Assembly: GCF_907163125.1 (NCBI RefSeq)
Contig: NZ_OU015319.1
Location: 992,001 to 1,056,000, forward strand
DNA from: Cloacibacterium caeni
Lineage (GTDB): Bacteria > Bacteroidota > Bacteroidia > Flavobacteriales > Weeksellaceae
Length of the DNA stretch: 64,000 nucleotides
Reading direction: 5' to 3'
Part shown: positions 1 through 64,000 of the stretch, piece by piece
Position numbering within the stretch: the stretch's first letter is position 1
Layout of the letters: the number at the start of each line of letters is the position of its first letter
The notes under the pieces: model-generated
What the model saw: only the letters and a program-made list of their open reading frames with translations
Database searches by the model: none
Told to the model about the DNA's origin: nothing
Program-made: the position numbers and the translations under genes

Positions 1-1039
1 AATTAAATTTCGTTTCAAATTTATTCATTATTTCCCCTAATCTGTATCTAACAAATTTATCCTTATCGTTATTAAATAATAAACTAAAATGTACTTTATA
101 ATTAAATCTTGAACGTAATTCTGGAGAAATAACCTTTTTAAAATTCTCTTTAGAGATATTTGAAGTAAAAATAATTGTGTAACCATTCAAATCAATTTCT
201 TCCCCTTGAGAATTTGTCATTTTACCATTCTCAAGAACTTCTAAAAAATAATTGAATACAGCCGTATCTCCTTTTTCAAATTCATCAATTAGAATTAATC
301 CAACATCAGATTCTTTCACTTTCTCAAATAATTCTCCTGTTTCACTTCCTACATATCCTCGAGGACTTCCAATTAAAGAGTTTAAAGCATCTTTACTACT
401 ATAATTTCCAAAATTAATCTTAGCAAGTTTGTTTTTACCTTTTAGGCATTTTTGGAGAACTCTTGCTATTTCGGTTTTACCAACTCCAGAATCTCCCAAT
501 ACAAACAATGATAAAATTTTATGCTCTCCTAAAGCATTGAATATATTAAACACATTAACTAATTTAAAAAAATCATCTTTAAATTTTTGATGTCCGTATA
601 ATCTACCATTGAATTCATTCCAAAAATTTTTTAATTCATCCCCTTTTAGATCAATAATTTTTTTCTTTATAAAGGATTTACCAACCCCTATATTTGGTTT
701 ATTATCTTTCGGTAACTCAATTTCTAAATCTTCAAATTCATCGAAGCAATATCTTAATTCGTATGTTAAAACCTCTTCATATTTTACATCTGCAATAAAT
801 ATTGTTTCATCTGAAAAAAATGGTAATAGTTGTTCAAGTTGAAACGAAAGATTATCATTTTTAAAAGCAAATGTTAAGGAAGATAAATCTATAATCTCAC
901 TTTGATAATCAAAATTTTCTAATATATCGTTAGAATTCAAATATTTAGTTATACTATTTATAATATAACCTTTATTAGTCATCATACTTTTATAAGTAGA
1001 AAATTCTTCTTTATGAAAAAAAATAAGTTTCTTACCCAT
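1..1039 (-). CDS. ClpB-like AAA+ ATPase, C-terminal part cut by window edge
   Basis: The frame stays open from an ATG at 1039 to the left edge, giving 346 residues. Residues 182-189 are a Walker A loop (GDSGVGKT). Further on come a ClpB-type pore-loop-like stretch (RGYVGSETGELFEKV), a Walker B (LILIDEF) and a sensor-1-like segment (TIIFTSN). This is the order seen in the second AAA+ module of Clp/Hsp100 unfoldases. The first about 150 residues have no match I recognise and replace the usual Clp N-domain and first AAA+ module. The start codon overlaps the end of the upstream gene by 8 bp, so the two are probably translationally coupled. A single-module Clp-like ATPase paired with an unknown protein on a mobile element could be a defence or remodelling system. 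That role is inference. Confidence 0.8.
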   Translation of the reverse strand, partial: MGKKLIFFHKEEFSTYKSMMTNKGYIINSITKYLNSNDILENFDYQSEIIDLSSLTFAFKNDNLSFQLEQLLPFFSDETIFIADVKYEEVLTYELRYCFDEFEDLEIELPKDNKPNIGVGKSFIKKKIIDLKGDELKNFWNEFNGRLYGHQKFKDDFFKLVNVFNIFNALGEHKILSLFVLGDSGVGKTEIARVLQKCLKGKNKLAKINFGNYSSKDALNSLIGSPRGYVGSETGELFEKVKESDVGLILIDEFEKGDTAVFNYFLEVLENGKMTNSQGEEIDLNGYTIIFTSNISKENFKKVISPELRSRFNYKVHFSLLFNNDKDKFVRYRLGEIMNKFETKFN

Positions 1040-1913
1040 TATTCACTTCTTGAGGAATATTAACATTTTGAACTATAGCTAACAAATCAATATAATGGTA
1101 ATCTTTTTCATCATCACTGGAAACAAATGGATAAAGATTCTGATTTACATTTGATTCAGTATATTGACTTTCCTGAATTTCATCATCAGTTGAATTAGTC
1201 GTATTCAGATTTTGTAAACTTCCAAGTTCCTGAAAAAATTGGAATGAATTCCTCAAAGTGTTGATTTTGATTTTACCTTTATACAATCCTACTAATGAAA
1301 CTTTTCCTATAAATAAATCATCTACACTATATGAACTTTCAAATTCACTTTCAAAAGATAACGGTATCTTTACTAAAATCTCCTCAATACTATTTTTAAT
1401 TTTACCTTTCATTTTATATGCGTAATCCTTAAGCATAGAATTAAATAAATTGTTTATATCAAATCCTTCTGCTCCAGGTATAGCCATACCTTTAAAACCT
1501 CCATTAGAAAATAATTTTACCGTTCTCAATTCTGCATCATTTTCCAATGATAAATTAACATCATCTACGATTACCAATTCTCCCTCATCAGTGTTTTCAA
1601 AATCAGTTATATTTTTACTCTTTTCTATTATCTCATTTAATATTATTGATTTTGTCGTTTTAATTTCAAATGTTTCTAAAACCTTTTTTGAATCAGAATT
1701 ATTTGATTTTACACCTCCCTCAATCTCTCCACTAAATAACGTTAGAAATTTAGCTCCTAACTTAGTTTTAAGTTCCTTTTCATTACCCTTTTCAATATGA
1801 TTTTCAATTTCTCCTCCGATGGAAATAATGTTACTCAACATCATTTTTATTTCATAGACCTTTGCGAAATTGATATAATAAATATTAAAGATTTTATTTA
1901 ATTGGTTGTTCAT
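1032..1913 (-). CDS. Hypothetical protein coupled to the AAA+ ATPase
   Basis: This 293-residue soluble protein begins with a YY-containing stretch, then a helix, a Lys/Glu-rich segment, a block of Thr/Ile/Glu-rich sequence (residues 80-105) and a C-terminal half with alternating hydrophobic pattern. It has no signal peptide and no catalytic motif that I can name. The overall layout reminds me of DUF6414-type proteins, but this is a weak impression and not a domain assignment. It is the first gene of a two-gene operon. A terminator-like hairpin lies just upstream (1949-1977), so the pair is transcribed separately from the lipoprotein gene, and its 3' end overlaps the ATPase start by 8 bp. The ATPase may act on, or be targeted by, this protein. 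Confidence 0.65.
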   Translation of the reverse strand: MNNQLNKIFNIYYINFAKVYEIKMMLSNIISIGGEIENHIEKGNEKELKTKLGAKFLTLFSGEIEGGVKSNNSDSKKVLETFEIKTTKSIILNEIIEKSKNITDFENTDEGELVIVDDVNLSLENDAELRTVKLFSNGGFKGMAIPGAEGFDINNLFNSMLKDYAYKMKGKIKNSIEEILVKIPLSFESEFESSYSVDDLFIGKVSLVGLYKGKIKINTLRNSFQFFQELGSLQNLNTTNSTDDEIQESQYTESNVNQNLYPFVSSDDEKDYHYIDLLAIVQNVNIPQEVNNG

Positions 1914-1948
1914 TATTATTAATTTTACATTCCTACAAATTTAACTAA

Positions 1949-1977
1949 AAAAGTCCTCTTTAGTAAAGAAGACTTTT
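1949..1977 (-). terminator. Hairpin terminator after the lipoprotein gene
   Basis: A 13-bp stem with one mismatch (1949-1961 with 1965-1977) and a 3-nt loop is flanked by A/T runs. It sits about 50 bp past the stop of the lipoprotein gene and just upstream of the two-gene ATPase operon. Confidence 0.6.
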
Positions 1978-2027
1978 CCACAATCATCATAAAATCAACA
2001 GATTTTTTAAATATATTTCTCATTTTT

Positions 2028-2675
2028 TTATAAATCACAACACTCATAACTATAAGTAATTTTAATTTTATTTTTCATCTTCTCTAATTCTATCAAATAA
2101 CATAAACTACCATATTCTTCTAAATATGCATAAGATGCATTTTCATTAAATTTAACATCAAATTTATTAAGCTCTTTTTTTATTTCATTTATTTCTTTGT
2201 TCGAATAATATGTATAAATTTTAATAGTGTCTCTTAAAGCAATTCTTGGATCTATTATTTCATTTTTATTCTCTTTGGATGTTGTAATTTCATCTCTTGT
2301 TTCATCAAAATTATTTGATTTTAAATTTGAAACTTTTTCCCTTTTCTTAAAAGTGCATCCCATAAAACTAATCGTATTATTATCTATAATTGTTAATCCT
2401 GTTTCACCGCCCTCTCCACTGTAGTTTTTAAGATAAATAATATTGTTTTCAATGTCATAGTCTAATCTTTGTTCAACTCCCAATACATTGAAATAACATT
2501 TTCCATTTTTGAATTCAAATCTACCAATCATTGAACATCCCATCTCTCTACCAATCTGAAAAAAATTTTCTTTGTTCTCTTTATTTGGTTCATATTCGTA
2601 AACTCCCTCTAATAAACTTCCCTTTTTACACGAAAATAAAGTTATCAGTACAAAAAATAAAATTATTTTTTTCAT
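2028..2675 (-). CDS. Hypothetical lipoprotein
   Basis: The 215-residue product starts with a short lipoprotein signal (MKKIILFFVLITLFSC), with the lipobox cysteine at residue 16, so it is likely anchored to a membrane facing the periplasm or cell surface. The N-terminal half (about residues 20-115) is Gly/Tyr/Phe-rich and looks like a small beta-barrel or lipocalin-like fold, with two more cysteines. After a Ser/Lys/Glu-rich linker comes a C-terminal region with a second Cys pair near the end. I do not recognise the family. It lies 19 bp after the small membrane-protein gene and is probably co-transcribed with it. Its role on the element is unknown. Confidence 0.65.
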   Translation of the reverse strand: MKKIILFFVLITLFSCKKGSLLEGVYEYEPNKENKENFFQIGREMGCSMIGRFEFKNGKCYFNVLGVEQRLDYDIENNIIYLKNYSGEGGETGLTIIDNNTISFMGCTFKKREKVSNLKSNNFDETRDEITTSKENKNEIIDPRIALRDTIKIYTYYSNKEINEIKKELNKFDVKFNENASYAYLEEYGSLCYLIELEKMKNKIKITYSYECCDL

Positions 2676-2694
2676 AGCTATTAAGTTTTAAATA

Positions 2695-2913
2695 TTATAA
2701 AATGTTAATTCCAAAAACACCCATAAAATAAAATATCAACCAACATACAATAGTCATAAGAATATTATTTCTCAAAATCGGTTCATTTTTTCGTTTACCT
2801 TCAAAATATAAATTTGCGAAGCCTGGAAGTAATATTAACCTTACTATCATAGATAAACCAATGAAGAAACTAATTCCTTTTATTATCATTAAAATCAAAT
2901 AAACAATCCACAT
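2695..2913 (-). CDS. Small two-helix membrane protein
   Basis: The 72-residue product has two hydrophobic segments (about residues 3-32 and 48-70), separated by a charged loop containing EGKRKNEPILRNN. It appears to be a small integral membrane protein without enzymatic motifs. It is followed after 19 bp by the lipoprotein gene, so the two may form an envelope-located pair. I do not recognise the family and cannot exclude that it is a minor ORF. Its base composition and codon use match its neighbours. Confidence 0.5.
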   Translation of the reverse strand: MWIVYLILMIIKGISFFIGLSMIVRLILLPGFANLYFEGKRKNEPILRNNILMTIVCWLIFYFMGVFGINIL

Positions 2914-3020
2914 AATTTTTAAGTTTTCAATATTATTAATTCTTTTTTAACATTTTTTACTGAAAACCGTAAATTAGTAATTTGCAATACAAAAAAACAG
3001 GCCTGAGACGTTATCTCTAC

Positions 3021-3138
3021 CTGTCTTTGAGGGAGTCGAAGCCCTTATCCACAAAGTAAAGCAACGCTCAAGCCATAGACTTGAACATTTGCTAAACTTT
3101 TTCCTGTGGATATTAAAATTTCGACTTTTCAAAGACAG
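3021..3138. other. 118-nt long imperfect hairpin (candidate structured RNA or DNA origin)
   Basis: Successive stems close on each other. The pairs are 3021-3030/3129-3138 (10 bp), 3034-3040/3120-3126 (7 bp), 3046-3053/3105-3112 (8 bp), 3054-3057/3096-3099, 3060-3064/3089-3093 and 3068-3072/3080-3084 with a 7-nt apical loop. Between the first two stems only one G is bulged if G-U pairs are allowed. It lies in the gap between the primase-like gene and the small membrane-protein gene. A palindromic caggcctg (2998-3005) lies just outside. It could be a regulatory RNA or a structured replication/transfer origin. The function is not shown. Confidence 0.6.
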
Positions 3139-3166
3139 AAATCAGTTCGCTAATGTTGAATATTTT

Positions 3167-3208
3167 CTACAATTTTATTTCTATAATTTTATTTCTATAA
3201 TTTTATTT
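3167..3208. repeat. Three tandem copies of a 14-bp AT-rich unit
   Basis: Units at 3167-3180, 3181-3194 and 3195-3208 read ctacaattttattt once and ctataattttattt twice. They lie between the large hairpin and the 3' end of the primase-like gene. They may be iterons next to a replication origin, or simply slipped-strand repeats. Confidence 0.7.
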
Positions 3209-3251
3209 TTTTTAGTATTGTAAATATATAAATTAGTTCTAATCTTTACAA

Positions 3252-4358
3252 CTATTCTATTTGATAAATAGAATTTAACACTGTCATTATAGACAGAATT
3301 ACTATATCTTTTTCCCTTTCTGATTTTAGACTACTTATAAAATTAAAATATTTTTCAGGAAAACTTTTACTTAAATCATCATAATATTCTTGGAAAACAC
3401 TATCCTTGAATGTGATGTCTTTTGATTTAATTTCAGTATTTTTAATTTTATTTTTAGATTTATTTTTTAATTCTAATTTCTTTTTAACTTCTTTATTCAG
3501 ACGATTTTTCCAGCTTCCAAAGTATTCAGAATTTTTTTCATATGAATTTTCAATTGTAATCATAATCTCATATTCGTCAAAATCGACTTCAACAAATTTA
3601 TTCAAACAAAATTCTAAAACTTTAGACTTGTTTATCCCATGGTTAGAGCAGTTGTCACTCAATAGTTTAATAAAATTATTTCTGTTTCCAACTTCATATT
3701 TTTGTCTTTTCTCCGTAAAATCAATCATTTCTTCCATTTCTAACATGAAAATATTATCATCTTCATCAATGTTGGTCCTCTCATAATTATTTTCAGTTTC
3801 AAAAATAAAAATTTCAGATTTTTTGTTATAATAAATGTCTGGATCATCAGAATAAAAACATAAACGTGGAACATCACAAGTTGATTTATCTAATTCTATA
3901 TTCAGTTCAGATTCAAAATAATTAACTAAATTTTTATAAAATTCAGAATGCTTTTTAAAATCTTTGTTGTTTGTTTTAACAATTATTTTTAATCCATTAC
4001 CTGTTAATGAACGAAAAACAGAGTAAACAAATTTGTTTTCTTTTGATTTCTTAAAAATAGTCTGAAGTTTTTCTTCGTTTTCAATGTTATCTATATCTAA
4101 AATCATTAAAGGATAATATTGTACTAAGTGCTCAATACTTCTGCTAACTCCGAATTTTCCGCTAAATGTTATCGCTGAAATATTTTTTTTATAATTTTTA
4201 TAAAAATCAGTTTTTCCTTTATAAAAAAATTCATCTCTTACTTTTTCAACCTCTTTTTTGTACTTTCCTGTTCTAATTTGATGTACAAATTCTGGAAATG
4301 TGATAGAGTCAATACGTTTTGAAAAACTTTCCCAAATATCAAAAACTAAATCTTCCAT
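3252..4358 (-). CDS. BT4734/VirE_N-type primase-like protein
   Basis: This 368-residue protein carries the BT4734-like N-terminal domain found in many Bacteroidota mobile elements. Residues about 40-185 contain ITFSGKF near the start, the acidic MILDIDNIE, then SLTGNGLKIIVKT, and the segment CDVPRLCFYSDDPDIYYN. These fit an archaeo-eukaryotic-primase-like fold with a catalytic Asp pair (D-I-D). Residues about 205-300 are helical and resemble the linker that precedes a helicase or VirE domain in longer homologues, but no helicase follows, so this is a short version. Its start overlaps the HTH gene upstream by 13 bp. It probably takes part in replication or priming of the element. The hairpin and tandem repeats lie directly beyond its 3' end. 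Confidence 0.7.
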   Translation of the reverse strand: MEDLVFDIWESFSKRIDSITFPEFVHQIRTGKYKKEVEKVRDEFFYKGKTDFYKNYKKNISAITFSGKFGVSRSIEHLVQYYPLMILDIDNIENEEKLQTIFKKSKENKFVYSVFRSLTGNGLKIIVKTNNKDFKKHSEFYKNLVNYFESELNIELDKSTCDVPRLCFYSDDPDIYYNKKSEIFIFETENNYERTNIDEDDNIFMLEMEEMIDFTEKRQKYEVGNRNNFIKLLSDNCSNHGINKSKVLEFCLNKFVEVDFDEYEIMITIENSYEKNSEYFGSWKNRLNKEVKKKLELKNKSKNKIKNTEIKSKDITFKDSVFQEYYDDLSKSFPEKYFNFISSLKSEREKDIVILSIMTVLNSIYQIE

Positions 4359-4627
4359 TTCTTAGAAATTTTAAAATTTAACGTTGCGGCTACCTCTCCT
4401 GATTTTTCTAAACTATTTCGGTGTTTTGATAACAAATAATTATCTAAATCTGAAATTTTAAAATATAGATTTTTCTTGTTTGGGCGGTATGAAGAAATTT
4501 CACCATTCCCTGCTTTTCTTCTAACCGTTATTACGCTTAATCCTAAGTACATTGCTGCTTCTCTTGTGTTAAGCATTCTCATTTTTAAGAAATCTAAAAC
4601 TTCTTTTTTTGAATTTTCACTAATCAT
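4346..4627 (-). CDS. Excisionase-type HTH DNA-binding protein
   Basis: The 93-residue product has a MerR/Xis-like winged helix (HTH_17 type) at about residues 17-65. The recognisable parts are LNTREAAMYLGLSVITVRRKAG followed by the wing and FKISDLDNYL. Such small proteins next to a tyrosine integrase are recombination directionality factors or repressors of integrative elements. The end of the gene overlaps the primase-like gene by 13 bp, which indicates coupled translation. It precedes the replication gene rather than following int directly, so it could also control replication. The direct role is inferred from the fold and the position. Confidence 0.75.
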   Translation of the reverse strand: MISENSKKEVLDFLKMRMLNTREAAMYLGLSVITVRRKAGNGEISSYRPNKKNLYFKISDLDNYLLSKHRNSLEKSGEVAATLNFKISKKWKI

Positions 4628-4697
4628 AATTTTTTAATTTTTAATTATGTTGTAAAATTTCAATTTTGGAATGACGGTGTAATGCACAGTTTATGCA

Positions 4698-5810
4698 TTA
4701 GAAAATCTTCGAAAAAATATCTTCTATTTTTTGAAAAGTTTTATTTGTTCTATTCGGTTTGAAATTGTTTTCACTCAAACGTCTTATAGAACGTGGAACA
4801 CTATTACTATAATTAAAACCTTTTTTTTCCTCATTTACGGATTCAAAACATCTTCCAATTTTTTCCGTAATTTCTATAATTGTACGATTGTTAAAAGATG
4901 TATTTGAAAATCCACATATATTTTTTAGAAGAATTACTAAACTATCCCAATCAACTCCTTGAGTTGATTTTGGTAACCACACAATTTTATTTTTAATATC
5001 TTTAAAAGGAGTTTCTGTAAAAATTAATTTGAATTCTTCGAAATCTATCTTTTGAATAATTCCCTCTTCCTCTAATAAAGAATGTATGTTCATCAATTTA
5101 GGAATGTCATAAGTTGATGCAAAGGTTTTGTTTTCATAAAAAACTTCATCAATCGAAATTTCTTTTTTATTTTGTGATTTTAGAAAAATCAAATATCTGA
5201 TGTAATCATAAACAAAGGATAATTCAACAGCGAAGTTTTGTAAAGAAATAACCATTTTTTCTCCCTTACAAATTTCTAAATCTGACAAAACATTGGGTTC
5301 TCTTTGTTTGAGTTTAATGTACTTGTAAACATCTTCACTCACTCCAGTTTTTTTGATTCTATCCTTTGTGATTTTTTCTTCTGATACTATTAATTTTGAT
5401 CGACTTTCTTTTGATTCAAAAAAACGATTTTTAAGAAGTTCAAAAGGGACTGTGTCGAAATTATATTTTTTTGAATTGTTAGAGTACTCCTGATAACATT
5501 CTTCAATAATCCAATTCAAATATTGTAATTTTTCTTTATTTCCTTCGGGTGTGATTGACATTACAGGTTTAAACTGTTTATTATTCTCATCATGAATTAT
5601 GAATTCATATTGAAGTTTAAGCGGAGAGAGATTATTCTTTTTCCAAAACAATAGTTTCTCTCCGTAATCTTCAATTTTATAAAATTTTCTTTCAATAGAT
5701 TTGATATAATCTTTAGTATGTAGTTTACTCGTAGTTATTTTCAACGATATTTTCCCTACATCAAATTTTTTTTTAGATTCTATATATTTACTCTCTTCGA
5801 AAAAATCCAT
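4698..5810 (-). CDS. Hypothetical protein of the integrative element
   Basis: I chose the ATG at 5810 (370 residues) rather than an upstream start at 5858. The longer form would overlap the integrase by 35 bp and would add a Tyr/Leu-rich leader with no clear meaning. The protein is Lys-rich, soluble, and predicted mainly helical in the second half (residues 190-300). It has no motif I recognise. Genes in this place, between integrase and excisionase of Bacteroidota elements, are often of unknown function. It starts 13 bp after the integrase stop and is probably in the same operon. Replication initiation is possible but unsupported. Confidence 0.6.
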   Translation of the reverse strand: MDFFEESKYIESKKKFDVGKISLKITTSKLHTKDYIKSIERKFYKIEDYGEKLLFWKKNNLSPLKLQYEFIIHDENNKQFKPVMSITPEGNKEKLQYLNWIIEECYQEYSNNSKKYNFDTVPFELLKNRFFESKESRSKLIVSEEKITKDRIKKTGVSEDVYKYIKLKQREPNVLSDLEICKGEKMVISLQNFAVELSFVYDYIRYLIFLKSQNKKEISIDEVFYENKTFASTYDIPKLMNIHSLLEEEGIIQKIDFEEFKLIFTETPFKDIKNKIVWLPKSTQGVDWDSLVILLKNICGFSNTSFNNRTIIEITEKIGRCFESVNEEKKGFNYSNSVPRSIRRLSENNFKPNRTNKTFQKIEDIFSKIF

Positions 5811-5823
5811 AAATTCATATTTT

Positions 5824-6963
5824 CTACAAATATAAATCAGGAATTTTAGATACAGCATCTATCTTCTTTTTATCAATCACTTTTCCATAGATTTCTGTTG
5901 TTTTTAGATGTCGATGTCCTAATAATTTACTAACTGTATAAATATCTGTATTCATCGTTAGTTGTAATGTAGCAAAAGTATGTCGTGAACTATGATAAGT
6001 TATGTGTTTATCGATTCCTGATTCTTTTACCCATTTGTGTAATTTTTTGTTGTGGTAGGCACTATACGTTAAATTTTCAAACAACAATACATCATCATCT
6101 TTTCTTTCTCCAAGTAGTTTTACTGCTTGTTCACTTATCGGAAGATTTTCCACTCCTTTAGTTTTCTGTTGTCTATATTTCAAAATCCAACCATTTTCGG
6201 AATCATAGTATAGATTTTTCCACTTCAAAGATTTCACATCAGAAAATCTCAATCCTGTGAGTGAACTGAAAATGAATGATTGTTTCAAAATCGGCACTTC
6301 ACATTCGGTTTTTACTAACTTCTGCAATTCTTCCAGAGTAAGATATTCTCTGTTGGTTTCTTTCTCCTTTATAGTTTTAACTCTTAGTACTGGATTCTCA
6401 GAAATTATTTTATTTCTATGAGCTTCTTTCAGTGCAGTTCTAACTTTATTGAAATAAGATAACGCCGTATTCTGTGATAATCTTCCTCCGTTATTAGATA
6501 TTTTTTCTTTCAAAAGATACTCCTTAAAATTTTCCAAAAATGTTTCATCTATTTTTGAAATCTGAATATCTACTCCTTTACAAAAAATTGTTAGATGCTT
6601 CAACGTACTAAACCAATTCCCATAAGTTCCCTCTGTATCATATCTTTTTTCTACTAATTCATTGAAATAGCAAAGAAATCCAACCTTACCACTCGCACTA
6701 CTTACAAATCCATGTTTTCTCGAATTAAATTCCAATACCTTTTGAGCTTTAATAGATTCAGCAAGTTGTAATGTTTCTTTGTTATGATCTTTCTCAATTA
6801 TAGTTTTAGGCTTGTCATAGATGTAAAGTTTTAAAAATTCATAACTTCTTTTTTGAGTTAAACTATCGTGGAACATCAAAAATAAACTATTCATTTTTAC
6901 ACGTCCTTTTTCTATACTTTTCTTACTAAGTTTTCCTTCTCTAATTTTTAAATAAACTTTCAT
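5824..6963 (-). CDS. Tyrosine recombinase (integrase)
   Basis: The 379-residue product has the arrangement of Bacteroidota site-specific recombinases. It has an N-terminal arm-binding region (residues 1-85), a SAM-like core-binding domain (about 95-200, ending near NPVLRVK) and a catalytic domain. Visible catalytic residues are Arg about 238 (LTGLRFSD), the H-x-x-R box near 322-325 (HSSRHTFA), His near 348 (LLGHRHLKTTEIYG) and the nucleophile Tyr near 358. All are in place, so the enzyme should be active. It would integrate and excise the left element by recombination between att sites. More than 1 kb of non-coding DNA lies on its outer side, where the att site would be expected. An internal start at residue 24 is possible. 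Confidence 0.93.
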   Translation of the reverse strand: MKVYLKIREGKLSKKSIEKGRVKMNSLFLMFHDSLTQKRSYEFLKLYIYDKPKTIIEKDHNKETLQLAESIKAQKVLEFNSRKHGFVSSASGKVGFLCYFNELVEKRYDTEGTYGNWFSTLKHLTIFCKGVDIQISKIDETFLENFKEYLLKEKISNNGGRLSQNTALSYFNKVRTALKEAHRNKIISENPVLRVKTIKEKETNREYLTLEELQKLVKTECEVPILKQSFIFSSLTGLRFSDVKSLKWKNLYYDSENGWILKYRQQKTKGVENLPISEQAVKLLGERKDDDVLLFENLTYSAYHNKKLHKWVKESGIDKHITYHSSRHTFATLQLTMNTDIYTVSKLLGHRHLKTTEIYGKVIDKKKIDAVSKIPDLYL

Positions 6964-7165
6964 TTTCTTAGGTTTTGTTACTAATTATGATGTAACATTC
7001 CTCCTAAGTCTATTCGGAAGCAACAGTAACCAAGTGGTAATAACCTAATTATTATATTTTAAATTTTCCAAGTTTACTTTCTATATAAGAAACTAACCAC
7101 ATTCTAACAGCCTTTAAGCAGTTATAGATCGCATTTACTTTTTACCAAATATTTTAAAAAAAATT

Positions 7166-7192
7166 ACCACAACTATAAAGTTTAGTTGTGGT
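7166..7192. terminator. Perfect 10-bp hairpin
   Basis: accacaacta (7166-7175) pairs with tagttgtggt (7183-7192) across a 7-nt loop, in AT-rich DNA. It could be a bidirectional terminator or a recombination-associated structure. A similar hairpin lies 200 bp further on. Confidence 0.5.
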
Positions 7193-7375
7193 TTAAATTC
7201 TTTTGTAGATAATTAATTTCTAAAAACTTATTTTACTTTGTTTTAAATATTAAAAATTTTTAAACACAAAATTCATCTTAATTGTATTTTCATGGTTGAG
7301 AACATGTCTAAATTTTTGTTCTACACTATAATTTGATATTTTAATCATCAACAAAATTGAAAATTAACTTCTAAA

Positions 7376-7415
7376 TTTTAAACCTCACAGTAGTAAACTC
7401 CTCTGTGGTTTAAAA
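7376..7415. terminator. 13-bp hairpin related to the one at 7166
   Basis: 7376-7383 pairs with 7408-7415 and 7386-7390 with 7403-7407, leaving a 2-nt bulge and a 12-nt loop. Its right arm ends in gtggttt, like the hairpin at 7166-7192. It may be a terminator. Confidence 0.5.
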
Positions 7416-7480
7416 TCTACTACTCAATTTTCATTAATAAATCTAAAAATTAACGATTTTTTGCCGATTTTAATTTATTT

Positions 7481-7520
7481 GTTTTCTTTTATTCTCTTTT
7501 ATTCTCTTTTATTCTCTTTA
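7481..7520. repeat. 10-bp tandem repeat, four units
   Basis: The unit attctctttt is exact at 7491 and 7501. It has one change at 7511 and is a degenerate copy at 7481. It lies in the non-coding gap just before the 43-bp duplication. Confidence 0.75.
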
Positions 7521-7533
7521 CAATATAGTATAA

Positions 7534-7619
7534 TTATATATCTCTACTTTATAGCAGTATATTTATATTATATGTGTTATATATCTATACTTTATAGTAG
7601 TATATTTATATTATATATA
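7534..7619. repeat. 43-bp tandem duplication
   Basis: Two copies of an AT-rich 43-mer (7534-7576 and 7577-7619) differ at a few positions. Each contains ttatatatct, then ctttatag, then agtatatttatattatat. The duplication could mark a replication-slippage hot spot or a repeated protein-binding site near the element junction. Confidence 0.75.
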
Positions 7620-7999
7620 TAATATATATGTTGAAATTTTAACAAATAAAAATTATGAAAAAAAGATATTAAAAAATAAACGTTAAAACACCATTACAAT
7701 TTTTAAGATGTGTAGAGCATTAAGAAATTTATTAAAAGTATTAGAACATTAAAATTTAAATTGAATCGATTTTTGAAGTTATAACATCGAAAATTTTAAA
7801 TGTTAGAGTTATAGTTTAAATTTATAACTAAATAAATTCTAATTCTGATTTTTTTATAAAAAGATTAATTTAGTCAAAACTGACTAATAAAGAGTAGTTT
7901 ACAAGAACCGAAAGAGTTATCGGTAACGATTTAGTAATGGTGCTTACTACACTTGCTTTCATTCAATTACCTTGTAAATCATTACTGCAAATGTATAAA

Positions 8000-8035
8000 A
8001 AATAAAGGTAAAGCAGTGAAACTTTACCTTTATTT
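8000..8035 (-). terminator. Strong terminator of the left rteC-type gene
   Basis: A perfect 14-bp stem (8000-8013 with 8022-8035) has an 8-nt loop. The stem includes the stop codon of the rteC-type gene, and an A/T tract follows on the minus strand. Confidence 0.8.
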
Positions 8036-8857
8036 TTCGTCTTGCTCGTCCATCCTTTTGATAAGTGCATCCCGAAGACTATCGAGGAACTTTGTTCGGT
8101 TTATCTTCCTGCCTTTCAGTTCCAAATAGGAATGGTAGAAATCCCCTAAGTCAATATTAAATATATTTTCAAAAGTCTTGGCGATGATTTTTATATCTGC
8201 ATTACCATTGTCAATTGAACCCTGCGAATGCAGCGAATAAATCAACTCAATGAGTGAAGTTTTACTACCTGTCCAGTTTAGGGGAGGCGTTTCAAGTAGC
8301 TTTCTCTGATTGTTATTGCTCAACTGGTCTTCGAGGTAAACCTGTATCAAGTCGTTGGCAATAATCTTAGCTACCTTGTAATCGTGCGAGGTTGCAAAAT
8401 TATGGTCTGCTTCAAAATAATAGGTGTCTAAACTCAACTTTATATCGTGCTTGCCACGTAAAAAGAATTTATAGTCCAGATGAGTGCTGTTGGTTCTGTA
8501 ATACTTGTAAAATTCCAAATTAGCATCGAAATACCTCTTGATTTTGGAAAGCTCAACATTCAGATATTTCTTGATGATTTTATCGCCGCCTCGTGGTCTT
8601 TTTGTTTCAATCTTGTAAATGGCATTGAAGTAGATGAGCTTCGATACTAATTGAGGCTTTAGCTGTTTGAAAAAAAGTATTTCGGCTTCATCATCTTTAA
8701 ATCCATTCTTCTTAATGTATTTTTTTATCTCCTCAAGTTTCTGCAAGACTAATATAATTGCATTTTCATACGATATCAATGAATTACTTGGCTCATAGGT
8801 CAATTCGTTAATTCTATCGTCTAATTCGTTTATTATAGTTTGGTAATAATTTGTCAT
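8030..8857 (-). CDS. rteC: RteC-type regulator
   Basis: This 275-residue protein matches the RteC family of ICE regulators. The family core is visible as FKQLKPQLVSKLIYFNAIYKIETKRP (about residues 65-90), KYYRTNSTHLDYKFFLRG (about 118-135) and HDYKVAKIIANDLIQVYLE (about 158-177). The C-terminal part has LNWTGSKTSLIELIYSLHSQGSIDNG. In CTnDOT, RteC binds DNA upstream of the excision operon and activates it, and a C-terminal winged helix is the DNA-binding part. Here it stands alone at the left end of the metal island, facing the AT-rich gap, with its own terminator. A second family member lies at 45.8 kb, so this copy may be the remains of another ICE or a paralogue for a second promoter. Confidence 0.85.
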   Translation of the reverse strand: MTNYYQTIINELDDRINELTYEPSNSLISYENAIILVLQKLEEIKKYIKKNGFKDDEAEILFFKQLKPQLVSKLIYFNAIYKIETKRPRGGDKIIKKYLNVELSKIKRYFDANLEFYKYYRTNSTHLDYKFFLRGKHDIKLSLDTYYFEADHNFATSHDYKVAKIIANDLIQVYLEDQLSNNNQRKLLETPPLNWTGSKTSLIELIYSLHSQGSIDNGNADIKIIAKTFENIFNIDLGDFYHSYLELKGRKINRTKFLDSLRDALIKRMDEQDEK

Positions 8858-8897
8858 CGAAAGCGAAATTTAAAGTATGAAACCAATTAAAAAGCAC

Positions 8898-8945
8898 AAA
8901 ATGAGGCAGCAATTGCAGATAGCCCACAATAAATTGCCTCATTTT
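8898..8945 (-). terminator. Hairpin upstream of the left rteC-type gene
   Basis: aaaatgaggca (8898-8908) pairs with tgcctcatttt (8935-8945) around a 26-nt loop. It lies 41 bp upstream of the rteC-type start. It could terminate transcription arriving from the HMA gene or act in the rteC leader. Confidence 0.5.
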
Positions 8946-8970
8946 AGTATGTATTGATTGAGTATAAGAG

Positions 8971-9002
8971 AGCCCTATCCTTAATTAAAACTGGATAGGG
9001 CT
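8971..9002 (-). terminator. Terminator after the HMA chaperone gene
   Basis: agccctatcc (8971-8980) pairs perfectly with ggatagggct (8993-9002), 7 bp beyond the gene's stop codon. No long T run follows on the minus strand. Confidence 0.65.
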
Positions 9003-9008
9003 AAGAGA

Positions 9009-9230
9009 TTAAACCACTAATGGTTCTGCTTTAAAGCCTTTTTTCTTAACGATGGCAACTATTTCATCTTGTGTTATACCCTCTGATTTTACGGTTAAAA
9101 TTTTGTCATTGTTGGCTGTATCTACATTCCATTCGCAGATACCGTCGGTACTGTCCAAATCCGCTTTTACCTTTGATACACAACCGCCACAATTAAGATT
9201 GGTCTTGAACTGAAATTCTGTATTTTCCAT
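9009..9230 (-). CDS. HMA-domain metal chaperone
   Basis: The whole 73-residue protein is one heavy-metal-associated domain with the beta-alpha-beta-beta-alpha-beta layout. The metal loop is LNCGGCVSKV, with the CxxC cysteines at about residues 14 and 17. The usual Met before the first Cys is replaced by Leu-Asn. Such proteins carry Cu(I) or similar soft metals to a P-type ATPase. It is very similar to the 73-residue protein encoded at 14596-14817, which suggests an old duplication flanking the copper-oxidase block. It has its own 21-bp-spaced operator (9298-9334) and a terminator, so it is a monocistronic unit. Confidence 0.88.
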   Translation of the reverse strand: MENTEFQFKTNLNCGGCVSKVKADLDSTDGICEWNVDTANNDKILTVKSEGITQDEIVAIVKKKGFKAEPLVV

Positions 9231-9297
9231 ATTTTTTTAAACTTATTTACTATTGTTTTGAACTGTCGCAAAATTCAACATAATCCCGAAGTCTGCT

Positions 9298-9334
9298 ATT
9301 GTGATATTCCGGGTTTAATTTGTGACTTTTACTG
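9298..9334 (-). promoter_or_regulatory. 21-bp-spaced direct-repeat operator, copy 1
   Basis: Half-sites tgtga at 9300 and 9321 lie exactly 21 bp apart, followed by cttttactg. The site is 68 bp upstream of the HMA gene start. It is the same element as the twelve others listed. Confidence 0.75.
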
Positions 9335-9352
9335 TTTTCCTGTTACAGACTA

Positions 9353-10305
9353 TTAATGGTTGTGCGTGTGGTGGCTGTGGTCTTCTACCGATTTTTCGCC
9401 TTCTGATACGGTAATAGTAAAATCTGCCGTATGTACCACATTGTTTATTTTGAACTGTGCCCACAATCTATAAAGCCCTGCTTTTTTGATAAGCGTTTCG
9501 GCATAGATTGGGAAATTCTCTTTTGATACCGGGTGTATATGTAGAAAATCCTTATTAGTTTTACTTATCATTACGATATGGGCAGTCGCTCCGAGATAAT
9601 TCTGCATATCCTTTTCCTCTAATTTCTTGCCGTCCTTTTCTACCGAAAATTGCAAGCCCTGATTTCTGTTTGTTTTAAAGTCTTCGCCGTTAAGCAGCGT
9701 TACCGTAAAACCATCTACGGTTGAAACCAATTTTGTCTTTAAATCGGCTGTTTGTGTTGCTGCCGTACCTTTTACCTCAATGGTTTGCTTATTGACCTCT
9801 CCCTCGGCTCCGTTCGGTTTGTAGTCGGTAAATAACAGGTATTTACCTGCTGTAGGGAATGTTTCTGAAACCTTATAAGAACCGTCTGCCTGTTCTTCGG
9901 GGTGGATATGGTCAAACCAGGTCAGTTCTTCATTCACTACCAAAAGGTGCATTTTCATTTCGTGCACTACTTCCAACGGTACATTTTTACCGTGTTCACT
10001 AATGGCGATGGATAGATTAGTTGGTTTACCTGCTTCCACATTTTGCGGGTCGGCAGCCACTTTTACTTCATACTGGCTTTTCTCTTTATTAACAGGGCTC
10101 AAAGCCATACCACATTTAGGGCATTTATCGCCTTTGTTTCCTTTTACTTCCGGGTGCATCGGACAAGCGTATGCGCTGTCGTGATTTGCGTGCTGATGTG
10201 CATTCATATCCTCTGATTTTTTATTATTACTTTCTGAATTGTTGCAGGCAGATAACGCTGCCAGTGAAACAACCGTGCTTAGTAATATGGTTTTAAATTA
10301 TTCAT
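9353..10305 (-). pseudogene. Heavy-metal-binding (HMBD) lipoprotein with frameshift in the signal peptide
   Basis: The intact frame begins at residue MNAHQ (10207). Translation further upstream in the same frame gives a lipoprotein signal, ILLSTVVSLAALSAC, with the lipobox Cys. The natural ATG at 10305 is in another frame and reaches a stop after eight codons. Adding one A to the run at 10291-10294 would restore MNNLKTILLS and join the two. The mature part starts with a metal-binding module (YACPMHPEVKG..KCPKCGMAL, residues 14-37 of the shortened form). A domain of roughly 200 residues with several His and Met follows, ending in a His-rich tail. It would be a periplasmic copper-binding lipoprotein. 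The break is either a real inactivating indel or a sequencing error. The operator at 10359-10394 is retained. Confidence 0.8.
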
Positions 10306-10358
10306 TTATTTATCTCTCTTATTACAATACAAATTTCCGCATTAAATGGGTTGTATCT

Positions 10359-10394
10359 ATTGTGATATTCTTTGTTTGATTTACGATTTTTACT
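10359..10394 (-). promoter_or_regulatory. 21-bp-spaced direct-repeat operator, copy 2
   Basis: Half-sites tgtga (10361) and tacga (10382) are 21 bp apart, with the trailing tttttactg. The site is 54 bp upstream of the ATG at 10305 of the metal-binding lipoprotein and overlaps the 3' end of the MFS gene. Confidence 0.7.
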
Positions 10395-11586
10395 GATTGC
10401 TAACGCTGTTCTTTTGGCTCATTACAATCCTGATAACCGCTATCAATGTGATGATAAGCATCGGTATCAGTACAATGTTTACGCCATTCCAACCCCAGTA
10501 ATTAAACAGGCTGCCTGCAAAGAAGCTAGCAATACTGATTACTGCAAAAACCGTGAAATCGTGGAAAGCCTGCGTTTTTTCTTTCTCTTCGGGACGGTAC
10601 ACTTTGGTAAGCAATGACGAACCGCCGATAAACAGGAAGTTCCAACCTAAGCCCACGATGAACAATGCGGAAACGAAATGCGCAAAGCCTGTTCCCATCA
10701 GGGCAATGATGATGTACAGGAACAAAATCGCCAAACCGGAAATAATGATACGGTAAACGCCGAATTTCTGAATAAGCATACCTGTAAAGAATGACGGCAG
10801 GAACATACCTAATACGTGCCACTGGATAACCGTTGCGGAGCTGTCGGACGAATGCCCTACGCTGTGCATTGCTATCGGGGTAACAGTCATAGACATTCCC
10901 ATTACGGCAAATGCGGTAGATGATGCCAGTATTGCAAGTATGGTATCTTTATTCTTAATGATTTCTTTTAACGGGCGACCTTTCTTTACCGCTTCATTGG
11001 TTTGTACCGCAGATGTTCTTTGCAGCTTTAAAAAGGAAACAACACCCAAAGCGACCACGCTTAACAGGATAATAGAAAAGTAGGGATAAGCGTAAGGAAC
11101 CGCCCCTAAATGCTGCGTAAACCTCGCTAAGTTGGGTCCTGCGAATGCTGCAACAATGCCACCTGCAATAACAAAAGAAATTGCCTTGCTTTTCGCATAG
11201 TCGGGAATGGCATCAGCCGCCGCAAAACGATAGTATTGCGAAAAGCCTTGATAAGTACCAATGAGCATATTACCCACTGAAAACAGCCAAAAGGAATTTT
11301 GGATAATACCGTACCACGAAACCAAACCCGACAAAACACCTATCAGTGTACCTATCATAAAGGCATTGCGCTGACCTAATTTTCTAATAATGAGGGATGC
11401 GGGTATCATCATACCTGCCGTACCTACGGTAATCATTGCCAATGGTAAGGTCGCCAGATTTTTATCGGGAGCCATTTGTAAGCCTACCACACCCGAAAGT
11501 GTAATGACCAATATGGATGCAGTCTGGAACAACGCCTGCGAGGTAAACAGTAGATACACGTTGTTCCATTTTATTTTTGCTGTCAT
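10390..11586 (-). CDS. MFS transporter
   Basis: This 398-residue integral membrane protein has about 12 hydrophobic segments, the usual size of the major facilitator superfamily. A central loop (about residues 190-210, TNEAVKKGRPLKEIIKNKD) separates the two six-helix bundles. The segment SLIIRKLGQRNAFMIG resembles the cytoplasmic loop 2-3 motif of the family. The substrate cannot be read from sequence. Its place between a metal-binding lipoprotein and a multicopper oxidase, and its own copper-type operator, suggest export of a copper complex or a chalkophore-like molecule. That is inference. Confidence 0.85.
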   Translation of the reverse strand: MTAKIKWNNVYLLFTSQALFQTASILVITLSGVVGLQMAPDKNLATLPLAMITVGTAGMMIPASLIIRKLGQRNAFMIGTLIGVLSGLVSWYGIIQNSFWLFSVGNMLIGTYQGFSQYYRFAAADAIPDYAKSKAISFVIAGGIVAAFAGPNLARFTQHLGAVPYAYPYFSIILLSVVALGVVSFLKLQRTSAVQTNEAVKKGRPLKEIIKNKDTILAILASSTAFAVMGMSMTVTPIAMHSVGHSSDSSATVIQWHVLGMFLPSFFTGMLIQKFGVYRIIISGLAILFLYIIIALMGTGFAHFVSALFIVGLGWNFLFIGGSSLLTKVYRPEEKEKTQAFHDFTVFAVISIASFFAGSLFNYWGWNGVNIVLIPMLIITLIAVIRIVMSQKNSVSNQ

Positions 11587-11634
11587 AATCTTAAAATTTA
11601 TGATGCAAAATTGGCAATTTGTTTCGGGCTGCCT

Positions 11635-11671
11635 ATTGTGATATTTCTTGTTTGATTTGTGAGGTTTACTG
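11635..11671 (-). promoter_or_regulatory. 21-bp-spaced direct-repeat operator, copy 3
   Basis: Half-sites tgtga at 11637 and 11658 are 21 bp apart and followed by ggtttactg. The site is 49 bp upstream of the MFS start and close to the consensus of the family. Confidence 0.78.
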
Positions 11672-11696
11672 ATTTAGTCTGGTATTGTAAATGCAA

Positions 11697-11726
11697 AAAG
11701 GTTATAGCATAACCGCTACAACCTTT
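11697..11726 (-). terminator. Terminator of the multicopper oxidase gene
   Basis: aaaggttatagc (11697-11708) pairs with gctacaaccttt (11715-11726) with one mismatch. A run of T follows on the minus strand. It lies 23 bp after the stop codon. Confidence 0.8.
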
Positions 11727-11749
11727 GTCTATTTTATGAATGAAATCCT

Positions 11750-14050
11750 TTAGTAATTGAGCGAAAGTCCTGCACCAAAGCCCATATCACTATCATAGTG
11801 CGCCCTGATACCGATATGCCTCGTCAAAATGTACCGCAGGTCTGCCATATATTCCAAATCGGTATTGACCATAAACCCGGCTCTTAACCGTCTGGAGATA
11901 GGTATATCCTCCCGCATCAATGATACCCTGAAAATACCGTCGTGGTAAACTTCTGCCTGTACGTTGACCAACATCGGCAAGGTGTACATTACCCCTAAGC
12001 TCACAGCAGCTCGGTTGTCTTTTTTATTAACCTGTCCGAAGAGGTTTTTCTCGTGCTCGTCCATTCCCATTCTGCGGTATCGCCAATCGAAACCGACAAA
12101 AGGCATCAGCCATTGCATTTTACCAATGTAACGTCCCAAATGCGTTTCCACTTCATAGCCGTGCATATCATTATAGCCTAAACGCCATTCCGTACCCAAA
12201 CTGTAACGGGCGTTCATCAACATTGCTTCTCCGTCAATACCATTGGTCGCAAAATCACTTTGAGCCATCAAATGTGGCATATTGCTTTCACGCTGCAACA
12301 TTTTATATGCTTTTTCCTTATTGGGTAAATACGGATTTTTGTAATCATCCACAGCGAAAACCCTATTCATACCTGCCATCATATGATACAGGATATGACA
12401 ATGGAAAAACCAATCACCCTCGGTATTCGCAAGGAACTCTATCGTATCGGTTTCCATCGGCATAATGTCGATGATGTTTTTCATCGGTGCATTTTCGCCG
12501 TGCTCATTCAGCACCCTGAAATCAAAACCGTGCAGGTGTATCGGGTGGCGCATCATTGAGTTATTATAAATCGTAATCCTCAATACTTCGCCTTTTTTAA
12601 CAGGTATCTTATCTGTTTCTGCCAAAACCTTGTTATCCATACTCCAAACGTAACGGTTCATATTTCCCGTTAAGGTAAATTTCAGTTCCTTAACCGGGGC
12701 ATCAGCCGGAAGCGTGGTATTATGCGGCGATTTCAACATTGCGTAATTGAGCGTTTTAATGTCGCTCAACGCATTAGCATTATAACGGTTGGGGTCTTCG
12801 TCGCTATTCATCTTATGGTCGCCGTGATGCTCCATAGACGGTGCTGTACCCTTGTTTTTTTTGCTCTTTTCCTCGCCTGTAATCTCCGGGTACATCACTA
12901 CGTTCATATCCATTTGGTTCAGGCTCATATTCATTCCCATATCTTCCAGGTCGCCGTTCATCTTCATCATATCGTTCATCATTTGCATACCCTCAAAATA
13001 TTTCAGGCGTGGCATTTCCCCGACCAATTGTTTTGTACCGTTGCCAATAAAATAGCTTGTGGATTGGGTACGGTCTTCGGTGGTTGCCATAAATTCAAAG
13101 GCTTTGCCGTCCTCGGGAATGGTAACAACCACATCGTAAGTTTCCGATACAGCAATAATCAGCCTGTCCACTTCCACAGGCTCCACATCGTTGCCATCAC
13201 TCGCCACTACGGTAATTTTACCGCCTGCATAGCGCAGCCAAAAGTAAGACGATGCACCCCCATTGGAAATGCGTAAACGTACTTTATCGCCTGCTTTTAA
13301 GGGCTTGCCGTCAATGCTTTTTAAATCGGTATGATGATTACCGTTCATCATTACACGGTCGTAATACACATCGCTCACGTCCATTGCCAACATACGCTTC
13401 CATTCGTTGTTCAGCTTGGTTTTGAATTTTCCGCTTCTAATGGCTTCGGCGTAGCTTTGTGTTGCGCCTTTCCTTATCGCAAACCAGTCGCTTGCTGCGT
13501 GCAGCATACGGTGTACATTTTCGGGCTTCAGGTTCGTCCATTCGCTTAGCATTATGGGAATTTCCGGTAAATCGTCAATTCCTTTCCTAAATGTTTTATC
13601 ATCAGCCCTTTTGCGCATTATAAAGCTGCCGTACATTCCAATCTGTTCCTGCAATCCCGAATGTGAGTGATACCAATGCGTTCCGTTCTGAATAATCGGA
13701 AATCGGTAAGTATAAGTTGCGCCCGGCTCAATCGGCATTTGCGTTAAGAAAGGTACGCCGTCTTCCTTATTCGGCAGGAACAAGCCGTGCCAGTGCAGGG
13801 ATGTACTTTCTTTTAACTGGTTATGCACTACGATTTCTGCCGTGTCGCCCTCTGTAAATTCAAGCGTGGGCATCGGGATTTGCCCGTTTACAGCAATTGC
13901 CCTCTTTTCCTTGCCCGCATAATTTACAAGCGTATCTTTTACATACAGGTCGTAATGAACTACCTTTTGTGCAATGCTGACTTGTGATATAAAGATTGCC
14001 AACAGGGTTAGCGGCAACAGCTTTTTGTAAAGAAATTTTTGATTATCCAT
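11750..14050 (-). CDS. copA: Multicopper oxidase with extra C-terminal domain
   Basis: I chose the ATG at 14050 (766 residues). It is followed by a clean signal peptide (KKLLPLTLLAIFISQVSIAQ), and a longer start would run into the upstream terminator hairpin. The three cupredoxin domains carry all four copper motifs: HWHG, HWYHSHSG, HPIHLHG and HCHILYHMMAGM. A Met-rich stretch (about residues 365-390, with MMNDMMKMNG and MGMNM) is typical of CopA/PcoA-type cuprous oxidases. After the last copper motif the protein goes on for about 160 residues with alternating aromatic strands and a C-terminal aromatic residue, resembling a CopB-like outer-membrane barrel. It should oxidise Cu(I) in the periplasm. 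The symbol is the plasmid-type copA of copper resistance, not the ATPase. Confidence 0.9.
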   Translation of the reverse strand: MDNQKFLYKKLLPLTLLAIFISQVSIAQKVVHYDLYVKDTLVNYAGKEKRAIAVNGQIPMPTLEFTEGDTAEIVVHNQLKESTSLHWHGLFLPNKEDGVPFLTQMPIEPGATYTYRFPIIQNGTHWYHSHSGLQEQIGMYGSFIMRKRADDKTFRKGIDDLPEIPIMLSEWTNLKPENVHRMLHAASDWFAIRKGATQSYAEAIRSGKFKTKLNNEWKRMLAMDVSDVYYDRVMMNGNHHTDLKSIDGKPLKAGDKVRLRISNGGASSYFWLRYAGGKITVVASDGNDVEPVEVDRLIIAVSETYDVVVTIPEDGKAFEFMATTEDRTQSTSYFIGNGTKQLVGEMPRLKYFEGMQMMNDMMKMNGDLEDMGMNMSLNQMDMNVVMYPEITGEEKSKKNKGTAPSMEHHGDHKMNSDEDPNRYNANALSDIKTLNYAMLKSPHNTTLPADAPVKELKFTLTGNMNRYVWSMDNKVLAETDKIPVKKGEVLRITIYNNSMMRHPIHLHGFDFRVLNEHGENAPMKNIIDIMPMETDTIEFLANTEGDWFFHCHILYHMMAGMNRVFAVDDYKNPYLPNKEKAYKMLQRESNMPHLMAQSDFATNGIDGEAMLMNARYSLGTEWRLGYNDMHGYEVETHLGRYIGKMQWLMPFVGFDWRYRRMGMDEHEKNLFGQVNKKDNRAAVSLGVMYTLPMLVNVQAEVYHDGIFRVSLMREDIPISRRLRAGFMVNTDLEYMADLRYILTRHIGIRAHYDSDMGFGAGLSLNY

Positions 14051-14079
14051 TTTAAAAATCGCATTGGTTATAAAGATTA

Positions 14080-14108
14080 AAAGGCATTGCCCATTGAGCA
14101 ATGCCTTT
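14080..14108 (-). terminator. Terminator between DUF3347 gene and multicopper oxidase
   Basis: aaaggcattgc (14080-14090) pairs perfectly with gcaatgccttt (14098-14108), followed by T-rich sequence on the minus strand. It lies between two genes that otherwise look like one operon, so it may reduce rather than stop read-through. Confidence 0.7.
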
Positions 14109-14116
14109 GTGGGTTA

Positions 14117-14560
14117 TTATTTAGTTTCGGTAACTTTACCACAAGTAAGCATAGAAGAACCGTAGTAAGGATTTTTAATCTCCTTTTCTTTGCTTAACCA
14201 ATATGCTTTTTTCATCGGGCAATATTGGTAGTAAACGGGTTGGTTTACTTTGTCTGATGATTTTACCACTTTCCACAGTACGGTTGATACTTCGTTGAAA
14301 GCGGCTCTTTGCTTTTCAAGGTTGTTACCTGCCTTACTTAATTTGTCGGTGGCTTTCTGCAATTCTGCTTTCTGTGCAAAATCGCCCTCGCTCTTAACGG
14401 CTTCGTTCAGTGCGCTAATGGCGGTGCTTGCCGCTTTACTATCGCTGCTTACCAAAGCATTTTTTACGCTGATGTAGTTGTTCAGCAGGTTGCCTGTATT
14501 TTGCGCAAAGGCAGAAAATCCAAACAACATTACGGTCATTGCTACTATTAACTTTTTCAT
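14117..14560 (-). CDS. DUF3347 periplasmic protein
   Basis: The 147-residue product has a signal peptide (MKKLIVAMTVMLFGFSAFAQ, cleavage near residue 20). A helical DUF3347-type domain follows, rich in Ala, Lys and Ser. The C-terminal part contains YCPMKKAYWL and, 30 residues later, MLTCG, giving a Cys-Met and a Met-Cys pair that could bind Cu(I). DUF3347 proteins are common next to copper efflux genes of Bacteroidota, and a periplasmic copper-binding role is the usual guess. It lies 35 bp downstream of an HMA chaperone gene and shares that gene's two operators. Confidence 0.85.
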   Translation of the reverse strand: MKKLIVAMTVMLFGFSAFAQNTGNLLNNYISVKNALVSSDSKAASTAISALNEAVKSEGDFAQKAELQKATDKLSKAGNNLEKQRAAFNEVSTVLWKVVKSSDKVNQPVYYQYCPMKKAYWLSKEKEIKNPYYGSSMLTCGKVTETK

Positions 14561-14595
14561 TTTTTTATCCTTTTTAATAATGAGTGAATGGCTGA

Positions 14596-14817
14596 TTATT
14601 CTGAAATGGGTTCAGCTTTAAACCCTTTTTTCTTGATGATGGCGACAACCTCGTCTTCGGTAATGCCCTCTGCTTTTACAGTCAGGATTTTATCGGCGTT
14701 GGTCGTATCAACGTTCCATTCGCAGATACCGCCTGCGTTATCTAAATCTGCCTGCACTTTTGATACACAGTTGCTGCAATTAAGGTTTGTCTTGAATTGA
14801 AGATTTTTGCTTTCCAT
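14596..14817 (-). CDS. HMA-domain metal chaperone (second copy)
   Basis: This is a single 73-residue heavy-metal-associated domain with metal loop LNCSNCVSKV and the same length and ending (KKKGFKAEP) as the protein encoded at 9009-9230. Most residues agree between the two. The copies flank the lipoprotein, MFS, oxidase and DUF3347 genes, which fits a duplication followed by divergence. It is the first gene of a unit with the DUF3347 gene. Two operator copies (14878 and 14938) lie upstream, more than for any other gene here. A role in moving Cu(I) in the cytoplasm is inferred from the family. Confidence 0.88.
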   Translation of the reverse strand: MESKNLQFKTNLNCSNCVSKVQADLDNAGGICEWNVDTTNADKILTVKAEGITEDEVVAIIKKKGFKAEPISE

Positions 14818-14877
14818 TGTCTTGAACTTTTATTTGTTTTTGCTGATACAAAAATCGGTAGATAATGCGCTAAGCTG

Positions 14878-14914
14878 TTTGTGAAATTCCTTGTTTGATT
14901 TATGATATTTACTG
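14878..14914 (-). promoter_or_regulatory. 21-bp-spaced direct-repeat operator, copy 4
   Basis: Half-sites tgtga (14880) and tatga (14901) are 21 bp apart, then tatttactg. The site is 61 bp upstream of the second HMA gene and forms a tandem with copy 5. Confidence 0.75.
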
Positions 14915-14937
14915 ATTGCATTTCAAAAACGGTTCCG

Positions 14938-14974
14938 CTTGTAATATTCCGGCTTTGTTTTATGACTTTTACTG
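14938..14974 (-). promoter_or_regulatory. 21-bp-spaced direct-repeat operator, copy 5
   Basis: Half-sites tgtaa (14940) and tatga (14961) are 21 bp apart, then cttttactg. It lies 60 bp beyond copy 4. The doubling may give tighter control, or this copy may serve the divergent hpd gene. Confidence 0.65.
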
Positions 14975-15113
14975 ATTATAGTGCTCGTTCAGAATAAGCG
15001 GAATACTTTTATCGAAGTATAACGCTAACTGTTTTATAAAATGGCTATCAAAACCTTTCTCTCCGTTTTGCATCGGGCTATGTTGTAGCTTCGGGTTCCC
15101 AACCCCAACACGA

Positions 15114-15136
15114 TTGCACAAATCTTCTTTGTGCAA
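15114..15136 (+). promoter_or_regulatory. Hairpin in the hpd leader
   Basis: A perfect 9-bp inverted repeat, ttgcacaaa (15114-15122) and tttgtgcaa (15128-15136), with a 5-nt loop lies 52 bp upstream of hpd. It may be an operator or a leader hairpin. The rest of the 200-bp gap 14980-15187 shows no gene. Confidence 0.5.
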
Positions 15137-15187
15137 CAATCTTTATTGCAAAATCACACATAACATAATTTTTAAAAATCATATATA

Positions 15188-16348
15188 ATGACAAACGATT
15201 TAAAGAACGTCGAATATGGCTTGGATAAGATATTCGAGGGCGCACAAGATTTTTTACCGATTTTAGGAACAGACTACGTGGAATTTTATGTAGGCAATGC
15301 GAAACAGGCTGCTCACTATTACAAATCAGCTTTCGGGTTTCAGTCGTTGGCGTATGCCGGACTGGAAACAGGCTTACAGGACAGGGCTTCTTACGTGGTA
15401 AAGCAGGACAAAGTGAGACTGGTATTAACGACCGGGATGCGCTCTAATTCCGAAATTAACGGACACGTAAAGAAGCACGGCGACGGCATCAAAGTAGTGG
15501 GTCTTTGGGTAGAAGATGCCCGCAAAGCCTTTGAAGAAACCACGAAAAGAGGTGCTAAAGCCTATATGGAACCAACTGTAACTACCGATGAAAACGGCGA
15601 AGTGGTACAATCGGGCATTTATGCGTATGGCGAAACGATTTTTATGTTTACCGAACGCAAAAACTACAACGGTATATTTATGCCGGGCTATGAGCAATGG
15701 GAAACCGAATATAACCCTGCGCCTGCGGGACTAAAATATATTGACCATATGGTGGGCAATGTGGACTGGAACCAAATGGACACCTGGGTAAAATGGTTTG
15801 AGGATGTAATGGGATTTGAGAACTTCCTGTCATTCGATGATAAGCAGGTTTCTACCGAATATTCTGCCCTGATGTCTAAAGTAATGGCAAACGGTAACGG
15901 CAGAATTAAATTCCCGATAAACGAACCCGCAGAGGGCAAAAAGAAATCACAGATTGAAGAGTACCTTGAATTTTACGAGGGCGAGGGCGTTCAGCATATT
16001 GCCGTAACTACGGATGATATTGTAAAGACCGTAAACGACCTGAAATCAAGAGGGGTTGAATTTCTGTCAAGACCGCCACAAGCGTATTATGATGCCATTC
16101 CTGAACGCTTAAAAGCGCATATGCACCGCTTTAAAGAAGATATCAAGGAATTGCAGGAGTTGGGTATTCTGATTGATGCGGACGAAGAGGGCTATTTGTT
16201 ACAAATCTTTACCAAACCAGTTGAAGACCGTCCTACATTTTTCTTTGAGGTTATTCAAAGAATGGGTGCAAGAGGTTTCGGCGCAGGAAACTTTAAGGCA
16301 TTGTTCCAATCTATCGAAAGAGAGCAAGAACGCAGAGGAACATTATAA
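15188..16348 (+). CDS. hpd: 4-Hydroxyphenylpyruvate dioxygenase
   Basis: The 386-residue product has the usual length of the family and two vicinal-oxygen-chelate halves. Iron ligands are visible as His in YIDHMVGNVD (about residue 188), His in GVQHIAVTTDDI (about residue 269) and Glu in FFEVIQRMG (about residue 358). The C-terminal GFGAGNFKALFQSIE is also a hallmark. It converts 4-hydroxyphenylpyruvate to homogentisate in tyrosine breakdown. No other tyrosine-catabolism gene is near, so it is isolated metabolic cargo, or a source of homogentisate-derived pigment that could reduce metals. The latter is inference. A terminator follows at 16364. Confidence 0.95.
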   Translation: MTNDLKNVEYGLDKIFEGAQDFLPILGTDYVEFYVGNAKQAAHYYKSAFGFQSLAYAGLETGLQDRASYVVKQDKVRLVLTTGMRSNSEINGHVKKHGDGIKVVGLWVEDARKAFEETTKRGAKAYMEPTVTTDENGEVVQSGIYAYGETIFMFTERKNYNGIFMPGYEQWETEYNPAPAGLKYIDHMVGNVDWNQMDTWVKWFEDVMGFENFLSFDDKQVSTEYSALMSKVMANGNGRIKFPINEPAEGKKKSQIEEYLEFYEGEGVQHIAVTTDDIVKTVNDLKSRGVEFLSRPPQAYYDAIPERLKAHMHRFKEDIKELQELGILIDADEEGYLLQIFTKPVEDRPTFFFEVIQRMGARGFGAGNFKALFQSIEREQERRGTL

Positions 16349-16363
16349 TTTTTGTAACTTTAG

Positions 16364-16391
16364 CAAAGTCCTGATTTATTTCAGGGCTTTG
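16364..16391 (+). terminator. Terminator of hpd
   Basis: caaagtcctga (16364-16374) pairs with tcagggctttg (16381-16391) with one G-U or mismatch, followed by ttgttt. It lies 16 bp after the hpd stop codon. Confidence 0.7.
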
Positions 16392-16411
16392 TTGTTTATA
16401 TAAAAAGGAGA

Positions 16412-17245
16412 ATGGATATAGCGACCGAGAACAATCAGGATAAAATGATAGGTTATTTCGATTTTTTTGGAATGCCAGATGGGATTGTAAGCAACACAGT
16501 TTGGTTTGACGAGAATTATAAAATTGTTTTCTTAAAAGAAGGACGTGTTAATGTTGATTTTGTTGACTATGATTTTGAAGAAAGTACATTGCTTTTCTTT
16601 AGTATAGGGCAACAATTCAAAATATCTAAAAATTCGGAAGGAAGCATTGTTTATTTTAACCCGAATTTCTATTGTATCGCTTTTCACGATAAAGAGCTTG
16701 CTTGTGACGGACTTCTTTTCGACAACGTTTTTGAACTTCCTTTTATAGCGCTCACCGCACATCAAAGAGACATTTTTCAAAAAATACTTATTTCTATTAA
16801 AGAGGAAATTGCGGTAAAAGATTTTTGGGCGGAAGAAATGATTAAGACCTATATCAAGCAGGTTGTTATTTTTGCTACCCGAACTCTTGCAAAAAAGGAC
16901 TACGATATTTATCACCCCGTATCATTCGATAAAGAGCTGGCGAGAAAATTTAGCCAATTGGTAGAGCAAAATTATCGAACTATCCACTCCGTAGCAGATT
17001 ATGCATCTATGCTCAATCTTACACCTAAAAACCTCAACCGAAAAATAGTAACAGAAAAACAGATTGCTCCAAATACAATTATCAAAAATCGAATTATCCT
17101 TCAGGCAAAAAGATTACTTGTCAATACAACGTTAAGCATTAAAGAAATCGCTGTTTATCTCGGGTACGAAGACTATTCTTATTTTCTTCGCTTTTTCAAA
17201 TCACAAACGGGCTCTTCACCTCTTACATTCCGAAATTCAATGTAA
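16412..17245 (+). CDS. AraC-family transcriptional regulator
   Basis: The 277-residue product has an N-terminal cupin-like sensor region (about residues 20-130, with KIVFLKEGRVNVDFVDY). The C-terminal AraC DNA-binding domain (about 175-277) carries two HTH motifs, VADYASMLNLTPKNLNRKI and IKEIAVYLGYEDYSYFLRFFK. It is a full one-component regulator with no HMA motif, unlike the short AraC proteins elsewhere in the island. It lies between hpd and osmC, on the same strand. Since a terminator separates it from hpd, it more likely controls osmC or itself. The inducer is not predictable. Confidence 0.9.
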   Translation: MDIATENNQDKMIGYFDFFGMPDGIVSNTVWFDENYKIVFLKEGRVNVDFVDYDFEESTLLFFSIGQQFKISKNSEGSIVYFNPNFYCIAFHDKELACDGLLFDNVFELPFIALTAHQRDIFQKILISIKEEIAVKDFWAEEMIKTYIKQVVIFATRTLAKKDYDIYHPVSFDKELARKFSQLVEQNYRTIHSVADYASMLNLTPKNLNRKIVTEKQIAPNTIIKNRIILQAKRLLVNTTLSIKEIAVYLGYEDYSYFLRFFKSQTGSSPLTFRNSM

Positions 17246-17345
17246 CCCTACTTATGGGTAAAATGTCCTATTAAGTGTGAAGTATGTGTATTGATAGCCT
17301 TTCTCTGAAGCAGTAATTTTGTTATGTAATTAAAAATAGAGTACA

Positions 17346-17756
17346 ATGAAAGCAAAAATCACAGCTAAATGGCAAGGTAATTTTAAAAACGGAAATGGAA
17401 ATTTTGATGCATCGCATTCTACTATTGGTAGAAGTGTTTTTAAACACAATAAAGCAGAAGGAGAAACTACTGCTACTAATCCGGAAGAATTAATGGCGGC
17501 AGCGCACGCAGCTTGTTACACAATGACATTAAATTATATCCTCACGAGCAACGGTATAGAGGCAGAGAAAATTGAAACATCCTGTACTATAACCGCAACA
17601 AGCTTCGATATTACTAATTCCGATTTGGTACTGGATGCAGAAATACCTGGTTTAACCAATGAAGATTTTTTAAAATACGCTGAACAGTCAAAAGCAATGT
17701 GTCCTGTAGGAAAAGCATATAATTTAGAAATTTCATTAACTGCCACCTTAAATTAA
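17346..17756 (+). CDS. osmC: OsmC/Ohr-family peroxiredoxin
   Basis: The 136-residue product has the OsmC fold. Catalytic cysteines are seen in AAHAACYTMTL (about residue 58) and in KAMCPVGKAYNLEISL (about residue 119), with the usual GE..TNPEELMAAAHA lead-in. These enzymes reduce organic hydroperoxides with lipoyl or thiol donors. Length is normal for the OsmC branch. It is preceded by the AraC-type gene with a 100-bp gap that could hold its promoter and is followed by a terminator. A protective role against oxidative stress caused by copper is a reasonable guess from context. Confidence 0.9.
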   Translation: MKAKITAKWQGNFKNGNGNFDASHSTIGRSVFKHNKAEGETTATNPEELMAAAHAACYTMTLNYILTSNGIEAEKIETSCTITATSFDITNSDLVLDAEIPGLTNEDFLKYAEQSKAMCPVGKAYNLEISLTATLN

Positions 17757-17802
17757 AATCAGGTCAATTTTGGGGGATTGAGTTCATTAGTTTAATCAAA
17801 TT

Positions 17803-17828
17803 AAAGTCACGGTATATCCCGTGACTTT
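17803..17828 (+). terminator. Terminator of osmC
   Basis: aaagtcacgg (17803-17812) pairs with ccgtgacttt (17819-17828), followed by ttta. It is a typical Rho-independent structure 47 bp past the stop. Confidence 0.8.
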
Positions 17829-17949
17829 TTAGTTTGCAATATTTACATAAAGTACTTTAAGAACTTTGGATTAACAACCCAAGAAGCGACGACAATAGCA
17901 GTACGCACTTCCAACAATTCAGTTTATTCATATTATCAATTTTTAAAGG

Positions 17950-19854
17950 TTAAATTTTTACTATTTCAGTGTTTTCTTTAGGGATAACCAGCACAGGTAC
18001 ATTTACCAAATGCCTTACCTGATTTATGGTTGCGCCGTACAACAAATCTTTCAATCCCTTATGCCCGTGTGCACCCATTACCACCAGTTCAGCACCGGAC
18101 TGATTGACGATTTCGGCAATGGCATTGGCAGTCCTTCCAAAGCCTAGTTTTGCATCAGCAAAATATCCGTTGTCCTGTAACTGCTTTGCGTATTCCTCCA
18201 AAAACTCCCTGTCTTTTACAGTTTCCTCGTCGGTACTGTCGTGAAAGTGCGATGCGGATGCCACACTCTCCACGATATGAATGAGCGTGTACCTGCTGTC
18301 TTTACCGCCCTGCGTAATGGCGTGGTTGATAACCTTGTGGTCAAGGGTCTTAAAATCCACAGTAAGCGCAATATTCCGGTATGGCACGAATGGTTGTAGC
18401 TGCAAAGGCTCCGGCTTGTCGTGCGGTGTTATTTCACAAAAGGCTTTTCTACTGAATAATGGGTACAACGTAGTATATGCCATCAAAATGATAAAACCTA
18501 TCCCACCCAAAATGATTAAACTTTTACAAGCTATGTTACCTGAAGTAGCAAAAAAACTAAATGCTTCCTCTGCTAATAGTTTGGAATTTAGATACACCAG
18601 TAGGATTGTTATAACCCAAGCCGTTATTTTTATCAAGGGCTTGATGGCAAATTTGCCCATTGTCCTTTTATCACTTACAAAATGTATAAGTGGAATAACT
18701 GCAAAACCCAGTTGCATACTCAATACCACCTGGCTGAAGATAAGCAGGCTATCTACATTGTCCTCGCCATTGATTAGGATTACCAAAGCTGCCGGAACTA
18801 TGGCGAGTAACCTCGTGATAAGCCTTCTTAATAAAGGGTTTATTCTAAACCGCAGATAACCCTCCATTACGATTTGGCCGGCAAGCGTACCTGTAATGGT
18901 ACTGCTTTGCCCGGCAGCTATCAATGCTACGGCAAAGAGTTTGGCTGTAAAATTACTTCCGAAATGTTGAGGTAATAGCTCGTAAGCCTGCTTTAGCTCC
19001 GCCACATCAGAACGCCCGGTTTTGTAAAAAACCGTAGCGGCAAGAATTAATATAGCAGCATTTACAAACAATGCCATATTTAATGCAATAGCACTGTCCC
19101 AAAAATTTAGCTTGATTGCTTTTTTGATGCTGGCGTCATCACGGTTAAACTTTCTTGTCTGTACCAATGCAGAATGGAGGTATAGATTATGTGGCATTAC
19201 CGTCGCACCGATAATGCCGATGGCGATATACAATGCTGTATCGTTCTGAATGTGTGGTATCAGTCCTGTCGCTATTTCTCCTACATTGGGATTAGCTACC
19301 CATATTTGCACAAGGAATGACATTCCGATAACGAATATCAATCCAATAATAAAGGCTTCTAGTTTTCTCATTCCCCATTTTTGTAGGGTCATCAACAAGA
19401 ATGTATCTAACGCAGTAATTGCAACACCCCAAATCAAGGGCATTCCTGTAAGTAATTGCAAGCCTATCGCCATACCCAATATTTCAGCAAGGTCTGTGGC
19501 CACAATAGCTATTTCTGCAAGTAGATACAGTATAAAGTTTATTTTCTTCGGGTATGTTTCCCGGTTTGCCTGTGCCAAATCCCTATTACGAACGATGCCC
19601 AACCTTGCTGACAAGCTCTGGAGCAATAAACCCATAATGCTACTCATCAACAAAACCCAAAGTAATGAATATCAGAACTGGCTGCCACCCGCCAAACCAG
19701 TTGCCCAGTTGCCTGGGTCCATATACCCAACACTGACAAGATAAGCTGGCCCGAAAAAAGCCAGTACTCTCCGCCAACGGGATTTACCAGGAGTGGTCGT
19801 ATCGACTGAATTATGTATTTCGCTTAGTGAAGCCTGTGATTGTTGTTTACCCAT
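17950..19854 (-). pseudogene. mntH: Nramp Mn/Fe transporter fused to a universal stress domain, interrupted by a TGA
   Basis: The frame runs from ATG 19854 to 17950 but has one TGA at 19674-19672. The family sequence there is GGSQFGYSLLW. Here Gly (GGA) reads TGA with no frame change, so a single G-to-T change explains it. Before the stop are the Nramp signatures [20 protein letters not shown]. After it come about ten membrane segments with IIGATVMPHNLYLHSALVQTR, the conserved MPH of transmembrane helix 6. Residues about 490-630 form a universal-stress-protein domain ending in VVMGAHGHKG...VPVLVIP. The protein would import Mn(II) or Fe(II) with protons. The nonsense codon falls after about 60 residues, so the gene is dead unless read through, or the base is an error. 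A TTG-TTG-ATG cluster follows the stop and might allow restart, but would lose the first helix. Confidence 0.88.
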
Positions 19855-19879
19855 TTCCAAAATTGCTTACGATAAAAAA

Positions 19880-19907
19880 ACTGCCGCAAAAATAATCTTG
19901 CGGCAGT
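19880..19907 (-). terminator. Terminator of the Zn/Cd-type P-type ATPase gene
   Basis: A perfect 10-bp stem (19880-19889 with 19898-19907) has an 8-nt loop, followed on the minus strand by seven T. It is one of the clearest terminators in the window. Confidence 0.9.
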
Positions 19908-19919
19908 CCAACTTAACAA

Positions 19920-22127
19920 TTAAAACTTCATTCTTTGTATCCGCACCGCATTAAGAATTGCTAATAAGGCTACACCTACATCGGCAAATACAGCTTCCCA
20001 CATTGTTGCTAATCCTCCTGCACCAAGTATAAGCACGATTGCTTTTACTCCGAATGCCAATGCTATATTTTGAAAGACGATTTTTTTAGTCTGTTTTCCG
20101 ATATTAATAGCCATTGGTATTTTGGATGGCATATCGTCCTGTATCACAACATCGGCTGTTTCAATAGCAGCATCACTTCCTAAACCGCCCATTGCGATAC
20201 CTGCATCACTCAACGCAATTACTGGAGCATCATTTACACCATCACCTACAAACGCCACGCTGCCATTACGGGATTTGATTTCCTTTACTTTATTTACTTT
20301 GTCTTCAGGTAATAAATCCCCATACGCACTGTCAATGCCCAACTGTCCCGAAACAAACTGAACAACGGTATTTTTATCACCACTCAACATTGTGGTTTTT
20401 ACACCCATTTTACGCAGATTTTCAATTGCTGCTTTTGCATCTACTTTAATGCTGTCCGAAATGGTTAAATATCCTACGAACTTTCTATCATAAGCAATCG
20501 CTATTACTGTGTAAACTATGTTTGCGGTATCTGCATCGTGGCTGATGTTAAATTTATCGAGCAATTTGAAATTACCTACTAAAAGCTCTTTACCGTTAAC
20601 GGTGGCTTTTAATCCGTGTCCTGCTATTTCTTCAACATTTGCTAAATTTACGTCGGCATCTACCTCTCCCCAATAATTGTGGATTGCGGTTGCAACAGGG
20701 TGTGTACTTTGACTTTCCAATACGTTGACGAGGTTGAGTATTTCGTCTTTATTGAATTCTGGTTTGATAAAGACTTCCTGGACTTTGAAAACACCTTCGG
20801 TGAGGGTTCCCGTTTTATCCATCACTACATTTTCTACTTTGGCAAGAATATCAAGGAAATTAGACCCTTTAAGCAGGATACCGTTTCGACTTGCTGCCCC
20901 AATACCACCAAAATAACCCAGAGGGATGGAGATTACCAAAGCGCAAGGACAAGAGATAACCAGGAATACCAATGCTCTATACAACCATTCACTGAATACA
21001 TAATTATCTACGAAAAGTGCGGGAAGTAAGGTAATAGCAATAGACAGATATACGACTATCGGCGTATAAATTTTGGAAAATTTACGGATAAACAACTCGG
21101 TTGGTGCTTTTTGCGATGTGGCATCCTGAACCAGTTCCAAAATTCTGCTTAACTTACTATCCGAATAATCGGTTGTTACCTTTATTTGGCTTACAGTGTT
21201 GAGGTTAATCATACCTGCCAATACAGCTTCGCCTTTACTTTTTGTATCAGGTTTGCTTTCTCCTGTAAGGGCTGCTGTATTGAAAGAGGCGGTTTCTGAA
21301 ATCAACTCGCCGTCCAATCCCAATTTTTCGCCCGGCTTTAACTGAATAACATCGCCTATGTAAGCATCTTCAGCTTTTACAACAATAGGCTTACCTGCTC
21401 TGATAACCGTTACCTCATCAGGGCGTTGGTCTAATAGGGCTTTAATATTACCTTTTGCTCTTGATACCGCAATAGTCTGAAATACTTCACCTACGGAGTA
21501 GAACAGCATTACAGCTACTGCTTCAGGATATTCGCCAAGTGCAAATGCACCGATTGTCGCAATCGCCATCAAGAAAAATTCTGAAAAAAAGTCTTTGTAT
21601 CGGATACTTTCAATAGCTTCTTTGATTACTGGCAATCCGACAGGTAAATAAGCGATAACGTACCAGGCAATTCTAACCCAACCAGTGAACCAGTTTTGAG
21701 TAAAGTAATTATCAAAACCGATAGCAACAAGTAATAAAGCTAAAGATATACCCGCAGGCATAAATAACTGAAATGGCGTTTTGCCCTCTATGTCGTGACT
21801 GTGGTCGTGGTCATCACCGTGGCTGTGCCCGTGGTGATCGTGATTGTGTCCGTGGTGGTCGTGATTGCGTCCGCTTTTTTCTATATGGTTGTGGTCATCA
21901 TCACAATGTTTAGTATCGGCTTTACTGCAACTTTTGCCGCCAGTGTGTCCGTGTCCGTCATCGGAATGATTAGCATCTTTCAGCAAATCTGATGCACCTG
22001 CATTTTTATAAATCTTTTCTGTTTTCAAACAGCATAGTTGATTTCCCTGTGTATCATATTTATGTTTATGCTCTTTTTTATTTACCAGGTTCAGACTATC
22101 GTCTGTACTACAACATATTTTTGACAT
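19920..22127 (-). CDS. zntA: Zn/Cd/Co-type P1B ATPase with His-rich N-terminus
   Basis: The 735-residue product is a P1B-type cation pump. Motifs are CPC (about residue 394, SCPCALVISIPLG), phosphorylation site DKTGTLT (about 437) and GDGVNDAPV (about 627). The first about 115 residues have two Cys pairs and a dense His/Asp region with repeated HDHHGHN. There is no classic CxxC HMA domain. The His-rich tail and the CPC with SIPLG fit the Zn/Cd/Co subgroup rather than copper. It exports divalent soft metals from the cytoplasm. The 21-bp box at 22176-22196, shared with the czc operon, lies 49 bp upstream. That suggests control by the neighbouring Fur-family regulator. Confidence 0.92.
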   Translation of the reverse strand: MSKICCSTDDSLNLVNKKEHKHKYDTQGNQLCCLKTEKIYKNAGASDLLKDANHSDDGHGHTGGKSCSKADTKHCDDDHNHIEKSGRNHDHHGHNHDHHGHSHGDDHDHSHDIEGKTPFQLFMPAGISLALLLVAIGFDNYFTQNWFTGWVRIAWYVIAYLPVGLPVIKEAIESIRYKDFFSEFFLMAIATIGAFALGEYPEAVAVMLFYSVGEVFQTIAVSRAKGNIKALLDQRPDEVTVIRAGKPIVVKAEDAYIGDVIQLKPGEKLGLDGELISETASFNTAALTGESKPDTKSKGEAVLAGMINLNTVSQIKVTTDYSDSKLSRILELVQDATSQKAPTELFIRKFSKIYTPIVVYLSIAITLLPALFVDNYVFSEWLYRALVFLVISCPCALVISIPLGYFGGIGAASRNGILLKGSNFLDILAKVENVVMDKTGTLTEGVFKVQEVFIKPEFNKDEILNLVNVLESQSTHPVATAIHNYWGEVDADVNLANVEEIAGHGLKATVNGKELLVGNFKLLDKFNISHDADTANIVYTVIAIAYDRKFVGYLTISDSIKVDAKAAIENLRKMGVKTTMLSGDKNTVVQFVSGQLGIDSAYGDLLPEDKVNKVKEIKSRNGSVAFVGDGVNDAPVIALSDAGIAMGGLGSDAAIETADVVIQDDMPSKIPMAINIGKQTKKIVFQNIALAFGVKAIVLILGAGGLATMWEAVFADVGVALLAILNAVRIQRMKF

Positions 22128-22175
22128 ATCTAAAATTTTTTTTATTTCTATTTGTAAAACAAAATTACTCTGCCA

Positions 22176-22196
22176 TTTTGGGAACCTGGTTGCAAA
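22176..22196 (-). promoter_or_regulatory. Fur-type box candidate, copy 1
   Basis: The 21-mer from 22176 to 22196 (ttttgggaacctggttgcaaa, partly palindromic around AACC-GGTT) is identical to 28401-28421. It lies 49 bp upstream of the Zn/Cd-type ATPase. Confidence 0.7.
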
Positions 22197-22284
22197 AGCG
22201 AAACAGCTACCATTTTAGCAAAACCCTTATATTTGATTTACTGGCTGATTGCTTATTAGGAACAATCAGAGGGTATTTGTTATT

Positions 22285-23592
22285 TTAGTGTGCGTGAGCG
22301 TGACCGCCACCACCTGATAATTTCGCATTGATGAAAAACGCACCTTTGGTAACTATCCTTGCATCTTTGGGAATTTCCGTTACTGGAGTAATGCTCGTAT
22401 AACCCATTTCTGTAACACCTGTAACCACTTCAATTTTTTCAAAATTTACCGTGCCTGCCGCTTCCTCTTTATGCGCTGTCTTTTCATCGCCGTGGTCGTG
22501 CCCGTGTCCGTCTTCTTCTCCGGCTGCCTGCGGCTTTTTGTTGGTAATGACAAAGATGTATTTCTTACCGTCCGCATCTACCACCGCATCATTTGGAACT
22601 GACGGGGAAAGCACATTGTTGAGGCTCACAATCGCCGTAATGTTCATCCCGTCAATCAGTCCCTTTACATTGCCTTTTACACGGGCGTGTATGGGAATGG
22701 TTTTGCTGTCGTTTTCAAACGCCGAACCAATACCGTATATCACGGCATCGTGCTCGTTTACCGGATTATTGGTCAGGGTAAAATGTATGGTCTGCCCGGT
22801 TTTCAGCAAGGGCAAATCTTTTTCAAATACATTCAAATGCAAATGCAGGGAACTGTTATCTACAATTTCAGCCACAGGCGAAGAAACATCTACATAGCTG
22901 CCGATTTTGCCGTACACATTGCTAATGGCTCCGCTAATGGGGCTTGTAACTATCAGTGAGGATTTAAGTGAACTGTTGCTGACTGAATTTGGATTGATGC
23001 CCATTAGCTGTATTTGTTGATGCAAAGAGGCTTTGCGGGTTCTTAACGCATTGAGTTCGGCGGTGGCATTTTGCAGGTTTTTCAATGCCCCGGCATTGCC
23101 GGTGTTCAGTTCTTTTTGTCTTTGCATTTCCTGTTCGGCAAAAGTTATTTTACTGTTGATGGTCAGGTATTCTTCCTGCAACTGGATAAACTGCGGGTTG
23201 GCAATGGTGGCAATAACCTGTCCTTTGCGTACATAGTCGCCAATCTGTACATTAATAGATTTTATCACGCCACCGTATAAAGAGGTAGCATTTGCCTTGC
23301 TACTGTTGGGCAAACTCAAAATACCGTTCGCTTTAATAGTGGCGGTTAGTTCTTTCATTTCCACCACACCGTATTTGATACCTACAGCTTCAATCTGTTG
23401 GGGCGTAAGTGCCGCAACGGTGGCAGCGCCCTCTTCGGCTCCGTGCTCGTGTCCGTGCCCTGTATCGGCTTTTGCTTCCGTTTTGTGCTCGTGGTTATGA
23501 CCGTCTTCGCTTTCCTTTTTTTGACTATCTCCACAGGCGGTCAGGGAAACTGTAAAGAGTGCTGCTAAAAACATTTTCGATATATTGTTCAT
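22285..23592 (-). CDS. czcB: CzcB/CusB-type efflux adaptor
   Basis: The 435-residue product is a membrane-fusion protein with a lipoprotein signal (lipobox LTAC, Cys about 20). It has a His-rich segment (about residues 32-55), a hairpin of two coiled helices (about 140-205, LTINSKITFAEQEMQRQKEL), and lipoyl and beta-barrel domains. A second His-rich stretch (about 365-385) and a GGGHAHAH C-terminus may bind Zn or Cu. It bridges the inner-membrane RND pump and the outer-membrane channel. It ends the operon and lies 1 bp after the CusA-TolC fusion gene. Control probably comes from the promoter at 28.4 kb. Confidence 0.92.
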   Translation of the reverse strand: MNNISKMFLAALFTVSLTACGDSQKKESEDGHNHEHKTEAKADTGHGHEHGAEEGAATVAALTPQQIEAVGIKYGVVEMKELTATIKANGILSLPNSSKANATSLYGGVIKSINVQIGDYVRKGQVIATIANPQFIQLQEEYLTINSKITFAEQEMQRQKELNTGNAGALKNLQNATAELNALRTRKASLHQQIQLMGINPNSVSNSSLKSSLIVTSPISGAISNVYGKIGSYVDVSSPVAEIVDNSSLHLHLNVFEKDLPLLKTGQTIHFTLTNNPVNEHDAVIYGIGSAFENDSKTIPIHARVKGNVKGLIDGMNITAIVSLNNVLSPSVPNDAVVDADGKKYIFVITNKKPQAAGEEDGHGHDHGDEKTAHKEEAAGTVNFEKIEVVTGVTEMGYTSITPVTEIPKDARIVTKGAFFINAKLSGGGGHAHAH

Positions 23593-23593
23593 C

Positions 23594-26500
23594 TTATTTG
23601 TTATTAAGGTAATTGTATTGAATTGCTGAGTGATTGTAACTGTTCAGAACGTCCAGATAATTTTGGCGGATATTGATTGCCTGCGTTAAGAACTGGCTTA
23701 GTTCTGCAAAGCTGATATCTCCCGAGCGGTAGCTTTGTGACGCCGCTTCGGTAATATCCTTTGCCTGTTGCAGTCCCGATGTTTCAAAGAAGCTCAACAA
23801 AGCCATATTCTTTTCCATTTCTGCGATGGCAGATTTCTTGTCCGTTGCCATTACCTGCGTTTGGTAAGACAATAGGTTTTCCTGTACTTCCTTTTCCTTG
23901 TTGGCTACATTCACTTTGTTTTTATACGCACCTGCACCAAACAACGGGAAGCCTACCGAAACCGAAAAGCCCGTAAACGGGTCTGAAACGCCGTACAATC
24001 TCTGGCTGAATACCCTTGCTGAAAATTCGGGCAAATTGCTTTTCTTTTGTATCTTGATATTTGCCGCCGCAACGCTTACATTTTGCTGCTGCAACTGCAA
24101 TACCGGGTGTACATTGTTTTCATCATACAAGTTCGTTTCCAATTTCTGTAACGGCTCATCTATTGGGAGTATCCATTCGTTACGATTGAGCAATACCATT
24201 AATTGCTGTTGCTGTATTACAATTTCCTTATTGTTCTGCTCCACGTAGGCTTTTAACTGTTTGAGTTGGGCATCTGCCGCAATCTGGTCGAGCTTTGCGA
24301 CGTCGCCCGTTCTAACCCGAACCTGTGTTGTATTGAAGAGGTTGGTGTAAATGCTGTCAAGGCTTTTCAGTAACAGATTTTTATCCTGCAAAAACCACAA
24401 CTGGTAATAAGCGGTTCTAACGTCTTTTCGGATATTGGCATTCATAACCTCTGTATTCAATTCGGAATATTTTAGCTGTGCTTTTAAATAGTCCTTGCGG
24501 GCAGCATATAAGCCGGGCCACGCAATACTTTGCGTAAGCCCGATTTTCCATATACCCGTTTTGTCCGATGGTCTTAAATCTTCATTTTCTACAAATACCT
24601 GTGTCATTGGTATATCGTTAGCGGTCTTTACATTGTATTTAGCCGCATCAATCTCCGACTTATTGACGTTGACCTGCCCATTGCTTTGCAATGCGGTATT
24701 AATAGCAGTATCTATGCTTACCCTTTCCTGGGCATTGGCAGTGGTCATACCTCCGATACCCAGTAAAAGAGCGATTACGGTTGTTTTCACACCTTTACTG
24801 TTTTTGAAATTAAATTTTGAATTGAATATGATGTAGAGCAATGGCAATACAAACAGGGTAAGAAATGTAGCCGTTATTAATCCGCCAATCACTACTGTAG
24901 CCAATGGCTTTTGTACTTCTGCCCCGGCACTGGTGCTGATTGCCATCGGCAGGAAGCCCAGTGATGCTACCGTTGCCGTCATCAATACCGGACGTAACCG
25001 GATTTTTGTTCCCTCGATTGTCCGTTTTATCACATCATCCAAACCGTCTTTTTTCAGTTGGTTGAATGTGCCTATCAATACAATACCGTTCAATACGGCA
25101 ACACCGAACAGGGCAATAAAGCCGATACCTGCGCTAATACTGAAAGGCATTCCCCGCAGCATCAAAGCAAACACACCGCCGATGGCACTCATCGGGATGG
25201 CAGTAAATATCAAACCTGCCTGCTTGAATGAACGGAATGTGAAATAAAGCAATGCGAATATCAATAACAGCGATACTGGTACGGCAATCATCAGGCGGTT
25301 ACTGGCTTCTTTCAGGTTCTCAAACTGACCGCCGTAAGTAAAGTAATACCCTGTGGGCAATTTTACTTTTTCGGAAAGCTGCTGCTGAATATCGGTAACA
25401 ACGCTTTGCACATCACGTCCGGCTACGTTAAAGCCAATCACAATGCGGCGTTTTCCCGCTTCACGGCTGATTTGTGCGGCATCCAATTTGTAATTGACAT
25501 CAGCAACCTGCGATATGGGTATCTGAAAGCCTGTATTAGTTGGTATCATCAGGTTCCTTACATCTTCGATGCTGCTGCGGTGTACGCTATCCAACCTTAC
25601 CACAAGCTCAAACTGCCTTTCGTTCTCATAAATAACCCCGGCTGCTTTACCTGCAAATGCGGTACTCACAATATCGTTTACCTGTTGTATCGTCAGCCCG
25701 TAATTTGCCATCCGGGTACGGTCGTAGTCGATGTTAATCTGCGGCAAGCCGTTTACCTTTTCCACCTGTGGCGGTGTGGCTCCTTTTACCTGCTGTACTA
25801 CTTCGCTAACCTTATTGGCATACACGCTTAACGTGTCCATATTCTCCCCGAATATCTTAACGGCAACGTCCTGACGAATACCTGTCATCAATTCGTTGAA
25901 ACGCATCTGTATCGGTTGGTTCTTCTCAAAGAAAACGCCCGGAATAACGGACAGCCTTTCCATCATTTCATCCCCTAACTCGTTGTAGCTTTTCTTGCTT
26001 TTCCATTCGTCCTGCGGTTTGAGGATAATCATCATATCCGTAGCTTCAGGCGGCATCGGGTCGGTAGGCACTTCGGCAGCTCCGGTCTTGCCGACTACCA
26101 TTTTAACCTCGTCAAATTCTTTAAGAATGCGGGATGCCTGCATCGACGTTTCTATACTCTGATTGAGCGAACTTCCCTGAGGTAAAATACAGTGAAAGGC
26201 AAAATCTCCCTCCTGCAACTGCGGGATGAACTCGCCGCCCATTCTGCTGAACAGAATAACGGCAACTACAAATACCGCAGTGGTAACGCCCACTAACCAA
26301 TATTTAACCCTGATAGCTTTCTGCAACAAAGGTTGGTAGAAGCCTTGCAGCTTATCCATAAACTTGTCGCTGAAATTCGGCTTGTCGTGCCCTTTTTTCG
26401 GCAGGAACAACGCACACATCATTGGGATATAGGTCAAGGACAATATCAATGCGCCGAAAATGGCAAAGCCTACGGTTTGCGCCATCGGTGTGAACATTTT

Positions 26501-27911
26501 ACCCTCAACGCCTACCAACGTCAGGATTGGGATATATACGATAAGGATAATGATTTCGCCAAATGCGGCACTTGTCCTGATTTTGGAAGCGGACAAAAAT
26601 ACTTCCTCGTCCATTTCGCTTTGGGTCAGTTTATTGGTGGATTTCCGCAAGCCCAAATGGTGTAGGGTTGCTTCCACGACAATAACGGCACCGTCCACAA
26701 TCAAACCGAAGTCAATCGCTCCCAGGCTCATAAGGTTGGCACTAACGCCAAACACGTTCATCATCCCCAATGCAAACAGCATCGCTAACGGAATGGCTGA
26801 TGCTACGATTAGCCCGGCTCTTAGGTTGCCCAGAAACAGCACAAGCACAAAAATCACAATCAAAGCTCCCTCAATCAAGTTCTTTTCCACTGTGTCCATT
26901 GCCCTGCCTACTAATTCGGTACGGTCTAAATACGGCTCGATGGTTACATCTTCCGGTAATGATTTCTGAATGGTGGGTAATTTCTCTTTTATCCGTTTTA
27001 CCACCTCGTTACTGTTCTCGCCTTTGAGCATCATTACCACACCGCCCACGGCATCTACTTCTCCGTTATAGGTTAGTGCGCCGTAACGCACGGCACTACC
27101 GTAACGCACATCGGCTACGTCTTTAATAAAAATGGGTGTATGCCCCGTGATTTTTACGGGTATATTTCTAATATCTTTCCAACGAAGTAGCCAAGCCCAC
27201 ACCACGGATAAAATAAGCGTTAGGCTTCTTGTCGATATATGCACCGCCCGTATTCTGATTGTTTTGTTCCAGTGCGTTGAATATGTCGGGAATACTTACG
27301 GTCATCGCTCTCAATCGGTCGGGGTTTACCGCAACCTCGTATTGTTTCAATTCTCCGCCAAAGCTGTTTACTTCGGCAATGCCTGGCGTGCCGTACAACT
27401 GGCGGGCAACAATCCAATCTTGCATTGTACGCAGGTCTTTGGCGTTGTACTTATGCTCGCTGCCTTTTTTGGGGTGGATGATGTATTGATAGACTTCTCC
27501 AAGCCCTGTACTTACCGGAGCCAGTTCAGGCGTGCCGATACCTTTCGGAATTTTTTCTTCGGCTTCTTTCAGTTTTTCATTGACCAACTGCCTTGCAAAG
27601 TAGATGTCTACATTTTCTTTGAACACTACCGTAACGACGGAAAGCCCGAACCGGGATATACTTCTTGTTTCTACTAAATCGGGAATGTTGGCGATGCTCT
27701 GCTCAATGGGGAACGTAACCAACTGTTCCACTTCCTGCCCCGCCAGTGTAGGACAGGCAGTAATAATCTGTACCTGATTATTGGTAATATCCGGTACGGC
27801 ATCTATTGACAATTTGGTTGCACTCCATACGCCCCAAATGATAAGAACCAATGTCATTATAGCAATGACGATTTTGTTCTTGATGCTGAATTTAATTATA
27901 CTATCTAACAT
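23594..27911 (-). pseudogene. czcA: CusA/CzcA-type RND pump fused to a TolC domain, one frameshift
   Basis: Two overlapping frames together make one protein of about 1,440 residues. The first (27911 to about 27180) ends GVGLATSLERY and then stop. The second carries on as DIRNIPVKITGHTPIFIKDVADV, so one extra A in the AAA at 27176-27178 explains the break. Family order is kept: two six-helix membrane halves, a periplasmic porter domain, the acidic membrane segment LGAIDFGLIVDGAVI used in proton transfer, then from about residue 1,030 a TolC-type helical domain with a second signal-like stretch (MTTANAQ). Such CusA-TolC fusions occur in Bacteroidota. The complex would pump Co/Zn/Cd or Cu/Ag out of the periplasm. 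As read, only 248 residues are made, so the pump is inactive unless the indel is a sequencing error. Confidence 0.9.
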
Positions 27912-27951
27912 TTGAATTTGTATTAAGCCTGAAATGTTTTGTATTTGGTGT

Positions 27952-28365
27952 CTACTGCGGATATTCCATCATTAAAAAGCAGCCGGAATATCGGTCGTCA
28001 ATCATAATGAGAATTACAGGCTCCCGCAGTTCGTCGAGGCTTTCATCGTAGAAGAAGTCATAAGATTTCATCAGGGCTAAATTGCCAATGATGACTTCGT
28101 GCCCGTTTACAAATCCTTTGATACCATAACCAGGTATCTCTTCAAATTTTTCGACCTTGTAATCGGATAGCGTGATACCCGGAAGAAATTTGAGCAAACT
28201 GCTTGCTATACGGTGCGTGGAATGGGATTGCATTGCTGCCGTATAAGCAATCACGATTTCTTTTTCGGGTACTGCACATTCAAAGGAAATTACATCAAAC
28301 AGGCGGTTGCTTTTGTAGGCTGTATCTATATCTGCTGAATAATGATTTTTTATTGCCATTGTCAT
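27952..28365 (-). CDS. Stand-alone P-type ATPase nucleotide-binding-like domain
   Basis: The 137-residue product resembles only the N-domain of metal P-type ATPases. It has QSHSTHRIASSLLKFLPG, comparable to the S-x-H-P-x-A-x-A-I motif (Pro lacking), followed by FEEIPGYGIKGFVNGHEVIIGNLALM, comparable to the E-x-x-G-x-G-x-x-A segment. The ion-channel helices, the DKTGT loop and the GDGxND region are missing. It starts the czc operon, 40 bp before the RND gene and 36 bp after the Fur-type box. It could be a remnant of a zntA-like gene or a small regulatory domain. The same box stands before the complete ATPase at 22 kb, which points to duplication and truncation. Confidence 0.65.
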   Translation of the reverse strand: MTMAIKNHYSADIDTAYKSNRLFDVISFECAVPEKEIVIAYTAAMQSHSTHRIASSLLKFLPGITLSDYKVEKFEEIPGYGIKGFVNGHEVIIGNLALMKSYDFFYDESLDELREPVILIMIDDRYSGCFLMMEYPQ

Positions 28366-28400
28366 ATTATTTTAATTTACAAGGCAAAATTATCAGTCGG

Positions 28401-28421
28401 TTTTGGGAACCTGGTTGCAAA
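28401..28421 (-). promoter_or_regulatory. Fur-type box candidate, copy 2
   Basis: This 21-mer is identical to 22176-22196 and lies 36 bp upstream of the first gene of the czc operon. It sits between that gene and the Fur-family gene's terminator. Confidence 0.7.
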
Positions 28422-28422
28422 T

Positions 28423-28456
28423 ACAAACAGCCATATCGGGAAATATGGCTGTTTGT
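28423..28456 (-). terminator. Terminator of the Fur-family gene
   Basis: acaaacagccatat (28423-28436) pairs perfectly with atatggctgtttgt (28443-28456), a 14-bp stem 28 bp beyond the stop codon. Confidence 0.8.
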
Positions 28457-28483
28457 AAATTTAAAGATGAGTATCATAAAATA

Positions 28484-28909
28484 TTATTTTGTTTTAACGA
28501 ACCTCGAACATTCGTTGCACATTCCTTTCATTACAAAATTGATACTCTCCAACAAAAATTTGTCGGGCAACTGGATAGGCGGAATGGCAATACTTTCGAG
28601 GCAGAAGGTATTCTTGCATCGGTTACAGTTAAAGTGCACGTGCAAGTCGCCAACGGTGCACATACAGTTATCGCTGCAAATAGAATACTTCATTGCGCCG
28701 GAGCCATCATCAATAGTATGAATGAGTAGGTTATCGTGAAAGAGGGTCAACGTCCTGAATATGGTCGATTTATTGACCGTTTCCAGTTCGGTTTCCAAAT
28801 CAGTCAGGCTGAAAGCCTTTTTAAAGTCAGACATTCTTCTAAAGATTAACAGCCTAACCGAAGTTGGTTTTATGTTCCTGCGCAATAGTTTTTCTTCTAA
28901 ATCTTTCAT
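28484..28909 (-). CDS. Fur-family metal-responsive regulator
   Basis: I prefer the ATG at 28909 (141 residues). The earlier possible start at 28975 would add a stretch atypical for the family. An N-terminal winged helix (KPTSVRLLIFRRMSD...TVNKSTIFRTL) is followed by the dimer domain with HVHFNCNRC and GMCNEC, two CxxC pairs that form the structural zinc site of Fur/Zur/PerR. His residues in GDLHVHFN are candidates for the sensing site. Two Zn/Cd/Co efflux operons share a 21-bp box, and this gene lies next to one of them, so a Zn-sensing (Zur-like) repressor of export is likely. Most Zur proteins repress uptake, so the role is unusual. It has its own copper-type operator. Confidence 0.88.
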   Translation of the reverse strand: MKDLEEKLLRRNIKPTSVRLLIFRRMSDFKKAFSLTDLETELETVNKSTIFRTLTLFHDNLLIHTIDDGSGAMKYSICSDNCMCTVGDLHVHFNCNRCKNTFCLESIAIPPIQLPDKFLLESINFVMKGMCNECSRFVKTK

Positions 28910-28978
28910 TTTGTCATTGTCGGTTTTAGAACCGTATTTAAAATCTAATGTAAAATTATAGAAGCTGCTATGCACAAG

Positions 28979-29016
28979 TATTATAATTTCCTTTGATAAA
29001 TTTGTGATTTTTACTG
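28979..29016 (-). promoter_or_regulatory. 21-bp-spaced direct-repeat operator, copy 6
   Basis: Half-sites tataa (28982) and tgtga (29003) are 21 bp apart, then tttttactg. The site is 70 bp upstream of the Fur-family start and may link copper and zinc responses. Confidence 0.65.
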
Positions 29017-29023
29017 TTAGGTT

Positions 29024-29587
29024 TTATAGGTAATGGATATAACCTATTTCGGGCAGGTATTTACAGTCTTCGCAGTTGTCATACGCAACGGTTGCTTTTT
29101 CGGGTTGGTCAAAATTGATTTCCAAAAACGCATTAGAAAATAACGCATATGGCGGGTATTCCGCAATGTGATTTTTCAGCATCTTGTGGGCTTCTACCAC
29201 TGGTGCTCCGTAGAGCTTCTCGAATTTCCCGATTTTGTATTTGGTAAATTCCCCGTAGTGTACAATTATCTTTAATGATAAAGGAATTTCTATTGCCAGT
29301 TGTAATGCGAGGCGTTTGCATTCCTTTTGAAAATCGTTGTACATCTGTTCTATCTGCATCAATGTTTCTTCAAAGGTGGGCAGGTTGTGGTACTTGTAAA
29401 AAAGTATCGCATCGCCCTCAACCTCGGAAATTTCAAGGCAAAGGATATTGCTATCCATTACTGATTTGAGCAGGCTTTCTGTTATGTATTTTCCAACAAA
29501 CATATTTGATTTGATAACGAAATCCGTAAAGCCTGAAATGTCGGGTATCATTATCATACCGTTTTTATTGGCAGTATCGTGTTGCAT
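29024..29587 (-). CDS. DUF2652 protein (cyclase-like fold)
   Basis: The 187-residue product matches DUF2652-type proteins. It starts with IPDISGFTDFV, continues with ITESLLKSVMDSN, and has the SEVEGDAILFYKY core, which recalls a class III adenylate-cyclase homology domain. The catalytic metal-binding Asp in the first block is kept, but other cyclase residues are not clear. The C-terminus has a short Cys pair (NCEDCKYLPEIG). It may bind a nucleotide or metal. It is placed between the Fur-family gene and the tripartite efflux operon. Function is unknown. Confidence 0.75.
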   Translation of the reverse strand: MQHDTANKNGMIMIPDISGFTDFVIKSNMFVGKYITESLLKSVMDSNILCLEISEVEGDAILFYKYHNLPTFEETLMQIEQMYNDFQKECKRLALQLAIEIPLSLKIIVHYGEFTKYKIGKFEKLYGAPVVEAHKMLKNHIAEYPPYALFSNAFLEINFDQPEKATVAYDNCEDCKYLPEIGYIHYL

Positions 29588-29669
29588 TTATATCATCGTA
29601 TTAACCATTAAAAATGCAGGGGCTTGTTACCGTCCCCCGCAAATTGAGTGTATCTCACTCCAACAAAAA

Positions 29670-30965
29670 CTATTTTATCTGCCCAGTAGCTTTGTGGTAC
29701 ACAGCTTCGGCTATTTTGTACCGTATTTTTGCATCCAACATATTGCTGTATGCTCTTTGCCAAAGCGTTTCAGCTATCAGCACATCTTCTCCGGTAATGG
29801 TTCCGGCTTTAAAGCGGTCATTGCTCAACTTCAAATTTTCGTCGGCTTCAATTAATGACGCCTGCATCAAATCAATGTTATTCGCCTGCAATTGCAGATT
29901 AAGCATTGCGTGCTCAATCTCCACCGTGATTTGGCTTTTCAGTTCTTTCAAACCGTATTCAGCCGAACGTATATTAGCTTCCTGCTGTTTTACTTTTTCT
30001 TTTCTGCTACCCCAGTCAAAAACCGGGATTTTCACGCTTAGCATACCAAAGTAGGTTAGCATATGGTTTTTGGTCGGGTCGCCAAAGTTAATACCCTCTT
30101 TTCCAAAGGCAGCCATTCCATTGAGCGATAAGCCTACCGATGGTTTCAGGTCGGCTTTGAGCATACTTTTGGTAAGCTGGCTCATTTTAATGCCATTGGT
30201 TGCCAACTCAATTTCCGGTCGGTTCGCATCGACAGCATCCAAAACACCCTGCTTAGAAAAGTCGCCCGTACTCAATGTATCGGCTACGTCTATACCTGTT
30301 GGGGCTTCCATCCCGATTAACTGGCTCAATCTTCTTTTTGCCAGGATGAGCTTATTCTCCGCAGCCTGCAAACGGGCTTCGTTTTCATTCTGGAGCACCT
30401 TTGCCCGCAATACATCGTTTTTGTAAATCAATCCTGCCCCAAACTGGTTGTTCAGGAATGTATAATGCGAAGCCAGTTGCTTTTTAACCTGCTGTTCCAG
30501 TTTGATTTCTTCCTTAGCCTGCACTAAAAGCCAGTAAGCGGTTTCGGTAGCCAGTAATACTTCGTCTTCCACCAATCGTTGTTGCGCATTGCTCATCTGT
30601 ATATTGGTTTCTGCCATCTGCTTGCCGTACTTAATCTTACCGCCTGTGTAAATCGGCTGTGTAACGCTGACCATCGGTGCAAACCCGTATTCGGGCAGCA
30701 TTGTGTTCAATGGCTCGCCAAAGTAAAAGGCGGTTGCCGAAGCATCCAGTTTTGGTCTGCCTGCCACATCCGCAATCAGCTTGTCGGATTGGGTGGCAAT
30801 TACGTCTTCTTTAGCTTTGCCTATTCTGTTATTGTTTTTTAATGCCAGTTCTTTGCTTTCCGCAAGGGTTAGCTGCTGTTGTGCAAAGAGGTTGTTTGTT
30901 CCCTGCAAAAGAACGAAACCGCATATAAAAACCTTTATGACTGTTTTATATCTTTTCTGTAACAT
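29670..30965 (-). CDS. TolC-family outer-membrane efflux protein
   Basis: The 431-residue product has a signal peptide (about residues 1-28, ending in LFAQ). It then has two repeats of long helices with the pattern of the outer membrane efflux family (LTLAESKELALKNNNRIGKAKED near the start). It forms the exit duct in the outer membrane and periplasm. It is the third gene of the operon adaptor-pump-channel (35180 to 29670), separated from the pump gene by only 9 bp. The drug or metal cargo cannot be told from this protein. Confidence 0.93.
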   Translation of the reverse strand: MLQKRYKTVIKVFICGFVLLQGTNNLFAQQQLTLAESKELALKNNNRIGKAKEDVIATQSDKLIADVAGRPKLDASATAFYFGEPLNTMLPEYGFAPMVSVTQPIYTGGKIKYGKQMAETNIQMSNAQQRLVEDEVLLATETAYWLLVQAKEEIKLEQQVKKQLASHYTFLNNQFGAGLIYKNDVLRAKVLQNENEARLQAAENKLILAKRRLSQLIGMEAPTGIDVADTLSTGDFSKQGVLDAVDANRPEIELATNGIKMSQLTKSMLKADLKPSVGLSLNGMAAFGKEGINFGDPTKNHMLTYFGMLSVKIPVFDWGSRKEKVKQQEANIRSAEYGLKELKSQITVEIEHAMLNLQLQANNIDLMQASLIEADENLKLSNDRFKAGTITGEDVLIAETLWQRAYSNMLDAKIRYKIAEAVYHKATGQIK

Positions 30966-30974
30966 AATCCCTTT

Positions 30975-33900
30975 TTATGATAAATATTTTTGGTGGTGAA
31001 CATCGGTATCGGTATTGCGCTCGTGCTGTTCATCCGATTGTTTGTTTTTAGGTGGTTTTACGAACCTGTAATACAGTACCGGAACGATAAATAATGTGGT
31101 AATCATTGATACCAGAATACCGATTGAAATGGTACTTGAAATCGGTCCCCATTCCGGCGAGCCACTCGCCATTAACGGTATCAAACCGATTGCTGCCGCC
31201 ATTGAGGTAAGGAAGATTGGTCGCATTCTTCGTTTAGCTGCAAACAGGGCTGCTTCTCTAATCGTATGACCGTGCTCCCTTACCAGTTCATCTGCATAGT
31301 CCACGAGGATAATCCCGTTACGGACTACGATACCCAGTAAGGCGGTAATACCGATGATTGCCATAAACCCGAACTCGTACCCTGTAAGGAACAAGCCCAA
31401 CATTGCGCCCAGTAAACTCAACGGGAACGAAGCCAGTACAATGAATACTTTACCCACACGCTTGAACTGGAATAACAGCACAAGGAAGATGAGAACGAAA
31501 CTTATCATAAAAGCCTTTCCCATTTTGGGACCGCTTTCCAGTCCATCCTCATACTCGCCGCCGTAGGCAATCTTAATGCCTTTAGGCAGTTTCAGGCTGT
31601 CAATTTTAGGCTGTACTTCTGCAAATACTTCTGCGGGTTTTCTGCCCAACTGCGCTTCGGAAGAAACGGTTAAGGTTCTTAACCCGTTACGGTGTACAAT
31701 AGCCCCAGTATGCCACGACGGTTGTAAATCTACCACCTGCTTTAGAGGAACCTTAGCACCGAATGTTGAATTGATGTACATATTGCCCAAAGCATCCAGA
31801 TTTTCCCTGTCGCTTTCGTCTGTACGCAATACAATGTCGATGGCTTTATTGCCCTCCCACATCTGCGATACCGGGTATCCTTTTATCTTTGCACCCAATG
31901 CCTGTGCTATCTGCGCTTTGGTAACGCCCAAACGCAAGGCTACATCTTCTTTAACCACGGCTTTCAGCCCTACATAATCATTCTGATAATCGGTGCGCAC
32001 CCAGTTAGAACCTTTAGTGTTTTCCAGTAATGCTGCAACCTGCTTGGCTACTTTTTTCTGCTCGGTCATATCCTTGCCAATCACACGGATTTCAATCGGT
32101 GCGTGCTGCTGCTTCTTGCTTAGCTGCCTAACCCGCACATAACCGTTCGGCAGGTAGTTGTTGAATTTCTGTACATACTCGTCTATCATTTCTGCCGTTG
32201 CATCTTTGCTTGTGGTATTGATGAATACCTGCGCAAAGTTTTCCCGTGGGTGCTCCGGTGCATAGGTAGAGTAGAAACGTGGCGAGCTTGTACCGATAAA
32301 ACTTGCTGTGTTTACAATGCGCTTATCGCCTGCAATTTCCTTTTCTATCTTCTTAACGGCTGCTTCGGTTTCGTGGATATTCGTACCGTTATCCATCCAC
32401 AATTCAAGGTTGAACTGGTTTCTTTCCACGATAGGGAAAAATTCGGTTTTAACCTGACTACCTACCACGAAAGACAGTAAGAAGATAACCAAACCTGCTA
32501 CCAACGTAGTTTTCTGCCATTTCATACAGAACTCGATTGCCCGGTCGAAACCGTCCTGCATCCGGTCTAAGAAATTGCGTTTTTTGGGTTTATCATCGTG
32601 CTTTTTCAATCCTTTTTTCAGGAAGTGGTAACACATATACGGCGTAAGGAACAAGGCTACAAGGAACGAAACCGCCAAAGCTATGCTTACGGTAATCGGT
32701 ATCCATTGCACAAACTCTCTCGTAAGCCCGGTAAGCGTAAATGCCAACGGCAGAAACGATAGGACAATGGTAAGCGTAGCCGTGAAAATGGGAACCATCA
32801 ACTGCGTGGCACTCTGCCAGGCGGCAGTCCACGACGGTATTTTTTCGTCCACTTTCTCGATGTAATTATCCACTACGATAATGGCATCATCGACCACCAT
32901 CCCCAGTACGATAATCATTGCCGCCAAACTAACCTGGTGCATTTCGATACCCAACAAATTGAGGATAGCAAATGTTACGGCAATGGTAACGGGTGCTGCA
33001 ATGGCTGAAATGGTGGCAACCCTGAACGGCAGCAGGAGCATTACGACCAAGATAACGGCTGCAATGGCGATACCGAACTCGATAAAGAAATGCCCCAAAT
33101 TCATATCAACCACTTCGGGTTGGTCAACAATGGTGCTGACCTGCACATCTGATGGCAGGATTTCTTTTACTTCAGCAACTTTCTGTGTCAGCGCATTACC
33201 CAAATCGACAATGTTCTGTCCGGGCTGCATTTCTACGGTCAGCATCATTACATCGTTTCCTGAAACGGTAATTTTGCTTTTCAGGTCTTCATATCTTCTC
33301 TCGATGTTGGCTATATCCCGCAAACGGATATTGCCGCCCTGCGGGGAACTATATACAATCAGGTTCCCGATTTCATTTTCATTCTGATACTGCGCATCCG
33401 TGAAAATAAGGAAACGGTTTTTGTCAATTTCAATATCGCCACTCGGAATAGTTACATTCTGTTGGCTTAATGTGTTTGTGATTTCGTTGATACCGAAACC
33501 GTATTGCTTCAATACATCTTCTCGCAGGGTAATAAATACCTGCTGCTTCTGTCCGCCGTAACGCTTGATTTTGGAAACGGACGGTATCGTCTTAATGCCG
33601 TCTTCCAGTTCATCCAAATAGTTTTCCAACTGGGCGTAAGAACGACCGGGGGCTGATACGGCAATCATCTGAACAACCACATCGCCGAAATCGCTGTTCA
33701 CATACGGTCCCTGTACGCCCCGTGGCAATGCTAAAGGCATATTGGCATCCAAACCGTGCTGTAAAGTATTCCAGAATTTTTTGGTGTCCTTTACATAGTC
33801 CTGCAATTCTACCGTTACAACCACCTGTCCGGGCTTACTTTCCGAATGGGTTTTTTCTTTTTTGATTTCCTCGAAACCGAACAGGTATTGTTCCAGCTTG

Positions 33901-34106
33901 TCGGTTACTTCTTTCTCTATCTGCTCTTCGTCGGCTCCGGGGTAGAAAGCCACAACAAGCCCCTGTCTAACTGTTACACGGGGGTCTTCACTTCTCGGCA
34001 TCGTCATTAATGAAATTAACCCGGCAAACACCATAATAACGGTAATCGCTATCGGTACTTGCGGAAATTTCATTGCCGCTTCAATGAGGTTTATCTTTCT
34101 TTTCAT
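30975..34106 (-). CDS. AcrB/HAE-type RND efflux pump
   Basis: The 1,043-residue product has the length of a HAE1-family pump and twelve membrane segments in two halves around two large periplasmic loops. The proton-relay helix carries the Asp pair in GMVVDDAIIVVDNYIE. The C-terminal tail is hydrophilic and rich in His/Asp/Glu. The CusA-type Met triad for Cu(I) is not apparent, so this may export organic compounds rather than metal. The 21-bp-spaced operator before its operon nevertheless ties it to the copper genes. Confidence 0.93.
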   Translation of the reverse strand: MKRKINLIEAAMKFPQVPIAITVIMVFAGLISLMTMPRSEDPRVTVRQGLVVAFYPGADEEQIEKEVTDKLEQYLFGFEEIKKEKTHSESKPGQVVVTVELQDYVKDTKKFWNTLQHGLDANMPLALPRGVQGPYVNSDFGDVVVQMIAVSAPGRSYAQLENYLDELEDGIKTIPSVSKIKRYGGQKQQVFITLREDVLKQYGFGINEITNTLSQQNVTIPSGDIEIDKNRFLIFTDAQYQNENEIGNLIVYSSPQGGNIRLRDIANIERRYEDLKSKITVSGNDVMMLTVEMQPGQNIVDLGNALTQKVAEVKEILPSDVQVSTIVDQPEVVDMNLGHFFIEFGIAIAAVILVVMLLLPFRVATISAIAAPVTIAVTFAILNLLGIEMHQVSLAAMIIVLGMVVDDAIIVVDNYIEKVDEKIPSWTAAWQSATQLMVPIFTATLTIVLSFLPLAFTLTGLTREFVQWIPITVSIALAVSFLVALFLTPYMCYHFLKKGLKKHDDKPKKRNFLDRMQDGFDRAIEFCMKWQKTTLVAGLVIFLLSFVVGSQVKTEFFPIVERNQFNLELWMDNGTNIHETEAAVKKIEKEIAGDKRIVNTASFIGTSSPRFYSTYAPEHPRENFAQVFINTTSKDATAEMIDEYVQKFNNYLPNGYVRVRQLSKKQQHAPIEIRVIGKDMTEQKKVAKQVAALLENTKGSNWVRTDYQNDYVGLKAVVKEDVALRLGVTKAQIAQALGAKIKGYPVSQMWEGNKAIDIVLRTDESDRENLDALGNMYINSTFGAKVPLKQVVDLQPSWHTGAIVHRNGLRTLTVSSEAQLGRKPAEVFAEVQPKIDSLKLPKGIKIAYGGEYEDGLESGPKMGKAFMISFVLIFLVLLFQFKRVGKVFIVLASFPLSLLGAMLGLFLTGYEFGFMAIIGITALLGIVVRNGIILVDYADELVREHGHTIREAALFAAKRRMRPIFLTSMAAAIGLIPLMASGSPEWGPISSTISIGILVSMITTLFIVPVLYYRFVKPPKNKQSDEQHERNTDTDVHHQKYLS

Positions 34107-34109
34107 AAA

Positions 34110-35180
34110 TTATTCAGATTTTGGGGCTGATGCTGTTACCGATGTAGTTTGCGCTTTTACTTTCTGCCCGTCTTTCACGTTATTTTGCCCGGCAAGGATA
34201 ATGGTCTGGCTTTCGTTAAGACCATCGGTTATAATAACCGCATCGCCTACGATTTTGCCCACTGTAACCCTCGTCAGCTTAGCGGTGTTGTTCTTATCTA
34301 CCACGTACACGTGCGGGATTTTATCTACATTGTTGATGATGGCGGTAAGTGGTACACGTACCTGCTTAACCTTTACCGGGACGCCTGCAAGCACTTCGGT
34401 AATCATTCCCGGCATCAGCACGCCGCCCGGATTGTCCAAGCGTACTTTAAGGGTAAATGCTTTTGAAATTTCATCGGCTACGGGATTAATGATGGTGATT
34501 TTACCCGTGAAATTGCGTTGCAATGTAGGAATATTCACATCTACCTGCATCCCTTGTTTAAAGCTGCCGATTTCGCTTTCGGGTACGGCAAACTGCGCAT
34601 ATACCATATCTGTTTTTACAATGGTAAAGGCAGGAACGCCCGGTGCTGCCATACCGCCAACCTCGGCAGTTTTCACGGTAATTATACCATTGGTAGGCGA
34701 ATGCAAACGGCTGTCGGCAATGCGCTTGCGGTTGATTTTTTTGTTGGCTTCTGCCTGCGCTACTTTGGTCTTGATGTCGATGTAATCCTTTTCAGGGAAA
34801 CTTCCTTTTTTGTACAGTTCATCAAATCTTCTGAACGCATCCTGGCTCTGCTCTAAACTGGCATTGGCAATCTGCAATGCCGCTTCGTACTCGGTGGCAT
34901 CAATGCTTGCAAGAAACTGTCCTTTGCTCACTCGCTGCCCCTCATTTACACCCACACTGTTAATCGTGCCGGGAACGGCAAAACTTATGGTAGTCATATT
35001 GTCGGGAACAATGGAACCCGAATAGGAAACGGATTGCTCGGTTTCCGAACTGTTGATAGTGGCTACGGTTACTACCGGAGGCTCATCTTTTAACTGTTTT
35101 TCTTCTTTTTGTTTGCAACTCTGTATCAATCCGGCTCCGATAAGGAAGAGGGATAACAAACCAATTTTACTTGTTCTCAT
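34110..35180 (-). CDS. RND efflux adaptor (membrane-fusion protein)
   Basis: The 356-residue product has a lipoprotein signal (IGLLSLFLIGAGLIQSC, Cys about 22), lipoyl half-motifs, a short coiled hairpin (about 100-165) and a beta-barrel domain. It joins the AcrB-type pump to the TolC-family channel. It is the first gene of the operon and its stop is 4 bp before the pump's start. The operator at 35272 lies about 90 bp upstream. Confidence 0.93.
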   Translation of the reverse strand: MRTSKIGLLSLFLIGAGLIQSCKQKEEKQLKDEPPVVTVATINSSETEQSVSYSGSIVPDNMTTISFAVPGTINSVGVNEGQRVSKGQFLASIDATEYEAALQIANASLEQSQDAFRRFDELYKKGSFPEKDYIDIKTKVAQAEANKKINRKRIADSRLHSPTNGIITVKTAEVGGMAAPGVPAFTIVKTDMVYAQFAVPESEIGSFKQGMQVDVNIPTLQRNFTGKITIINPVADEISKAFTLKVRLDNPGGVLMPGMITEVLAGVPVKVKQVRVPLTAIINNVDKIPHVYVVDKNNTAKLTRVTVGKIVGDAVIITDGLNESQTIILAGQNNVKDGQKVKAQTTSVTASAPKSE

Positions 35181-35271
35181 CTTACATTTATTTTGTTACG
35201 CTTCTTTGTTTAGTTAAACTTTGAAAATTTTAAATACAGGGGCAAAGGTCGGGTTACAGCTAAGGTGCAGC

Positions 35272-35308
35272 TATACGAAATGACGGGTAAAAGTTGTGAA
35301 ATTTACTT
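35272..35308 (-). promoter_or_regulatory. 21-bp-spaced direct-repeat operator, copy 7
   Basis: Half-sites tacga (35274) and tgtga (35295) are 21 bp apart, then aatttact. It lies about 92 bp upstream of the efflux adaptor start, further away than the other copies and with a weaker middle. Confidence 0.55.
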
Positions 35309-35341
35309 TTTTGATTTGGTGGTATCTGCCTGAAACAAACA

Positions 35342-35365
35342 GAGCTACTGATGTTTCAGTAGCTC
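35342..35365 (-). terminator. Hairpin after the first HMA-AraC gene
   Basis: gagctactga (35342-35351) pairs perfectly with tcagtagctc (35356-35365) with a 4-nt loop, 55 bp past the stop of the regulator gene. No long T run follows. Confidence 0.6.
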
Positions 35366-35419
35366 CGATGCCTGCATTAAAAAAATAGCAAAATGCTTGG
35401 GGGATGGATTGGAAAACCC

Positions 35420-36010
35420 TTAATGCGGGGGTTGCGCTTCGTCCATCTGCATAGTAACGGCTTCCCCGTGTTCCTGCTTTACCTGCTTGAAATAGCTTGA
35501 TGTAAAGCCCGTGTGTTTTTTCAACTGGTTGGAAAGGTATGCCTGACTGCTGTACCCCAGTACGTGGGCAATCTCGGTCAGCGACATTTCGGTATGTACC
35601 AAAAGGTCTTTTACCTTTTCAATCTTCCGACGAATGATGTACTTTTCGAGTGTAATTCCCTCCACTGAAGAGAATAAGGCACTCAATGTATCGTAGTTCT
35701 TGTGCAGCTTGCCACTGATTAAGGTTGTGAATTTGGTAGGTGTGCCGCTTTGCAGTTGCAACGTGATACCTTTCTCCACCAACTCTTTTATCCTGTTTAT
35801 TGTCTTTTGGTTTTTGTCATACATCAGTTCCAAGCCGATGCCTTTCAGCATCGTTTTGATTACTCCCAACTTCTGCGAAAAGTCTGTCGTATCCTTTATG
35901 ATGGCTTGCCCCAGTTTTATATCCAAAACCTCAAAACCCAAAGCTGTCAATTCCTGTTCAAGAACATAGGTACATCTATTGCACACCATTCCTTTTATTA
36001 ATAGTGTCAT
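35420..36010 (-). CDS. HMA-AraC one-component metal sensor, copy 1
   Basis: In this 196-residue protein, residues 1-65 look like a heavy-metal-associated fold with a CxxC loop (IKGMVCNRCTYVLEQEL, Cys 10 and 13), and residues 95-190 form an AraC-type double HTH. The HTH shows MSLTEIAHVLGYSSQAYLSNQLKKHTG and a preceding recognition-like helix (EKYIIRRKIEKVKDLL). The CxxC could take Cu(I) and signal to the DNA-binding part. It has its own operator (36076-36112), hence likely autoregulation. The proteins at 45016 and 38894 are relatives. A binding role at the 21-bp-spaced operators is inferred, not shown. Confidence 0.85.
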   Translation of the reverse strand: MTLLIKGMVCNRCTYVLEQELTALGFEVLDIKLGQAIIKDTTDFSQKLGVIKTMLKGIGLELMYDKNQKTINRIKELVEKGITLQLQSGTPTKFTTLISGKLHKNYDTLSALFSSVEGITLEKYIIRRKIEKVKDLLVHTEMSLTEIAHVLGYSSQAYLSNQLKKHTGFTSSYFKQVKQEHGEAVTMQMDEAQPPH

Positions 36011-36075
36011 ATCTTCTAAAATGTATAAGTTCCTTTATTCAATGGTCAAAATTCTGCATTTGCCCCCGACAAACT

Positions 36076-36112
36076 ATTATGATATTCCGGCTTTGTTTTG
36101 TGAAATTTTATG
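36076..36112 (-). promoter_or_regulatory. 21-bp-spaced direct-repeat operator, copy 8
   Basis: Half-sites tatga (36078) and tgtga (36099) are 21 bp apart, then aattttatg. The site is 66 bp upstream of the HMA-AraC gene and fits feedback control. Confidence 0.7.
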
Positions 36113-36217
36113 AAAATCGGTGCAGTAACATTAAATATCATAAACTAAATAAGGAAAAGTACATAGCTACTTCCGACCATCTTACGGAATTTTGTAATAG
36201 ACAACATCCGTATAAAA

Positions 36218-36484
36218 ATGAAGAACAAAAAGAGCAACGAACATCAGGTTTTAAAGGTGCTGAAAGATTACAACGCAGGTAAAAGCGGACTGGAACTTTT
36301 CGAGAAATACGGCGTTTACGGCACGAACATTTTTGAACTGAAACACAAATACAAGGATTTAGGGATGGATATTCTTGTAGAATTGGTAAATTTAAACGAA
36401 GAAAACAGCAGGCTGAAAACAATGTATGCCGAACTGTGCATACAGCACCGGAAGCTCAAAGACCTGCTGAAAGAAGATTTCTGA
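36218..36484 (+). CDS. IS3-type OrfA-like HTH protein (remnant)
   Basis: This 88-residue protein has the layout of the small first ORF of IS3-family elements. It has a helix-turn-helix (VLKDYNAGKSGLELFEKYGVYGTNIFELKHKYKDL) followed by a leucine-zipper-like coiled coil ending in LKTMYAELCIQHRKLKDLL. No OrfB integrase follows and I see no terminal repeats, so it is either a lone domain or a remnant. It opens a plus-strand group with a short hypothetical gene and the dapB-like gene. Confidence 0.6.
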   Translation: MKNKKSNEHQVLKVLKDYNAGKSGLELFEKYGVYGTNIFELKHKYKDLGMDILVELVNLNEENSRLKTMYAELCIQHRKLKDLLKEDF

Positions 36485-36529
36485 CAGGACAGTCGGGAGC
36501 GGTAAGCAGCAATTTAAAATACTATTACT

Positions 36530-36841
36530 ATGACAAATGTAACGTACAAATACGCTACGGTTTTGGTAGCAATACAGAACCTACGCAACGAGGGGTATAA
36601 CGTGGATTTCAATCTCGAAGAGAACTGTTTAATCTGCGGCGATAACAAATATACCATTGATGATTTTGAGATTGAGCAGGTCTATCGCTATGAGGGCGAA
36701 AGCAACCCAAGCGATGAGGCTACGGTGTATGGCATTGCCTCGAAAGACGGTTTAAAAGGAATTTTGGTTACGGCTTATGGTGCTTATACCGATAGTATGA
36801 GTACGGCAATGCTCCGCAAACTGGCACTAAAAAACGATTAA
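36530..36841 (+). CDS. Small hypothetical protein (often misnamed PRPP synthetase)
   Basis: The 103-residue soluble protein belongs to a Bacteroidota family of about 100 residues. Features are ALQNLR-like helices at the start (LVAIQNLRNEGYNVDFNLEENCLICG), a Cys pair, then YRYEGESNPSDEATVYGIASKDGLKGILVTAYGAY. Database entries for it are sometimes called phosphoribosylpyrophosphate synthetase. I see no ribose-phosphate-binding motif, so I do not adopt that name. It is 11 bp before the dapB-like gene and likely co-transcribed. Confidence 0.75.
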   Translation: MTNVTYKYATVLVAIQNLRNEGYNVDFNLEENCLICGDNKYTIDDFEIEQVYRYEGESNPSDEATVYGIASKDGLKGILVTAYGAYTDSMSTAMLRKLALKND

Positions 36842-36852
36842 GATTTTAAAGT

Positions 36853-37653
36853 ATGATAAAAGTGTTTATAGCCGGAGCCACCGGGTGGGCAGGCTCGGCA
36901 ATCGCAAAAGGTGTTTATAACGAAAAAGGAATGCAACTGGCAGGCGGCTTGTCACGCTTCAATAAACAAGAGAATTTAGCCGAAATCCTGGATTTCGGAA
37001 ATGATGAAATCCCATTGTTCGGAACCATAGAAGAGGCACTGGAGCAAGTGGATTTTGATGTACTTGTCGAATTTACCAAACCAGATATTGCCAAAAAGAA
37101 TATCCTGTCAGCCTTAAATAAAGGAAAAAAAGTTGTGGTGGGTACTTCGGGACTTACTAATGAAGATTATACCGAAATAGAAAAGGCAGCCAACGATAAT
37201 AACACTTCAGTACTTGCCGCAGGCAACTTTGCCATTACAGCCGTCCTGCTATTCAAGTTCGCTTCTATTGCTGCGCAGTATATTCCCAATTATGAACTCA
37301 TAGACTACGCAAGCCAAAACAAAGTGGATGCGCCGAGCGGCTCGGTAGCGGAACTGGCGCATCGTTTGTCGGGCATACAGCAATCGAATATTACGGTTCC
37401 CGTTAAGGACACCATTGGCAGCAAAGAAACAAGGGGTGCAGATATTGAGGGCGTACAGGTGCACGCTGTAAGGCTTCCGGGTCACGTGTTGGGTATTGAA
37501 GCCATCTTTGGAATGCCGGACGAAAAGCTGATTTTAAGGCACGATGCGGGAAACAGTGCCGAACCTTATGTAAAGGGCGCAATCCTTGCCATCGAAAAAG
37601 TAAGCACGTTCAAAGGGTTGAAAAGGGGTCTTGATGCGGTAATGGATTTCTAA
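36853..37653 (+). CDS. DapB-like dihydrodipicolinate reductase with altered active site
   Basis: The 266-residue product has an N-terminal Rossmann fold (VFIAGATGWAGSAIAKGV) and the C-terminal domain of 4-hydroxy-tetrahydrodipicolinate reductase. The substrate loop KVDAPSGS is kept, including the Lys that corresponds to E. coli Lys163. The catalytic His pair that precedes it (EAHHRHK in E. coli) is replaced by DYASQNK, so the main acid, His159, is Ala or Ser here. It may be a DapB paralogue with another substrate or use a different residue. Lysine and cell-wall synthesis need DapB, so a mobile copy could be a bypass version. It forms a plus-strand unit with the small gene before it. Confidence 0.8.
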   Translation: MIKVFIAGATGWAGSAIAKGVYNEKGMQLAGGLSRFNKQENLAEILDFGNDEIPLFGTIEEALEQVDFDVLVEFTKPDIAKKNILSALNKGKKVVVGTSGLTNEDYTEIEKAANDNNTSVLAAGNFAITAVLLFKFASIAAQYIPNYELIDYASQNKVDAPSGSVAELAHRLSGIQQSNITVPVKDTIGSKETRGADIEGVQVHAVRLPGHVLGIEAIFGMPDEKLILRHDAGNSAEPYVKGAILAIEKVSTFKGLKRGLDAVMDF

Positions 37654-37664
37654 AAAAACAAAGT

Positions 37665-37694
37665 GCAAAATAATAGCTGAAACTGATATTTTGC
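37665..37694. terminator. Bidirectional terminator between the dapB-like gene and the reductase gene
   Basis: gcaaaata (37665-37672) pairs with tattttgc (37687-37694), followed by ctttttt to the right and preceded by aaaaaaa to the left. It serves the converging genes on both sides. Confidence 0.6.
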
Positions 37695-37714
37695 CTTTTT
37701 TCTATACCCGGTAT

Positions 37715-38785
37715 TTACTGCACCGTCACACAAACATCGGCATTCATCGGGTAGCTTTGGCAAAGCAAAATTATTCCCTCTGCGATATCCTGTTCTGTCA
37801 GTGCCCCGTTATGGAGCATCCGAACTTCGCCATCGGTTTTTACTGCCCAACAAGCCCCGCAGGTTCCATTCTTACAGGAACTCGCCACTTTGATATGGTG
37901 CTCTTTCATCGCATCCAGAAGCGACTGCTTCGGCTGTACCTCAATGAGCGATGTGCATTCATACGTTTGCTTTTCCTCGTTCTCGTAGTAGTCCTCGTAA
38001 TAGTTTACAATCACATCTTTAACAGTACCGTCCGTTTCCAAATCGCCCGCATTCCCCGGAACCGGGTCGAAGTATTCCAAATGGATATGGTCTTCGGGAA
38101 TGTACAAGCCCGTTAAGGCATCCTGGTACAAATCCATCAGCCCGTTGGGTCCGCAGATGTAATAATGGGCTGCAGCAACATCGCCAACCAGTCTTTTAAT
38201 GACCGAACGTAAAACAAGCAGATTGAACCTGCCTGCAACGTGGTTGAGTTTGGTGGAAATAAAATCAGGTGCAGTAAAGGAATAACAAATATTCAATTCT
38301 TGCGCTGCCTGCATCGCTTCCAGTTCATTCCAAAATATGGTTTCTTCCGGTGTTTTATTGCTGTACACCAGTAAGGGTATCCGATTGCTGTTTTCAACGC
38401 TTTTCAGCATTGCGTATAACGGGGAAATACCGCTACCGCCTGCCAGTAAAACAATTTGGGATTGCTCGGCTATCGGTTTTTCTAAAACAAAGCTGCCAAA
38501 TGGGGCTTCTATTTCCCAGGCTTCGATGTTGTCTGCATTATTTAAGATGTAATTGCTCATCTTTCCACCTGTAACCCTTTTAATAGTAATGGCGGGAAAT
38601 TCGTCAGACGGCACAGAACTGAACGAATACGAACGTATGAGCAGTTCGCCGTTTACGGTAAGCCTGATGTTGAGGTACTGACCGGGCAGGTAGGTAAACG
38701 CCTGCTGCTCCGTGTCAAAGTATAGGGTAATGGTATCTTCGGTTTCCTTTATAATTTTATGTGTTCGCCACGTGTATTTCTTCAT
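37715..38785 (-). CDS. Ferredoxin-NADP reductase-like protein with C-terminal 2Fe-2S domain
   Basis: I chose the ATG at 38785 (356 residues). FAD binding is shown by RSYSFSSVPSDEF (about residue 51) and GGKMSNYIL, and NAD(P) binding by LLAGGSGISPLYAML (about 112). The C-terminal plant-type ferredoxin domain has CKNGTCGACWAV and a later Cys (LLCQSYP), giving the four Cys of a 2Fe-2S cluster. The order FNR then ferredoxin is like PaaE and HmpX-type reductases, which feed electrons from NAD(P)H to oxygenases. No oxygenase partner is present, apart from Hpd which does not need one. The function here is open. Confidence 0.88.
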   Translation of the reverse strand: MKKYTWRTHKIIKETEDTITLYFDTEQQAFTYLPGQYLNIRLTVNGELLIRSYSFSSVPSDEFPAITIKRVTGGKMSNYILNNADNIEAWEIEAPFGSFVLEKPIAEQSQIVLLAGGSGISPLYAMLKSVENSNRIPLLVYSNKTPEETIFWNELEAMQAAQELNICYSFTAPDFISTKLNHVAGRFNLLVLRSVIKRLVGDVAAAHYYICGPNGLMDLYQDALTGLYIPEDHIHLEYFDPVPGNAGDLETDGTVKDVIVNYYEDYYENEEKQTYECTSLIEVQPKQSLLDAMKEHHIKVASSCKNGTCGACWAVKTDGEVRMLHNGALTEQDIAEGIILLCQSYPMNADVCVTVQ

Positions 38786-38823
38786 CCCTCGGTTTTTAAT
38801 GTCTTGCATTGCTGATAAAAAGA

Positions 38824-38860
38824 AAACCTCTGCTCCTGTACACAAAGCGAGGTTTCATAA
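38824..38860 (-). terminator. Hairpin between the AraC-type gene and the reductase gene
   Basis: A segment near 38824-38835 (gaaaacctctgc) pairs imperfectly with the gcgaggtttc segment that ends near 38860. It lies just after the AraC-type stop codon. The arm limits are approximate. Confidence 0.4.
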
Positions 38861-38893
38861 AGACTTCTATTTAAAAGTTTGCTGTTCTGATAA

Positions 38894-39310
38894 TTATAGT
38901 TCGTTTTGCTTTTCCTGTTGTCTTCTGATGATTTCGAGCTTGTTTTTTCGTATCTGCTTAAAATGGGCAGACGTTAATCCCGTATAGGTCATTAATTGCT
39001 CGGACAGTTCCGTCGGCTTTTGATAGCCTAACGCCTTTGCGATTTGTGACAGCGATTGCTCGGTGTACACCAGTAACTCTTTTACCTTTTCGATAATGCG
39101 CCTGATATAGATAATTTCAAGGCTCATATCATATTTAACAAGGAACAGATTGTTCAACTGGTGATAATCTGCTTTCAATTCGTTTGTAAGCTGTACGGCA
39201 AACGGTGCAGATTTACCTGTGTCCAACCTGTTCTGTATAATCCGGTCTGCTACATTGCAAACTTTCGTCATTATCTCCGAACAGTCGCCTGAATTTTGTT
39301 TCTGTAACAT
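38894..39310 (-). CDS. AraC-type HTH protein without HMA domain
   Basis: The 138-residue product matches the C-terminal DNA-binding half of the two HMA-AraC proteins. Its second HTH reads LSQIAKALGYQKPTELSEQLMTYTG, and before it there is the same EKVKELLVYTEQSL segment. The N-terminal CxxC module is missing and is replaced by about 25 residues with two isolated Cys. It may be a truncated paralogue or may act as a partner or antagonist of the full sensors. It is followed by the reductase gene. Confidence 0.75.
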   Translation of the reverse strand: MLQKQNSGDCSEIMTKVCNVADRIIQNRLDTGKSAPFAVQLTNELKADYHQLNNLFLVKYDMSLEIIYIRRIIEKVKELLVYTEQSLSQIAKALGYQKPTELSEQLMTYTGLTSAHFKQIRKNKLEIIRRQQEKQNEL

Positions 39311-39415
39311 TGCTTTTTATTTATGGAACGAGATTTAACTGTTTCATACGCTGGGTAGCTTTGGTAAAAAATACCGGAGAAGTACTGGTGTGCTTGCTCC
39401 GGGACTGTCCAAAAC

Positions 39416-39661
39416 TTATCCGCAGCATCCTGTTGAACAACTTGAAGCCTTTCCGCTGTCGTCGCCGCCAACTTTGTAGCCTGCTTTTTCAATCGCCTCA
39501 ACCAACTCTTCTTTCACTTCGTCGTTTTCAACTGAAACAGATAATTTTCCTGCTTCCAGTTTTTCTACTTTAATGCCGTCAATGTCTTTGATTGCTCCGT
39601 TTACTCTCGACTGGCAGTGTGCACTTTGCATATCTGGTATGCTTAATTCTACATTTTTCAT
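39416..39661 (-). CDS. HMA-like chaperone with SxHC metal loop
   Basis: The 81-residue product is a heavy-metal-associated fold whose loop reads DMQSAHCQSRV. The first Cys of the usual CxxC is replaced by Ser and a His precedes the remaining Cys. The C-terminus adds CSTGCCG with three Cys, which may complete a metal site. The first domain of the CopA ATPase (42514-44925) has the same S-x-H-C pattern (ESEHCALIVEKGL). The pair probably exchanges metal with matched sites. It is controlled by the operator at 39715-39751. Confidence 0.8.
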   Translation of the reverse strand: MKNVELSIPDMQSAHCQSRVNGAIKDIDGIKVEKLEAGKLSVSVENDEVKEELVEAIEKAGYKVGGDDSGKASSCSTGCCG

Positions 39662-39714
39662 TTGAACTTATTTTTTATTGTGATACAAATTTCCGTATTA
39701 AACGAGGTGTTACT

Positions 39715-39751
39715 ATTATGGTATTCCCTGTAAGATTTGTGATTTTTACTG
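39715..39751 (-). promoter_or_regulatory. 21-bp-spaced direct-repeat operator, copy 9
   Basis: Half-sites tatgg (39717) and tgtga (39738) are 21 bp apart, then tttttactg. The site is 54 bp upstream of the SxHC chaperone and shows a strong right half. Confidence 0.72.
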
Positions 39752-39768
39752 ATTTTGAAATCGCCGTG

Positions 39769-40278
39769 TTATTCCACGATTAATTTACCTTTCATATAGA
39801 TGTAATGACCGGGAAACGAGCACAGGAAATCATACGAGCCTTTTGCCGGAGCCGTAAAGGTAATTTCTGTGGTTTGCCCACCGCCAATCATATCCGTTTT
39901 TGCGATTACGGCGTTTTCCATTCCTTTAGGTATGTAGCCGTTGTCCTTAGCATCTATCGCAGCATTGGCAAAAGTGTTGAAGTCTGTGCCCTGGGCAAGT
40001 ATAACAACATTGTGCCCCATTGCCTCAATCGGTGCTTTTCCGATGTGCTTTAAAATGAGCTTTACGGTTTCGCCTGCTTTGGCTTTCAGTTCGGTTTTGT
40101 CGAATTTCATATCATCGCCGCCGCTAATGGTAATTACATTTTCGTTCCCTGTTTCTGCGGGGGCAACTGTTTCTTCTATTACAGGCTGATTGCTCTCCTG
40201 TGTGGTCTTGTCTTTTTGCTGATTGTTGTTACAGGCAGTAAATGCGATTACCGACAATGCTAACACTAACTTTTTCAT
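39769..40278 (-). CDS. Azurin-type blue copper lipoprotein
   Basis: The 169-residue product has a lipoprotein signal (MKKLVLALSVIAFTAC) and a linker with Asn/Gln. The cupredoxin domain has the azurin copper ligands: His in AMGHNVVIL, and Cys, His and Met in CSFPGHYIYMKG near the end. Length of the mature domain (about 130) fits azurin. It moves electrons in the periplasm and may support the multicopper oxidase or detoxify Cu(I). It has its own operator at 40343-40379. Confidence 0.92.
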   Translation of the reverse strand: MKKLVLALSVIAFTACNNNQQKDKTTQESNQPVIEETVAPAETGNENVITISGGDDMKFDKTELKAKAGETVKLILKHIGKAPIEAMGHNVVILAQGTDFNTFANAAIDAKDNGYIPKGMENAVIAKTDMIGGGQTTEITFTAPAKGSYDFLCSFPGHYIYMKGKLIVE

Positions 40279-40342
40279 TTCTATTTGAGATTTTATTTTG
40301 TTATCTGATAGTGCAAATTTCAGTACATAAGGTCACTTCCTC

Positions 40343-40379
40343 ATTACGCTTTTCCCTGTTTGATTTGTGATATTTACTG
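40343..40379 (-). promoter_or_regulatory. 21-bp-spaced direct-repeat operator, copy 10
   Basis: Half-sites tacgc (40345) and tgtga (40366) are 21 bp apart, then tatttactg. The site is 65 bp upstream of the azurin start. Confidence 0.7.
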
Positions 40380-40398
40380 ATTGGACAGGGCACAAAAA

Positions 40399-40419
40399 AG
40401 AGGGCTGCAATAACCCTCT
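40399..40419 (-). terminator. Terminator of the four-helix copper-storage gene
   Basis: agaggg (40399-40404) pairs with ccctct (40414-40419), with flanking T tract on the minus strand. It follows the gene's stop by 29 bp. Confidence 0.7.
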
Positions 40420-40447
40420 AAATTTTAAACAAAAAAAAATGCCAGTA

Positions 40448-40786
40448 TTACGCTGCCATTTCCTCACAAGCCTTTGCACAAGCTCTGCACGCTTCTGCAC
40501 ATTCTTTACAATGCTCCATACCCATTGCAGCGTGTTTCTCACACTCTTCAGCACAAGCGTTGCAAATGTCAGCACATAGTTTGCAAATCTCTTTGCTAAA
40601 TTTACCATCAAGACTTAATACGTTTGCTGCCGCTTGGCAAATAGCTGCACATTCCAGGTCTAACTGGATACATTTCTTTACGTGTGCAACATCATCTTCA
40701 TTTAAACAAGCAATGGCACATTGGTTACAGATAGCTACGCACTTCAGGCAAGCCTCGATACACGATTGAAATTTTGTTTGTATCAT
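40448..40786 (-). CDS. Four-helix-bundle copper-storage protein (Csp type)
   Basis: The 112-residue soluble protein is packed with Cys in the pattern C-x3-C and C-x2-C along four helices: CIEACLKCVAICNQCAIAC near the start, CIQLDLECAAICQAA, CKLCADICNACAEECEKH, and CKECAEACRACAKAC. This is the DUF326/Csp signature, in which the Cys pairs line a bundle interior and hold many Cu(I) ions. There is no signal peptide, so it is the cytosolic branch. It would buffer excess Cu(I) when copper enters. The operator at 40863-40899 lies upstream. Confidence 0.93.
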   Translation of the reverse strand: MIQTKFQSCIEACLKCVAICNQCAIACLNEDDVAHVKKCIQLDLECAAICQAAANVLSLDGKFSKEICKLCADICNACAEECEKHAAMGMEHCKECAEACRACAKACEEMAA

Positions 40787-40862
40787 AATATAAAATTTAA
40801 AAAATTAAGAAATAGATTTTATACTGTTTCTAACAAATATCAGTCCCTTGCAAAAGAAATGC

Positions 40863-40899
40863 TTTGTAAAATTCCTTGTTTGAATTGTAAGATTTACTG
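40863..40899 (-). promoter_or_regulatory. 21-bp-spaced direct-repeat operator, copy 11
   Basis: Half-sites tgtaa at 40865 and 40886 are 21 bp apart, then gatttactg. The site is 77 bp upstream of the copper-storage gene. Confidence 0.7.
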
Positions 40900-40976
40900 A
40901 TTTGATATTTCGTAATATAAGGCTATATAAATAAAACCTACCTAATATTATTTCTGTAAAGAATTAGAATAAAAAA

Positions 40977-41006
40977 AACGACAGTCCCAATTAAGGAACC
41001 GCCGTT
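40977..41006 (-). terminator. Terminator of the metal-binding lipoprotein gene
   Basis: A 12-bp stem with G-U pairs (40977-40988 with 40995-41006) is followed on the minus strand by eight T. It lies 31 bp beyond the stop codon. Confidence 0.8.
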
Positions 41007-41036
41007 TTAGCAAACGCAATAAAGCTAAGTTCTACA

Positions 41037-41426
41037 TTATTTTTTCAGTTTGTCGGCAGGAGGATTGTAATCAGACAATGTTGTTACCCTTACGGTATCA
41101 ACCCCGGTAATATCCCAAGTGATAGGTATCATAGTCATATACTCACATTTCGGACACATATCACCCTCTGAACCTATCATTTCTTTATGACCGGGACAGC
41201 CTGTAATCAAATGTCCGTGGGCATCAATCAGCTCGCCTTTTTCGTTCCTGTCTTTTGCTGTAATTTTTTCGGCGGGTTTTTCAACCACCTGTTCCGTAGC
41301 GTGGTCGTGCCCGTCGCCCTCGGTGTGTGCGTGTCCGTCTTTTGCTGTTTTGGTATCGCCCCCGCAAGATGCTAAGAAAATCGCTAAGGAGGCAAATACG
41401 CCTATCAATAATTTGTTCACTTTCAT
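41037..41426 (-). CDS. Heavy-metal-binding lipoprotein
   Basis: The 129-residue product has a lipoprotein signal ending in LASC (Cys about 21). A His-rich segment (GHAHTEGDGHDHATE) and a metal module reading ITGCPGHKEMIGSEGDMCPKCEYMTMI follow, similar to the YHS/HMBD modules seen in the frameshifted lipoprotein at 9353. It may bind zinc or copper in the periplasm. It is 38 bp from the CDF exporter gene and has no 21-bp-spaced operator of its own, so it probably shares that of the CDF gene by read-through. Confidence 0.8.
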   Translation of the reverse strand: MKVNKLLIGVFASLAIFLASCGGDTKTAKDGHAHTEGDGHDHATEQVVEKPAEKITAKDRNEKGELIDAHGHLITGCPGHKEMIGSEGDMCPKCEYMTMIPITWDITGVDTVRVTTLSDYNPPADKLKK

Positions 41427-41474
41427 TTCTATTTATTTTTTAGAGATTAAAAACTTGATTTTATTCCAGTAAGA

Positions 41475-42425
41475 TTAATGATTATGATGGTCGTGTGCTG
41501 ACGGTTCAGCCTTTACAATACATAGCACCGAATTATCGTGTAGATGTGCTGGTGTTTCCAACTGGATGGTAACGTGATGGATATTCATATGCTCTAATTC
41601 GTGTTCTACTTTACGAAGTAATATTTCACTTTCTTCGATAGTCATTTTTTCATTTACAACGGCGTGGCACGTAAGTGCATTCAATCCACTTGTAATTGTC
41701 CAAATATGCAGGTCGTGAATACTTTTAATACCATCGGTTTTAAGGATTTTTTCATTGACCTTATCCACTTCAACATTTTCGGGTGTGCCTTCCATCAATA
41801 CGTGTACCGATGATTTAGTAACTAAATACCCACTTCTCAATACCAGTATCGAAACAATAACGCTTGCCAACGGGTCTGCCCACCCCCAACCGAAAAACAT
41901 AATGAGCAACGCTGCGATAATTGCACCAACCGAACCGAGCATATCACTGATGACGTGCAGGTAGGCTCCACGCATATTGAGGTTTTCCTTTACGTCAGCA
42001 CCACGCATCATTATCCAGGCTACAAGCACATTAACCAATAAGCCTACAATTGCTACAATGAGCATACCTCCTGATTGAATTTCCGGTGGGCTCTGAAAGC
42101 GTTCTATCGCCTCGTAAATGATATAAACTGAAATCAGGATAAGTGTTGCACCGTTGATAACTGCTGCAAGTATTTCAAAGCGCTTATAGCCGTAGGTCTT
42201 ACTGTAATCGGCTATTTTACTGCTGAACTTAAAGGCCATCAGCGCAATGAAAAGCGATATTGCATCACTCAACATATGTCCGGCATCGGCTAATAAGGCA
42301 AGGCTGTTTGTCAGAAAACCTCCCACTACCTCCACTACCATATATGTAGTGATGATTACCAAGCTAATGGTCAGGGTCTTTTTATTCGCAGTATGCGAGT
42401 GGCTGTGTCCGTGGTCTTGTCCCAT
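41475..42425 (-). CDS. czcD: CDF-family Zn/Cd/Co exporter
   Basis: The 316-residue product has six membrane segments. The metal site is seen as H-x3-D in TM2 (LADAGHMLSDAISLF) and H-x3-D in TM5 (YLHVISDMLGSVG). The C-terminal cytoplasmic ferredoxin-like domain (about residues 215-295) ends in a His tail. The N-terminus is His-rich (HGHSHSHT). This is the ZnT/CzcD arrangement, which exchanges Zn, Cd or Co for protons. It is followed by the metal-binding lipoprotein gene. Confidence 0.93.
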   Translation of the reverse strand: MGQDHGHSHSHTANKKTLTISLVIITTYMVVEVVGGFLTNSLALLADAGHMLSDAISLFIALMAFKFSSKIADYSKTYGYKRFEILAAVINGATLILISVYIIYEAIERFQSPPEIQSGGMLIVAIVGLLVNVLVAWIMMRGADVKENLNMRGAYLHVISDMLGSVGAIIAALLIMFFGWGWADPLASVIVSILVLRSGYLVTKSSVHVLMEGTPENVEVDKVNEKILKTDGIKSIHDLHIWTITSGLNALTCHAVVNEKMTIEESEILLRKVEHELEHMNIHHVTIQLETPAHLHDNSVLCIVKAEPSAHDHHNH

Positions 42426-42483
42426 ATTTACTTGTGATTATTGTTTCACTGCTGCAAATATCAGCAGCAAAACGTTTCTATCT

Positions 42484-42518
42484 ATTTTAATATTCTTTGT
42501 GTGATTTATCGGTTTACT
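42484..42518 (-). promoter_or_regulatory. 21-bp-spaced direct-repeat operator, copy 12 (degenerate)
   Basis: Half-sites tttaa (42486) and tatcg (42507) keep the 21-bp spacing and are followed by gtttactt. The left half is weak. The site is 60 bp upstream of czcD and overlaps the end of the CopA gene. Confidence 0.5.
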
Positions 42519-44925
42519 TCTTCCATTTCAAACGTAAACTGTTACTTACCACACTTACACTACTCAACGCCATTGCGGCTCCGGCAATCATTGGGTTTAG
42601 TAAGAAACCATTGATTGGGTAAAGAATACCTGCTGCAATCGGAATACCTATAAGGTTATAGATAAATGCCCAAAACAGGTTCTGCTTAATGGTTGATACG
42701 GTTTGTTTTGATAGTCTTATGGCTTGAGGTATTTTGGTAAGGTCTGATGAAATAATGGTCATCTTCGCCACGTCCATTGCGATATCCGAACCTTTACCCA
42801 TTGCGATACTTACATCGGCAGTTGCCAGTGCTGTACTGTCATTGATACCGTCGCCAACCATTGCTACTACTTTGCCTTGCTGTTGCAGTTCTTTCACAAA
42901 ATCAGCTTTGTGCTGTGGCAAAACTTCGGCTTTGTAATGCTTGATACCAGTTTGCTCGGCGATAGCTTTGGCGGTAGCCTCATTATCTCCCGTCAACATA
43001 TACAGTTCGATATCCGCATCCTGCATTTCTTTGATAGCCTGTACCGATGTCTCTTTAATTTTGTCGGAAATAGCGATTACAGAAAGAGCTTGTTTACTGT
43101 TTGCAAACCATATAACGGTTTTAGACTGTGTGCCCCATTCGTCCGCCTGCTTTTGCAGTTGGTCGGCAATGGTAATGTTGTTTTCGGCTAACAGTTTTTT
43201 ATTACCTACATAGTAAGTGTCGCTGTTGTAATCGGCTTTTGCGCCTTTACCTGTTATACTGTCGAAGTTTGATAATAAAGTTGTAGAAACGCCCTCCAAA
43301 TTTTTCACAACGGCTTCCGCTAATGGGTGCTCCGATTGCTTTTCAATGCTCAATAAAACATCTTTCGTCGCATCGTCATTGTTCAGCCATTGGATGCCTG
43401 TAACCTGTGGTCTTCCCTCGGTAATCGTACCTGTTTTATCCAGCACGATAGCGTTTACTTTCTTCGCTAATTCCAAACTTTCCGCATCTTTAATCAGGAT
43501 GCCGTTTTCTGCACCCTTACCAACGCCCACCATAATAGCGGTAGGAGTAGCCAAGCCTAAAGCACAAGGACAAGCAATAACCAATACAGTAACGGCTGCT
43601 AAAAGACCTTGTACAACACCATTCTCGCCTCCTAAGAAGAACCAAAGAATAAATGTCAGGATAGCAATACCGATTACTACCGGAACGAAAATACCTGCGA
43701 TTTTATCCACCAGTTTTTGTACGGGTGCTTTACTTCCCTGTGCATCCTGCACCATTTTGATGATTTGGGCAAGCATTGTTTCTTTACCCACTTTTACCGC
43801 CTTGAACTGGAAGCTACCTTTTTGGTTGATGGTTCCGGCAAATACCTTTTCGTTTTCCTTTTTCAGTACCGGAACAGGTTCGCCGCTTAGCATACTTTCA
43901 TCTACATACGAATTGCCCGATACAACTGTACCATCCACCGCAATTTTTTCGCCCGGCTTAACCAAAATAATATCGCCTGCGTTTACATCTTCGATGGCTT
44001 TTTGTCTTTCCGTGCCGTCTGCTTCTATTACGATAACCGTTTTCGGTTGCAAGCCCATCAGCTTTTTAATGGCTGATGAGGTATTGCCTTTGGCTTTTTC
44101 TTCCAATAGCTTGCCCAATAAAATAAAGGCAACGATTACGGCTGCGGCTTCAAAGTACACGTGTGCGTGTAAACCTCTTTGATGCCAAAAGTCCATAAAC
44201 AGCATATTGAATACGCTGAATATATAGGCGATACCTGTACTCAATGCGACAAGTGTGTCCATATTGGCAGAACGGTGTTTCGCCTGCTTCCACGCATTGA
44301 TAAAGAAGTCTTTACCTAACCATAAAACTACCGGAGTGGCGAATGCCCACATTATTTCATTACCGTAAGGCATATCCATAAAGAACATACCGATAATGAC
44401 CACCGGTAGCGATAGGATTACTGCCCAAATGGTTTTGTTTTTAAGTTTTCTGAATTTTTCGGCGTGGATAGCTTCTAAAGTTTCCTGTTGCTTGCTCTCG
44501 TCTTCGAGCAATAGGTCATAACCGCCGTCCTGTACCGCTTTCCTGATTTGCTCGGAATTGGTTATATTCGGCAGGAATTCAACGTTGAGGTTTCCCGTAC
44601 CGTAATTCACTTCGGCACTTACTACGCCCGGCGTATATTTTGCCATACTCTCGGCACTGCCTGCACAAGATGCACAGGTCATACCTAAAACGGGATAAGT
44701 CTTTTTAACAGTGGGAACGCCGTAGCCTAAATCTTTAATTGCTTTTACAGCTTCGCCTACTACCTCGTTATCATTAACGGTAATAGCCGCCCTGCGGTTA
44801 TTTAGCTCTACTTTGTGGGTTTCTACGCCTTTTACCTGTGCCAGTCCTTTTTCGACGATTAATGCACAGTGCTCGCTTTCTACATCCTCTAAAGGAATGT
44901 AAATTGTTTCTTTATTGGTTGCCAT
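42514..44925 (-). CDS. copA: Copper-exporting P1B ATPase
   Basis: The 803-residue product has two HMA-like domains at the N-terminus, the first with S-x-H-C (ESEHCAL, about residue 20) and the second canonical (LGMTCASCAGS, about 86). It then has CPC in TM6 (ACPCALGLATPTA, about 453), DKTGTITEG (about 497) and GDGINDSTALATADVSIAMG (about 692). The SEHPLAEAVV motif binds ATP. It exports Cu(I). The operator at 44981 lies 55 bp upstream, and a sensor gene follows further upstream. The degenerate first domain matches the SxHC chaperone at 39416. Confidence 0.95.
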   Translation of the reverse strand: MATNKETIYIPLEDVESEHCALIVEKGLAQVKGVETHKVELNNRRAAITVNDNEVVGEAVKAIKDLGYGVPTVKKTYPVLGMTCASCAGSAESMAKYTPGVVSAEVNYGTGNLNVEFLPNITNSEQIRKAVQDGGYDLLLEDESKQQETLEAIHAEKFRKLKNKTIWAVILSLPVVIIGMFFMDMPYGNEIMWAFATPVVLWLGKDFFINAWKQAKHRSANMDTLVALSTGIAYIFSVFNMLFMDFWHQRGLHAHVYFEAAAVIVAFILLGKLLEEKAKGNTSSAIKKLMGLQPKTVIVIEADGTERQKAIEDVNAGDIILVKPGEKIAVDGTVVSGNSYVDESMLSGEPVPVLKKENEKVFAGTINQKGSFQFKAVKVGKETMLAQIIKMVQDAQGSKAPVQKLVDKIAGIFVPVVIGIAILTFILWFFLGGENGVVQGLLAAVTVLVIACPCALGLATPTAIMVGVGKGAENGILIKDAESLELAKKVNAIVLDKTGTITEGRPQVTGIQWLNNDDATKDVLLSIEKQSEHPLAEAVVKNLEGVSTTLLSNFDSITGKGAKADYNSDTYYVGNKKLLAENNITIADQLQKQADEWGTQSKTVIWFANSKQALSVIAISDKIKETSVQAIKEMQDADIELYMLTGDNEATAKAIAEQTGIKHYKAEVLPQHKADFVKELQQQGKVVAMVGDGINDSTALATADVSIAMGKGSDIAMDVAKMTIISSDLTKIPQAIRLSKQTVSTIKQNLFWAFIYNLIGIPIAAGILYPINGFLLNPMIAGAAMALSSVSVVSNSLRLKWKK

Positions 44926-44980
44926 ATCTCGATTGCTTTATTTTCATAATGCAAAGGTGGCAACAATAAAGAGGAGTTCT

Positions 44981-45016
44981 ATTGTGAAATTCTGGGTTTG
45001 ATTTGTAAGATTTACT
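44981..45016 (-). promoter_or_regulatory. 21-bp-spaced direct-repeat operator, copy 13
   Basis: Half-sites tgtga (44983) and tgtaa (45004) are 21 bp apart, then gatttactt. The site is 56 bp upstream of the copper ATPase and overlaps the end of the HMA-AraC gene. Confidence 0.75.
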
Positions 45017-45579
45017 TAAACCTTATCCAGTGGCTTGCGCTTGTCTTCCCTTATCTGCTTGAAATGGCTCGGTGTAAGCCCTGTTACTTTCTTGAACTGG
45101 TTGCTCAAATATGCCACGCTCGAATAATTCATACGGTCGGCAATCTCGCTTAACGACAGCTCATCGTACACCAACAGTTCTTTTATCTTTTCTACTTTCT
45201 GTGCGATAAAGTACTTCTCAATGGTCGTACCCTCAATATCGGAAAACAGGTTGCTAAGGTAGTTGTAATCGTGGTGCAGCGCATCGCTCAACACATCCGA
45301 AAGATTGGTTTTCGCATCGTTGTCCTGATGGTGCACCAGGTCAATGATAACGTTCTTTATTTTCTCAATCATCCGGCTCTTCTTGTCGTCGATGACCTGA
45401 AAACCCAAAGGGTCTAAAACGTTTTCCAATGCCTCACGCTCTGCTGTGGTTAAATCTTTTTTAAGGATTATTTCGCCCAGTTTTATATTGGTAGCCTCTA
45501 TGCCGAGTTTGTCGAGTTCGTTCTGAACTACGAGAATACAACGGTTGCAGACCATATTTTTGATAAATAATGTACTCAT
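45016..45579 (-). CDS. HMA-AraC one-component metal sensor, copy 2
   Basis: In this 187-residue protein, residues 1-65 form an HMA-like fold with loop IKNMVCNRCILVVQNEL (Cys 10 and 13). Residues about 95-180 form the AraC double HTH (EKVKELL-like helix, then LSLSEIADRMNYSSVAYLSNQFKKVTG). It is a close relative of the protein at 35420, with the same MVCNRC motif. It lies directly upstream of the copper ATPase gene and has no operator of its own that I can see, while the ATPase promoter site overlaps its 3' end. It is a strong candidate for the local copper-responsive activator. Confidence 0.87.
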   Translation of the reverse strand: MSTLFIKNMVCNRCILVVQNELDKLGIEATNIKLGEIILKKDLTTAEREALENVLDPLGFQVIDDKKSRMIEKIKNVIIDLVHHQDNDAKTNLSDVLSDALHHDYNYLSNLFSDIEGTTIEKYFIAQKVEKIKELLVYDELSLSEIADRMNYSSVAYLSNQFKKVTGLTPSHFKQIREDKRKPLDKV

Positions 45580-45710
45580 ATTTCGCTAAATCACAATTCA
45601 TTTTGTTGCATCAATACGCAACCACAAATTTAAGATTAAAAATTAAGTATTTATTGATTATGAGTGACTAAGTGATGCAAACGACGGTTTTCATAGGGGA
45701 AAATAGCTAA

Positions 45711-45736
45711 AATATTCCCCATTGTAGGGGAATATT
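45711..45736. promoter_or_regulatory. Inverted repeat upstream of the second rteC
   Basis: aatattcccc (45711-45720) and ggggaatatt (45727-45736) form a perfect 10-bp repeat with a 6-nt spacer, 72 bp upstream of the rteC start. It is a likely operator for a dimeric regulator, perhaps RteC itself. Confidence 0.7.
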
Positions 45737-45808
45737 GGCGGTTAAAGTGCTGTTTATTAATAACATTTGCTAAGGTACTCTGATATTGATAACGTAATCC
45801 TCCCTACT

Positions 45809-46654
45809 ATGAGAAAGTTATTAGGAACTATTGTTACCGAAATTCAGGAGCAGGAACGGAAACTGTCAATTACGTGCTCGGGGCTAATTGAAGAGGCTTT
45901 TCAAATGACGGTCTTTCTTCAGGAGCTATTGGTTTCGGCAAAAGAATGTGTGCTAAGTTCGGAATTTGAGAACGATGCAAAAGAGATTGAGTTCTTTAAA
46001 ATGATTAAGCCCCAAATCCTGGGCAAACTCATCTATTATAACAAGCTCTACCGGATAGAAACCTCGTGCCCGGTCAATAACGGGAAAATATATCATAACT
46101 ATTTCTCGAACCATTTAACGGAGCTAAAGATTGAGTTTAGGGAACACATCTGCAACTCCCATTTTTATCGCTACTACCGTTCGGGCAGGGTGGATAAAGA
46201 CCACGAATATTTTAAGCGTGGGCAGATAAACTACCTCGATGGGCTTAATAGTTACGTATTTGAAATCGACCCGCAATTCTCTACCTATTACGATTACAAA
46301 GTAGCCCGCATCCTCGCCAACGACCTCTTATACGCCTACCTCTTAACCAAAATCAGCCCCGAAGAAAATTCCGATACATTTTTCAGTAGCGCCAGCGAAA
46401 TTAAAGAGCTATCCTGGACGGACAGCAAGAATGCTCTGATTGAGCTAACGTATGCCCTCTACGCATCAGGTGCTATTTCAGGAGGTAAGTTAGGCATCCG
46501 GAAGCTCACTGCTATTTCACAAGTGTTGTTCCGAATACCACTGACCGATGTGCATCACGCATTCCACCGTATGAAAACCCGTGCAGGCTCTCGCACCTTG
46601 TTTTTAGACCAGTTGAAACAAGCACTGGAAGAATATATGGATAAAGACTTATAA
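45809..46654 (+). CDS. rteC: RteC-type regulator of the ICE
   Basis: I chose the ATG at 45809 (281 residues) instead of a TTG at 45767, since MRKLLGTIVTEI fits family starts. Family blocks are KMIKPQILGKLIYYNKLYRIET, FYRYYRSGRVDKDHEYFKRG, YYDYKVARILANDLLYAYL and LSWTDSKNALIELTYALYASGAISGG. The protein is like the one at 8030 but diverged. RteC activates excision genes in CTnDOT, in the RteA/RteB cascade. No rteA or rteB is in the window, so control may be different. A clear terminator follows. Confidence 0.88.
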   Translation: MRKLLGTIVTEIQEQERKLSITCSGLIEEAFQMTVFLQELLVSAKECVLSSEFENDAKEIEFFKMIKPQILGKLIYYNKLYRIETSCPVNNGKIYHNYFSNHLTELKIEFREHICNSHFYRYYRSGRVDKDHEYFKRGQINYLDGLNSYVFEIDPQFSTYYDYKVARILANDLLYAYLLTKISPEENSDTFFSSASEIKELSWTDSKNALIELTYALYASGAISGGKLGIRKLTAISQVLFRIPLTDVHHAFHRMKTRAGSRTLFLDQLKQALEEYMDKDL

Positions 46655-46677
46655 ACACTCCATCAATAAAGGCTTTG

Positions 46678-46704
46678 AAAGCAATACGCATTCCGTATTG
46701 CTTT
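46678..46704 (+). terminator. Terminator of the second rteC
   Basis: An 11-bp stem (46678-46688 with 46694-46704) has a 5-nt loop, and its right arm runs into a tract of eight T. Confidence 0.9.
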
Positions 46705-46716
46705 TTTTTGTGCCTG

Positions 46717-46746
46717 CGTTCGCCAATATATGGCAATTGGCGAACG
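46717..46746. promoter_or_regulatory. Inverted repeat between rteC and the HTH genes
   Basis: cgttcgccaa (46717-46726) and ttggcgaacg (46737-46746) are perfect arms with a 10-bp spacer, so centre-to-centre distance is two helical turns. It lies 170 bp upstream of the first HTH gene and could be an operator. The remaining 46747-46916 holds two TTGGC copies 10 bp apart (46846 and 46856) but no gene. Confidence 0.65.
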
Positions 46747-46916
46747 GGCATATTTCCTTATCCCAAAATCGGAAAATCTGCCGAAACGCTTATTTAATAA
46801 GGCTTTCCGGCAAATTGTAAAATTTTCAAAAAACCGCTTTTTCAATTGGCAAGCATTGGCGGACAAACACTGCCACAATTCTGAATTTTGCCCTGTGAAC
46901 ATTAAACGACAGCGCA

Positions 46917-47270
46917 ATGAATATAATAACAGTTGACGAAGAAGTGTGGCAGCACCTTAACGAACGGTTGAAAGCCATTAGCGAATATATCCTGAAACTG
47001 GAAGATACAAGCTATGATAGTTTGTGGCTCAACAATCACGAAGTCTGCCAGTACCTCCACATCAGCGAAAAAACATTGTGGCGTATGCGCACCAACGGGC
47101 AGATAGCCTTTTCAAAAATGTACGGGCAGTATTACTATACGATTGGTGCTATCAAGGAAATGCTTAACGCCAATGCCGTACAAACTACCGATGAGTATGT
47201 GGAGCAGCTTATGGCGAAAGGCAAAAGCTACATTAAACAAGGCAGAAAGCTAAAATCAGGTAATAAGTAA
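46917..47270 (+). CDS. Excisionase-type HTH protein 1 of the ICE
   Basis: The 117-residue product has a winged helix (HTH_17 type) at about residues 40-85, with SLWLNNHEVCQYLHISEKTLWRMRTNGQIAFSKMYGQYYYTIGAI. Tandem pairs of such proteins are standard in Bacteroidota ICE between rteC and the DUF3945 gene, where they act as excision factors or regulators. The next gene, 12 bp downstream, is a second protein of the same type. Confidence 0.85.
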   Translation: MNIITVDEEVWQHLNERLKAISEYILKLEDTSYDSLWLNNHEVCQYLHISEKTLWRMRTNGQIAFSKMYGQYYYTIGAIKEMLNANAVQTTDEYVEQLMAKGKSYIKQGRKLKSGNK

Positions 47271-47281
47271 AAGTTTTGGGT

Positions 47282-47590
47282 ATGAATATCGACAAAATGG
47301 AATTTGTGGCGTGGATGGAACGCATAATGGATAGGCTTGACATTCTCGGCAACCACATAGACGATTTACAAAAGAAGCGCAATAGCATAGACGGAGAAGA
47401 ATTACTGGATAATCAGGATTTATTACAAATGCTGAAAATCAGCAACCGTTCCCTGCAACGGTATCGCTCCATCGGTAAGCTGCCTTACTATACCATCAGC
47501 GGAAAATTGTATTACAAACTATCCGATGTGCATCAGTTCATCAGGGAAAGTTTTAACCCGCCTTTGCCCAAACTGGATGCCAATAAGTGA
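47282..47590 (+). CDS. Excisionase-type HTH protein 2 of the ICE
   Basis: I chose the ATG at 47282 (102 residues). It has an N-terminal coiled helix (WMERIMDRLDILGNHIDDLQKKRN) and a winged helix (LLDNQDLLQMLKISNRSLQRYRSIGKLPYYTISGKLYYKLSDVHQFI). It is related to the protein before it. It may be a helper for excision or a regulator. The phased GCC region starts 9 bp after its stop codon. Confidence 0.85.
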   Translation: MNIDKMEFVAWMERIMDRLDILGNHIDDLQKKRNSIDGEELLDNQDLLQMLKISNRSLQRYRSIGKLPYYTISGKLYYKLSDVHQFIRESFNPPLPKLDANK

Positions 47591-47598
47591 CAAACACT

Positions 47599-47631
47599 GC
47601 CTTTGAGTGCCACATAGTGCAATACGGTGCA
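47599..47631 (+). promoter_or_regulatory. 10-bp-phased GCC/TGC repeat, site 1
   Basis: GCC at 47599 and 47609 and GC at 47619 and 47629 fall at exact 10-bp steps. They lie 45 bp upstream of the DUF3945 gene. The 17-mer actgcctttgagtgcca (47596) also occurs at 62337. Confidence 0.7.
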
Positions 47632-47675
47632 GGCTTCCTTTACATTCGACAGCGAACTTTTAAAATTTTCAGAAT

Positions 47676-49154
47676 ATGAGTGAAGAAACAACTAATAAAC
47701 AGGAAATGCCCGAACAGCTTTCGGACATATTACTCGTACTGGATAAAGAAAAAATGAAAATCCAGGCAGTGAAGAGTATCGACGAAAACGGGAAAATGGA
47801 AACCGTCGAACCCACGAAGAAAAACCAAAACCAGTTTATGCGTGTGGACAAAAGCGGCGATTTCTTTTCCAACTTCTTTTCCAATTTTTTCAGCCAGTTA
47901 AAGAACCCTACAAACTTTACTTTCTTCAAAGTACCCGCCCCTATTGCTGCTGAAAAAGCACAGGAATTACAAAAGCACGTAGATAAGCCCACTCCCGATG
48001 GCGAGAAAGTGCTGAAAGAACTCGAAGTAAAGGCAGAACCGCAACAGGACAAAAAACAAGAAAATCAAAATAATATGGCAACAGCACAAACAACAACGGA
48101 AACGAGTGAATATCGCTACAAGCCGGAGCAGATTGATTGGGACACAATGAAAAACCTCGGATTAAGCAAAGAGTATCTTGAAAAAAGAAACCTGCTTGAC
48201 CCTCTATTAAGAGGTTACAAAACCAATGAACTCTTACCGATAGGCATTAACCTCGGCGGTTCTATTCTGCGCACGGATGCCCGCTTGTCTTTACAGCAAG
48301 CGGAAGACGGTAATGTTATCGTGGCAATACACGGTATCAAAAAAGAGCCTAACCTCCATTTTGAGTTTTTCGGTCACAAGTTTACGGACGAAGACAAGAA
48401 AAACCTGCTTGAAACGGGCAATATGGGGCGTGTAGTCAATTTGGTAAATTCTAAAACGGGCGAACTGATGCCGTCTATTATCAGCATTGACAGGCTTACC
48501 AATGATGTAGTGGCATTGCGAACTGATTTCATAAAAATACCTGATGAGTTAAAAGGTGTGAAACTGAATGACGAGCAAAAGCAAACCTTAATGGAAGGCA
48601 AACCGCTTTATCTGCAAGGTATGATTTCTACCAAAGGAACAGAGTTTTCTGCAATGGTACAGTTTAATGCGGACAAACGATATGTAGAGTTCCTGTTTGA
48701 CAGAAGCAATAACCATCAGCAGGCGCAAACCAACCAACAAACCAATCAACAGGGCAATCAGCAGAATAATCAGCAAAGCCAACCGCAGGAAGCTCCGAAA
48801 ACTTTCAGGGGCAAAGAACTGGACGATGAGCAGTACAACAAATTCAAAGCCGGGCAAACCATATATGTGGAATTGAAAGATAAAAAAGACCAACCCTACA
48901 AGGGTTATATCACTTTCGACAAAGATACCGGAAAGACCAACTTTGAATTTCCCGGTCAGTATAAAGCACGGGTAGAAACTGCCGAAACCCATAAAACACA
49001 GACTGCCGTTAATTCAGAGGGTAAGACCAATGAAGCAACCAAGAACATCAAAGAGCCTTTGAAGTCCGGGCAACAAAGACCGAAAAATGAAAAGCAGCAG
49101 GAACAACAAGAAAAACCCGAAACTCCTGCAAAATCCAAAGGCAGAAAAATGTAA
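47676..49154 (+). CDS. DUF3945 protein of the ICE
   Basis: The 492-residue product is a DUF3945-type protein. The N-terminal part (about 1-130) is charged with a Phe-rich patch (SGDFFSNFFSNFFSQL). Middle blocks GNMGRVVNLVNSKTGELMPSIISIDR and YLQGMISTKGTEFSAMVQFNADKRYVEFLFD are followed by a Gln/Asn-rich linker (about 345-365). A second copy of the same small beta fold (KGKELDDEQYNKFKAGQTIYVELKDKK) and a charged tail complete it. Two repeats of a single-strand-binding-like or scaffold fold are possible. The family is confined to these ICE, usually followed by topoisomerase III, as here (6 bp). Confidence 0.82.
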   Translation: MSEETTNKQEMPEQLSDILLVLDKEKMKIQAVKSIDENGKMETVEPTKKNQNQFMRVDKSGDFFSNFFSNFFSQLKNPTNFTFFKVPAPIAAEKAQELQKHVDKPTPDGEKVLKELEVKAEPQQDKKQENQNNMATAQTTTETSEYRYKPEQIDWDTMKNLGLSKEYLEKRNLLDPLLRGYKTNELLPIGINLGGSILRTDARLSLQQAEDGNVIVAIHGIKKEPNLHFEFFGHKFTDEDKKNLLETGNMGRVVNLVNSKTGELMPSIISIDRLTNDVVALRTDFIKIPDELKGVKLNDEQKQTLMEGKPLYLQGMISTKGTEFSAMVQFNADKRYVEFLFDRSNNHQQAQTNQQTNQQGNQQNNQQSQPQEAPKTFRGKELDDEQYNKFKAGQTIYVELKDKKDQPYKGYITFDKDTGKTNFEFPGQYKARVETAETHKTQTAVNSEGKTNEATKNIKEPLKSGQQRPKNEKQQEQQEKPETPAKSKGRKM

Positions 49155-49160
49155 TACAGT

Positions 49161-51254
49161 ATGAAAACAATTATAGCAGAAAAACCAAGCGTAGCAAGGG
49201 AGATAGCCGGCTTGTTGGGAGCATCTGAAAAAAAGGACGGCTACCTGACAGGTAACGGCTATTTTGTTACGTGGGCATTCGGTCATTTAATAGGACTGGG
49301 AATGCCCGAAGATTATGGGATTACGGGATTTGACAAAGCCGCTTTGCCTATATTGCCTAACCCGTTTTTATTGACCGTTCGCAAAGTCAAAAAAGATAAA
49401 GGCTATACTGCCGATGCTGGCGCATTAAAGCAACTGAAAGTAATCAAAGAATTGTTCAATAAAAGCGATAGCATTATCGTGGCGACAGATGCAGGTCGTG
49501 AGGGCGAACTCATTTTTAGGTACATTTATGAATACCTGAAATGCAACAAGCCGTTTGAACGCCTTTGGATTAGTTCGCTTACAGAAAAGGCAATTAGGCA
49601 GGGCTTTGACAACCTTAAAAACGGAAAAGAATTTGACGGGTTATATCAGGCTGCACAAGGCAGAAGCCGTGCCGATTGGCTTGTAGGCATCAACGCTACA
49701 CAGGCGTTGAGCATTGCCGCAGGCAATGGTATTTACTCGCTCGGAAGAGTGCAAACTCCGACGTTGGCTTTGATATGCAAACGCTATCTCGAAAACAAAA
49801 ATTTCTCTGTAAAGAAATATTGGCAGATACAATTGCTACATCACAAAGCACAGGTTGATTTCAAAAGTATTTCCGTTACCAAGTGGGATGAAAAGCATCT
49901 TGCTGATGATACGCTGAAAGCCATTCAGCGCAATGAAATTGCAACCGTTACATCGGTAGAAACCAAAAGCGTTACAGAACAACCGCCCTTGCTTTTTGAT
50001 TTGACGGGCTTGCAAAAAGAAGCCAACAAAAGGCTGAAATTATCTGCTGAAGCAACGCTCAATATTGCGCAAAGCCTGTACGAAAAGAAGTTTATTACTT
50101 ATCCCCGTACCGGAAGCAAATACATACCCGAAGATATGTGGGCAGAAATTCCCAACCTTGTGCGGGCATTGCAGAACCGTGAAGATTGCAAACAAGCCCT
50201 TACCAAAATCAAATGGGGACGGTTCAATAAACGTATCGTGAATGACCTCCGTGTAACGGACCATCACGGTTTATTGATTACCGACAAAGTGCCGTCTGTA
50301 CTGAATGCAGATGAAGATAAGATTTACAATATGATTGCACTTCGCCTGCTCGAAGCCATATCACAAGCCTGTGTCAAAGAGATAACCGATGTATCATTGC
50401 AGGTGTTGCACTACGATTTTACGGCAAAAGGTTGTAAAATTCAGGAAGCAGGTTGGCGTTCCATCAAAGGAAGTTTTACCGATGATGGCGAAGAGCCAGT
50501 GCAGGAACTACCCGAACTGACTAAAGGCGATGAACTCAAAATAAAAGAAGCTGCCGTTTTGGAAAAGCAGACCAAACCACCAGTCCTTTATACCGAAGCC
50601 GGGCTTCTATCGGCTATGGAAACCGCCGGAAAAGAAATTGAAAACGAGGAAGAACGGAAAGCCCTGAAAAATATTGGTATTGGTACTCCGGCTACAAGAG
50701 CCGCCATTATCGAAACCTTGTTTACCCGTAATTATATCCAAAGGGATAAGCGTTCTTTAATACCTACAGAAAAAGGATTGCAGGTGTACGGGCTTGTTAA
50801 AGAACGCAAGATTGCAGATGTAGCTATGACCGCAGAATGGGAACTGGCATTGCAGAAAATTGAAAACAACGAAGCGGATGCCGGAGCATTTCAAAAGGAA
50901 ATGGAAACCTATGCGAAATCTATTACCGATGAACTGCTGCAAACTTCTATTGCAAATACTAATCAGCCAAAATTGACCTGTCCGAAATGCAAAAGTCAGC
51001 AACTCATCATTCGTGACAAGATTGTGAAATGTTCTGATGAGGCTTGTAATTGGGTGCAGTTCCGTACCGTCTGCGGGGTACAAATCAGTATCGAAAATAT
51101 TGTAAGCCTTATCAATAAGGGTAAAACGGCTTTAATCAAAGGAATGACGAGCAAAGCCGGAAAGAAATTCGATGCTTATATCGTGCTGAAAGAAAATGCA
51201 GAAACCTCCTTTGAGTTTGAAAAAAACAAAAGCAATAAGCGTAATGGAAAATAA
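49161..51254 (+). CDS. topB: DNA topoisomerase III
   Basis: The 697-residue product is a type IA topoisomerase. A TOPRIM domain with EKPSVAREIAG and DAGREGELIFRYIYEYL (about residue 109) binds Mg2+. The catalytic Tyr lies in KKFITYPRTGSKYIPEDM (about 314). The C-terminus has a four-Cys zinc motif (CPKCKSQQ...CSDEACNW, about 606-630). These enzymes resolve single-strand links during conjugative DNA processing. It overlaps the ORF6N gene by 11 bp. Confidence 0.95.
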   Translation: MKTIIAEKPSVAREIAGLLGASEKKDGYLTGNGYFVTWAFGHLIGLGMPEDYGITGFDKAALPILPNPFLLTVRKVKKDKGYTADAGALKQLKVIKELFNKSDSIIVATDAGREGELIFRYIYEYLKCNKPFERLWISSLTEKAIRQGFDNLKNGKEFDGLYQAAQGRSRADWLVGINATQALSIAAGNGIYSLGRVQTPTLALICKRYLENKNFSVKKYWQIQLLHHKAQVDFKSISVTKWDEKHLADDTLKAIQRNEIATVTSVETKSVTEQPPLLFDLTGLQKEANKRLKLSAEATLNIAQSLYEKKFITYPRTGSKYIPEDMWAEIPNLVRALQNREDCKQALTKIKWGRFNKRIVNDLRVTDHHGLLITDKVPSVLNADEDKIYNMIALRLLEAISQACVKEITDVSLQVLHYDFTAKGCKIQEAGWRSIKGSFTDDGEEPVQELPELTKGDELKIKEAAVLEKQTKPPVLYTEAGLLSAMETAGKEIENEEERKALKNIGIGTPATRAAIIETLFTRNYIQRDKRSLIPTEKGLQVYGLVKERKIADVAMTAEWELALQKIENNEADAGAFQKEMETYAKSITDELLQTSIANTNQPKLTCPKCKSQQLIIRDKIVKCSDEACNWVQFRTVCGVQISIENIVSLINKGKTALIKGMTSKAGKKFDAYIVLKENAETSFEFEKNKSNKRNGK

Positions 51255-52125
51255 ATCGTCTATTATACCCAAAGAAATAAGGAACCTGATTTATACTATT
51301 CGGGGCAAACAAGTAATGTTGGATAGTGACCTTGCTGCCTTGTATCAGGTGGAAACAAAGAACCTCAACAAAGCCGTAAAACGGAATATCGAGCGTTTTC
51401 CTGCTTCGTTCTGCTTTCAACTGACTGAAAAGGAAGTTGAAAACTTGAGGTTCCAATTTGGAACCTCAAGTTTAAATTACGGTGGCAGACGTTATTTACC
51501 CTATGCTTTTACCGAACAGGGGGTTGCAATGGCATCTGCCATACTCCGTTCGGACATAGCGGTAAGAATGAGTGTTCAAATAATGGAAGCCTTTGTAGAA
51601 ATGCGGCGTATGCTCATTAGCAATGCTTCTTTGTTTCATCGGCTAGATAATATTGAATTGAAACAACTGGAAGCCGACCAAAAATTTGAAGAGATTTTTA
51701 AGGCTTTGGAAAGCGACAAGCTGCACAGCGAAAAAGGTATCTTTTACAACGGACAGGTTTTTGATGCCTATGCTTTTGTTTCTGATATTATCCGTAGTGC
51801 CGGAAGTTCCATTATCCTGCTTGATAATTATGTGGATGATACGGTGCTTACTTTATTGGGTAAGCGCAATGATAATGTAACTGCCACTATCCTTACCAAA
51901 AGTATCAGTCACCAGTTACGGTTGGATTTACAACGCTACAACAGCCAATATACTGTAATAGATATTGAGATTTTCTCCGATGCCCACGACCGTTTTTTAA
52001 TTATTGACAATACAGAGCTTTACCATATAGGGGCATCGCTCAAAGACCTGGGCAAAAAATGGTTTGCCTTTTCTCGAATGGATATTGAAGTCGGCAGGAT
52101 GCTCCAAATCCTTAACAAGCCATAA
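51244..52125 (+). CDS. ORF6N-domain protein with PLD-like C-terminal part
   Basis: I chose the ATG at 51244 (293 residues). It overlaps the topoisomerase stop by 11 bp and places MENKSSIIPKEIRN at the N-terminus. Residues about 8-105 match the phage ORF6N DNA-binding domain (VMLDSDLAALYQVETKNLNKAVKRN...RFQFG...LPYAFTEQGVAMASAILRS). The C-terminal half has IILLDNYVDDTVLTLL and HDRFLIIDNTELYHIGASLKDLG, which looks like a PLD-type H-x-(K/R)-x4-D motif. One such copy may make a nuclease-like fold or only a structural remnant. Confidence 0.82.
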   Translation: MENKSSIIPKEIRNLIYTIRGKQVMLDSDLAALYQVETKNLNKAVKRNIERFPASFCFQLTEKEVENLRFQFGTSSLNYGGRRYLPYAFTEQGVAMASAILRSDIAVRMSVQIMEAFVEMRRMLISNASLFHRLDNIELKQLEADQKFEEIFKALESDKLHSEKGIFYNGQVFDAYAFVSDIIRSAGSSIILLDNYVDDTVLTLLGKRNDNVTATILTKSISHQLRLDLQRYNSQYTVIDIEIFSDAHDRFLIIDNTELYHIGASLKDLGKKWFAFSRMDIEVGRMLQILNKP

Positions 52126-52130
52126 AAATG

Positions 52131-52153
52131 AACCTCTGAATTTTTCAGAGGTT
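52131..52153 (+). terminator. Terminator of the topB/ORF6N operon
   Basis: aacctctgaa (52131-52140) pairs with ttcagaggtt (52144-52153), followed by TTTT. The phased GCC site 2 lies 17 bp further on. Confidence 0.9.
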
Positions 52154-52169
52154 TTTTATTGTCCATTAC

Positions 52170-52202
52170 GCCAAATACCGCCTCTCAAAGCCAAACCCTG
52201 CA
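52170..52202 (+). promoter_or_regulatory. 10-bp-phased GCC repeat, site 2
   Basis: GCC at 52170, 52180 and 52190 and GC at 52200 lie in exact 10-bp steps, 70 bp upstream of the DUF1896 gene and just after the terminator. Confidence 0.72.
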
Positions 52203-52271
52203 ACATTCACAAAGGCATTTGCTTTCGCTTATAATTTTAGGATTTAAGTAAAATTCTAAACAAAATATAGT

Positions 52272-52709
52272 ATGGACGTACAGCAAAAAGACCTATCGTA
52301 TTTCAGATTACGACTGCAAGAATTATTAAACAGCAGCTTCCCCGAAAAGGTACACGACCAAAAATTTATAGACCAACGGTCTTCGTGGGCTGCCAACGCT
52401 TATGAGGGGGCGTTCCGGTCGGGAAACGCCTTAGAGCAATGCAATGAAATAGCTAATTACATATTGTTTGAGGGCTTACACTTCTCCAAGTTCGACACGG
52501 TTTTTAAAGTGGTATGCAATGAGTTTGATACCATAATGGCAGATGAGGAACTGCGACCGTTCGCCCTGAAAATGTTTCCTGTTTGCGAACCTGTATTTGC
52601 AGGATATGAATTAACCGATGATTTCATCCACGGGTTTGAGTTCGATTTACTCTATACCGAACTGACCGGAACCATCGCAATATGGATTGAGGAAAATGGG
52701 CTTCAGTAA
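52272..52709 (+). CDS. DUF1896 protein of the ICE
   Basis: The 145-residue product matches DUF1896: [62 protein letters not shown] and [22 protein letters not shown]. It is soluble and acidic, with no known catalytic motif. In Bacteroidota ICE it always precedes the large methyltransferase-helicase gene. Here the two overlap by 14 bp (ATG 52696 versus stop at 52709), which points to translational coupling. Confidence 0.9.
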
Positions 52710-55700
52710 GCGGTTCCATCTCCAACAGAATATTGATGCCCTGCGAATTGTTTTTAAACTGGAAAAGGAGAAACGGCAAGCCACCGTAGGCGAAAGACTG
52801 CTAATGATGCAATACAGCGGATTTGGCGGTCTTAAATTCGTTCTGAACCCCTTTGAAAATGAAATAGACATCAATAATTGGAGAAAAACGGAACACGACC
52901 TCTTTCCGATTACGCAGGAACTCCACCAACTACTCAAAGAAAATTCCGAAGACGATAAGCAATACCGCAGGTATGTGGATAGTATGAAAAGTTCTGTTTT
53001 AACGGCTTTTTATACCCCGCCAGAGGTCATAGATGCCATTTCATCAGCCTTGCGGGATAGCGGTCTGCATATTGATAAATTCCTCGAACCCTCCGCAGGT
53101 ATCGGCTCATTCATACAATCCTTTTCGGAAAGTCAAAAAGCCAATGTTACTGCCTATGAAAAGGACTTGCTGACAGGCAAGATTTTAAAGCAGCTCTATC
53201 CCGAAAGCAATGTACGTGTAAGCGGTTTTGAGGAAATTCCCGAAAGGGAACAAAACAGCTATGATGTAGTAGCCAGTAACATTCCTTTTGGCGATACTTC
53301 CGTATTCGACCTTTCTTATTCCCGAAGCAAGGACAATGCAAAAATACAGGCTGCCCGAAGCATACACAATTACTTCTTTCTGAAAGGTGCTGATATGCTC
53401 CGTGAGGGTGGTTTGTTAGTTTATATCACTTCACAAGGCATATTGAACAGCCCTAAAAACGAACCCATACGCAGGGCGTTAATGCAGGATAATAATTTGG
53501 TATCGGTTGTAAGATTACCTAACAACCTGTTTACAGAATATGCAGGTACGGAAGTGGGAAGCGACCTGATTATCCTGCAAAAAAATACGGCAAAAGAAAA
53601 TCTGACCGACAGGGAAGATCTGTTTTGCCGAAGCAATCCAACCGAATACAATACACCAGGCAATGCCTTGTTTCAAAACAGTGCAAGGATTGTGCATACA
53701 GACTACAAATTAGATACTGACCCATACGGACAGCCTGCCTTAATCTATACGCATAAAAATGGTGTTGATGGGATTGCCAAAGATTTGAAACAAATGCTTT
53801 CCGAAGATTTCGGTAAGCATCTGAATTTGGGTTTATACAAAGGCAAACGGAACGATGAGCCTATTATACAAATTCCGATTGAGCCAAAGGTTATACCTCC
53901 GGTAATAGAGCCTGTAACCATTCGGCAAAAACTACAACCCGAACCAACTCCGGTAGTCCGTCAGGAAAGCCCGCAGGAATTGAAACAACTAAGCATTTTC
54001 GACCTGTTTGAAAGTGCGGGCGAACCTGTTGCCGTAATTGCGTTACCCAAAAGAACTACCCGAAGCAAAAAGCAAAGCACCCGAAAAAGCAGAGATACAA
54101 TAGGTCGCCAAACCGATCTGTTCAGTGGTGCATTGCAGCAAACCTATATACCGCCAAAAACCAACGGTACTGCTAACGGTACTCCAAAGATAAACAGCAA
54201 AAATCAGGAAGCAATTGGCGACCTGTTTTCACAAATAAACGGGAATGGCCAGACTGATAAGTCAGCCGTTCCCAATGCCATTAATAACGCCATTCCCGAA
54301 CCTACCCCGTATAGTGGCGAACTGCAATCATTCCACCGTAATGATTGCCTTGTTGCGGATAATGGTTGGGTTGGTTATCTGCAAGATGTCGAAAGAAACG
54401 AAGAAAAATCATCAGCAACCTTTCATACATTGCAATTACCGACTTTACAAAAAGCAAGAGCCGAAGCCTATATTGCCGTAAGGGACAGTTATATTAACCT
54501 CTATCAAAAAGAAGCTGAAAGGCAAACCGAACACAAGGAAGAACGGGAAACGCTGAACCTCCTTTATGATGCCTTTACTAAAAAATACGGCAATCTGAAT
54601 GCTGCCGACAATGCCAAGCTCATAAAGACAGACAGCGCAGGTAAGGAAATACCGTATCTGGAGCGTATTATCGGGGGCGTAATTCACAAAGCAGATATAT
54701 TCAGCCGCCCCGTTAGTTTTTCTACTACCACATTAGCAACCGACAATCCCGAAGAGGCTTTAGCGTCATCGCTGAACAAATACGGAAGCGTGGATTTGGA
54801 TTTTATGTCCGAAATCAGCAGCCTGCCTGCCTATACGCTGAAAGAAGCCTTGCACGGGCGGTTGTTCTACAATCCGCTACAACAGGAATATGAAATTGCT
54901 GAACGGTGGATAGCGGGCAATGTTGTTGAGAAAGCAAATGATGTACGAGCATATCTCGAAAACAATCCTGATGATAAGGAAGCCAAAGAAAGCCTTACCG
55001 CTTTAGAAGAAGCCCGACCAAGACGGATTGAATTTGAGGAACTTGATTTTAACCTCGGTGAACGGTGGATACCCACGGGAATTTATGCCCGGTTTGCTTC
55101 GCATTTGTTTGATGCCGATGTACTGGTTCATTATTCGGAAAGCTCCGACGACTTTTCCGTAAAGTGTCATCAGGGCAATATGCACATTTGGGAAAAATAT
55201 GCAGTCAAGGCAGAAAGCCGAACATTTGATGGTATTGCGCTGCTCAAACACGCCCTTGTCAATACCACGCCGGATATTACCAAAAAAGTAATGGTTGGCG
55301 ACCAAGAGGTCAAGGTACGGGATATGGAAGCCATACAAATGGCGAACACCAAGATTGATGAAATCCGTACCGCCTTTACCGACTGGCTACACGCACAGAA
55401 CGATGAGTTTAAAAACAGGCTGACCGACCAATACAACGATACCTTTAACTGTTTTGTTCGCCCGAACTATGACGGCAGCCATCAGGACTTTCCGGGATTA
55501 GACCGAAAGGCAGCAGGTATTGAAGACCTGTATTCAAGCCAAAAGGACACCGTTTGGATGATAAAACTGAACAACGGCGCTATCTGCGACCACGAAGTAG
55601 GTGCAGGAAAAACGCTGATAATGTGTACAGCAGCACAGGAAATGAAGCGGTTGGGCTTAGCCCATAAACCAATGATAATTGGGCTGAAAGCGAATATACC

Positions 55701-58140
55701 TGCCATTGCTGAAGACTACCGCAAAGCCTATCCACACGCTAAAATCCTTTATCCAGGTATTGATGATTTTACACCTCAAAAACGCCTCCGGATTTTCGGG
55801 GATATTAAAAACAACGATTGGGATTGTGTGATACTCACGCACGACCAGTTCGGAATGATACCGCAATCGCCCGAAATACAAAAGGAAATCCTCGAAATAG
55901 AATTAGACAGCGTAGAGCGCAACCTCGATGCCCTGCAATCGCAAGGTAAGGAAGTAACAAGAGGGATGCTTGCGGGTGTAATCAAAAGGAAAGAAAATCT
56001 TGAAGTAAAACTGAAAACACTCCAACACGATATTGAAAACCGCAAGGATGATATTGTGGACTTCAAAATGATGGGTATAGACCATTTGTTTGTGGACGAA
56101 AGCCACCAGTTCAAAAACCTGATGTTCAACACCCGTCATACAAGGGTAGCCGGACTGGGTAATGTGGACGGGAGCCAAAAGGCACTTAACCTGCTCTTTG
56201 CTATCCGCACCATTCAGGAGCGAACCAATGCGGATATGGGTGCAACCTTTCTTTCAGGTACAACCATCAGCAATTCCTTAACAGAACTGTACCTGCTGTT
56301 CAAATACCTGCGCCCTCGTGCATTGGAAAAACAGGGCATTCATTCTTTTGATGCGTGGGCAGCTATCTATGCAAGGAAAACGACCGATTATGAATTTTCG
56401 GTAGCCAATAATATAGTCGCTAAAGAGCGTTTCCGCTACTTCATCAAAGTGCCGGAACTGGCACAGTTCTATTCTGAAATCACAGATTACAGGACGGCAA
56501 AGGATATTGGTATTGACCGCCCCGAAAAGAATGAGGTATTGTACAATATACCGCCAACGCCCGACCAAGAAGATTTTATCCAAAGCCTGATGCAGTTTGC
56601 TAAAACGGGCGATGCTACTTTGCTCGGAAGATTACCGTTATCGCAAAGGGAAGAAAAAGCAAAGATGCTCATTGCTACGGACTACGCCCGTAAGATGTCC
56701 CTTGATATGCGAATGGTAAGCGGAATGTATGACGACCATCCCGACAACAAGGCTTCGCATTGTGCGGCAAATATTGCCAAGTATTACAACCAGTTTAATG
56801 CACAAAAAGGAACACAGTTCGTTTTCTCTGATTTGGGAACCTACAAGCCAGGCGAATGGAATGTGTACTCCGAAATAAAACGCAAGCTCGTGGAAGACCA
56901 CGGCATACCTACAAACGAAGTAAGGTTTATTCAGGAAGCCAAAAATGATAAGCAGCGTAAAGACCTCATCAACGGAATGAACGAGGGTAAAATCCGTGTG
57001 CTGTTCGGCTCTACCAGTATGTTGGGAACGGGTGTTAATGCACAGAAAAGAGCCGTTGCCGTTCATCATTTAGATACGCCGTGGCGACCGAGCGACCTTG
57101 CACAAAGGGACGGGCGGGCTATCCGAAAAGGCAACGAGATAGCCAAATTCTTCGCTGATAATAAAGTTGCTGTGATTATCTATGCCGTTGAAAAATCTTT
57201 GGATAGTTATAAGTTCAACCTGCTGTATAACAAGCAACTTTTTATCGACCAGTTAAAGACTAATAACCTAAGCAAAAGAACGATTGATGAGGGAAGTATG
57301 GACGAAAAATCGGGAATGAACTTTTCGGAATATGTGGCAATCCTATCAGGAAATACAGACCTGTTGGATAAAGCCAAACTTGAAAAGCAGATTGCCGGAT
57401 TGGAAAGCGAAAAGCAGGCGTTTAACCGTTCTAAATCCAGTGCCAAATTTAAGGTGCAGGATTATACGGAAATGTTGCAAAGTACCCAATCCCGTTTGAA
57501 CCGGATGAGTACAGACTGGGAAAACTTGCAGCAACGCCTACAAAAGCATTCAGACGGAACAATCGCAAATCCGGTGCTGTTGGATGGCTTACCGCCGAAT
57601 GCAAACCCGAAACAAATCGGTACGAAACTCAACCAGATTGCGGATAAAGCTCGTACCGCAGGGCGATATGAAGAAATCGGCAGCTTGTATGGTTTTACGC
57701 TGTTGGTTAAAACTGAAATCTCTGAAAAAGAGGGAGCAGATATTAGGGTAAACCGTTTTTTGGTTCAGGGCGAGGGCAACATCAAATACACCTACAACAA
57801 CGGCATAATGGCGAAAGACCCTGAAACCGCAGCAATGAATTTTTTGAGGGCTTTAGAAAAGCTGCCGGGCTTTATTAAGCAGGAGCAGGAGAAAATTTCT
57901 GAAATACAAAAAGACCTGCCCATACTTCAGGAAGTGGTTAACGGTACGTGGGCTAAGGAAAGCCGATTGAGCGAACTTAAAACGGAACTGGCTGCTGTTG
58001 AGAGGAAAATACAGCTATCCATTACACCGGAAACAAAAGCAGATACTCCGGAACAAGTGGAAAAGCAGAAAGAAACCCCAATGGTTCAGGAAAGCATTGT
58101 ACGGGCAAAAGGTATTCATATACCTCGTGGTATATTGTAG
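52696..58140 (+). CDS. Fused N6-adenine methyltransferase-like and SNF2-type helicase
   Basis: The ATG at 52696 gives 1,814 residues. It has an N-terminal methyltransferase-like fold with SAM motif [11 protein letters not shown] (about residue 131) and SNIPFGD (about 196), near the NPPY/F type motif IV. A Pro/Gln-rich linker (about 400-530) follows, and then a helicase with Walker [10 protein letters not shown] (about 970), DESHQ box (about 1,136) and motif [12 protein letters not shown] (about 1,472). A long C-terminal coiled-coil region follows (about 1,540-1,815). The family is typical of CTn and has been thought to protect or remodel transferred DNA. A terminator closes the gene. Confidence 0.9.
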
Positions 58141-58157
58141 TAATATAGCATACGGGC

Positions 58158-58204
58158 AAAATAAAAGGGAGGTGTTAGACGGTGTTAGACTTCCCTTTTA
58201 TTTT
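58158..58204. terminator. Bidirectional terminator with repeated loop
   Basis: A perfect 13-bp stem (58158-58170 with 58192-58204) encloses two copies of ggtgttagac. It serves the converging helicase-fusion and traG genes. Confidence 0.85.
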
Positions 58205-58205
58205 A

Positions 58206-60203
58206 TCACTCCTGTACCAAATGCTGTAAATCGGGGTCATTCTTGATGCGTTCCATTTCACTTACAACAATATTTAGTATATCTGATTTTATCTGTTTGT
58301 AATTGGCTTCAATTTCCTGCTTCATTTTATCTTCACCCTGCTTATCAACAAAGGACAGGATTTCCGGTATTTTCTGATAGGCTTTTGTTTCGGCAGCAAC
58401 TGTTTCATTATCTACCACAATTTCGGCGTGAAATATTTTTTGCTCGATACGTTCATCAAAGTTATCCGATACAGAACCTACAAACATACCTTGTGTCAAA
58501 GTTGAGATTTTTGATGCAGGTATGAGGCTGTCTAACTGTGTGGATATCGAAGTAGATTTATCATTTCTGTTAATGGTCATACTTTGGCGTTTCTGCAACA
58601 CCTTGCCGAAGCGTTCAGATAAACTTTTTGCCGTTTCTCCAACCACCTGACCACTGAATATATTACCAACCGTGTTCTGTATTACCTTGCTCTCTTTGTC
58701 GCCGTAATCCCTCGTTAATTGCGAAAAGTCCTGAAAGCCCAGGCAAACGGCTACCTTATTACTTCTCGCCGTTGCGATAAGGTTATCCAGTCCCCTAAAA
58801 TAAATTGTGGGCAACTCATCTATGATAACCGAACTCTTTAACTGCCCTTTTTTATTGATGAGTTTTACAATCCTTGAATTGTACAAACCCAAAGCTGCGG
58901 AGTAAATATTTTGACGGTCAGGATTGTTACCAACGCATAAAATCTTCGGCTCGTTCGGGTTGTTGATGTCGAGCGTGAAGTCGTCGCCAGTCATTACCCA
59001 ATAAAGCTGCGGGCTTATCATTCTTGATAAAGGAATTTTTGCAGAAGCAATTTGCCCCTGTAACTGGTCTTGTGCGCCGCCTTGCCAAGCATCCATAAAG
59101 GGCGATAAATAATTCTCTAAATCAGGGTATGAGGTAAGAATTGTGAATACGTCCGAATACTTTTTATTCAGTAATTCAATGGCGTGCGGGAATGTGCAAT
59201 ACTTGCCGTTTTCATAGATTTTCAGATACCAAATAATAGCTGCAAGCAAGATAATTGGGCTTTCCACGAAAAAATCCCCTTGCTTCTGTATCCACGACCT
59301 GTTGAGGTTCAGCATTATGGTATAAGCTGCTTCGTAAGCATCGGAAATATCCGTCATAAAGTCGGGATTGAGTGGATTGCAACGATGGCTCTTGCGTGGG
59401 TCGTCAAAATTTATCACATAGAATTTCGGCTGAATTTTATACTTGTCGCGATGCTTCAGTAAGTGATTGTAGGCAATGGTAGAAAGGTCGTCGAATTTGA
59501 AATCGTAGATATACATACTAAAGCCTTTCTCAATCTGCTGCTTGATGTAGTTATTTACGATAGCATAGGATTTTCCTGAACCCGGAGTACCCAACACGAT
59601 AGATGCCCTGAAAGGATTTACGATGTTTATCCAACCGTTGTTCCATTTGCCCTTGTAGTAAAATTTGGTGGGCAAGTTGACGGAGTATTCATTTTCCATC
59701 AGCTTGGTTTCCTGTTGGAAGCTCTCGTTTTCATTATTGAAAACGTCGTCCATAAGGTTAGTACGGAGCAAACGGCTCATCCATACACCTGCCATCAATA
59801 AGGAGATATAACCTAAAGAGATGGTAAGGATATACAGAAATGTGCCTGTTGCCGGAGATAGCTTTAATAATGAGGTATTAAGAAAAAACAGCACAAAGCC
59901 TACCCCCAAAGCCACATAAATTTTAGACCAGGTTATCTTCTCATTTTTTACGCCTTTCGTTCCTAAGCAACTCAAAGCCAACAAAACCAAAGCAAATGCT
60001 TTGGTGTATAAGGTATGTGAGAACAAACCTGCCGTTCTGTCGAAATTGCCCAGTATTTTGTTGATTACTTCCAACGTCCACCCACGTTCTAAAAAGAAAC
60101 CGTAGCAGAACCAATAAAGGTGCATCAGTACCAAAAGAATACTGACTGCCCGCATAAAAGCCATTATCTTGGCAAGCCCTCTTAAATCGTCTTCTCCCTG
60201 CAT
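58206..60203 (-). CDS. traG: TraG-type (VirD4-like) conjugal coupling protein
   Basis: The 665-residue product begins with about four membrane segments (residues 15-145). A soluble motor domain with Walker A LGTPGSGKSYAIVNN (about 205) and Walker B-like SVIIDELPTIYFRGLDN (about 445) follows. The PQLYWVMTGDD and PNRQNIYSAALGLYN parts are usual for the TraG/MobC branch of Bacteroidota mobile elements. It couples the relaxosome to the type IV secretion channel in the inner membrane. The gene lies 101 bp after mobB, with phased GCC site 3 between them. Confidence 0.93.
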   Translation of the reverse strand: MQGEDDLRGLAKIMAFMRAVSILLVLMHLYWFCYGFFLERGWTLEVINKILGNFDRTAGLFSHTLYTKAFALVLLALSCLGTKGVKNEKITWSKIYVALGVGFVLFFLNTSLLKLSPATGTFLYILTISLGYISLLMAGVWMSRLLRTNLMDDVFNNENESFQQETKLMENEYSVNLPTKFYYKGKWNNGWINIVNPFRASIVLGTPGSGKSYAIVNNYIKQQIEKGFSMYIYDFKFDDLSTIAYNHLLKHRDKYKIQPKFYVINFDDPRKSHRCNPLNPDFMTDISDAYEAAYTIMLNLNRSWIQKQGDFFVESPIILLAAIIWYLKIYENGKYCTFPHAIELLNKKYSDVFTILTSYPDLENYLSPFMDAWQGGAQDQLQGQIASAKIPLSRMISPQLYWVMTGDDFTLDINNPNEPKILCVGNNPDRQNIYSAALGLYNSRIVKLINKKGQLKSSVIIDELPTIYFRGLDNLIATARSNKVAVCLGFQDFSQLTRDYGDKESKVIQNTVGNIFSGQVVGETAKSLSERFGKVLQKRQSMTINRNDKSTSISTQLDSLIPASKISTLTQGMFVGSVSDNFDERIEQKIFHAEIVVDNETVAAETKAYQKIPEILSFVDKQGEDKMKQEIEANYKQIKSDILNIVVSEMERIKNDPDLQHLVQE

Positions 60204-60264
60204 TATTTTAAGTTTTAATGTTCGGGCGTGAATTTAAAGGCTCTATGGAGTGGCTATAAGAAAG

Positions 60265-60298
60265 TGGCAGCCAGTGGCGTTGTGTGGCAGTATTTGGC
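60265..60298 (-). promoter_or_regulatory. 10-bp-phased GCC repeat, site 3 (minus strand)
   Basis: On the plus strand TGGC occurs at 60265, 60275, 60285 and 60295, so GCCA is phased at 10 bp on the minus strand. It lies about 65-95 bp upstream of the traG start, oriented towards it. Confidence 0.75.
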
Positions 60299-60304
60299 TG
60301 ATTA

Positions 60305-61591
60305 CTATTTCTGACCTCTTTGGCGTTTGCGTTTCTTCTTCATCTTGTTAGCAAAATCCAATTCTTCATAATCCTCGCCCTGGGCTTCGGGTAGCAAACC
60401 GCCCAATGCTTCAATCAAACCGTCTTCGTGTTTTTCCGTAGTTAAGAAATCGAACAAATGGTGTGCTTCTTCCGCAGGAAGATCCGCATCATTTGATGTG
60501 GATATTTTGGGTTGCTGTAAAGCAGGTTCTTTTATCTCCGGTTTGATGTTATTGTTCCAATAATCATTAAAGACATTGGCAGAAAGTTCCTTTGCTAAGC
60601 GTGAACCGTTCCAAACCGTTTTAGAATTATGGTCTATAAAAGTCATTCCGTAAATGCGACCTGTATCATTCCGGCGTACCACTACGTTAATGCCCTGTTC
60701 AGCCAATTGCTTTTTGAAAGCCTGCTCATCGCTCGTTGTTTTCAGGGCAATGGTAGCGGCAGCTTTTAGGGTTTGCTTGCTTGGGTGGTCTTTTAAAGCT
60801 GTTTTGCATTTCGCAAAATGCAATTCCAAAGCAGGTAGCCCTGCGCCCTTGCCGAAGAGGGAAGCCTTAAACGGATGCCCGGCTCTTTCGCCTTTTTCAT
60901 TTAATGGAATGTACAATAAACCCTGCTGCATTTTTCCCTGCAATTCTCCTTCGATTTTCTCGGCGGTAATATTGAAAAGAGATAGCAAGGCATTGTATTC
61001 GCCCAAACTTTGGTACTGGTAATAGTTCGGCAGGTGTCGGACTACCGAAGCGATTTGGCTTTTTACATCGCCTGCCCTATAATCTACCGGACGGAAAACC
61101 TTATCATTCTGATTGCGCTCTTTATCTGTTGCGGGTATCAACCCGTGTTTTTTTTCCAACTCCCGGCACAGGTTCATAGACCGCATTTTCTCGAACTTAT
61201 CCGAAATTTTTTTGCCCTGCTCATCAACACAAACCGATACAATATGGATGTGGCTGCGGTCAATATCGGTGTGTTTGAATACTACAAAAGGCTGTTCGCC
61301 GTAACCCATTTCACGCATATATTCCTCTGCTATTTCCCGAAATTTATCATCGCTTACCTTGTCATTCGGGTCGGGGTTGAGCGAAATATGCAAAGTATGT
61401 TTCTCGGTATTTCGGTTGGCAATCAGATAGGGCGCAAAAGATTGGGCTAATTGTGCAACGGAATAATGCCCGTTAGCGGTTTCAATTATCTTATTGGCGA
61501 ACAAAATTTGTCCGTTTTCATTTTCTACTTTGAGCTGATTGTACGCCAATGCTCCGTATAAATTCCCGCTTCTGCCAATCTTTGCTATCAT
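60305..61591 (-). CDS. mobB: MobB relaxase
   Basis: The 428-residue product is a relaxase of the Bacteroidota MobB type (PF03432-like). The N-terminal Tyr region is IGRSGNLYGALAYNQLK. The metal-binding three-His motif is seen as TLHISLNPD (His about 62) and RSHIHIVSVCVDEQG (His-x-His about 112-114). The C-terminus is rich in Lys and acidic residues. It nicks one strand at oriT and stays bound to the 5' end. It is next to mobA (8 bp gap) and upstream of traG. Confidence 0.93.
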   Translation of the reverse strand: MIAKIGRSGNLYGALAYNQLKVENENGQILFANKIIETANGHYSVAQLAQSFAPYLIANRNTEKHTLHISLNPDPNDKVSDDKFREIAEEYMREMGYGEQPFVVFKHTDIDRSHIHIVSVCVDEQGKKISDKFEKMRSMNLCRELEKKHGLIPATDKERNQNDKVFRPVDYRAGDVKSQIASVVRHLPNYYQYQSLGEYNALLSLFNITAEKIEGELQGKMQQGLLYIPLNEKGERAGHPFKASLFGKGAGLPALELHFAKCKTALKDHPSKQTLKAAATIALKTTSDEQAFKKQLAEQGINVVVRRNDTGRIYGMTFIDHNSKTVWNGSRLAKELSANVFNDYWNNNIKPEIKEPALQQPKISTSNDADLPAEEAHHLFDFLTTEKHEDGLIEALGGLLPEAQGEDYEELDFANKMKKKRKRQRGQK

Positions 61592-61599
61592 TTCTACCG

Positions 61600-62034
61600 C
61601 TATTTTTTGAGGTATTTTGCATCAAATTCCTCGCTCATCTGAATGATTTTTTGACAGAGCATCGCCATTTCAGCCGTTTGTTTTTCCAGTTTGTACAGGA
61701 ATGCTGCGGCTTTTTTCTCCGAAAAATTCTTGTACAACAGCTTTACAATTTGGTTGTAGTTCACGCCTATGGAACGGAACTGGCTGTGAAAAGAGGTCAG
61801 CCGCATATAAAAATCAACTGTTCCTTTGTCAATCTGAATGGTCTTTATGGTCTTGTCAAAGATGCAGGACGTAATAAAATGCGCCTTTACCTGCATACCT
61901 GATTTGTCAAAAAGAGCAAGAAAACGGGCGTGTTCCTGCTCGTTAAAGGAAATCGTGTATCGGATGTTCGCCGGGTCTTTTTTCGGGCGGCGTCCGGTCT
62001 TCTTCTGTTGCTTATTGTTATTATCATTCATCAC
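61600..62034 (-). CDS. mobA: MobA relaxosome accessory protein
   Basis: The 144-residue product has an N-terminal basic part (KTGRRPKKDPANIRYTISFNEQEHARFLALFDKSG) similar to ribbon-helix-helix mobilisation proteins. A Lys-rich helical C-terminus with FHSQFRSIGVNYNQIVKLLYKNFSEKKAAAFL matches the MobC-like family (PF05713 type). It binds DNA next to oriT and guides the relaxase. It is the first gene of the minus-strand mobilisation operon, and the candidate oriT region lies directly upstream. Confidence 0.9.
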   Translation of the reverse strand: MMNDNNNKQQKKTGRRPKKDPANIRYTISFNEQEHARFLALFDKSGMQVKAHFITSCIFDKTIKTIQIDKGTVDFYMRLTSFHSQFRSIGVNYNQIVKLLYKNFSEKKAAAFLYKLEKQTAEMAMLCQKIIQMSEEFDAKYLKK

Positions 62035-62095
62035 TAATCCATTTTAAATCCATACAAAACCCTGACTTCGGAAGGTGTTTTCTGCCCCTGCAAAG

Positions 62096-62151
62096 GGCAA
62101 GTTGTTTTGAGCATCGGAAATCATTCCGAGATGCTCAAAACACAACTTGCC
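62096..62151. other. 20-bp inverted repeat, candidate oriT/operator
   Basis: 62096-62104 and 62105-62115 pair with 62143-62151 and 62130-62140 respectively, with only a 2-nt bulge in the right arm and a 14-nt loop. It is the strongest hairpin of the ICE region and lies 62-117 bp upstream of mobA. It fits an oriT-associated structure, but no nic site can be named. Confidence 0.6.
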
Positions 62152-62170
62152 GTGTTCCGTTGAACACAAA

Positions 62171-62192
62171 AATCCGCCCTTCGGGACGGATT
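62171..62192. other. Short G+C-rich hairpin next to the 20-bp repeat
   Basis: aatccg (62171-62176) pairs with cggatt (62187-62192), and ccc (62177-62179) with ggg (62183-62185), with one bulged base and a 3-nt loop. It may belong to the same origin or be a terminator. Confidence 0.5.
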
Positions 62193-62339
62193 AAATGTAA
62201 CAGGGAAAACGGCTCGATGCCGTTCCCGTTACCCTCCATTTTGTCAAAAGACTTTTGCATAAATCCGTTAATAATAATCATTGTACAAAGTAAAGCCCTA
62301 CCTGTAAGAGTATTGCAATGCGATACCCGGACAAAGACT

Positions 62340-62362
62340 GCCTTTGAGTGCCAAACACTGCC
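62340..62362 (+). promoter_or_regulatory. 10-bp-phased GCC repeat, site 4
   Basis: GCC at 62340, 62350 and 62360 sit 10 bp apart, with GC at 62320 in the same phase. The 17-mer actgcctttgagtgcca (62337-62353) is identical to 47596-47612. It lies about 370 bp upstream of the ParA-like gene, and I see no gene between 62193 and 62728. Confidence 0.7.
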
Positions 62363-62478
62363 ACACCTCAATCAGCGGATAAATCAATCGCTTTATTTGC
62401 CGTATAATTTTAGTGCAGGTAGTAAAAAATGTATTTCGACAAAGAAGAAAATCAGGTTTGCAAACAGGCAGTTTGGAA

Positions 62479-62542
62479 TAAAAGCATAAGGTTTTAAAAG
62501 CATAAAACAATAAAAGTGTAAAAGCATAAAAGCGGTAAAGCA
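62479..62542 (+). repeat. Iteron array: eight 8-bp units
   Basis: Contiguous 8-bp units start at 62479, 62487, 62495, 62503, 62511, 62519, 62527 and 62535. The unit taaaagca is exact three times (62479, 62495, 62519) and the others differ at one to four bases. The array is 186 bp upstream of the ParA-like gene. It could be a centromere-like site for the ParA system or a replication iteron. Confidence 0.8.
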
Positions 62543-62728
62543 ATTTACCTATTGTAAGGTTTGCCACTTGCTAAAGAATGTGCCTGACAAGGCAAAAATG
62601 AAAGCAAATACCTGTGCAGGAAAGTACGCAAAAGGGAATGCAGGAATATAGGAATGAGGTAATAATCAGATAAACCAATATTCAATCCTGCAAAACAAAT
62701 AAAGTGTGTAACAATAAATTTTTAAATA

Positions 62729-63496
62729 ATGGAAACAACAAAGAAAACTTTAAAAATCAGCTTCTCCACCCAAAAAGGCGGTGTGGGAAAATCTACAATG
62801 ACCACCTTGCTGGCAAGTGTGCTTCACTACCGTTTAGGTTTTAATGTGCTGGTGATGGACTGCGACTTTCCGCAACACAGCCTGACCAATATGCGTGAAC
62901 GGGATAAGAGAACCATAATGCAGAACGACTACCATAAAAAGGCGGCAATGAAGCAGTTTCAAGCCATCAACAAAAAAGCGTACCCGATTATCAAATGCAA
63001 GGCTGAAACAGCTCTGGAGAAAGCATCGGAATACAGAAGCCAGTCGGCGGTTGTGCCGGATGTTATTTTCTTCGACCTGCCGGGAACAGCCAATACCAAA
63101 GGTGTACTGACAACCTTAAAAAAAATGGACTTCATCTTTTCGCCCATTACTGCCGACCGTTTGGTAGTGGAAAGTACATTGGGCTTTACCAAAGCCTTTC
63201 TCGGACTTCCCCAAACGGACGAGGGCAATCCCGAACAAGAGATGTGGCTGTTCTGGAACCAAGTGGATGGCAGGGAAAAAACAGGTTTGTATGATGCGTA
63301 TCAAAGTGTCATCAAAGAACTCAACCTGCCCATAATGGAAACAAGGATAATGGACAGCAAGCGTTTCCGAAAGGAAACAGACGACACAGCCAGTTATGTA
63401 TTCAGGTCAAGTTTGCTGCCTGCCGAACCACAGTTAATGAAAGCAACTAAAATGGATTTGTTTGTCGAGGAATTTTTAAAAATCACTCATCTATAA
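62729..63496 (+). CDS. traA: ParA-family ATPase (TraA of the transfer operon)
   Basis: The 255-residue product has the deviant Walker A of ParA/MinD proteins (FSTQKGGVGKSTMTTLL, about residues 12-28), a second block FFDLPGTANTKG (about 115), and the tail LPAEPQLMKATKMDL. Such an ATPase opens the tra operon of Bacteroidota conjugative transposons, where it is called TraA. It may position the ICE circle or the transfer complex, using a DNA site such as the iteron array. The next gene is 12 bp downstream. Confidence 0.93.
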   Translation: METTKKTLKISFSTQKGGVGKSTMTTLLASVLHYRLGFNVLVMDCDFPQHSLTNMRERDKRTIMQNDYHKKAAMKQFQAINKKAYPIIKCKAETALEKASEYRSQSAVVPDVIFFDLPGTANTKGVLTTLKKMDFIFSPITADRLVVESTLGFTKAFLGLPQTDEGNPEQEMWLFWNQVDGREKTGLYDAYQSVIKELNLPIMETRIMDSKRFRKETDDTASYVFRSSLLPAEPQLMKATKMDLFVEEFLKITHL

Positions 63497-63508
63497 AAAT
63501 AGTAAAGT

Positions 63509-63913
63509 ATGGCTTCAGATAACAAAAACAACGATTTTGAAAAGCCCAATGTTGATGAGGAATACCTTATGAACGTCATAAGCGGCGATGAGCCTGTTGC
63601 TCCACCGACCATTAACAAAAAGCAGGATGTACCAAAGGAAAACAAGCCCAGGGAAAAAGCCCGTAACAGTTCATCAAAGAAAGCGGACTACGAGGAAACG
63701 TTTTTGGTCAATCGTTTTCCATCGGGGCGTAATGGCAAGGTCGTTTACATACGCCCTGAATACCACGAAAGATTGCTCCGCATCGTTCAACTGACAAGGG
63801 AAGAAAGAACAACGCTCTACTCTTACATTGACAATATTCTTGAACATCATTTCAGGGAGTACGGGGACGATATTACCGATTATTTCAATGAACATTTTAA
63901 ACCCATTCTATAA
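63509..63913 (+). CDS. DUF3408 conjugal transfer protein (TraB-like)
   Basis: The 134-residue product has a disordered acidic N-terminus (NDFEKPNVDEEYLMNVI) followed by a basic Lys-rich stretch. The DUF3408 fold follows at about residues 65-125: VNRFPSGRNGKVVYIRPEYHERLLRIVQLTREERTTLYSYIDNILEHHF. This resembles a ribbon-helix-helix DNA-binding protein and could be the ParB-like partner of the ATPase before it. It is the second gene of the tra operon and its stop overlaps the start of the next gene by one base. Confidence 0.9.
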   Translation: MASDNKNNDFEKPNVDEEYLMNVISGDEPVAPPTINKKQDVPKENKPREKARNSSSKKADYEETFLVNRFPSGRNGKVVYIRPEYHERLLRIVQLTREERTTLYSYIDNILEHHFREYGDDITDYFNEHFKPIL

Positions 63914-64000
63914 TGAAGAAAGATAAAAAGAACAGGAATACTGTTGCAGCCGGCAGCAACTCCGATACAGTTAGCAATACAGCTAAAACAACCTATGAAA
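63913..64000 (+). CDS. Third gene of the tra operon, start only
   Basis: An ATG at 63913 overlaps the DUF3408 stop (TAATG), and the frame stays open to the right edge. The 29 visible residues start MKKDKKNRNTVAAGSNSDTVS and are basic. Length and function cannot be judged. By position it is a conjugal transfer gene. Confidence 0.6.
   Translation, partial: MKKDKKNRNTVAAGSNSDTVSNTAKTTYE

Follow-up and report, generated by a model that had tools for sequence, protein, structure and literature searches.

Direct-repeat operators in a mobile copper island of Cloacibacterium caeni are predicted to serve an HMA-AraC copper sensor

A 64-kb stretch of the Cloacibacterium caeni genome (contig NZ_OU015319.1, positions 992,001 to 1,056,000; hereafter the window) carries a mobile island in which one direct-repeat element recurs before genes mostly concerned with copper or other metals. 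We consider it likely, with a probability of roughly 0.78, that these sites are the operators of a one-component copper sensor, here called HMA-AraC, that would act as a class II activator of the island copper genes; from the evidence below we infer its binding to the sites, its metal, its direction of control and its dimerization.

The original prediction described thirteen copies of the element, each with half-sites exactly 21 bp apart. All thirteen were present in the window, and their half-sites aligned without gaps at a spacing of exactly 21 bp in 13/13. With a 45-bp matrix scored in-sample, the sites reached 26.3-57.1 bits, compared with a top score of 9.8 bits in 20 first-order Markov shuffles of the window and, a fourteenth site apart, 5.6 bits at the next-best place in the window itself. 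When each site was left out in turn, eleven scored 26.7-53.6 bits, the site at 35272 scored 16.7 and that at 42484 scored 1.1. In the last of these the TTTACT block is shifted 1 bp closer, and a calibrated model run over the whole genome returned a partial match of 9.0 bits; it is a degenerate operator, the most degenerate of the set. The fourteenth site is divergent (36125..36165, plus strand, 24.1 bits, E 0.0215), lies back to back with the site at 36076 in the opposite orientation and recurs in related islands. The predicted start positions held in general, except that 28979 is better given as 28980. To the predicted make-up, a TGTGA repeat followed by a TTTACTG block, a parse on the gene strand into two units of ~15 bp, GTAAATnTCACAAAT and nGGAATaTCACAAT, is preferable, with TTTACTG as the distal end of the first unit. 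Within-operator lag analysis gave a 21-bp peak both for 12 operators of the island and for 47 relatives, the latter chosen by a matrix seeded from the island sites and not independent of them. In the organism's own 2.98-Mb genome, where scoring covered 150 of the 7437 first-look candidates, every match at E<=0.03 fell inside the island and no strong operator match was found outside it.

Apart from the fourteenth, all operators lie on the minus strand. The first (9298..9338, 56.0 bits) precedes the gene for a 73-aa CopZ-like chaperone in which an HMA domain was found (9009-9230), and is followed by those of a heavy-metal-binding domain (HMBD) protein (10359..10399, 53.1 bits; gene 9353-10207) and an MFS transporter (11635..11675, 52.2 bits; gene 10390-11586). 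A tandem pair stands before a second 73-aa CopZ-like chaperone (14596-14817), with the inner site at 14878..14918 (57.1 bits) and the outer one 60 bp upstream at 14938..14978 (46.8 bits); downstream of the chaperone are a DUF3347 gene and a multicopper oxidase gene (11750..14101, minus strand, Cu-oxidase domains). The site at 28980..29020 (42.1 bits) precedes a gene for a Fur-like protein (28484-28975), and the site at 35272..35312 (32.7 bits), placed after the gene of the regulator P0002, precedes cusB/cusA-type RND efflux genes (34110-35180 and 30975-34106). P0002 has its own operator (36076..36116, 39.1 bits), and the fourteenth site faces a plus-strand 88-aa ORF (36218-36484). Further sites precede the genes of an 81-aa Cys-rich HMA-like protein (39715..39755, 49.3 bits; gene 39416-39661), a cupredoxin (40343..40383, 50.5 bits; gene 39769-40278) and a Cys-rich DUF326 protein (40863..40903, 51.3 bits; gene 40448-40786). 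The degenerate site (42484..42524, 26.3 bits) overlaps the end of copA and precedes a cation diffusion facilitator (CDF) gene (41475-42425). The copA operator (44981..45021, 48.6 bits), whose position is matched in relatives, overlaps the stop codon of the gene of the other regulator, P0001. The copA product (42514..44925, minus strand) is a Cu(I) P-type ATPase with E1-E2 ATPase and HMA domains that scored 622 bits against TIGR01511 (cut-off 397). The predicted site-to-gene distances agree with ours, given the ATGs nearest the promoters for the HMBD and Fur-like genes.

Promoters of this phylum carry an element at position -33. Their -7 box is given as TAnnTTTG at -12 to -5 (PMC9723704). In the island, TTTG stands exactly 25 bp from the operator in 12/14 sites (11/13 by program and the fourteenth by eye), and no model included it; the two exceptions are 14938, where it is missing from this offset, and 28980, which has TTTA. 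The island boxes are imperfect, reading nAnnTTTG. With this 25-bp offset the promoter-proximal half-site reaches about -34; at the predicted starts it abuts or overlaps the -33 element, at a fixed distance from the -7 box, and the predicted layout is that of a class II activator promoter. Across 80 related loci, TTTG lay at 24/25 in 225 of 243 sites and in 165 of the 181 distinct ones, whereas two shuffled sets gave 12 and 7 matches of any kind.

As predicted, the island encodes HMA-AraC proteins. P0001 (45016..45579, minus strand, 187 aa, motif MVCNRC) and P0002 (35420..36010, minus strand, 196 aa) matched Pfam HTH_18 at 54.4 and 55.8 bits, respectively, and have the two-HTH C-terminal domain of the AraC/XylS family. 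A Pfam search reported HMA for neither. The AlphaFold2 model of P0001 (pLDDT 89.3) combines an HMA fold with an AraC domain: its N-terminal elements (E2-7, H12-24, E29-33, E36-39, H45-58, E61-63) form the ferredoxin-like arrangement of HMA domains, the CxxC of the sequence being C11/C14, and the model resembles AraC-family structures. Profile searches likewise matched P0001 to CopZ/CopA structures (residues 2-62) and to AraC structures, and gave P0002 a weak CopZ match (E 5.8e-4). Neither protein yielded a MerR or CsoR domain, the Pfam matches being to AraC-type HTH families and the NCBIfam match of P0002 to CopZ. A third protein, P0003 (38894..39310, minus strand), is a relative with HTH_18 whose sequence lacks the HMA domain, and was found in 15 of the 16 related islands listed.

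In Escherichia coli, AraC binds direct half-sites 21 bp apart at araI1-I2, the proximal one at the -35 region, and carries an N-terminal cupin sensor and dimerization domain. HMA-AraC shares the two-HTH AraC domain, and the lag peak in island sites and relatives has the 21-bp direct-repeat spacing of AraC/XylS family sites. Unlike AraC, it has an HMA domain in place of the sugar-binding and dimerization domain (the N-terminus of P0001 is an HMA fold rather than a cupin), and unlike araI, the island operator is repeated before more than ten genes in promoters of the -7/-33 type. The HMA domain itself, with its ferredoxin-like fold and CxxC after the first strand, is like those of CopZ and the CopA N-terminus, but is fused to a DNA-binding domain. 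CueR (a MerR protein), CsoR and CopY sense cytosolic copper beside copA; HMA-AraC would resemble them in this presumed role near copA, whereas P0001 and P0002 match just AraC-type and, for P0002, CopZ models. YbtA is another AraC-type protein. It is a specialized transcription factor required for the copper-yersiniabactin response, in this respect like HMA-AraC in its presumed role, but it works via a siderophore complex on ybt genes rather than on copper efflux, and the accessible part of the source mentions no HMA domain in it (PMC8725597). By this comparison HMA-AraC would be an AraC-type copper sensor.

In the mechanism we propose, an N-terminal HMA fold with its CxxC (residues 11-14) would be joined via a helix to the C-terminal two-HTH AraC domain, and a dimer would bind both direct half-sites, 21 bp apart on the same face of the DNA. 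The proximal half-site would end at about -34, against or over the -33 element and upstream of the imperfect -7 box. The fold, the cysteines and the neighboring genes point to Cu(I) as the ligand; once Cu(I) sat on the HMA domain, the bound dimer would recruit RNA polymerase (class II activation), turning on together copA, the CopZ-like chaperones, the multicopper oxidase, Cus-type efflux, the cupredoxin and others. P0001 is the likeliest main sensor, since no operator was found before its own gene and the operator of copA overlaps the stop codon of that gene. The gene of P0002 is itself behind an operator, so P0002 may be a second regulator, one that controls itself or acts downstream. We infer these roles of the paralogs from gene arrangement; P0002-like proteins (E<=1e-55) occur in just 2/395 genomes of the phylum, both also with a P0001-like gene, so that phylogeny cannot assign sites to one or the other.

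The same pairing of sensor and site was seen in other genomes. The original prediction would have fallen if the motif were equally common away from metal genes; when we ran this search the prediction held, the stronger matches being confined to the island in C. caeni and lying mostly near HMA-AraC genes elsewhere. Across 395 genomes of the phylum, with 16 candidates scored per genome and weak sites therefore missed, 11/11 matches from other genomes at E<1e-3 were within ~15 kb of an HMA-AraC gene, as were 18 of 24 at E<=0.01, where at most ~4 chance matches are expected. Footprinting of 111 HMA-AraC loci called a site downstream of the regulator in 62, of which 45 had TTTG at 24/25, compared with 0/75 called sites in three controls; the remaining 49 had no site above threshold. 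The island model alone passed 22 loci, 19 of which kept the spacing (controls: 3 and 0). After retraining, the matrix also exceeded 12 bits in 57/111 windows of the 5' flank and gene control, probably on conserved coding sequence, and in 14 reverse-strand and 4 shuffled windows, none with TTTG at 24/25; because controls also score high, it is the spacing, not the retrained score, that counts as evidence. On these terms, phylogenetic footprinting supports the predicted HMA-AraC/operator pairing. A copA match (>=40% identity, start <=900 bp) lay downstream of 38/84 regulators with intact cysteines (MVCxRC) and 0/26 MVSxRC regulators (Fisher p 3e-6). No site with the TTTG spacing was found in 12 of these 38 loci, and four MVSxRC regulators unlinked to copA do have a site of this geometry, which is thus not copper-specific. 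Protein-DNA covariation (49 pairs, Neff 36) placed its top pairs all over the protein without singling out the recognition helices and so gives no proof of direct contact; residue 157 against operator column 36 was suggestive, confounded by relatedness. The 21-bp direct repeat, the -7 box layout and the like operators downstream of HMA-AraC genes elsewhere together support the AraC-type regulator of the original prediction.

Other readings of the sites fare less well. The island is mobile, and the repeats could be a mobile-element or structural repeat with no regulatory role; this is scarcely credible given that conservation is restricted to the operator and -7 box, that site orientation agrees with the downstream gene at a fixed -7 box spacing, and that the same design appears at loci of other families. 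The island also codes for further DNA-binding proteins, and a response regulator, the Fur-like protein, a second AraC protein (16412-17245) or the 88-aa protein might be the binder, with HMA-AraC a mere neighbor. We judge this very improbable: an HMA-AraC gene beside the site is what the genomes have in common, and the Fur-like and 88-aa protein genes themselves lie behind operators.

HMA-AraC might instead be an apo repressor released by metal, and repression has precedent among copper sensors, CopY and CsoR being of that type. We hold this very unlikely here: the operator lies upstream of and against the -33 region rather than over the -7 box or start, and the -7 boxes are imperfect, a layout that suits an activator. 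A signal broader than Cu(I), taking in several soft metals such as Ag(I) and perhaps Zn/Cd/Co, is a possibility we take more seriously while still doubting it. HMA domains bind several soft ions, and CDF and Cus-type RND genes lie behind operators, but it is before the CDF gene that the operator is most degenerate, and the commonest next genes at related sites are full-length copA (73/243) and, by pattern, small HMA proteins (54/243).

The distribution of sensors bears on the place of HMA-AraC in the phylum. In the window's class it was found in 89/98 sampled genomes and CsoR in 5. Over the phylum, the CsoR family was found in 107/395 genomes and CueR above its cut-off (147.4 bits) in 0/395, which is not the same as absence, as matches of 98-138 bits were obtained in 39 genomes; 20 of these have HMA-AraC and none belongs to the window's class, limiting a sensor-replacement reading to that class at least. 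CsoR occurred in 9/182 genomes with HMA-AraC versus 98/213 others, an exclusion that is largely a lineage effect because 82 of those 98 belong to one family. A 2024 study of one flavobacterium genome reports MerR and CopY relatives lacking their copper sites and a copA without the chaperone and regulator found beside it in other Gram-negatives; as candidates it names ArsR-type proteins that have two of the cysteines of BxmR (PMC11213822). Our literature search, outside which lay most subscription papers and all preprints, found no published description of an HMA-AraC copper regulator.

The proposal of one regulon on a mobile element is supported by a tyrosine integrase (5824..6963, Phage_integrase), a TraG-type coupling protein (58206-60203, T4SS-DNA_transf) and a relaxase (60305-61591, Relaxase), all on the minus strand, by two RteC genes in the window and by the 97-100% identity of P0001 in several genera. 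The mobile island carries more than ten promoters of one regulon plus the regulators that probably serve them. It is an even bet, in our view, that HMA-AraC represents a hitherto undescribed class of cytosolic one-component Cu(I) sensors, standing in place of CueR and CsoR at least within the Bacteroidota class to which the window belongs. On this same reading, mobile copper islands would bring their own sensor together with operators matched to it, a set that differs from the one used by the host's chromosomal paralog, and so would be self-contained in new hosts of the phylum. For cytosolic copper sensing in these bacteria, a candidate sensor, an operator and a precise promoter geometry can now be named, which makes the question testable with a few reporters.

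The original prediction that the island holds thirteen copies of one direct-repeat operator, each with two half-sites 21 bp apart, was borne out at every position, the copy at 28979 being better placed at 28980. Scored with a matrix built from these same 13 sites, the copies reached 26.3-57.1 bits, and the best score in 20 Markov versions of the window was at most 9.8 bits. The matrix also identified a 14th site in the opposite orientation (36125-36165, 24.1 bits); the next-best place in the window scored 5.6 bits. Because the matrix derives from the sites themselves, leave-one-out scoring is the fairer measure: eleven sites scored 26.7-53.6 bits, the site at 35272 scored 16.7 and the one at 42484 scored 1.1. 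A calibrated sequence-only model was then trained on 12 sites, with 42484 omitted, and run on the 2.98-Mb genome, where 150 of 7437 first-look candidates were scored. The 12 model sites were recovered at E<=1e-5 and the 14th at E 0.0215, 42484 gave only a partial 9.0-bit match, and no other match among the scored candidates was better than E 0.26.

Although it was part of no model, the motif TTTG starts exactly 25 bases past the operator on the gene strand in 11 of 13 sites, and likewise at the 14th site, counted by eye. The exceptions were 28980, which reads TTTA, and 14938, the outer member of a tandem. The -7 box of Flavobacterium psychrophilum sigma-A is described as TAnnTTTG at -12 to -5 (PMC9723704). 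Island -7 boxes fit nAnnTTTG, with the leading T mostly missing. If TTTG occupies -8 to -5, the operator would span about -74 to -34, bringing its proximal half-site against or over the -33 element. Such an arrangement is the one expected of a class II promoter that depends on an activator. The tandem operators (14878-14978), 60 bp apart, precede chaperone and multicopper oxidase genes; the outer operator lacks a -7 box at the spacing seen elsewhere.

The candidate regulators, P0001 (45016-45579) and P0002 (35420-36010), both carry an AraC-type HTH domain. An AlphaFold2 model of P0001 (pLDDT 89.3, 85 aligned sequences) showed a beta-alpha-beta-beta-alpha-beta N-terminus, a linker helix at 66-84 and an AraC-type domain. 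When compared with known structures, the family profile matched CopZ and the CopA HMA domain at residues 2-62 and AraC-family proteins at 73-181, and a Foldseek search of P0001 was consistent with this result, its HMA-type matches being weak (E 0.07 or more). The expected CxxC is formed by C11 and C14 of P0001. Pfam reported no match to its HMA model in either protein, and the CopZ match in P0002 was weak. P0003 (38894-39310), an HMA-AraC relative lacking the HMA domain, was present in 15 of 16 named islands listed and could modulate these operators.

The proposal that the regulon sits on a mobile element agrees with an integrase, a relaxase, a coupling protein and two RteC genes within the window. 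Flavobacterium quisquiliarum and F. panacis carry a protein with 100% identity to P0001, and a Dysgonomonas MAG and Pelobium manganitolerans carry one with 99%. Several island genes deserve separate mention. In the stretch 9353-10400, the ORF of the HMBD protein begins at an internal ATG; its start region looks disrupted, since the signal-peptide-like stretch that precedes this ATG is out of frame with the ATG adjoining the operator. An 88-aa protein (36218-36484) lies behind the divergent 14th operator, recurs in related islands and weakly resembles a transposase HTH domain, below the Pfam cut-off. A Fur-like protein (28484-28975) sits under one operator, which suggests that the first metal regulator has another one below it.

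Related islands were represented by 80 named loci picked because they encode a close relative of P0001 (the top 80 of 402, hence not an unbiased sample). Their 243 sites compare with 12 and 7 in two shuffled sets, and TTTG stood at 24/25 in 225 of the 243 (at 25 in 217). Judged by the best BLAST hit, the ORF that follows was copA at 80 sites (73 of these ORFs, in 72 loci, were at least 500 aa long), cusB at 14, a cupredoxin at 13, DUF326 at 8, CDF at 5, and DUF2652, a multicopper oxidase, the 129-aa protein or DUF3347 at 7 together; 12 sites had no ORF next to them. The remaining 104 next ORFs had no match in the short BLAST reference list and were sorted by simple patterns into small HMA proteins (54), P0002-like regulators (20), the 88-aa protein (12), TetR-like proteins (6) and others (12). 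A P0002-like gene lay within 10 kb downstream in 25 of the 80 loci.

We also searched 395 genomes, taken as Bacteroidota on the basis of the named relatives. At E<=1e-15 the HMA-AraC family occurred in 182, including 89 of the 98 in the window's own class. An operator search with strict filters (16 candidates scored per genome) gave 24 matches outside the own genome at E<=0.01, where up to about 4 are expected by chance, and 18 had an HMA-AraC gene nearby among the matches listed. The six that did not comprise three in genomes lacking an HMA-AraC match, one 137 kb away and two that could not be judged from the matches listed; all 11 matches at E<1e-3 lay within about 15 kb of an HMA-AraC gene. 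The original observation is right, and its interpretation, a copper regulon under HMA-AraC control, is very probably right as well.

Footprints were examined at 111 loci: 109 from the HMA-AraC list (29 given by the tool and 80 hand-chosen, a sample biased to better matches) and two further paralogues from the own genome, outside the island. With a retrained matrix, 62 loci had a site above 12 bits downstream of the regulator, and 45 of these kept TTTG at 24/25 (46 with slightly different windows), compared with none of 75 hits in three controls. Many sites start 5-9 bases ahead of the stop of the regulator gene, and so does the island copA site. One own-genome paralogue is followed, 23 bases past its stop, by a site of different spelling that keeps TTTG at 25; for the other, the downstream search found no site. 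This suggests that specificity differs between the island and the chromosome.

Adding P0001 and P0002 gave 113 regulators, classed by N-terminal cysteine motif. A site with the spacing followed 45 of 84 MVCxRC, 4 of 26 MVSxRC and 0 of 3 other regulators, and copA lay downstream of 38, 0 and 0, respectively; 26 of the 38 copA-linked regulators had a spaced site. The regulator-site rule is thus common, not universal. The MVSxRC clade, without the first cysteine, includes L035, L036, L079, L087, L090, L100, L112, L121, L128, L129, L133 and others; its neighbors, judged by eye from N-termini only, are large kinase-like proteins and envelope-type genes. MVSxRC proteins may sense something other than copper.

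No genome of the 395 had CueR above the strict cut-off (147.4 bits); weaker matches occurred in 237, reaching 98-138 bits in 39, none of them in the window's class. CsoR was found in 107 genomes, five in the window's class, with no match in the own genome, and coincided with HMA-AraC in nine. One family, f18, accounts for most CsoR-family genes (82 of 107) and for none of the 182 genomes with HMA-AraC; the mutual exclusion is largely the effect of this family.

The main text of a copper-gene study of Bizionia argentinensis does not mention AraC (PMC11213822), and a marine-bacteria survey of known copper systems reports, for Bacteroidota and several other phyla, no homologues beyond two-component and ECF ones (PMC10141476). 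Our literature search found no HMA-AraC protein described as a copper sensor. New relative to the original prediction are the additional site in opposite orientation, the precise spacing to the -7 box, the parse into two units, the controlled footprint across genomes and the finding that CsoR and CueR are scarce in the window's class.
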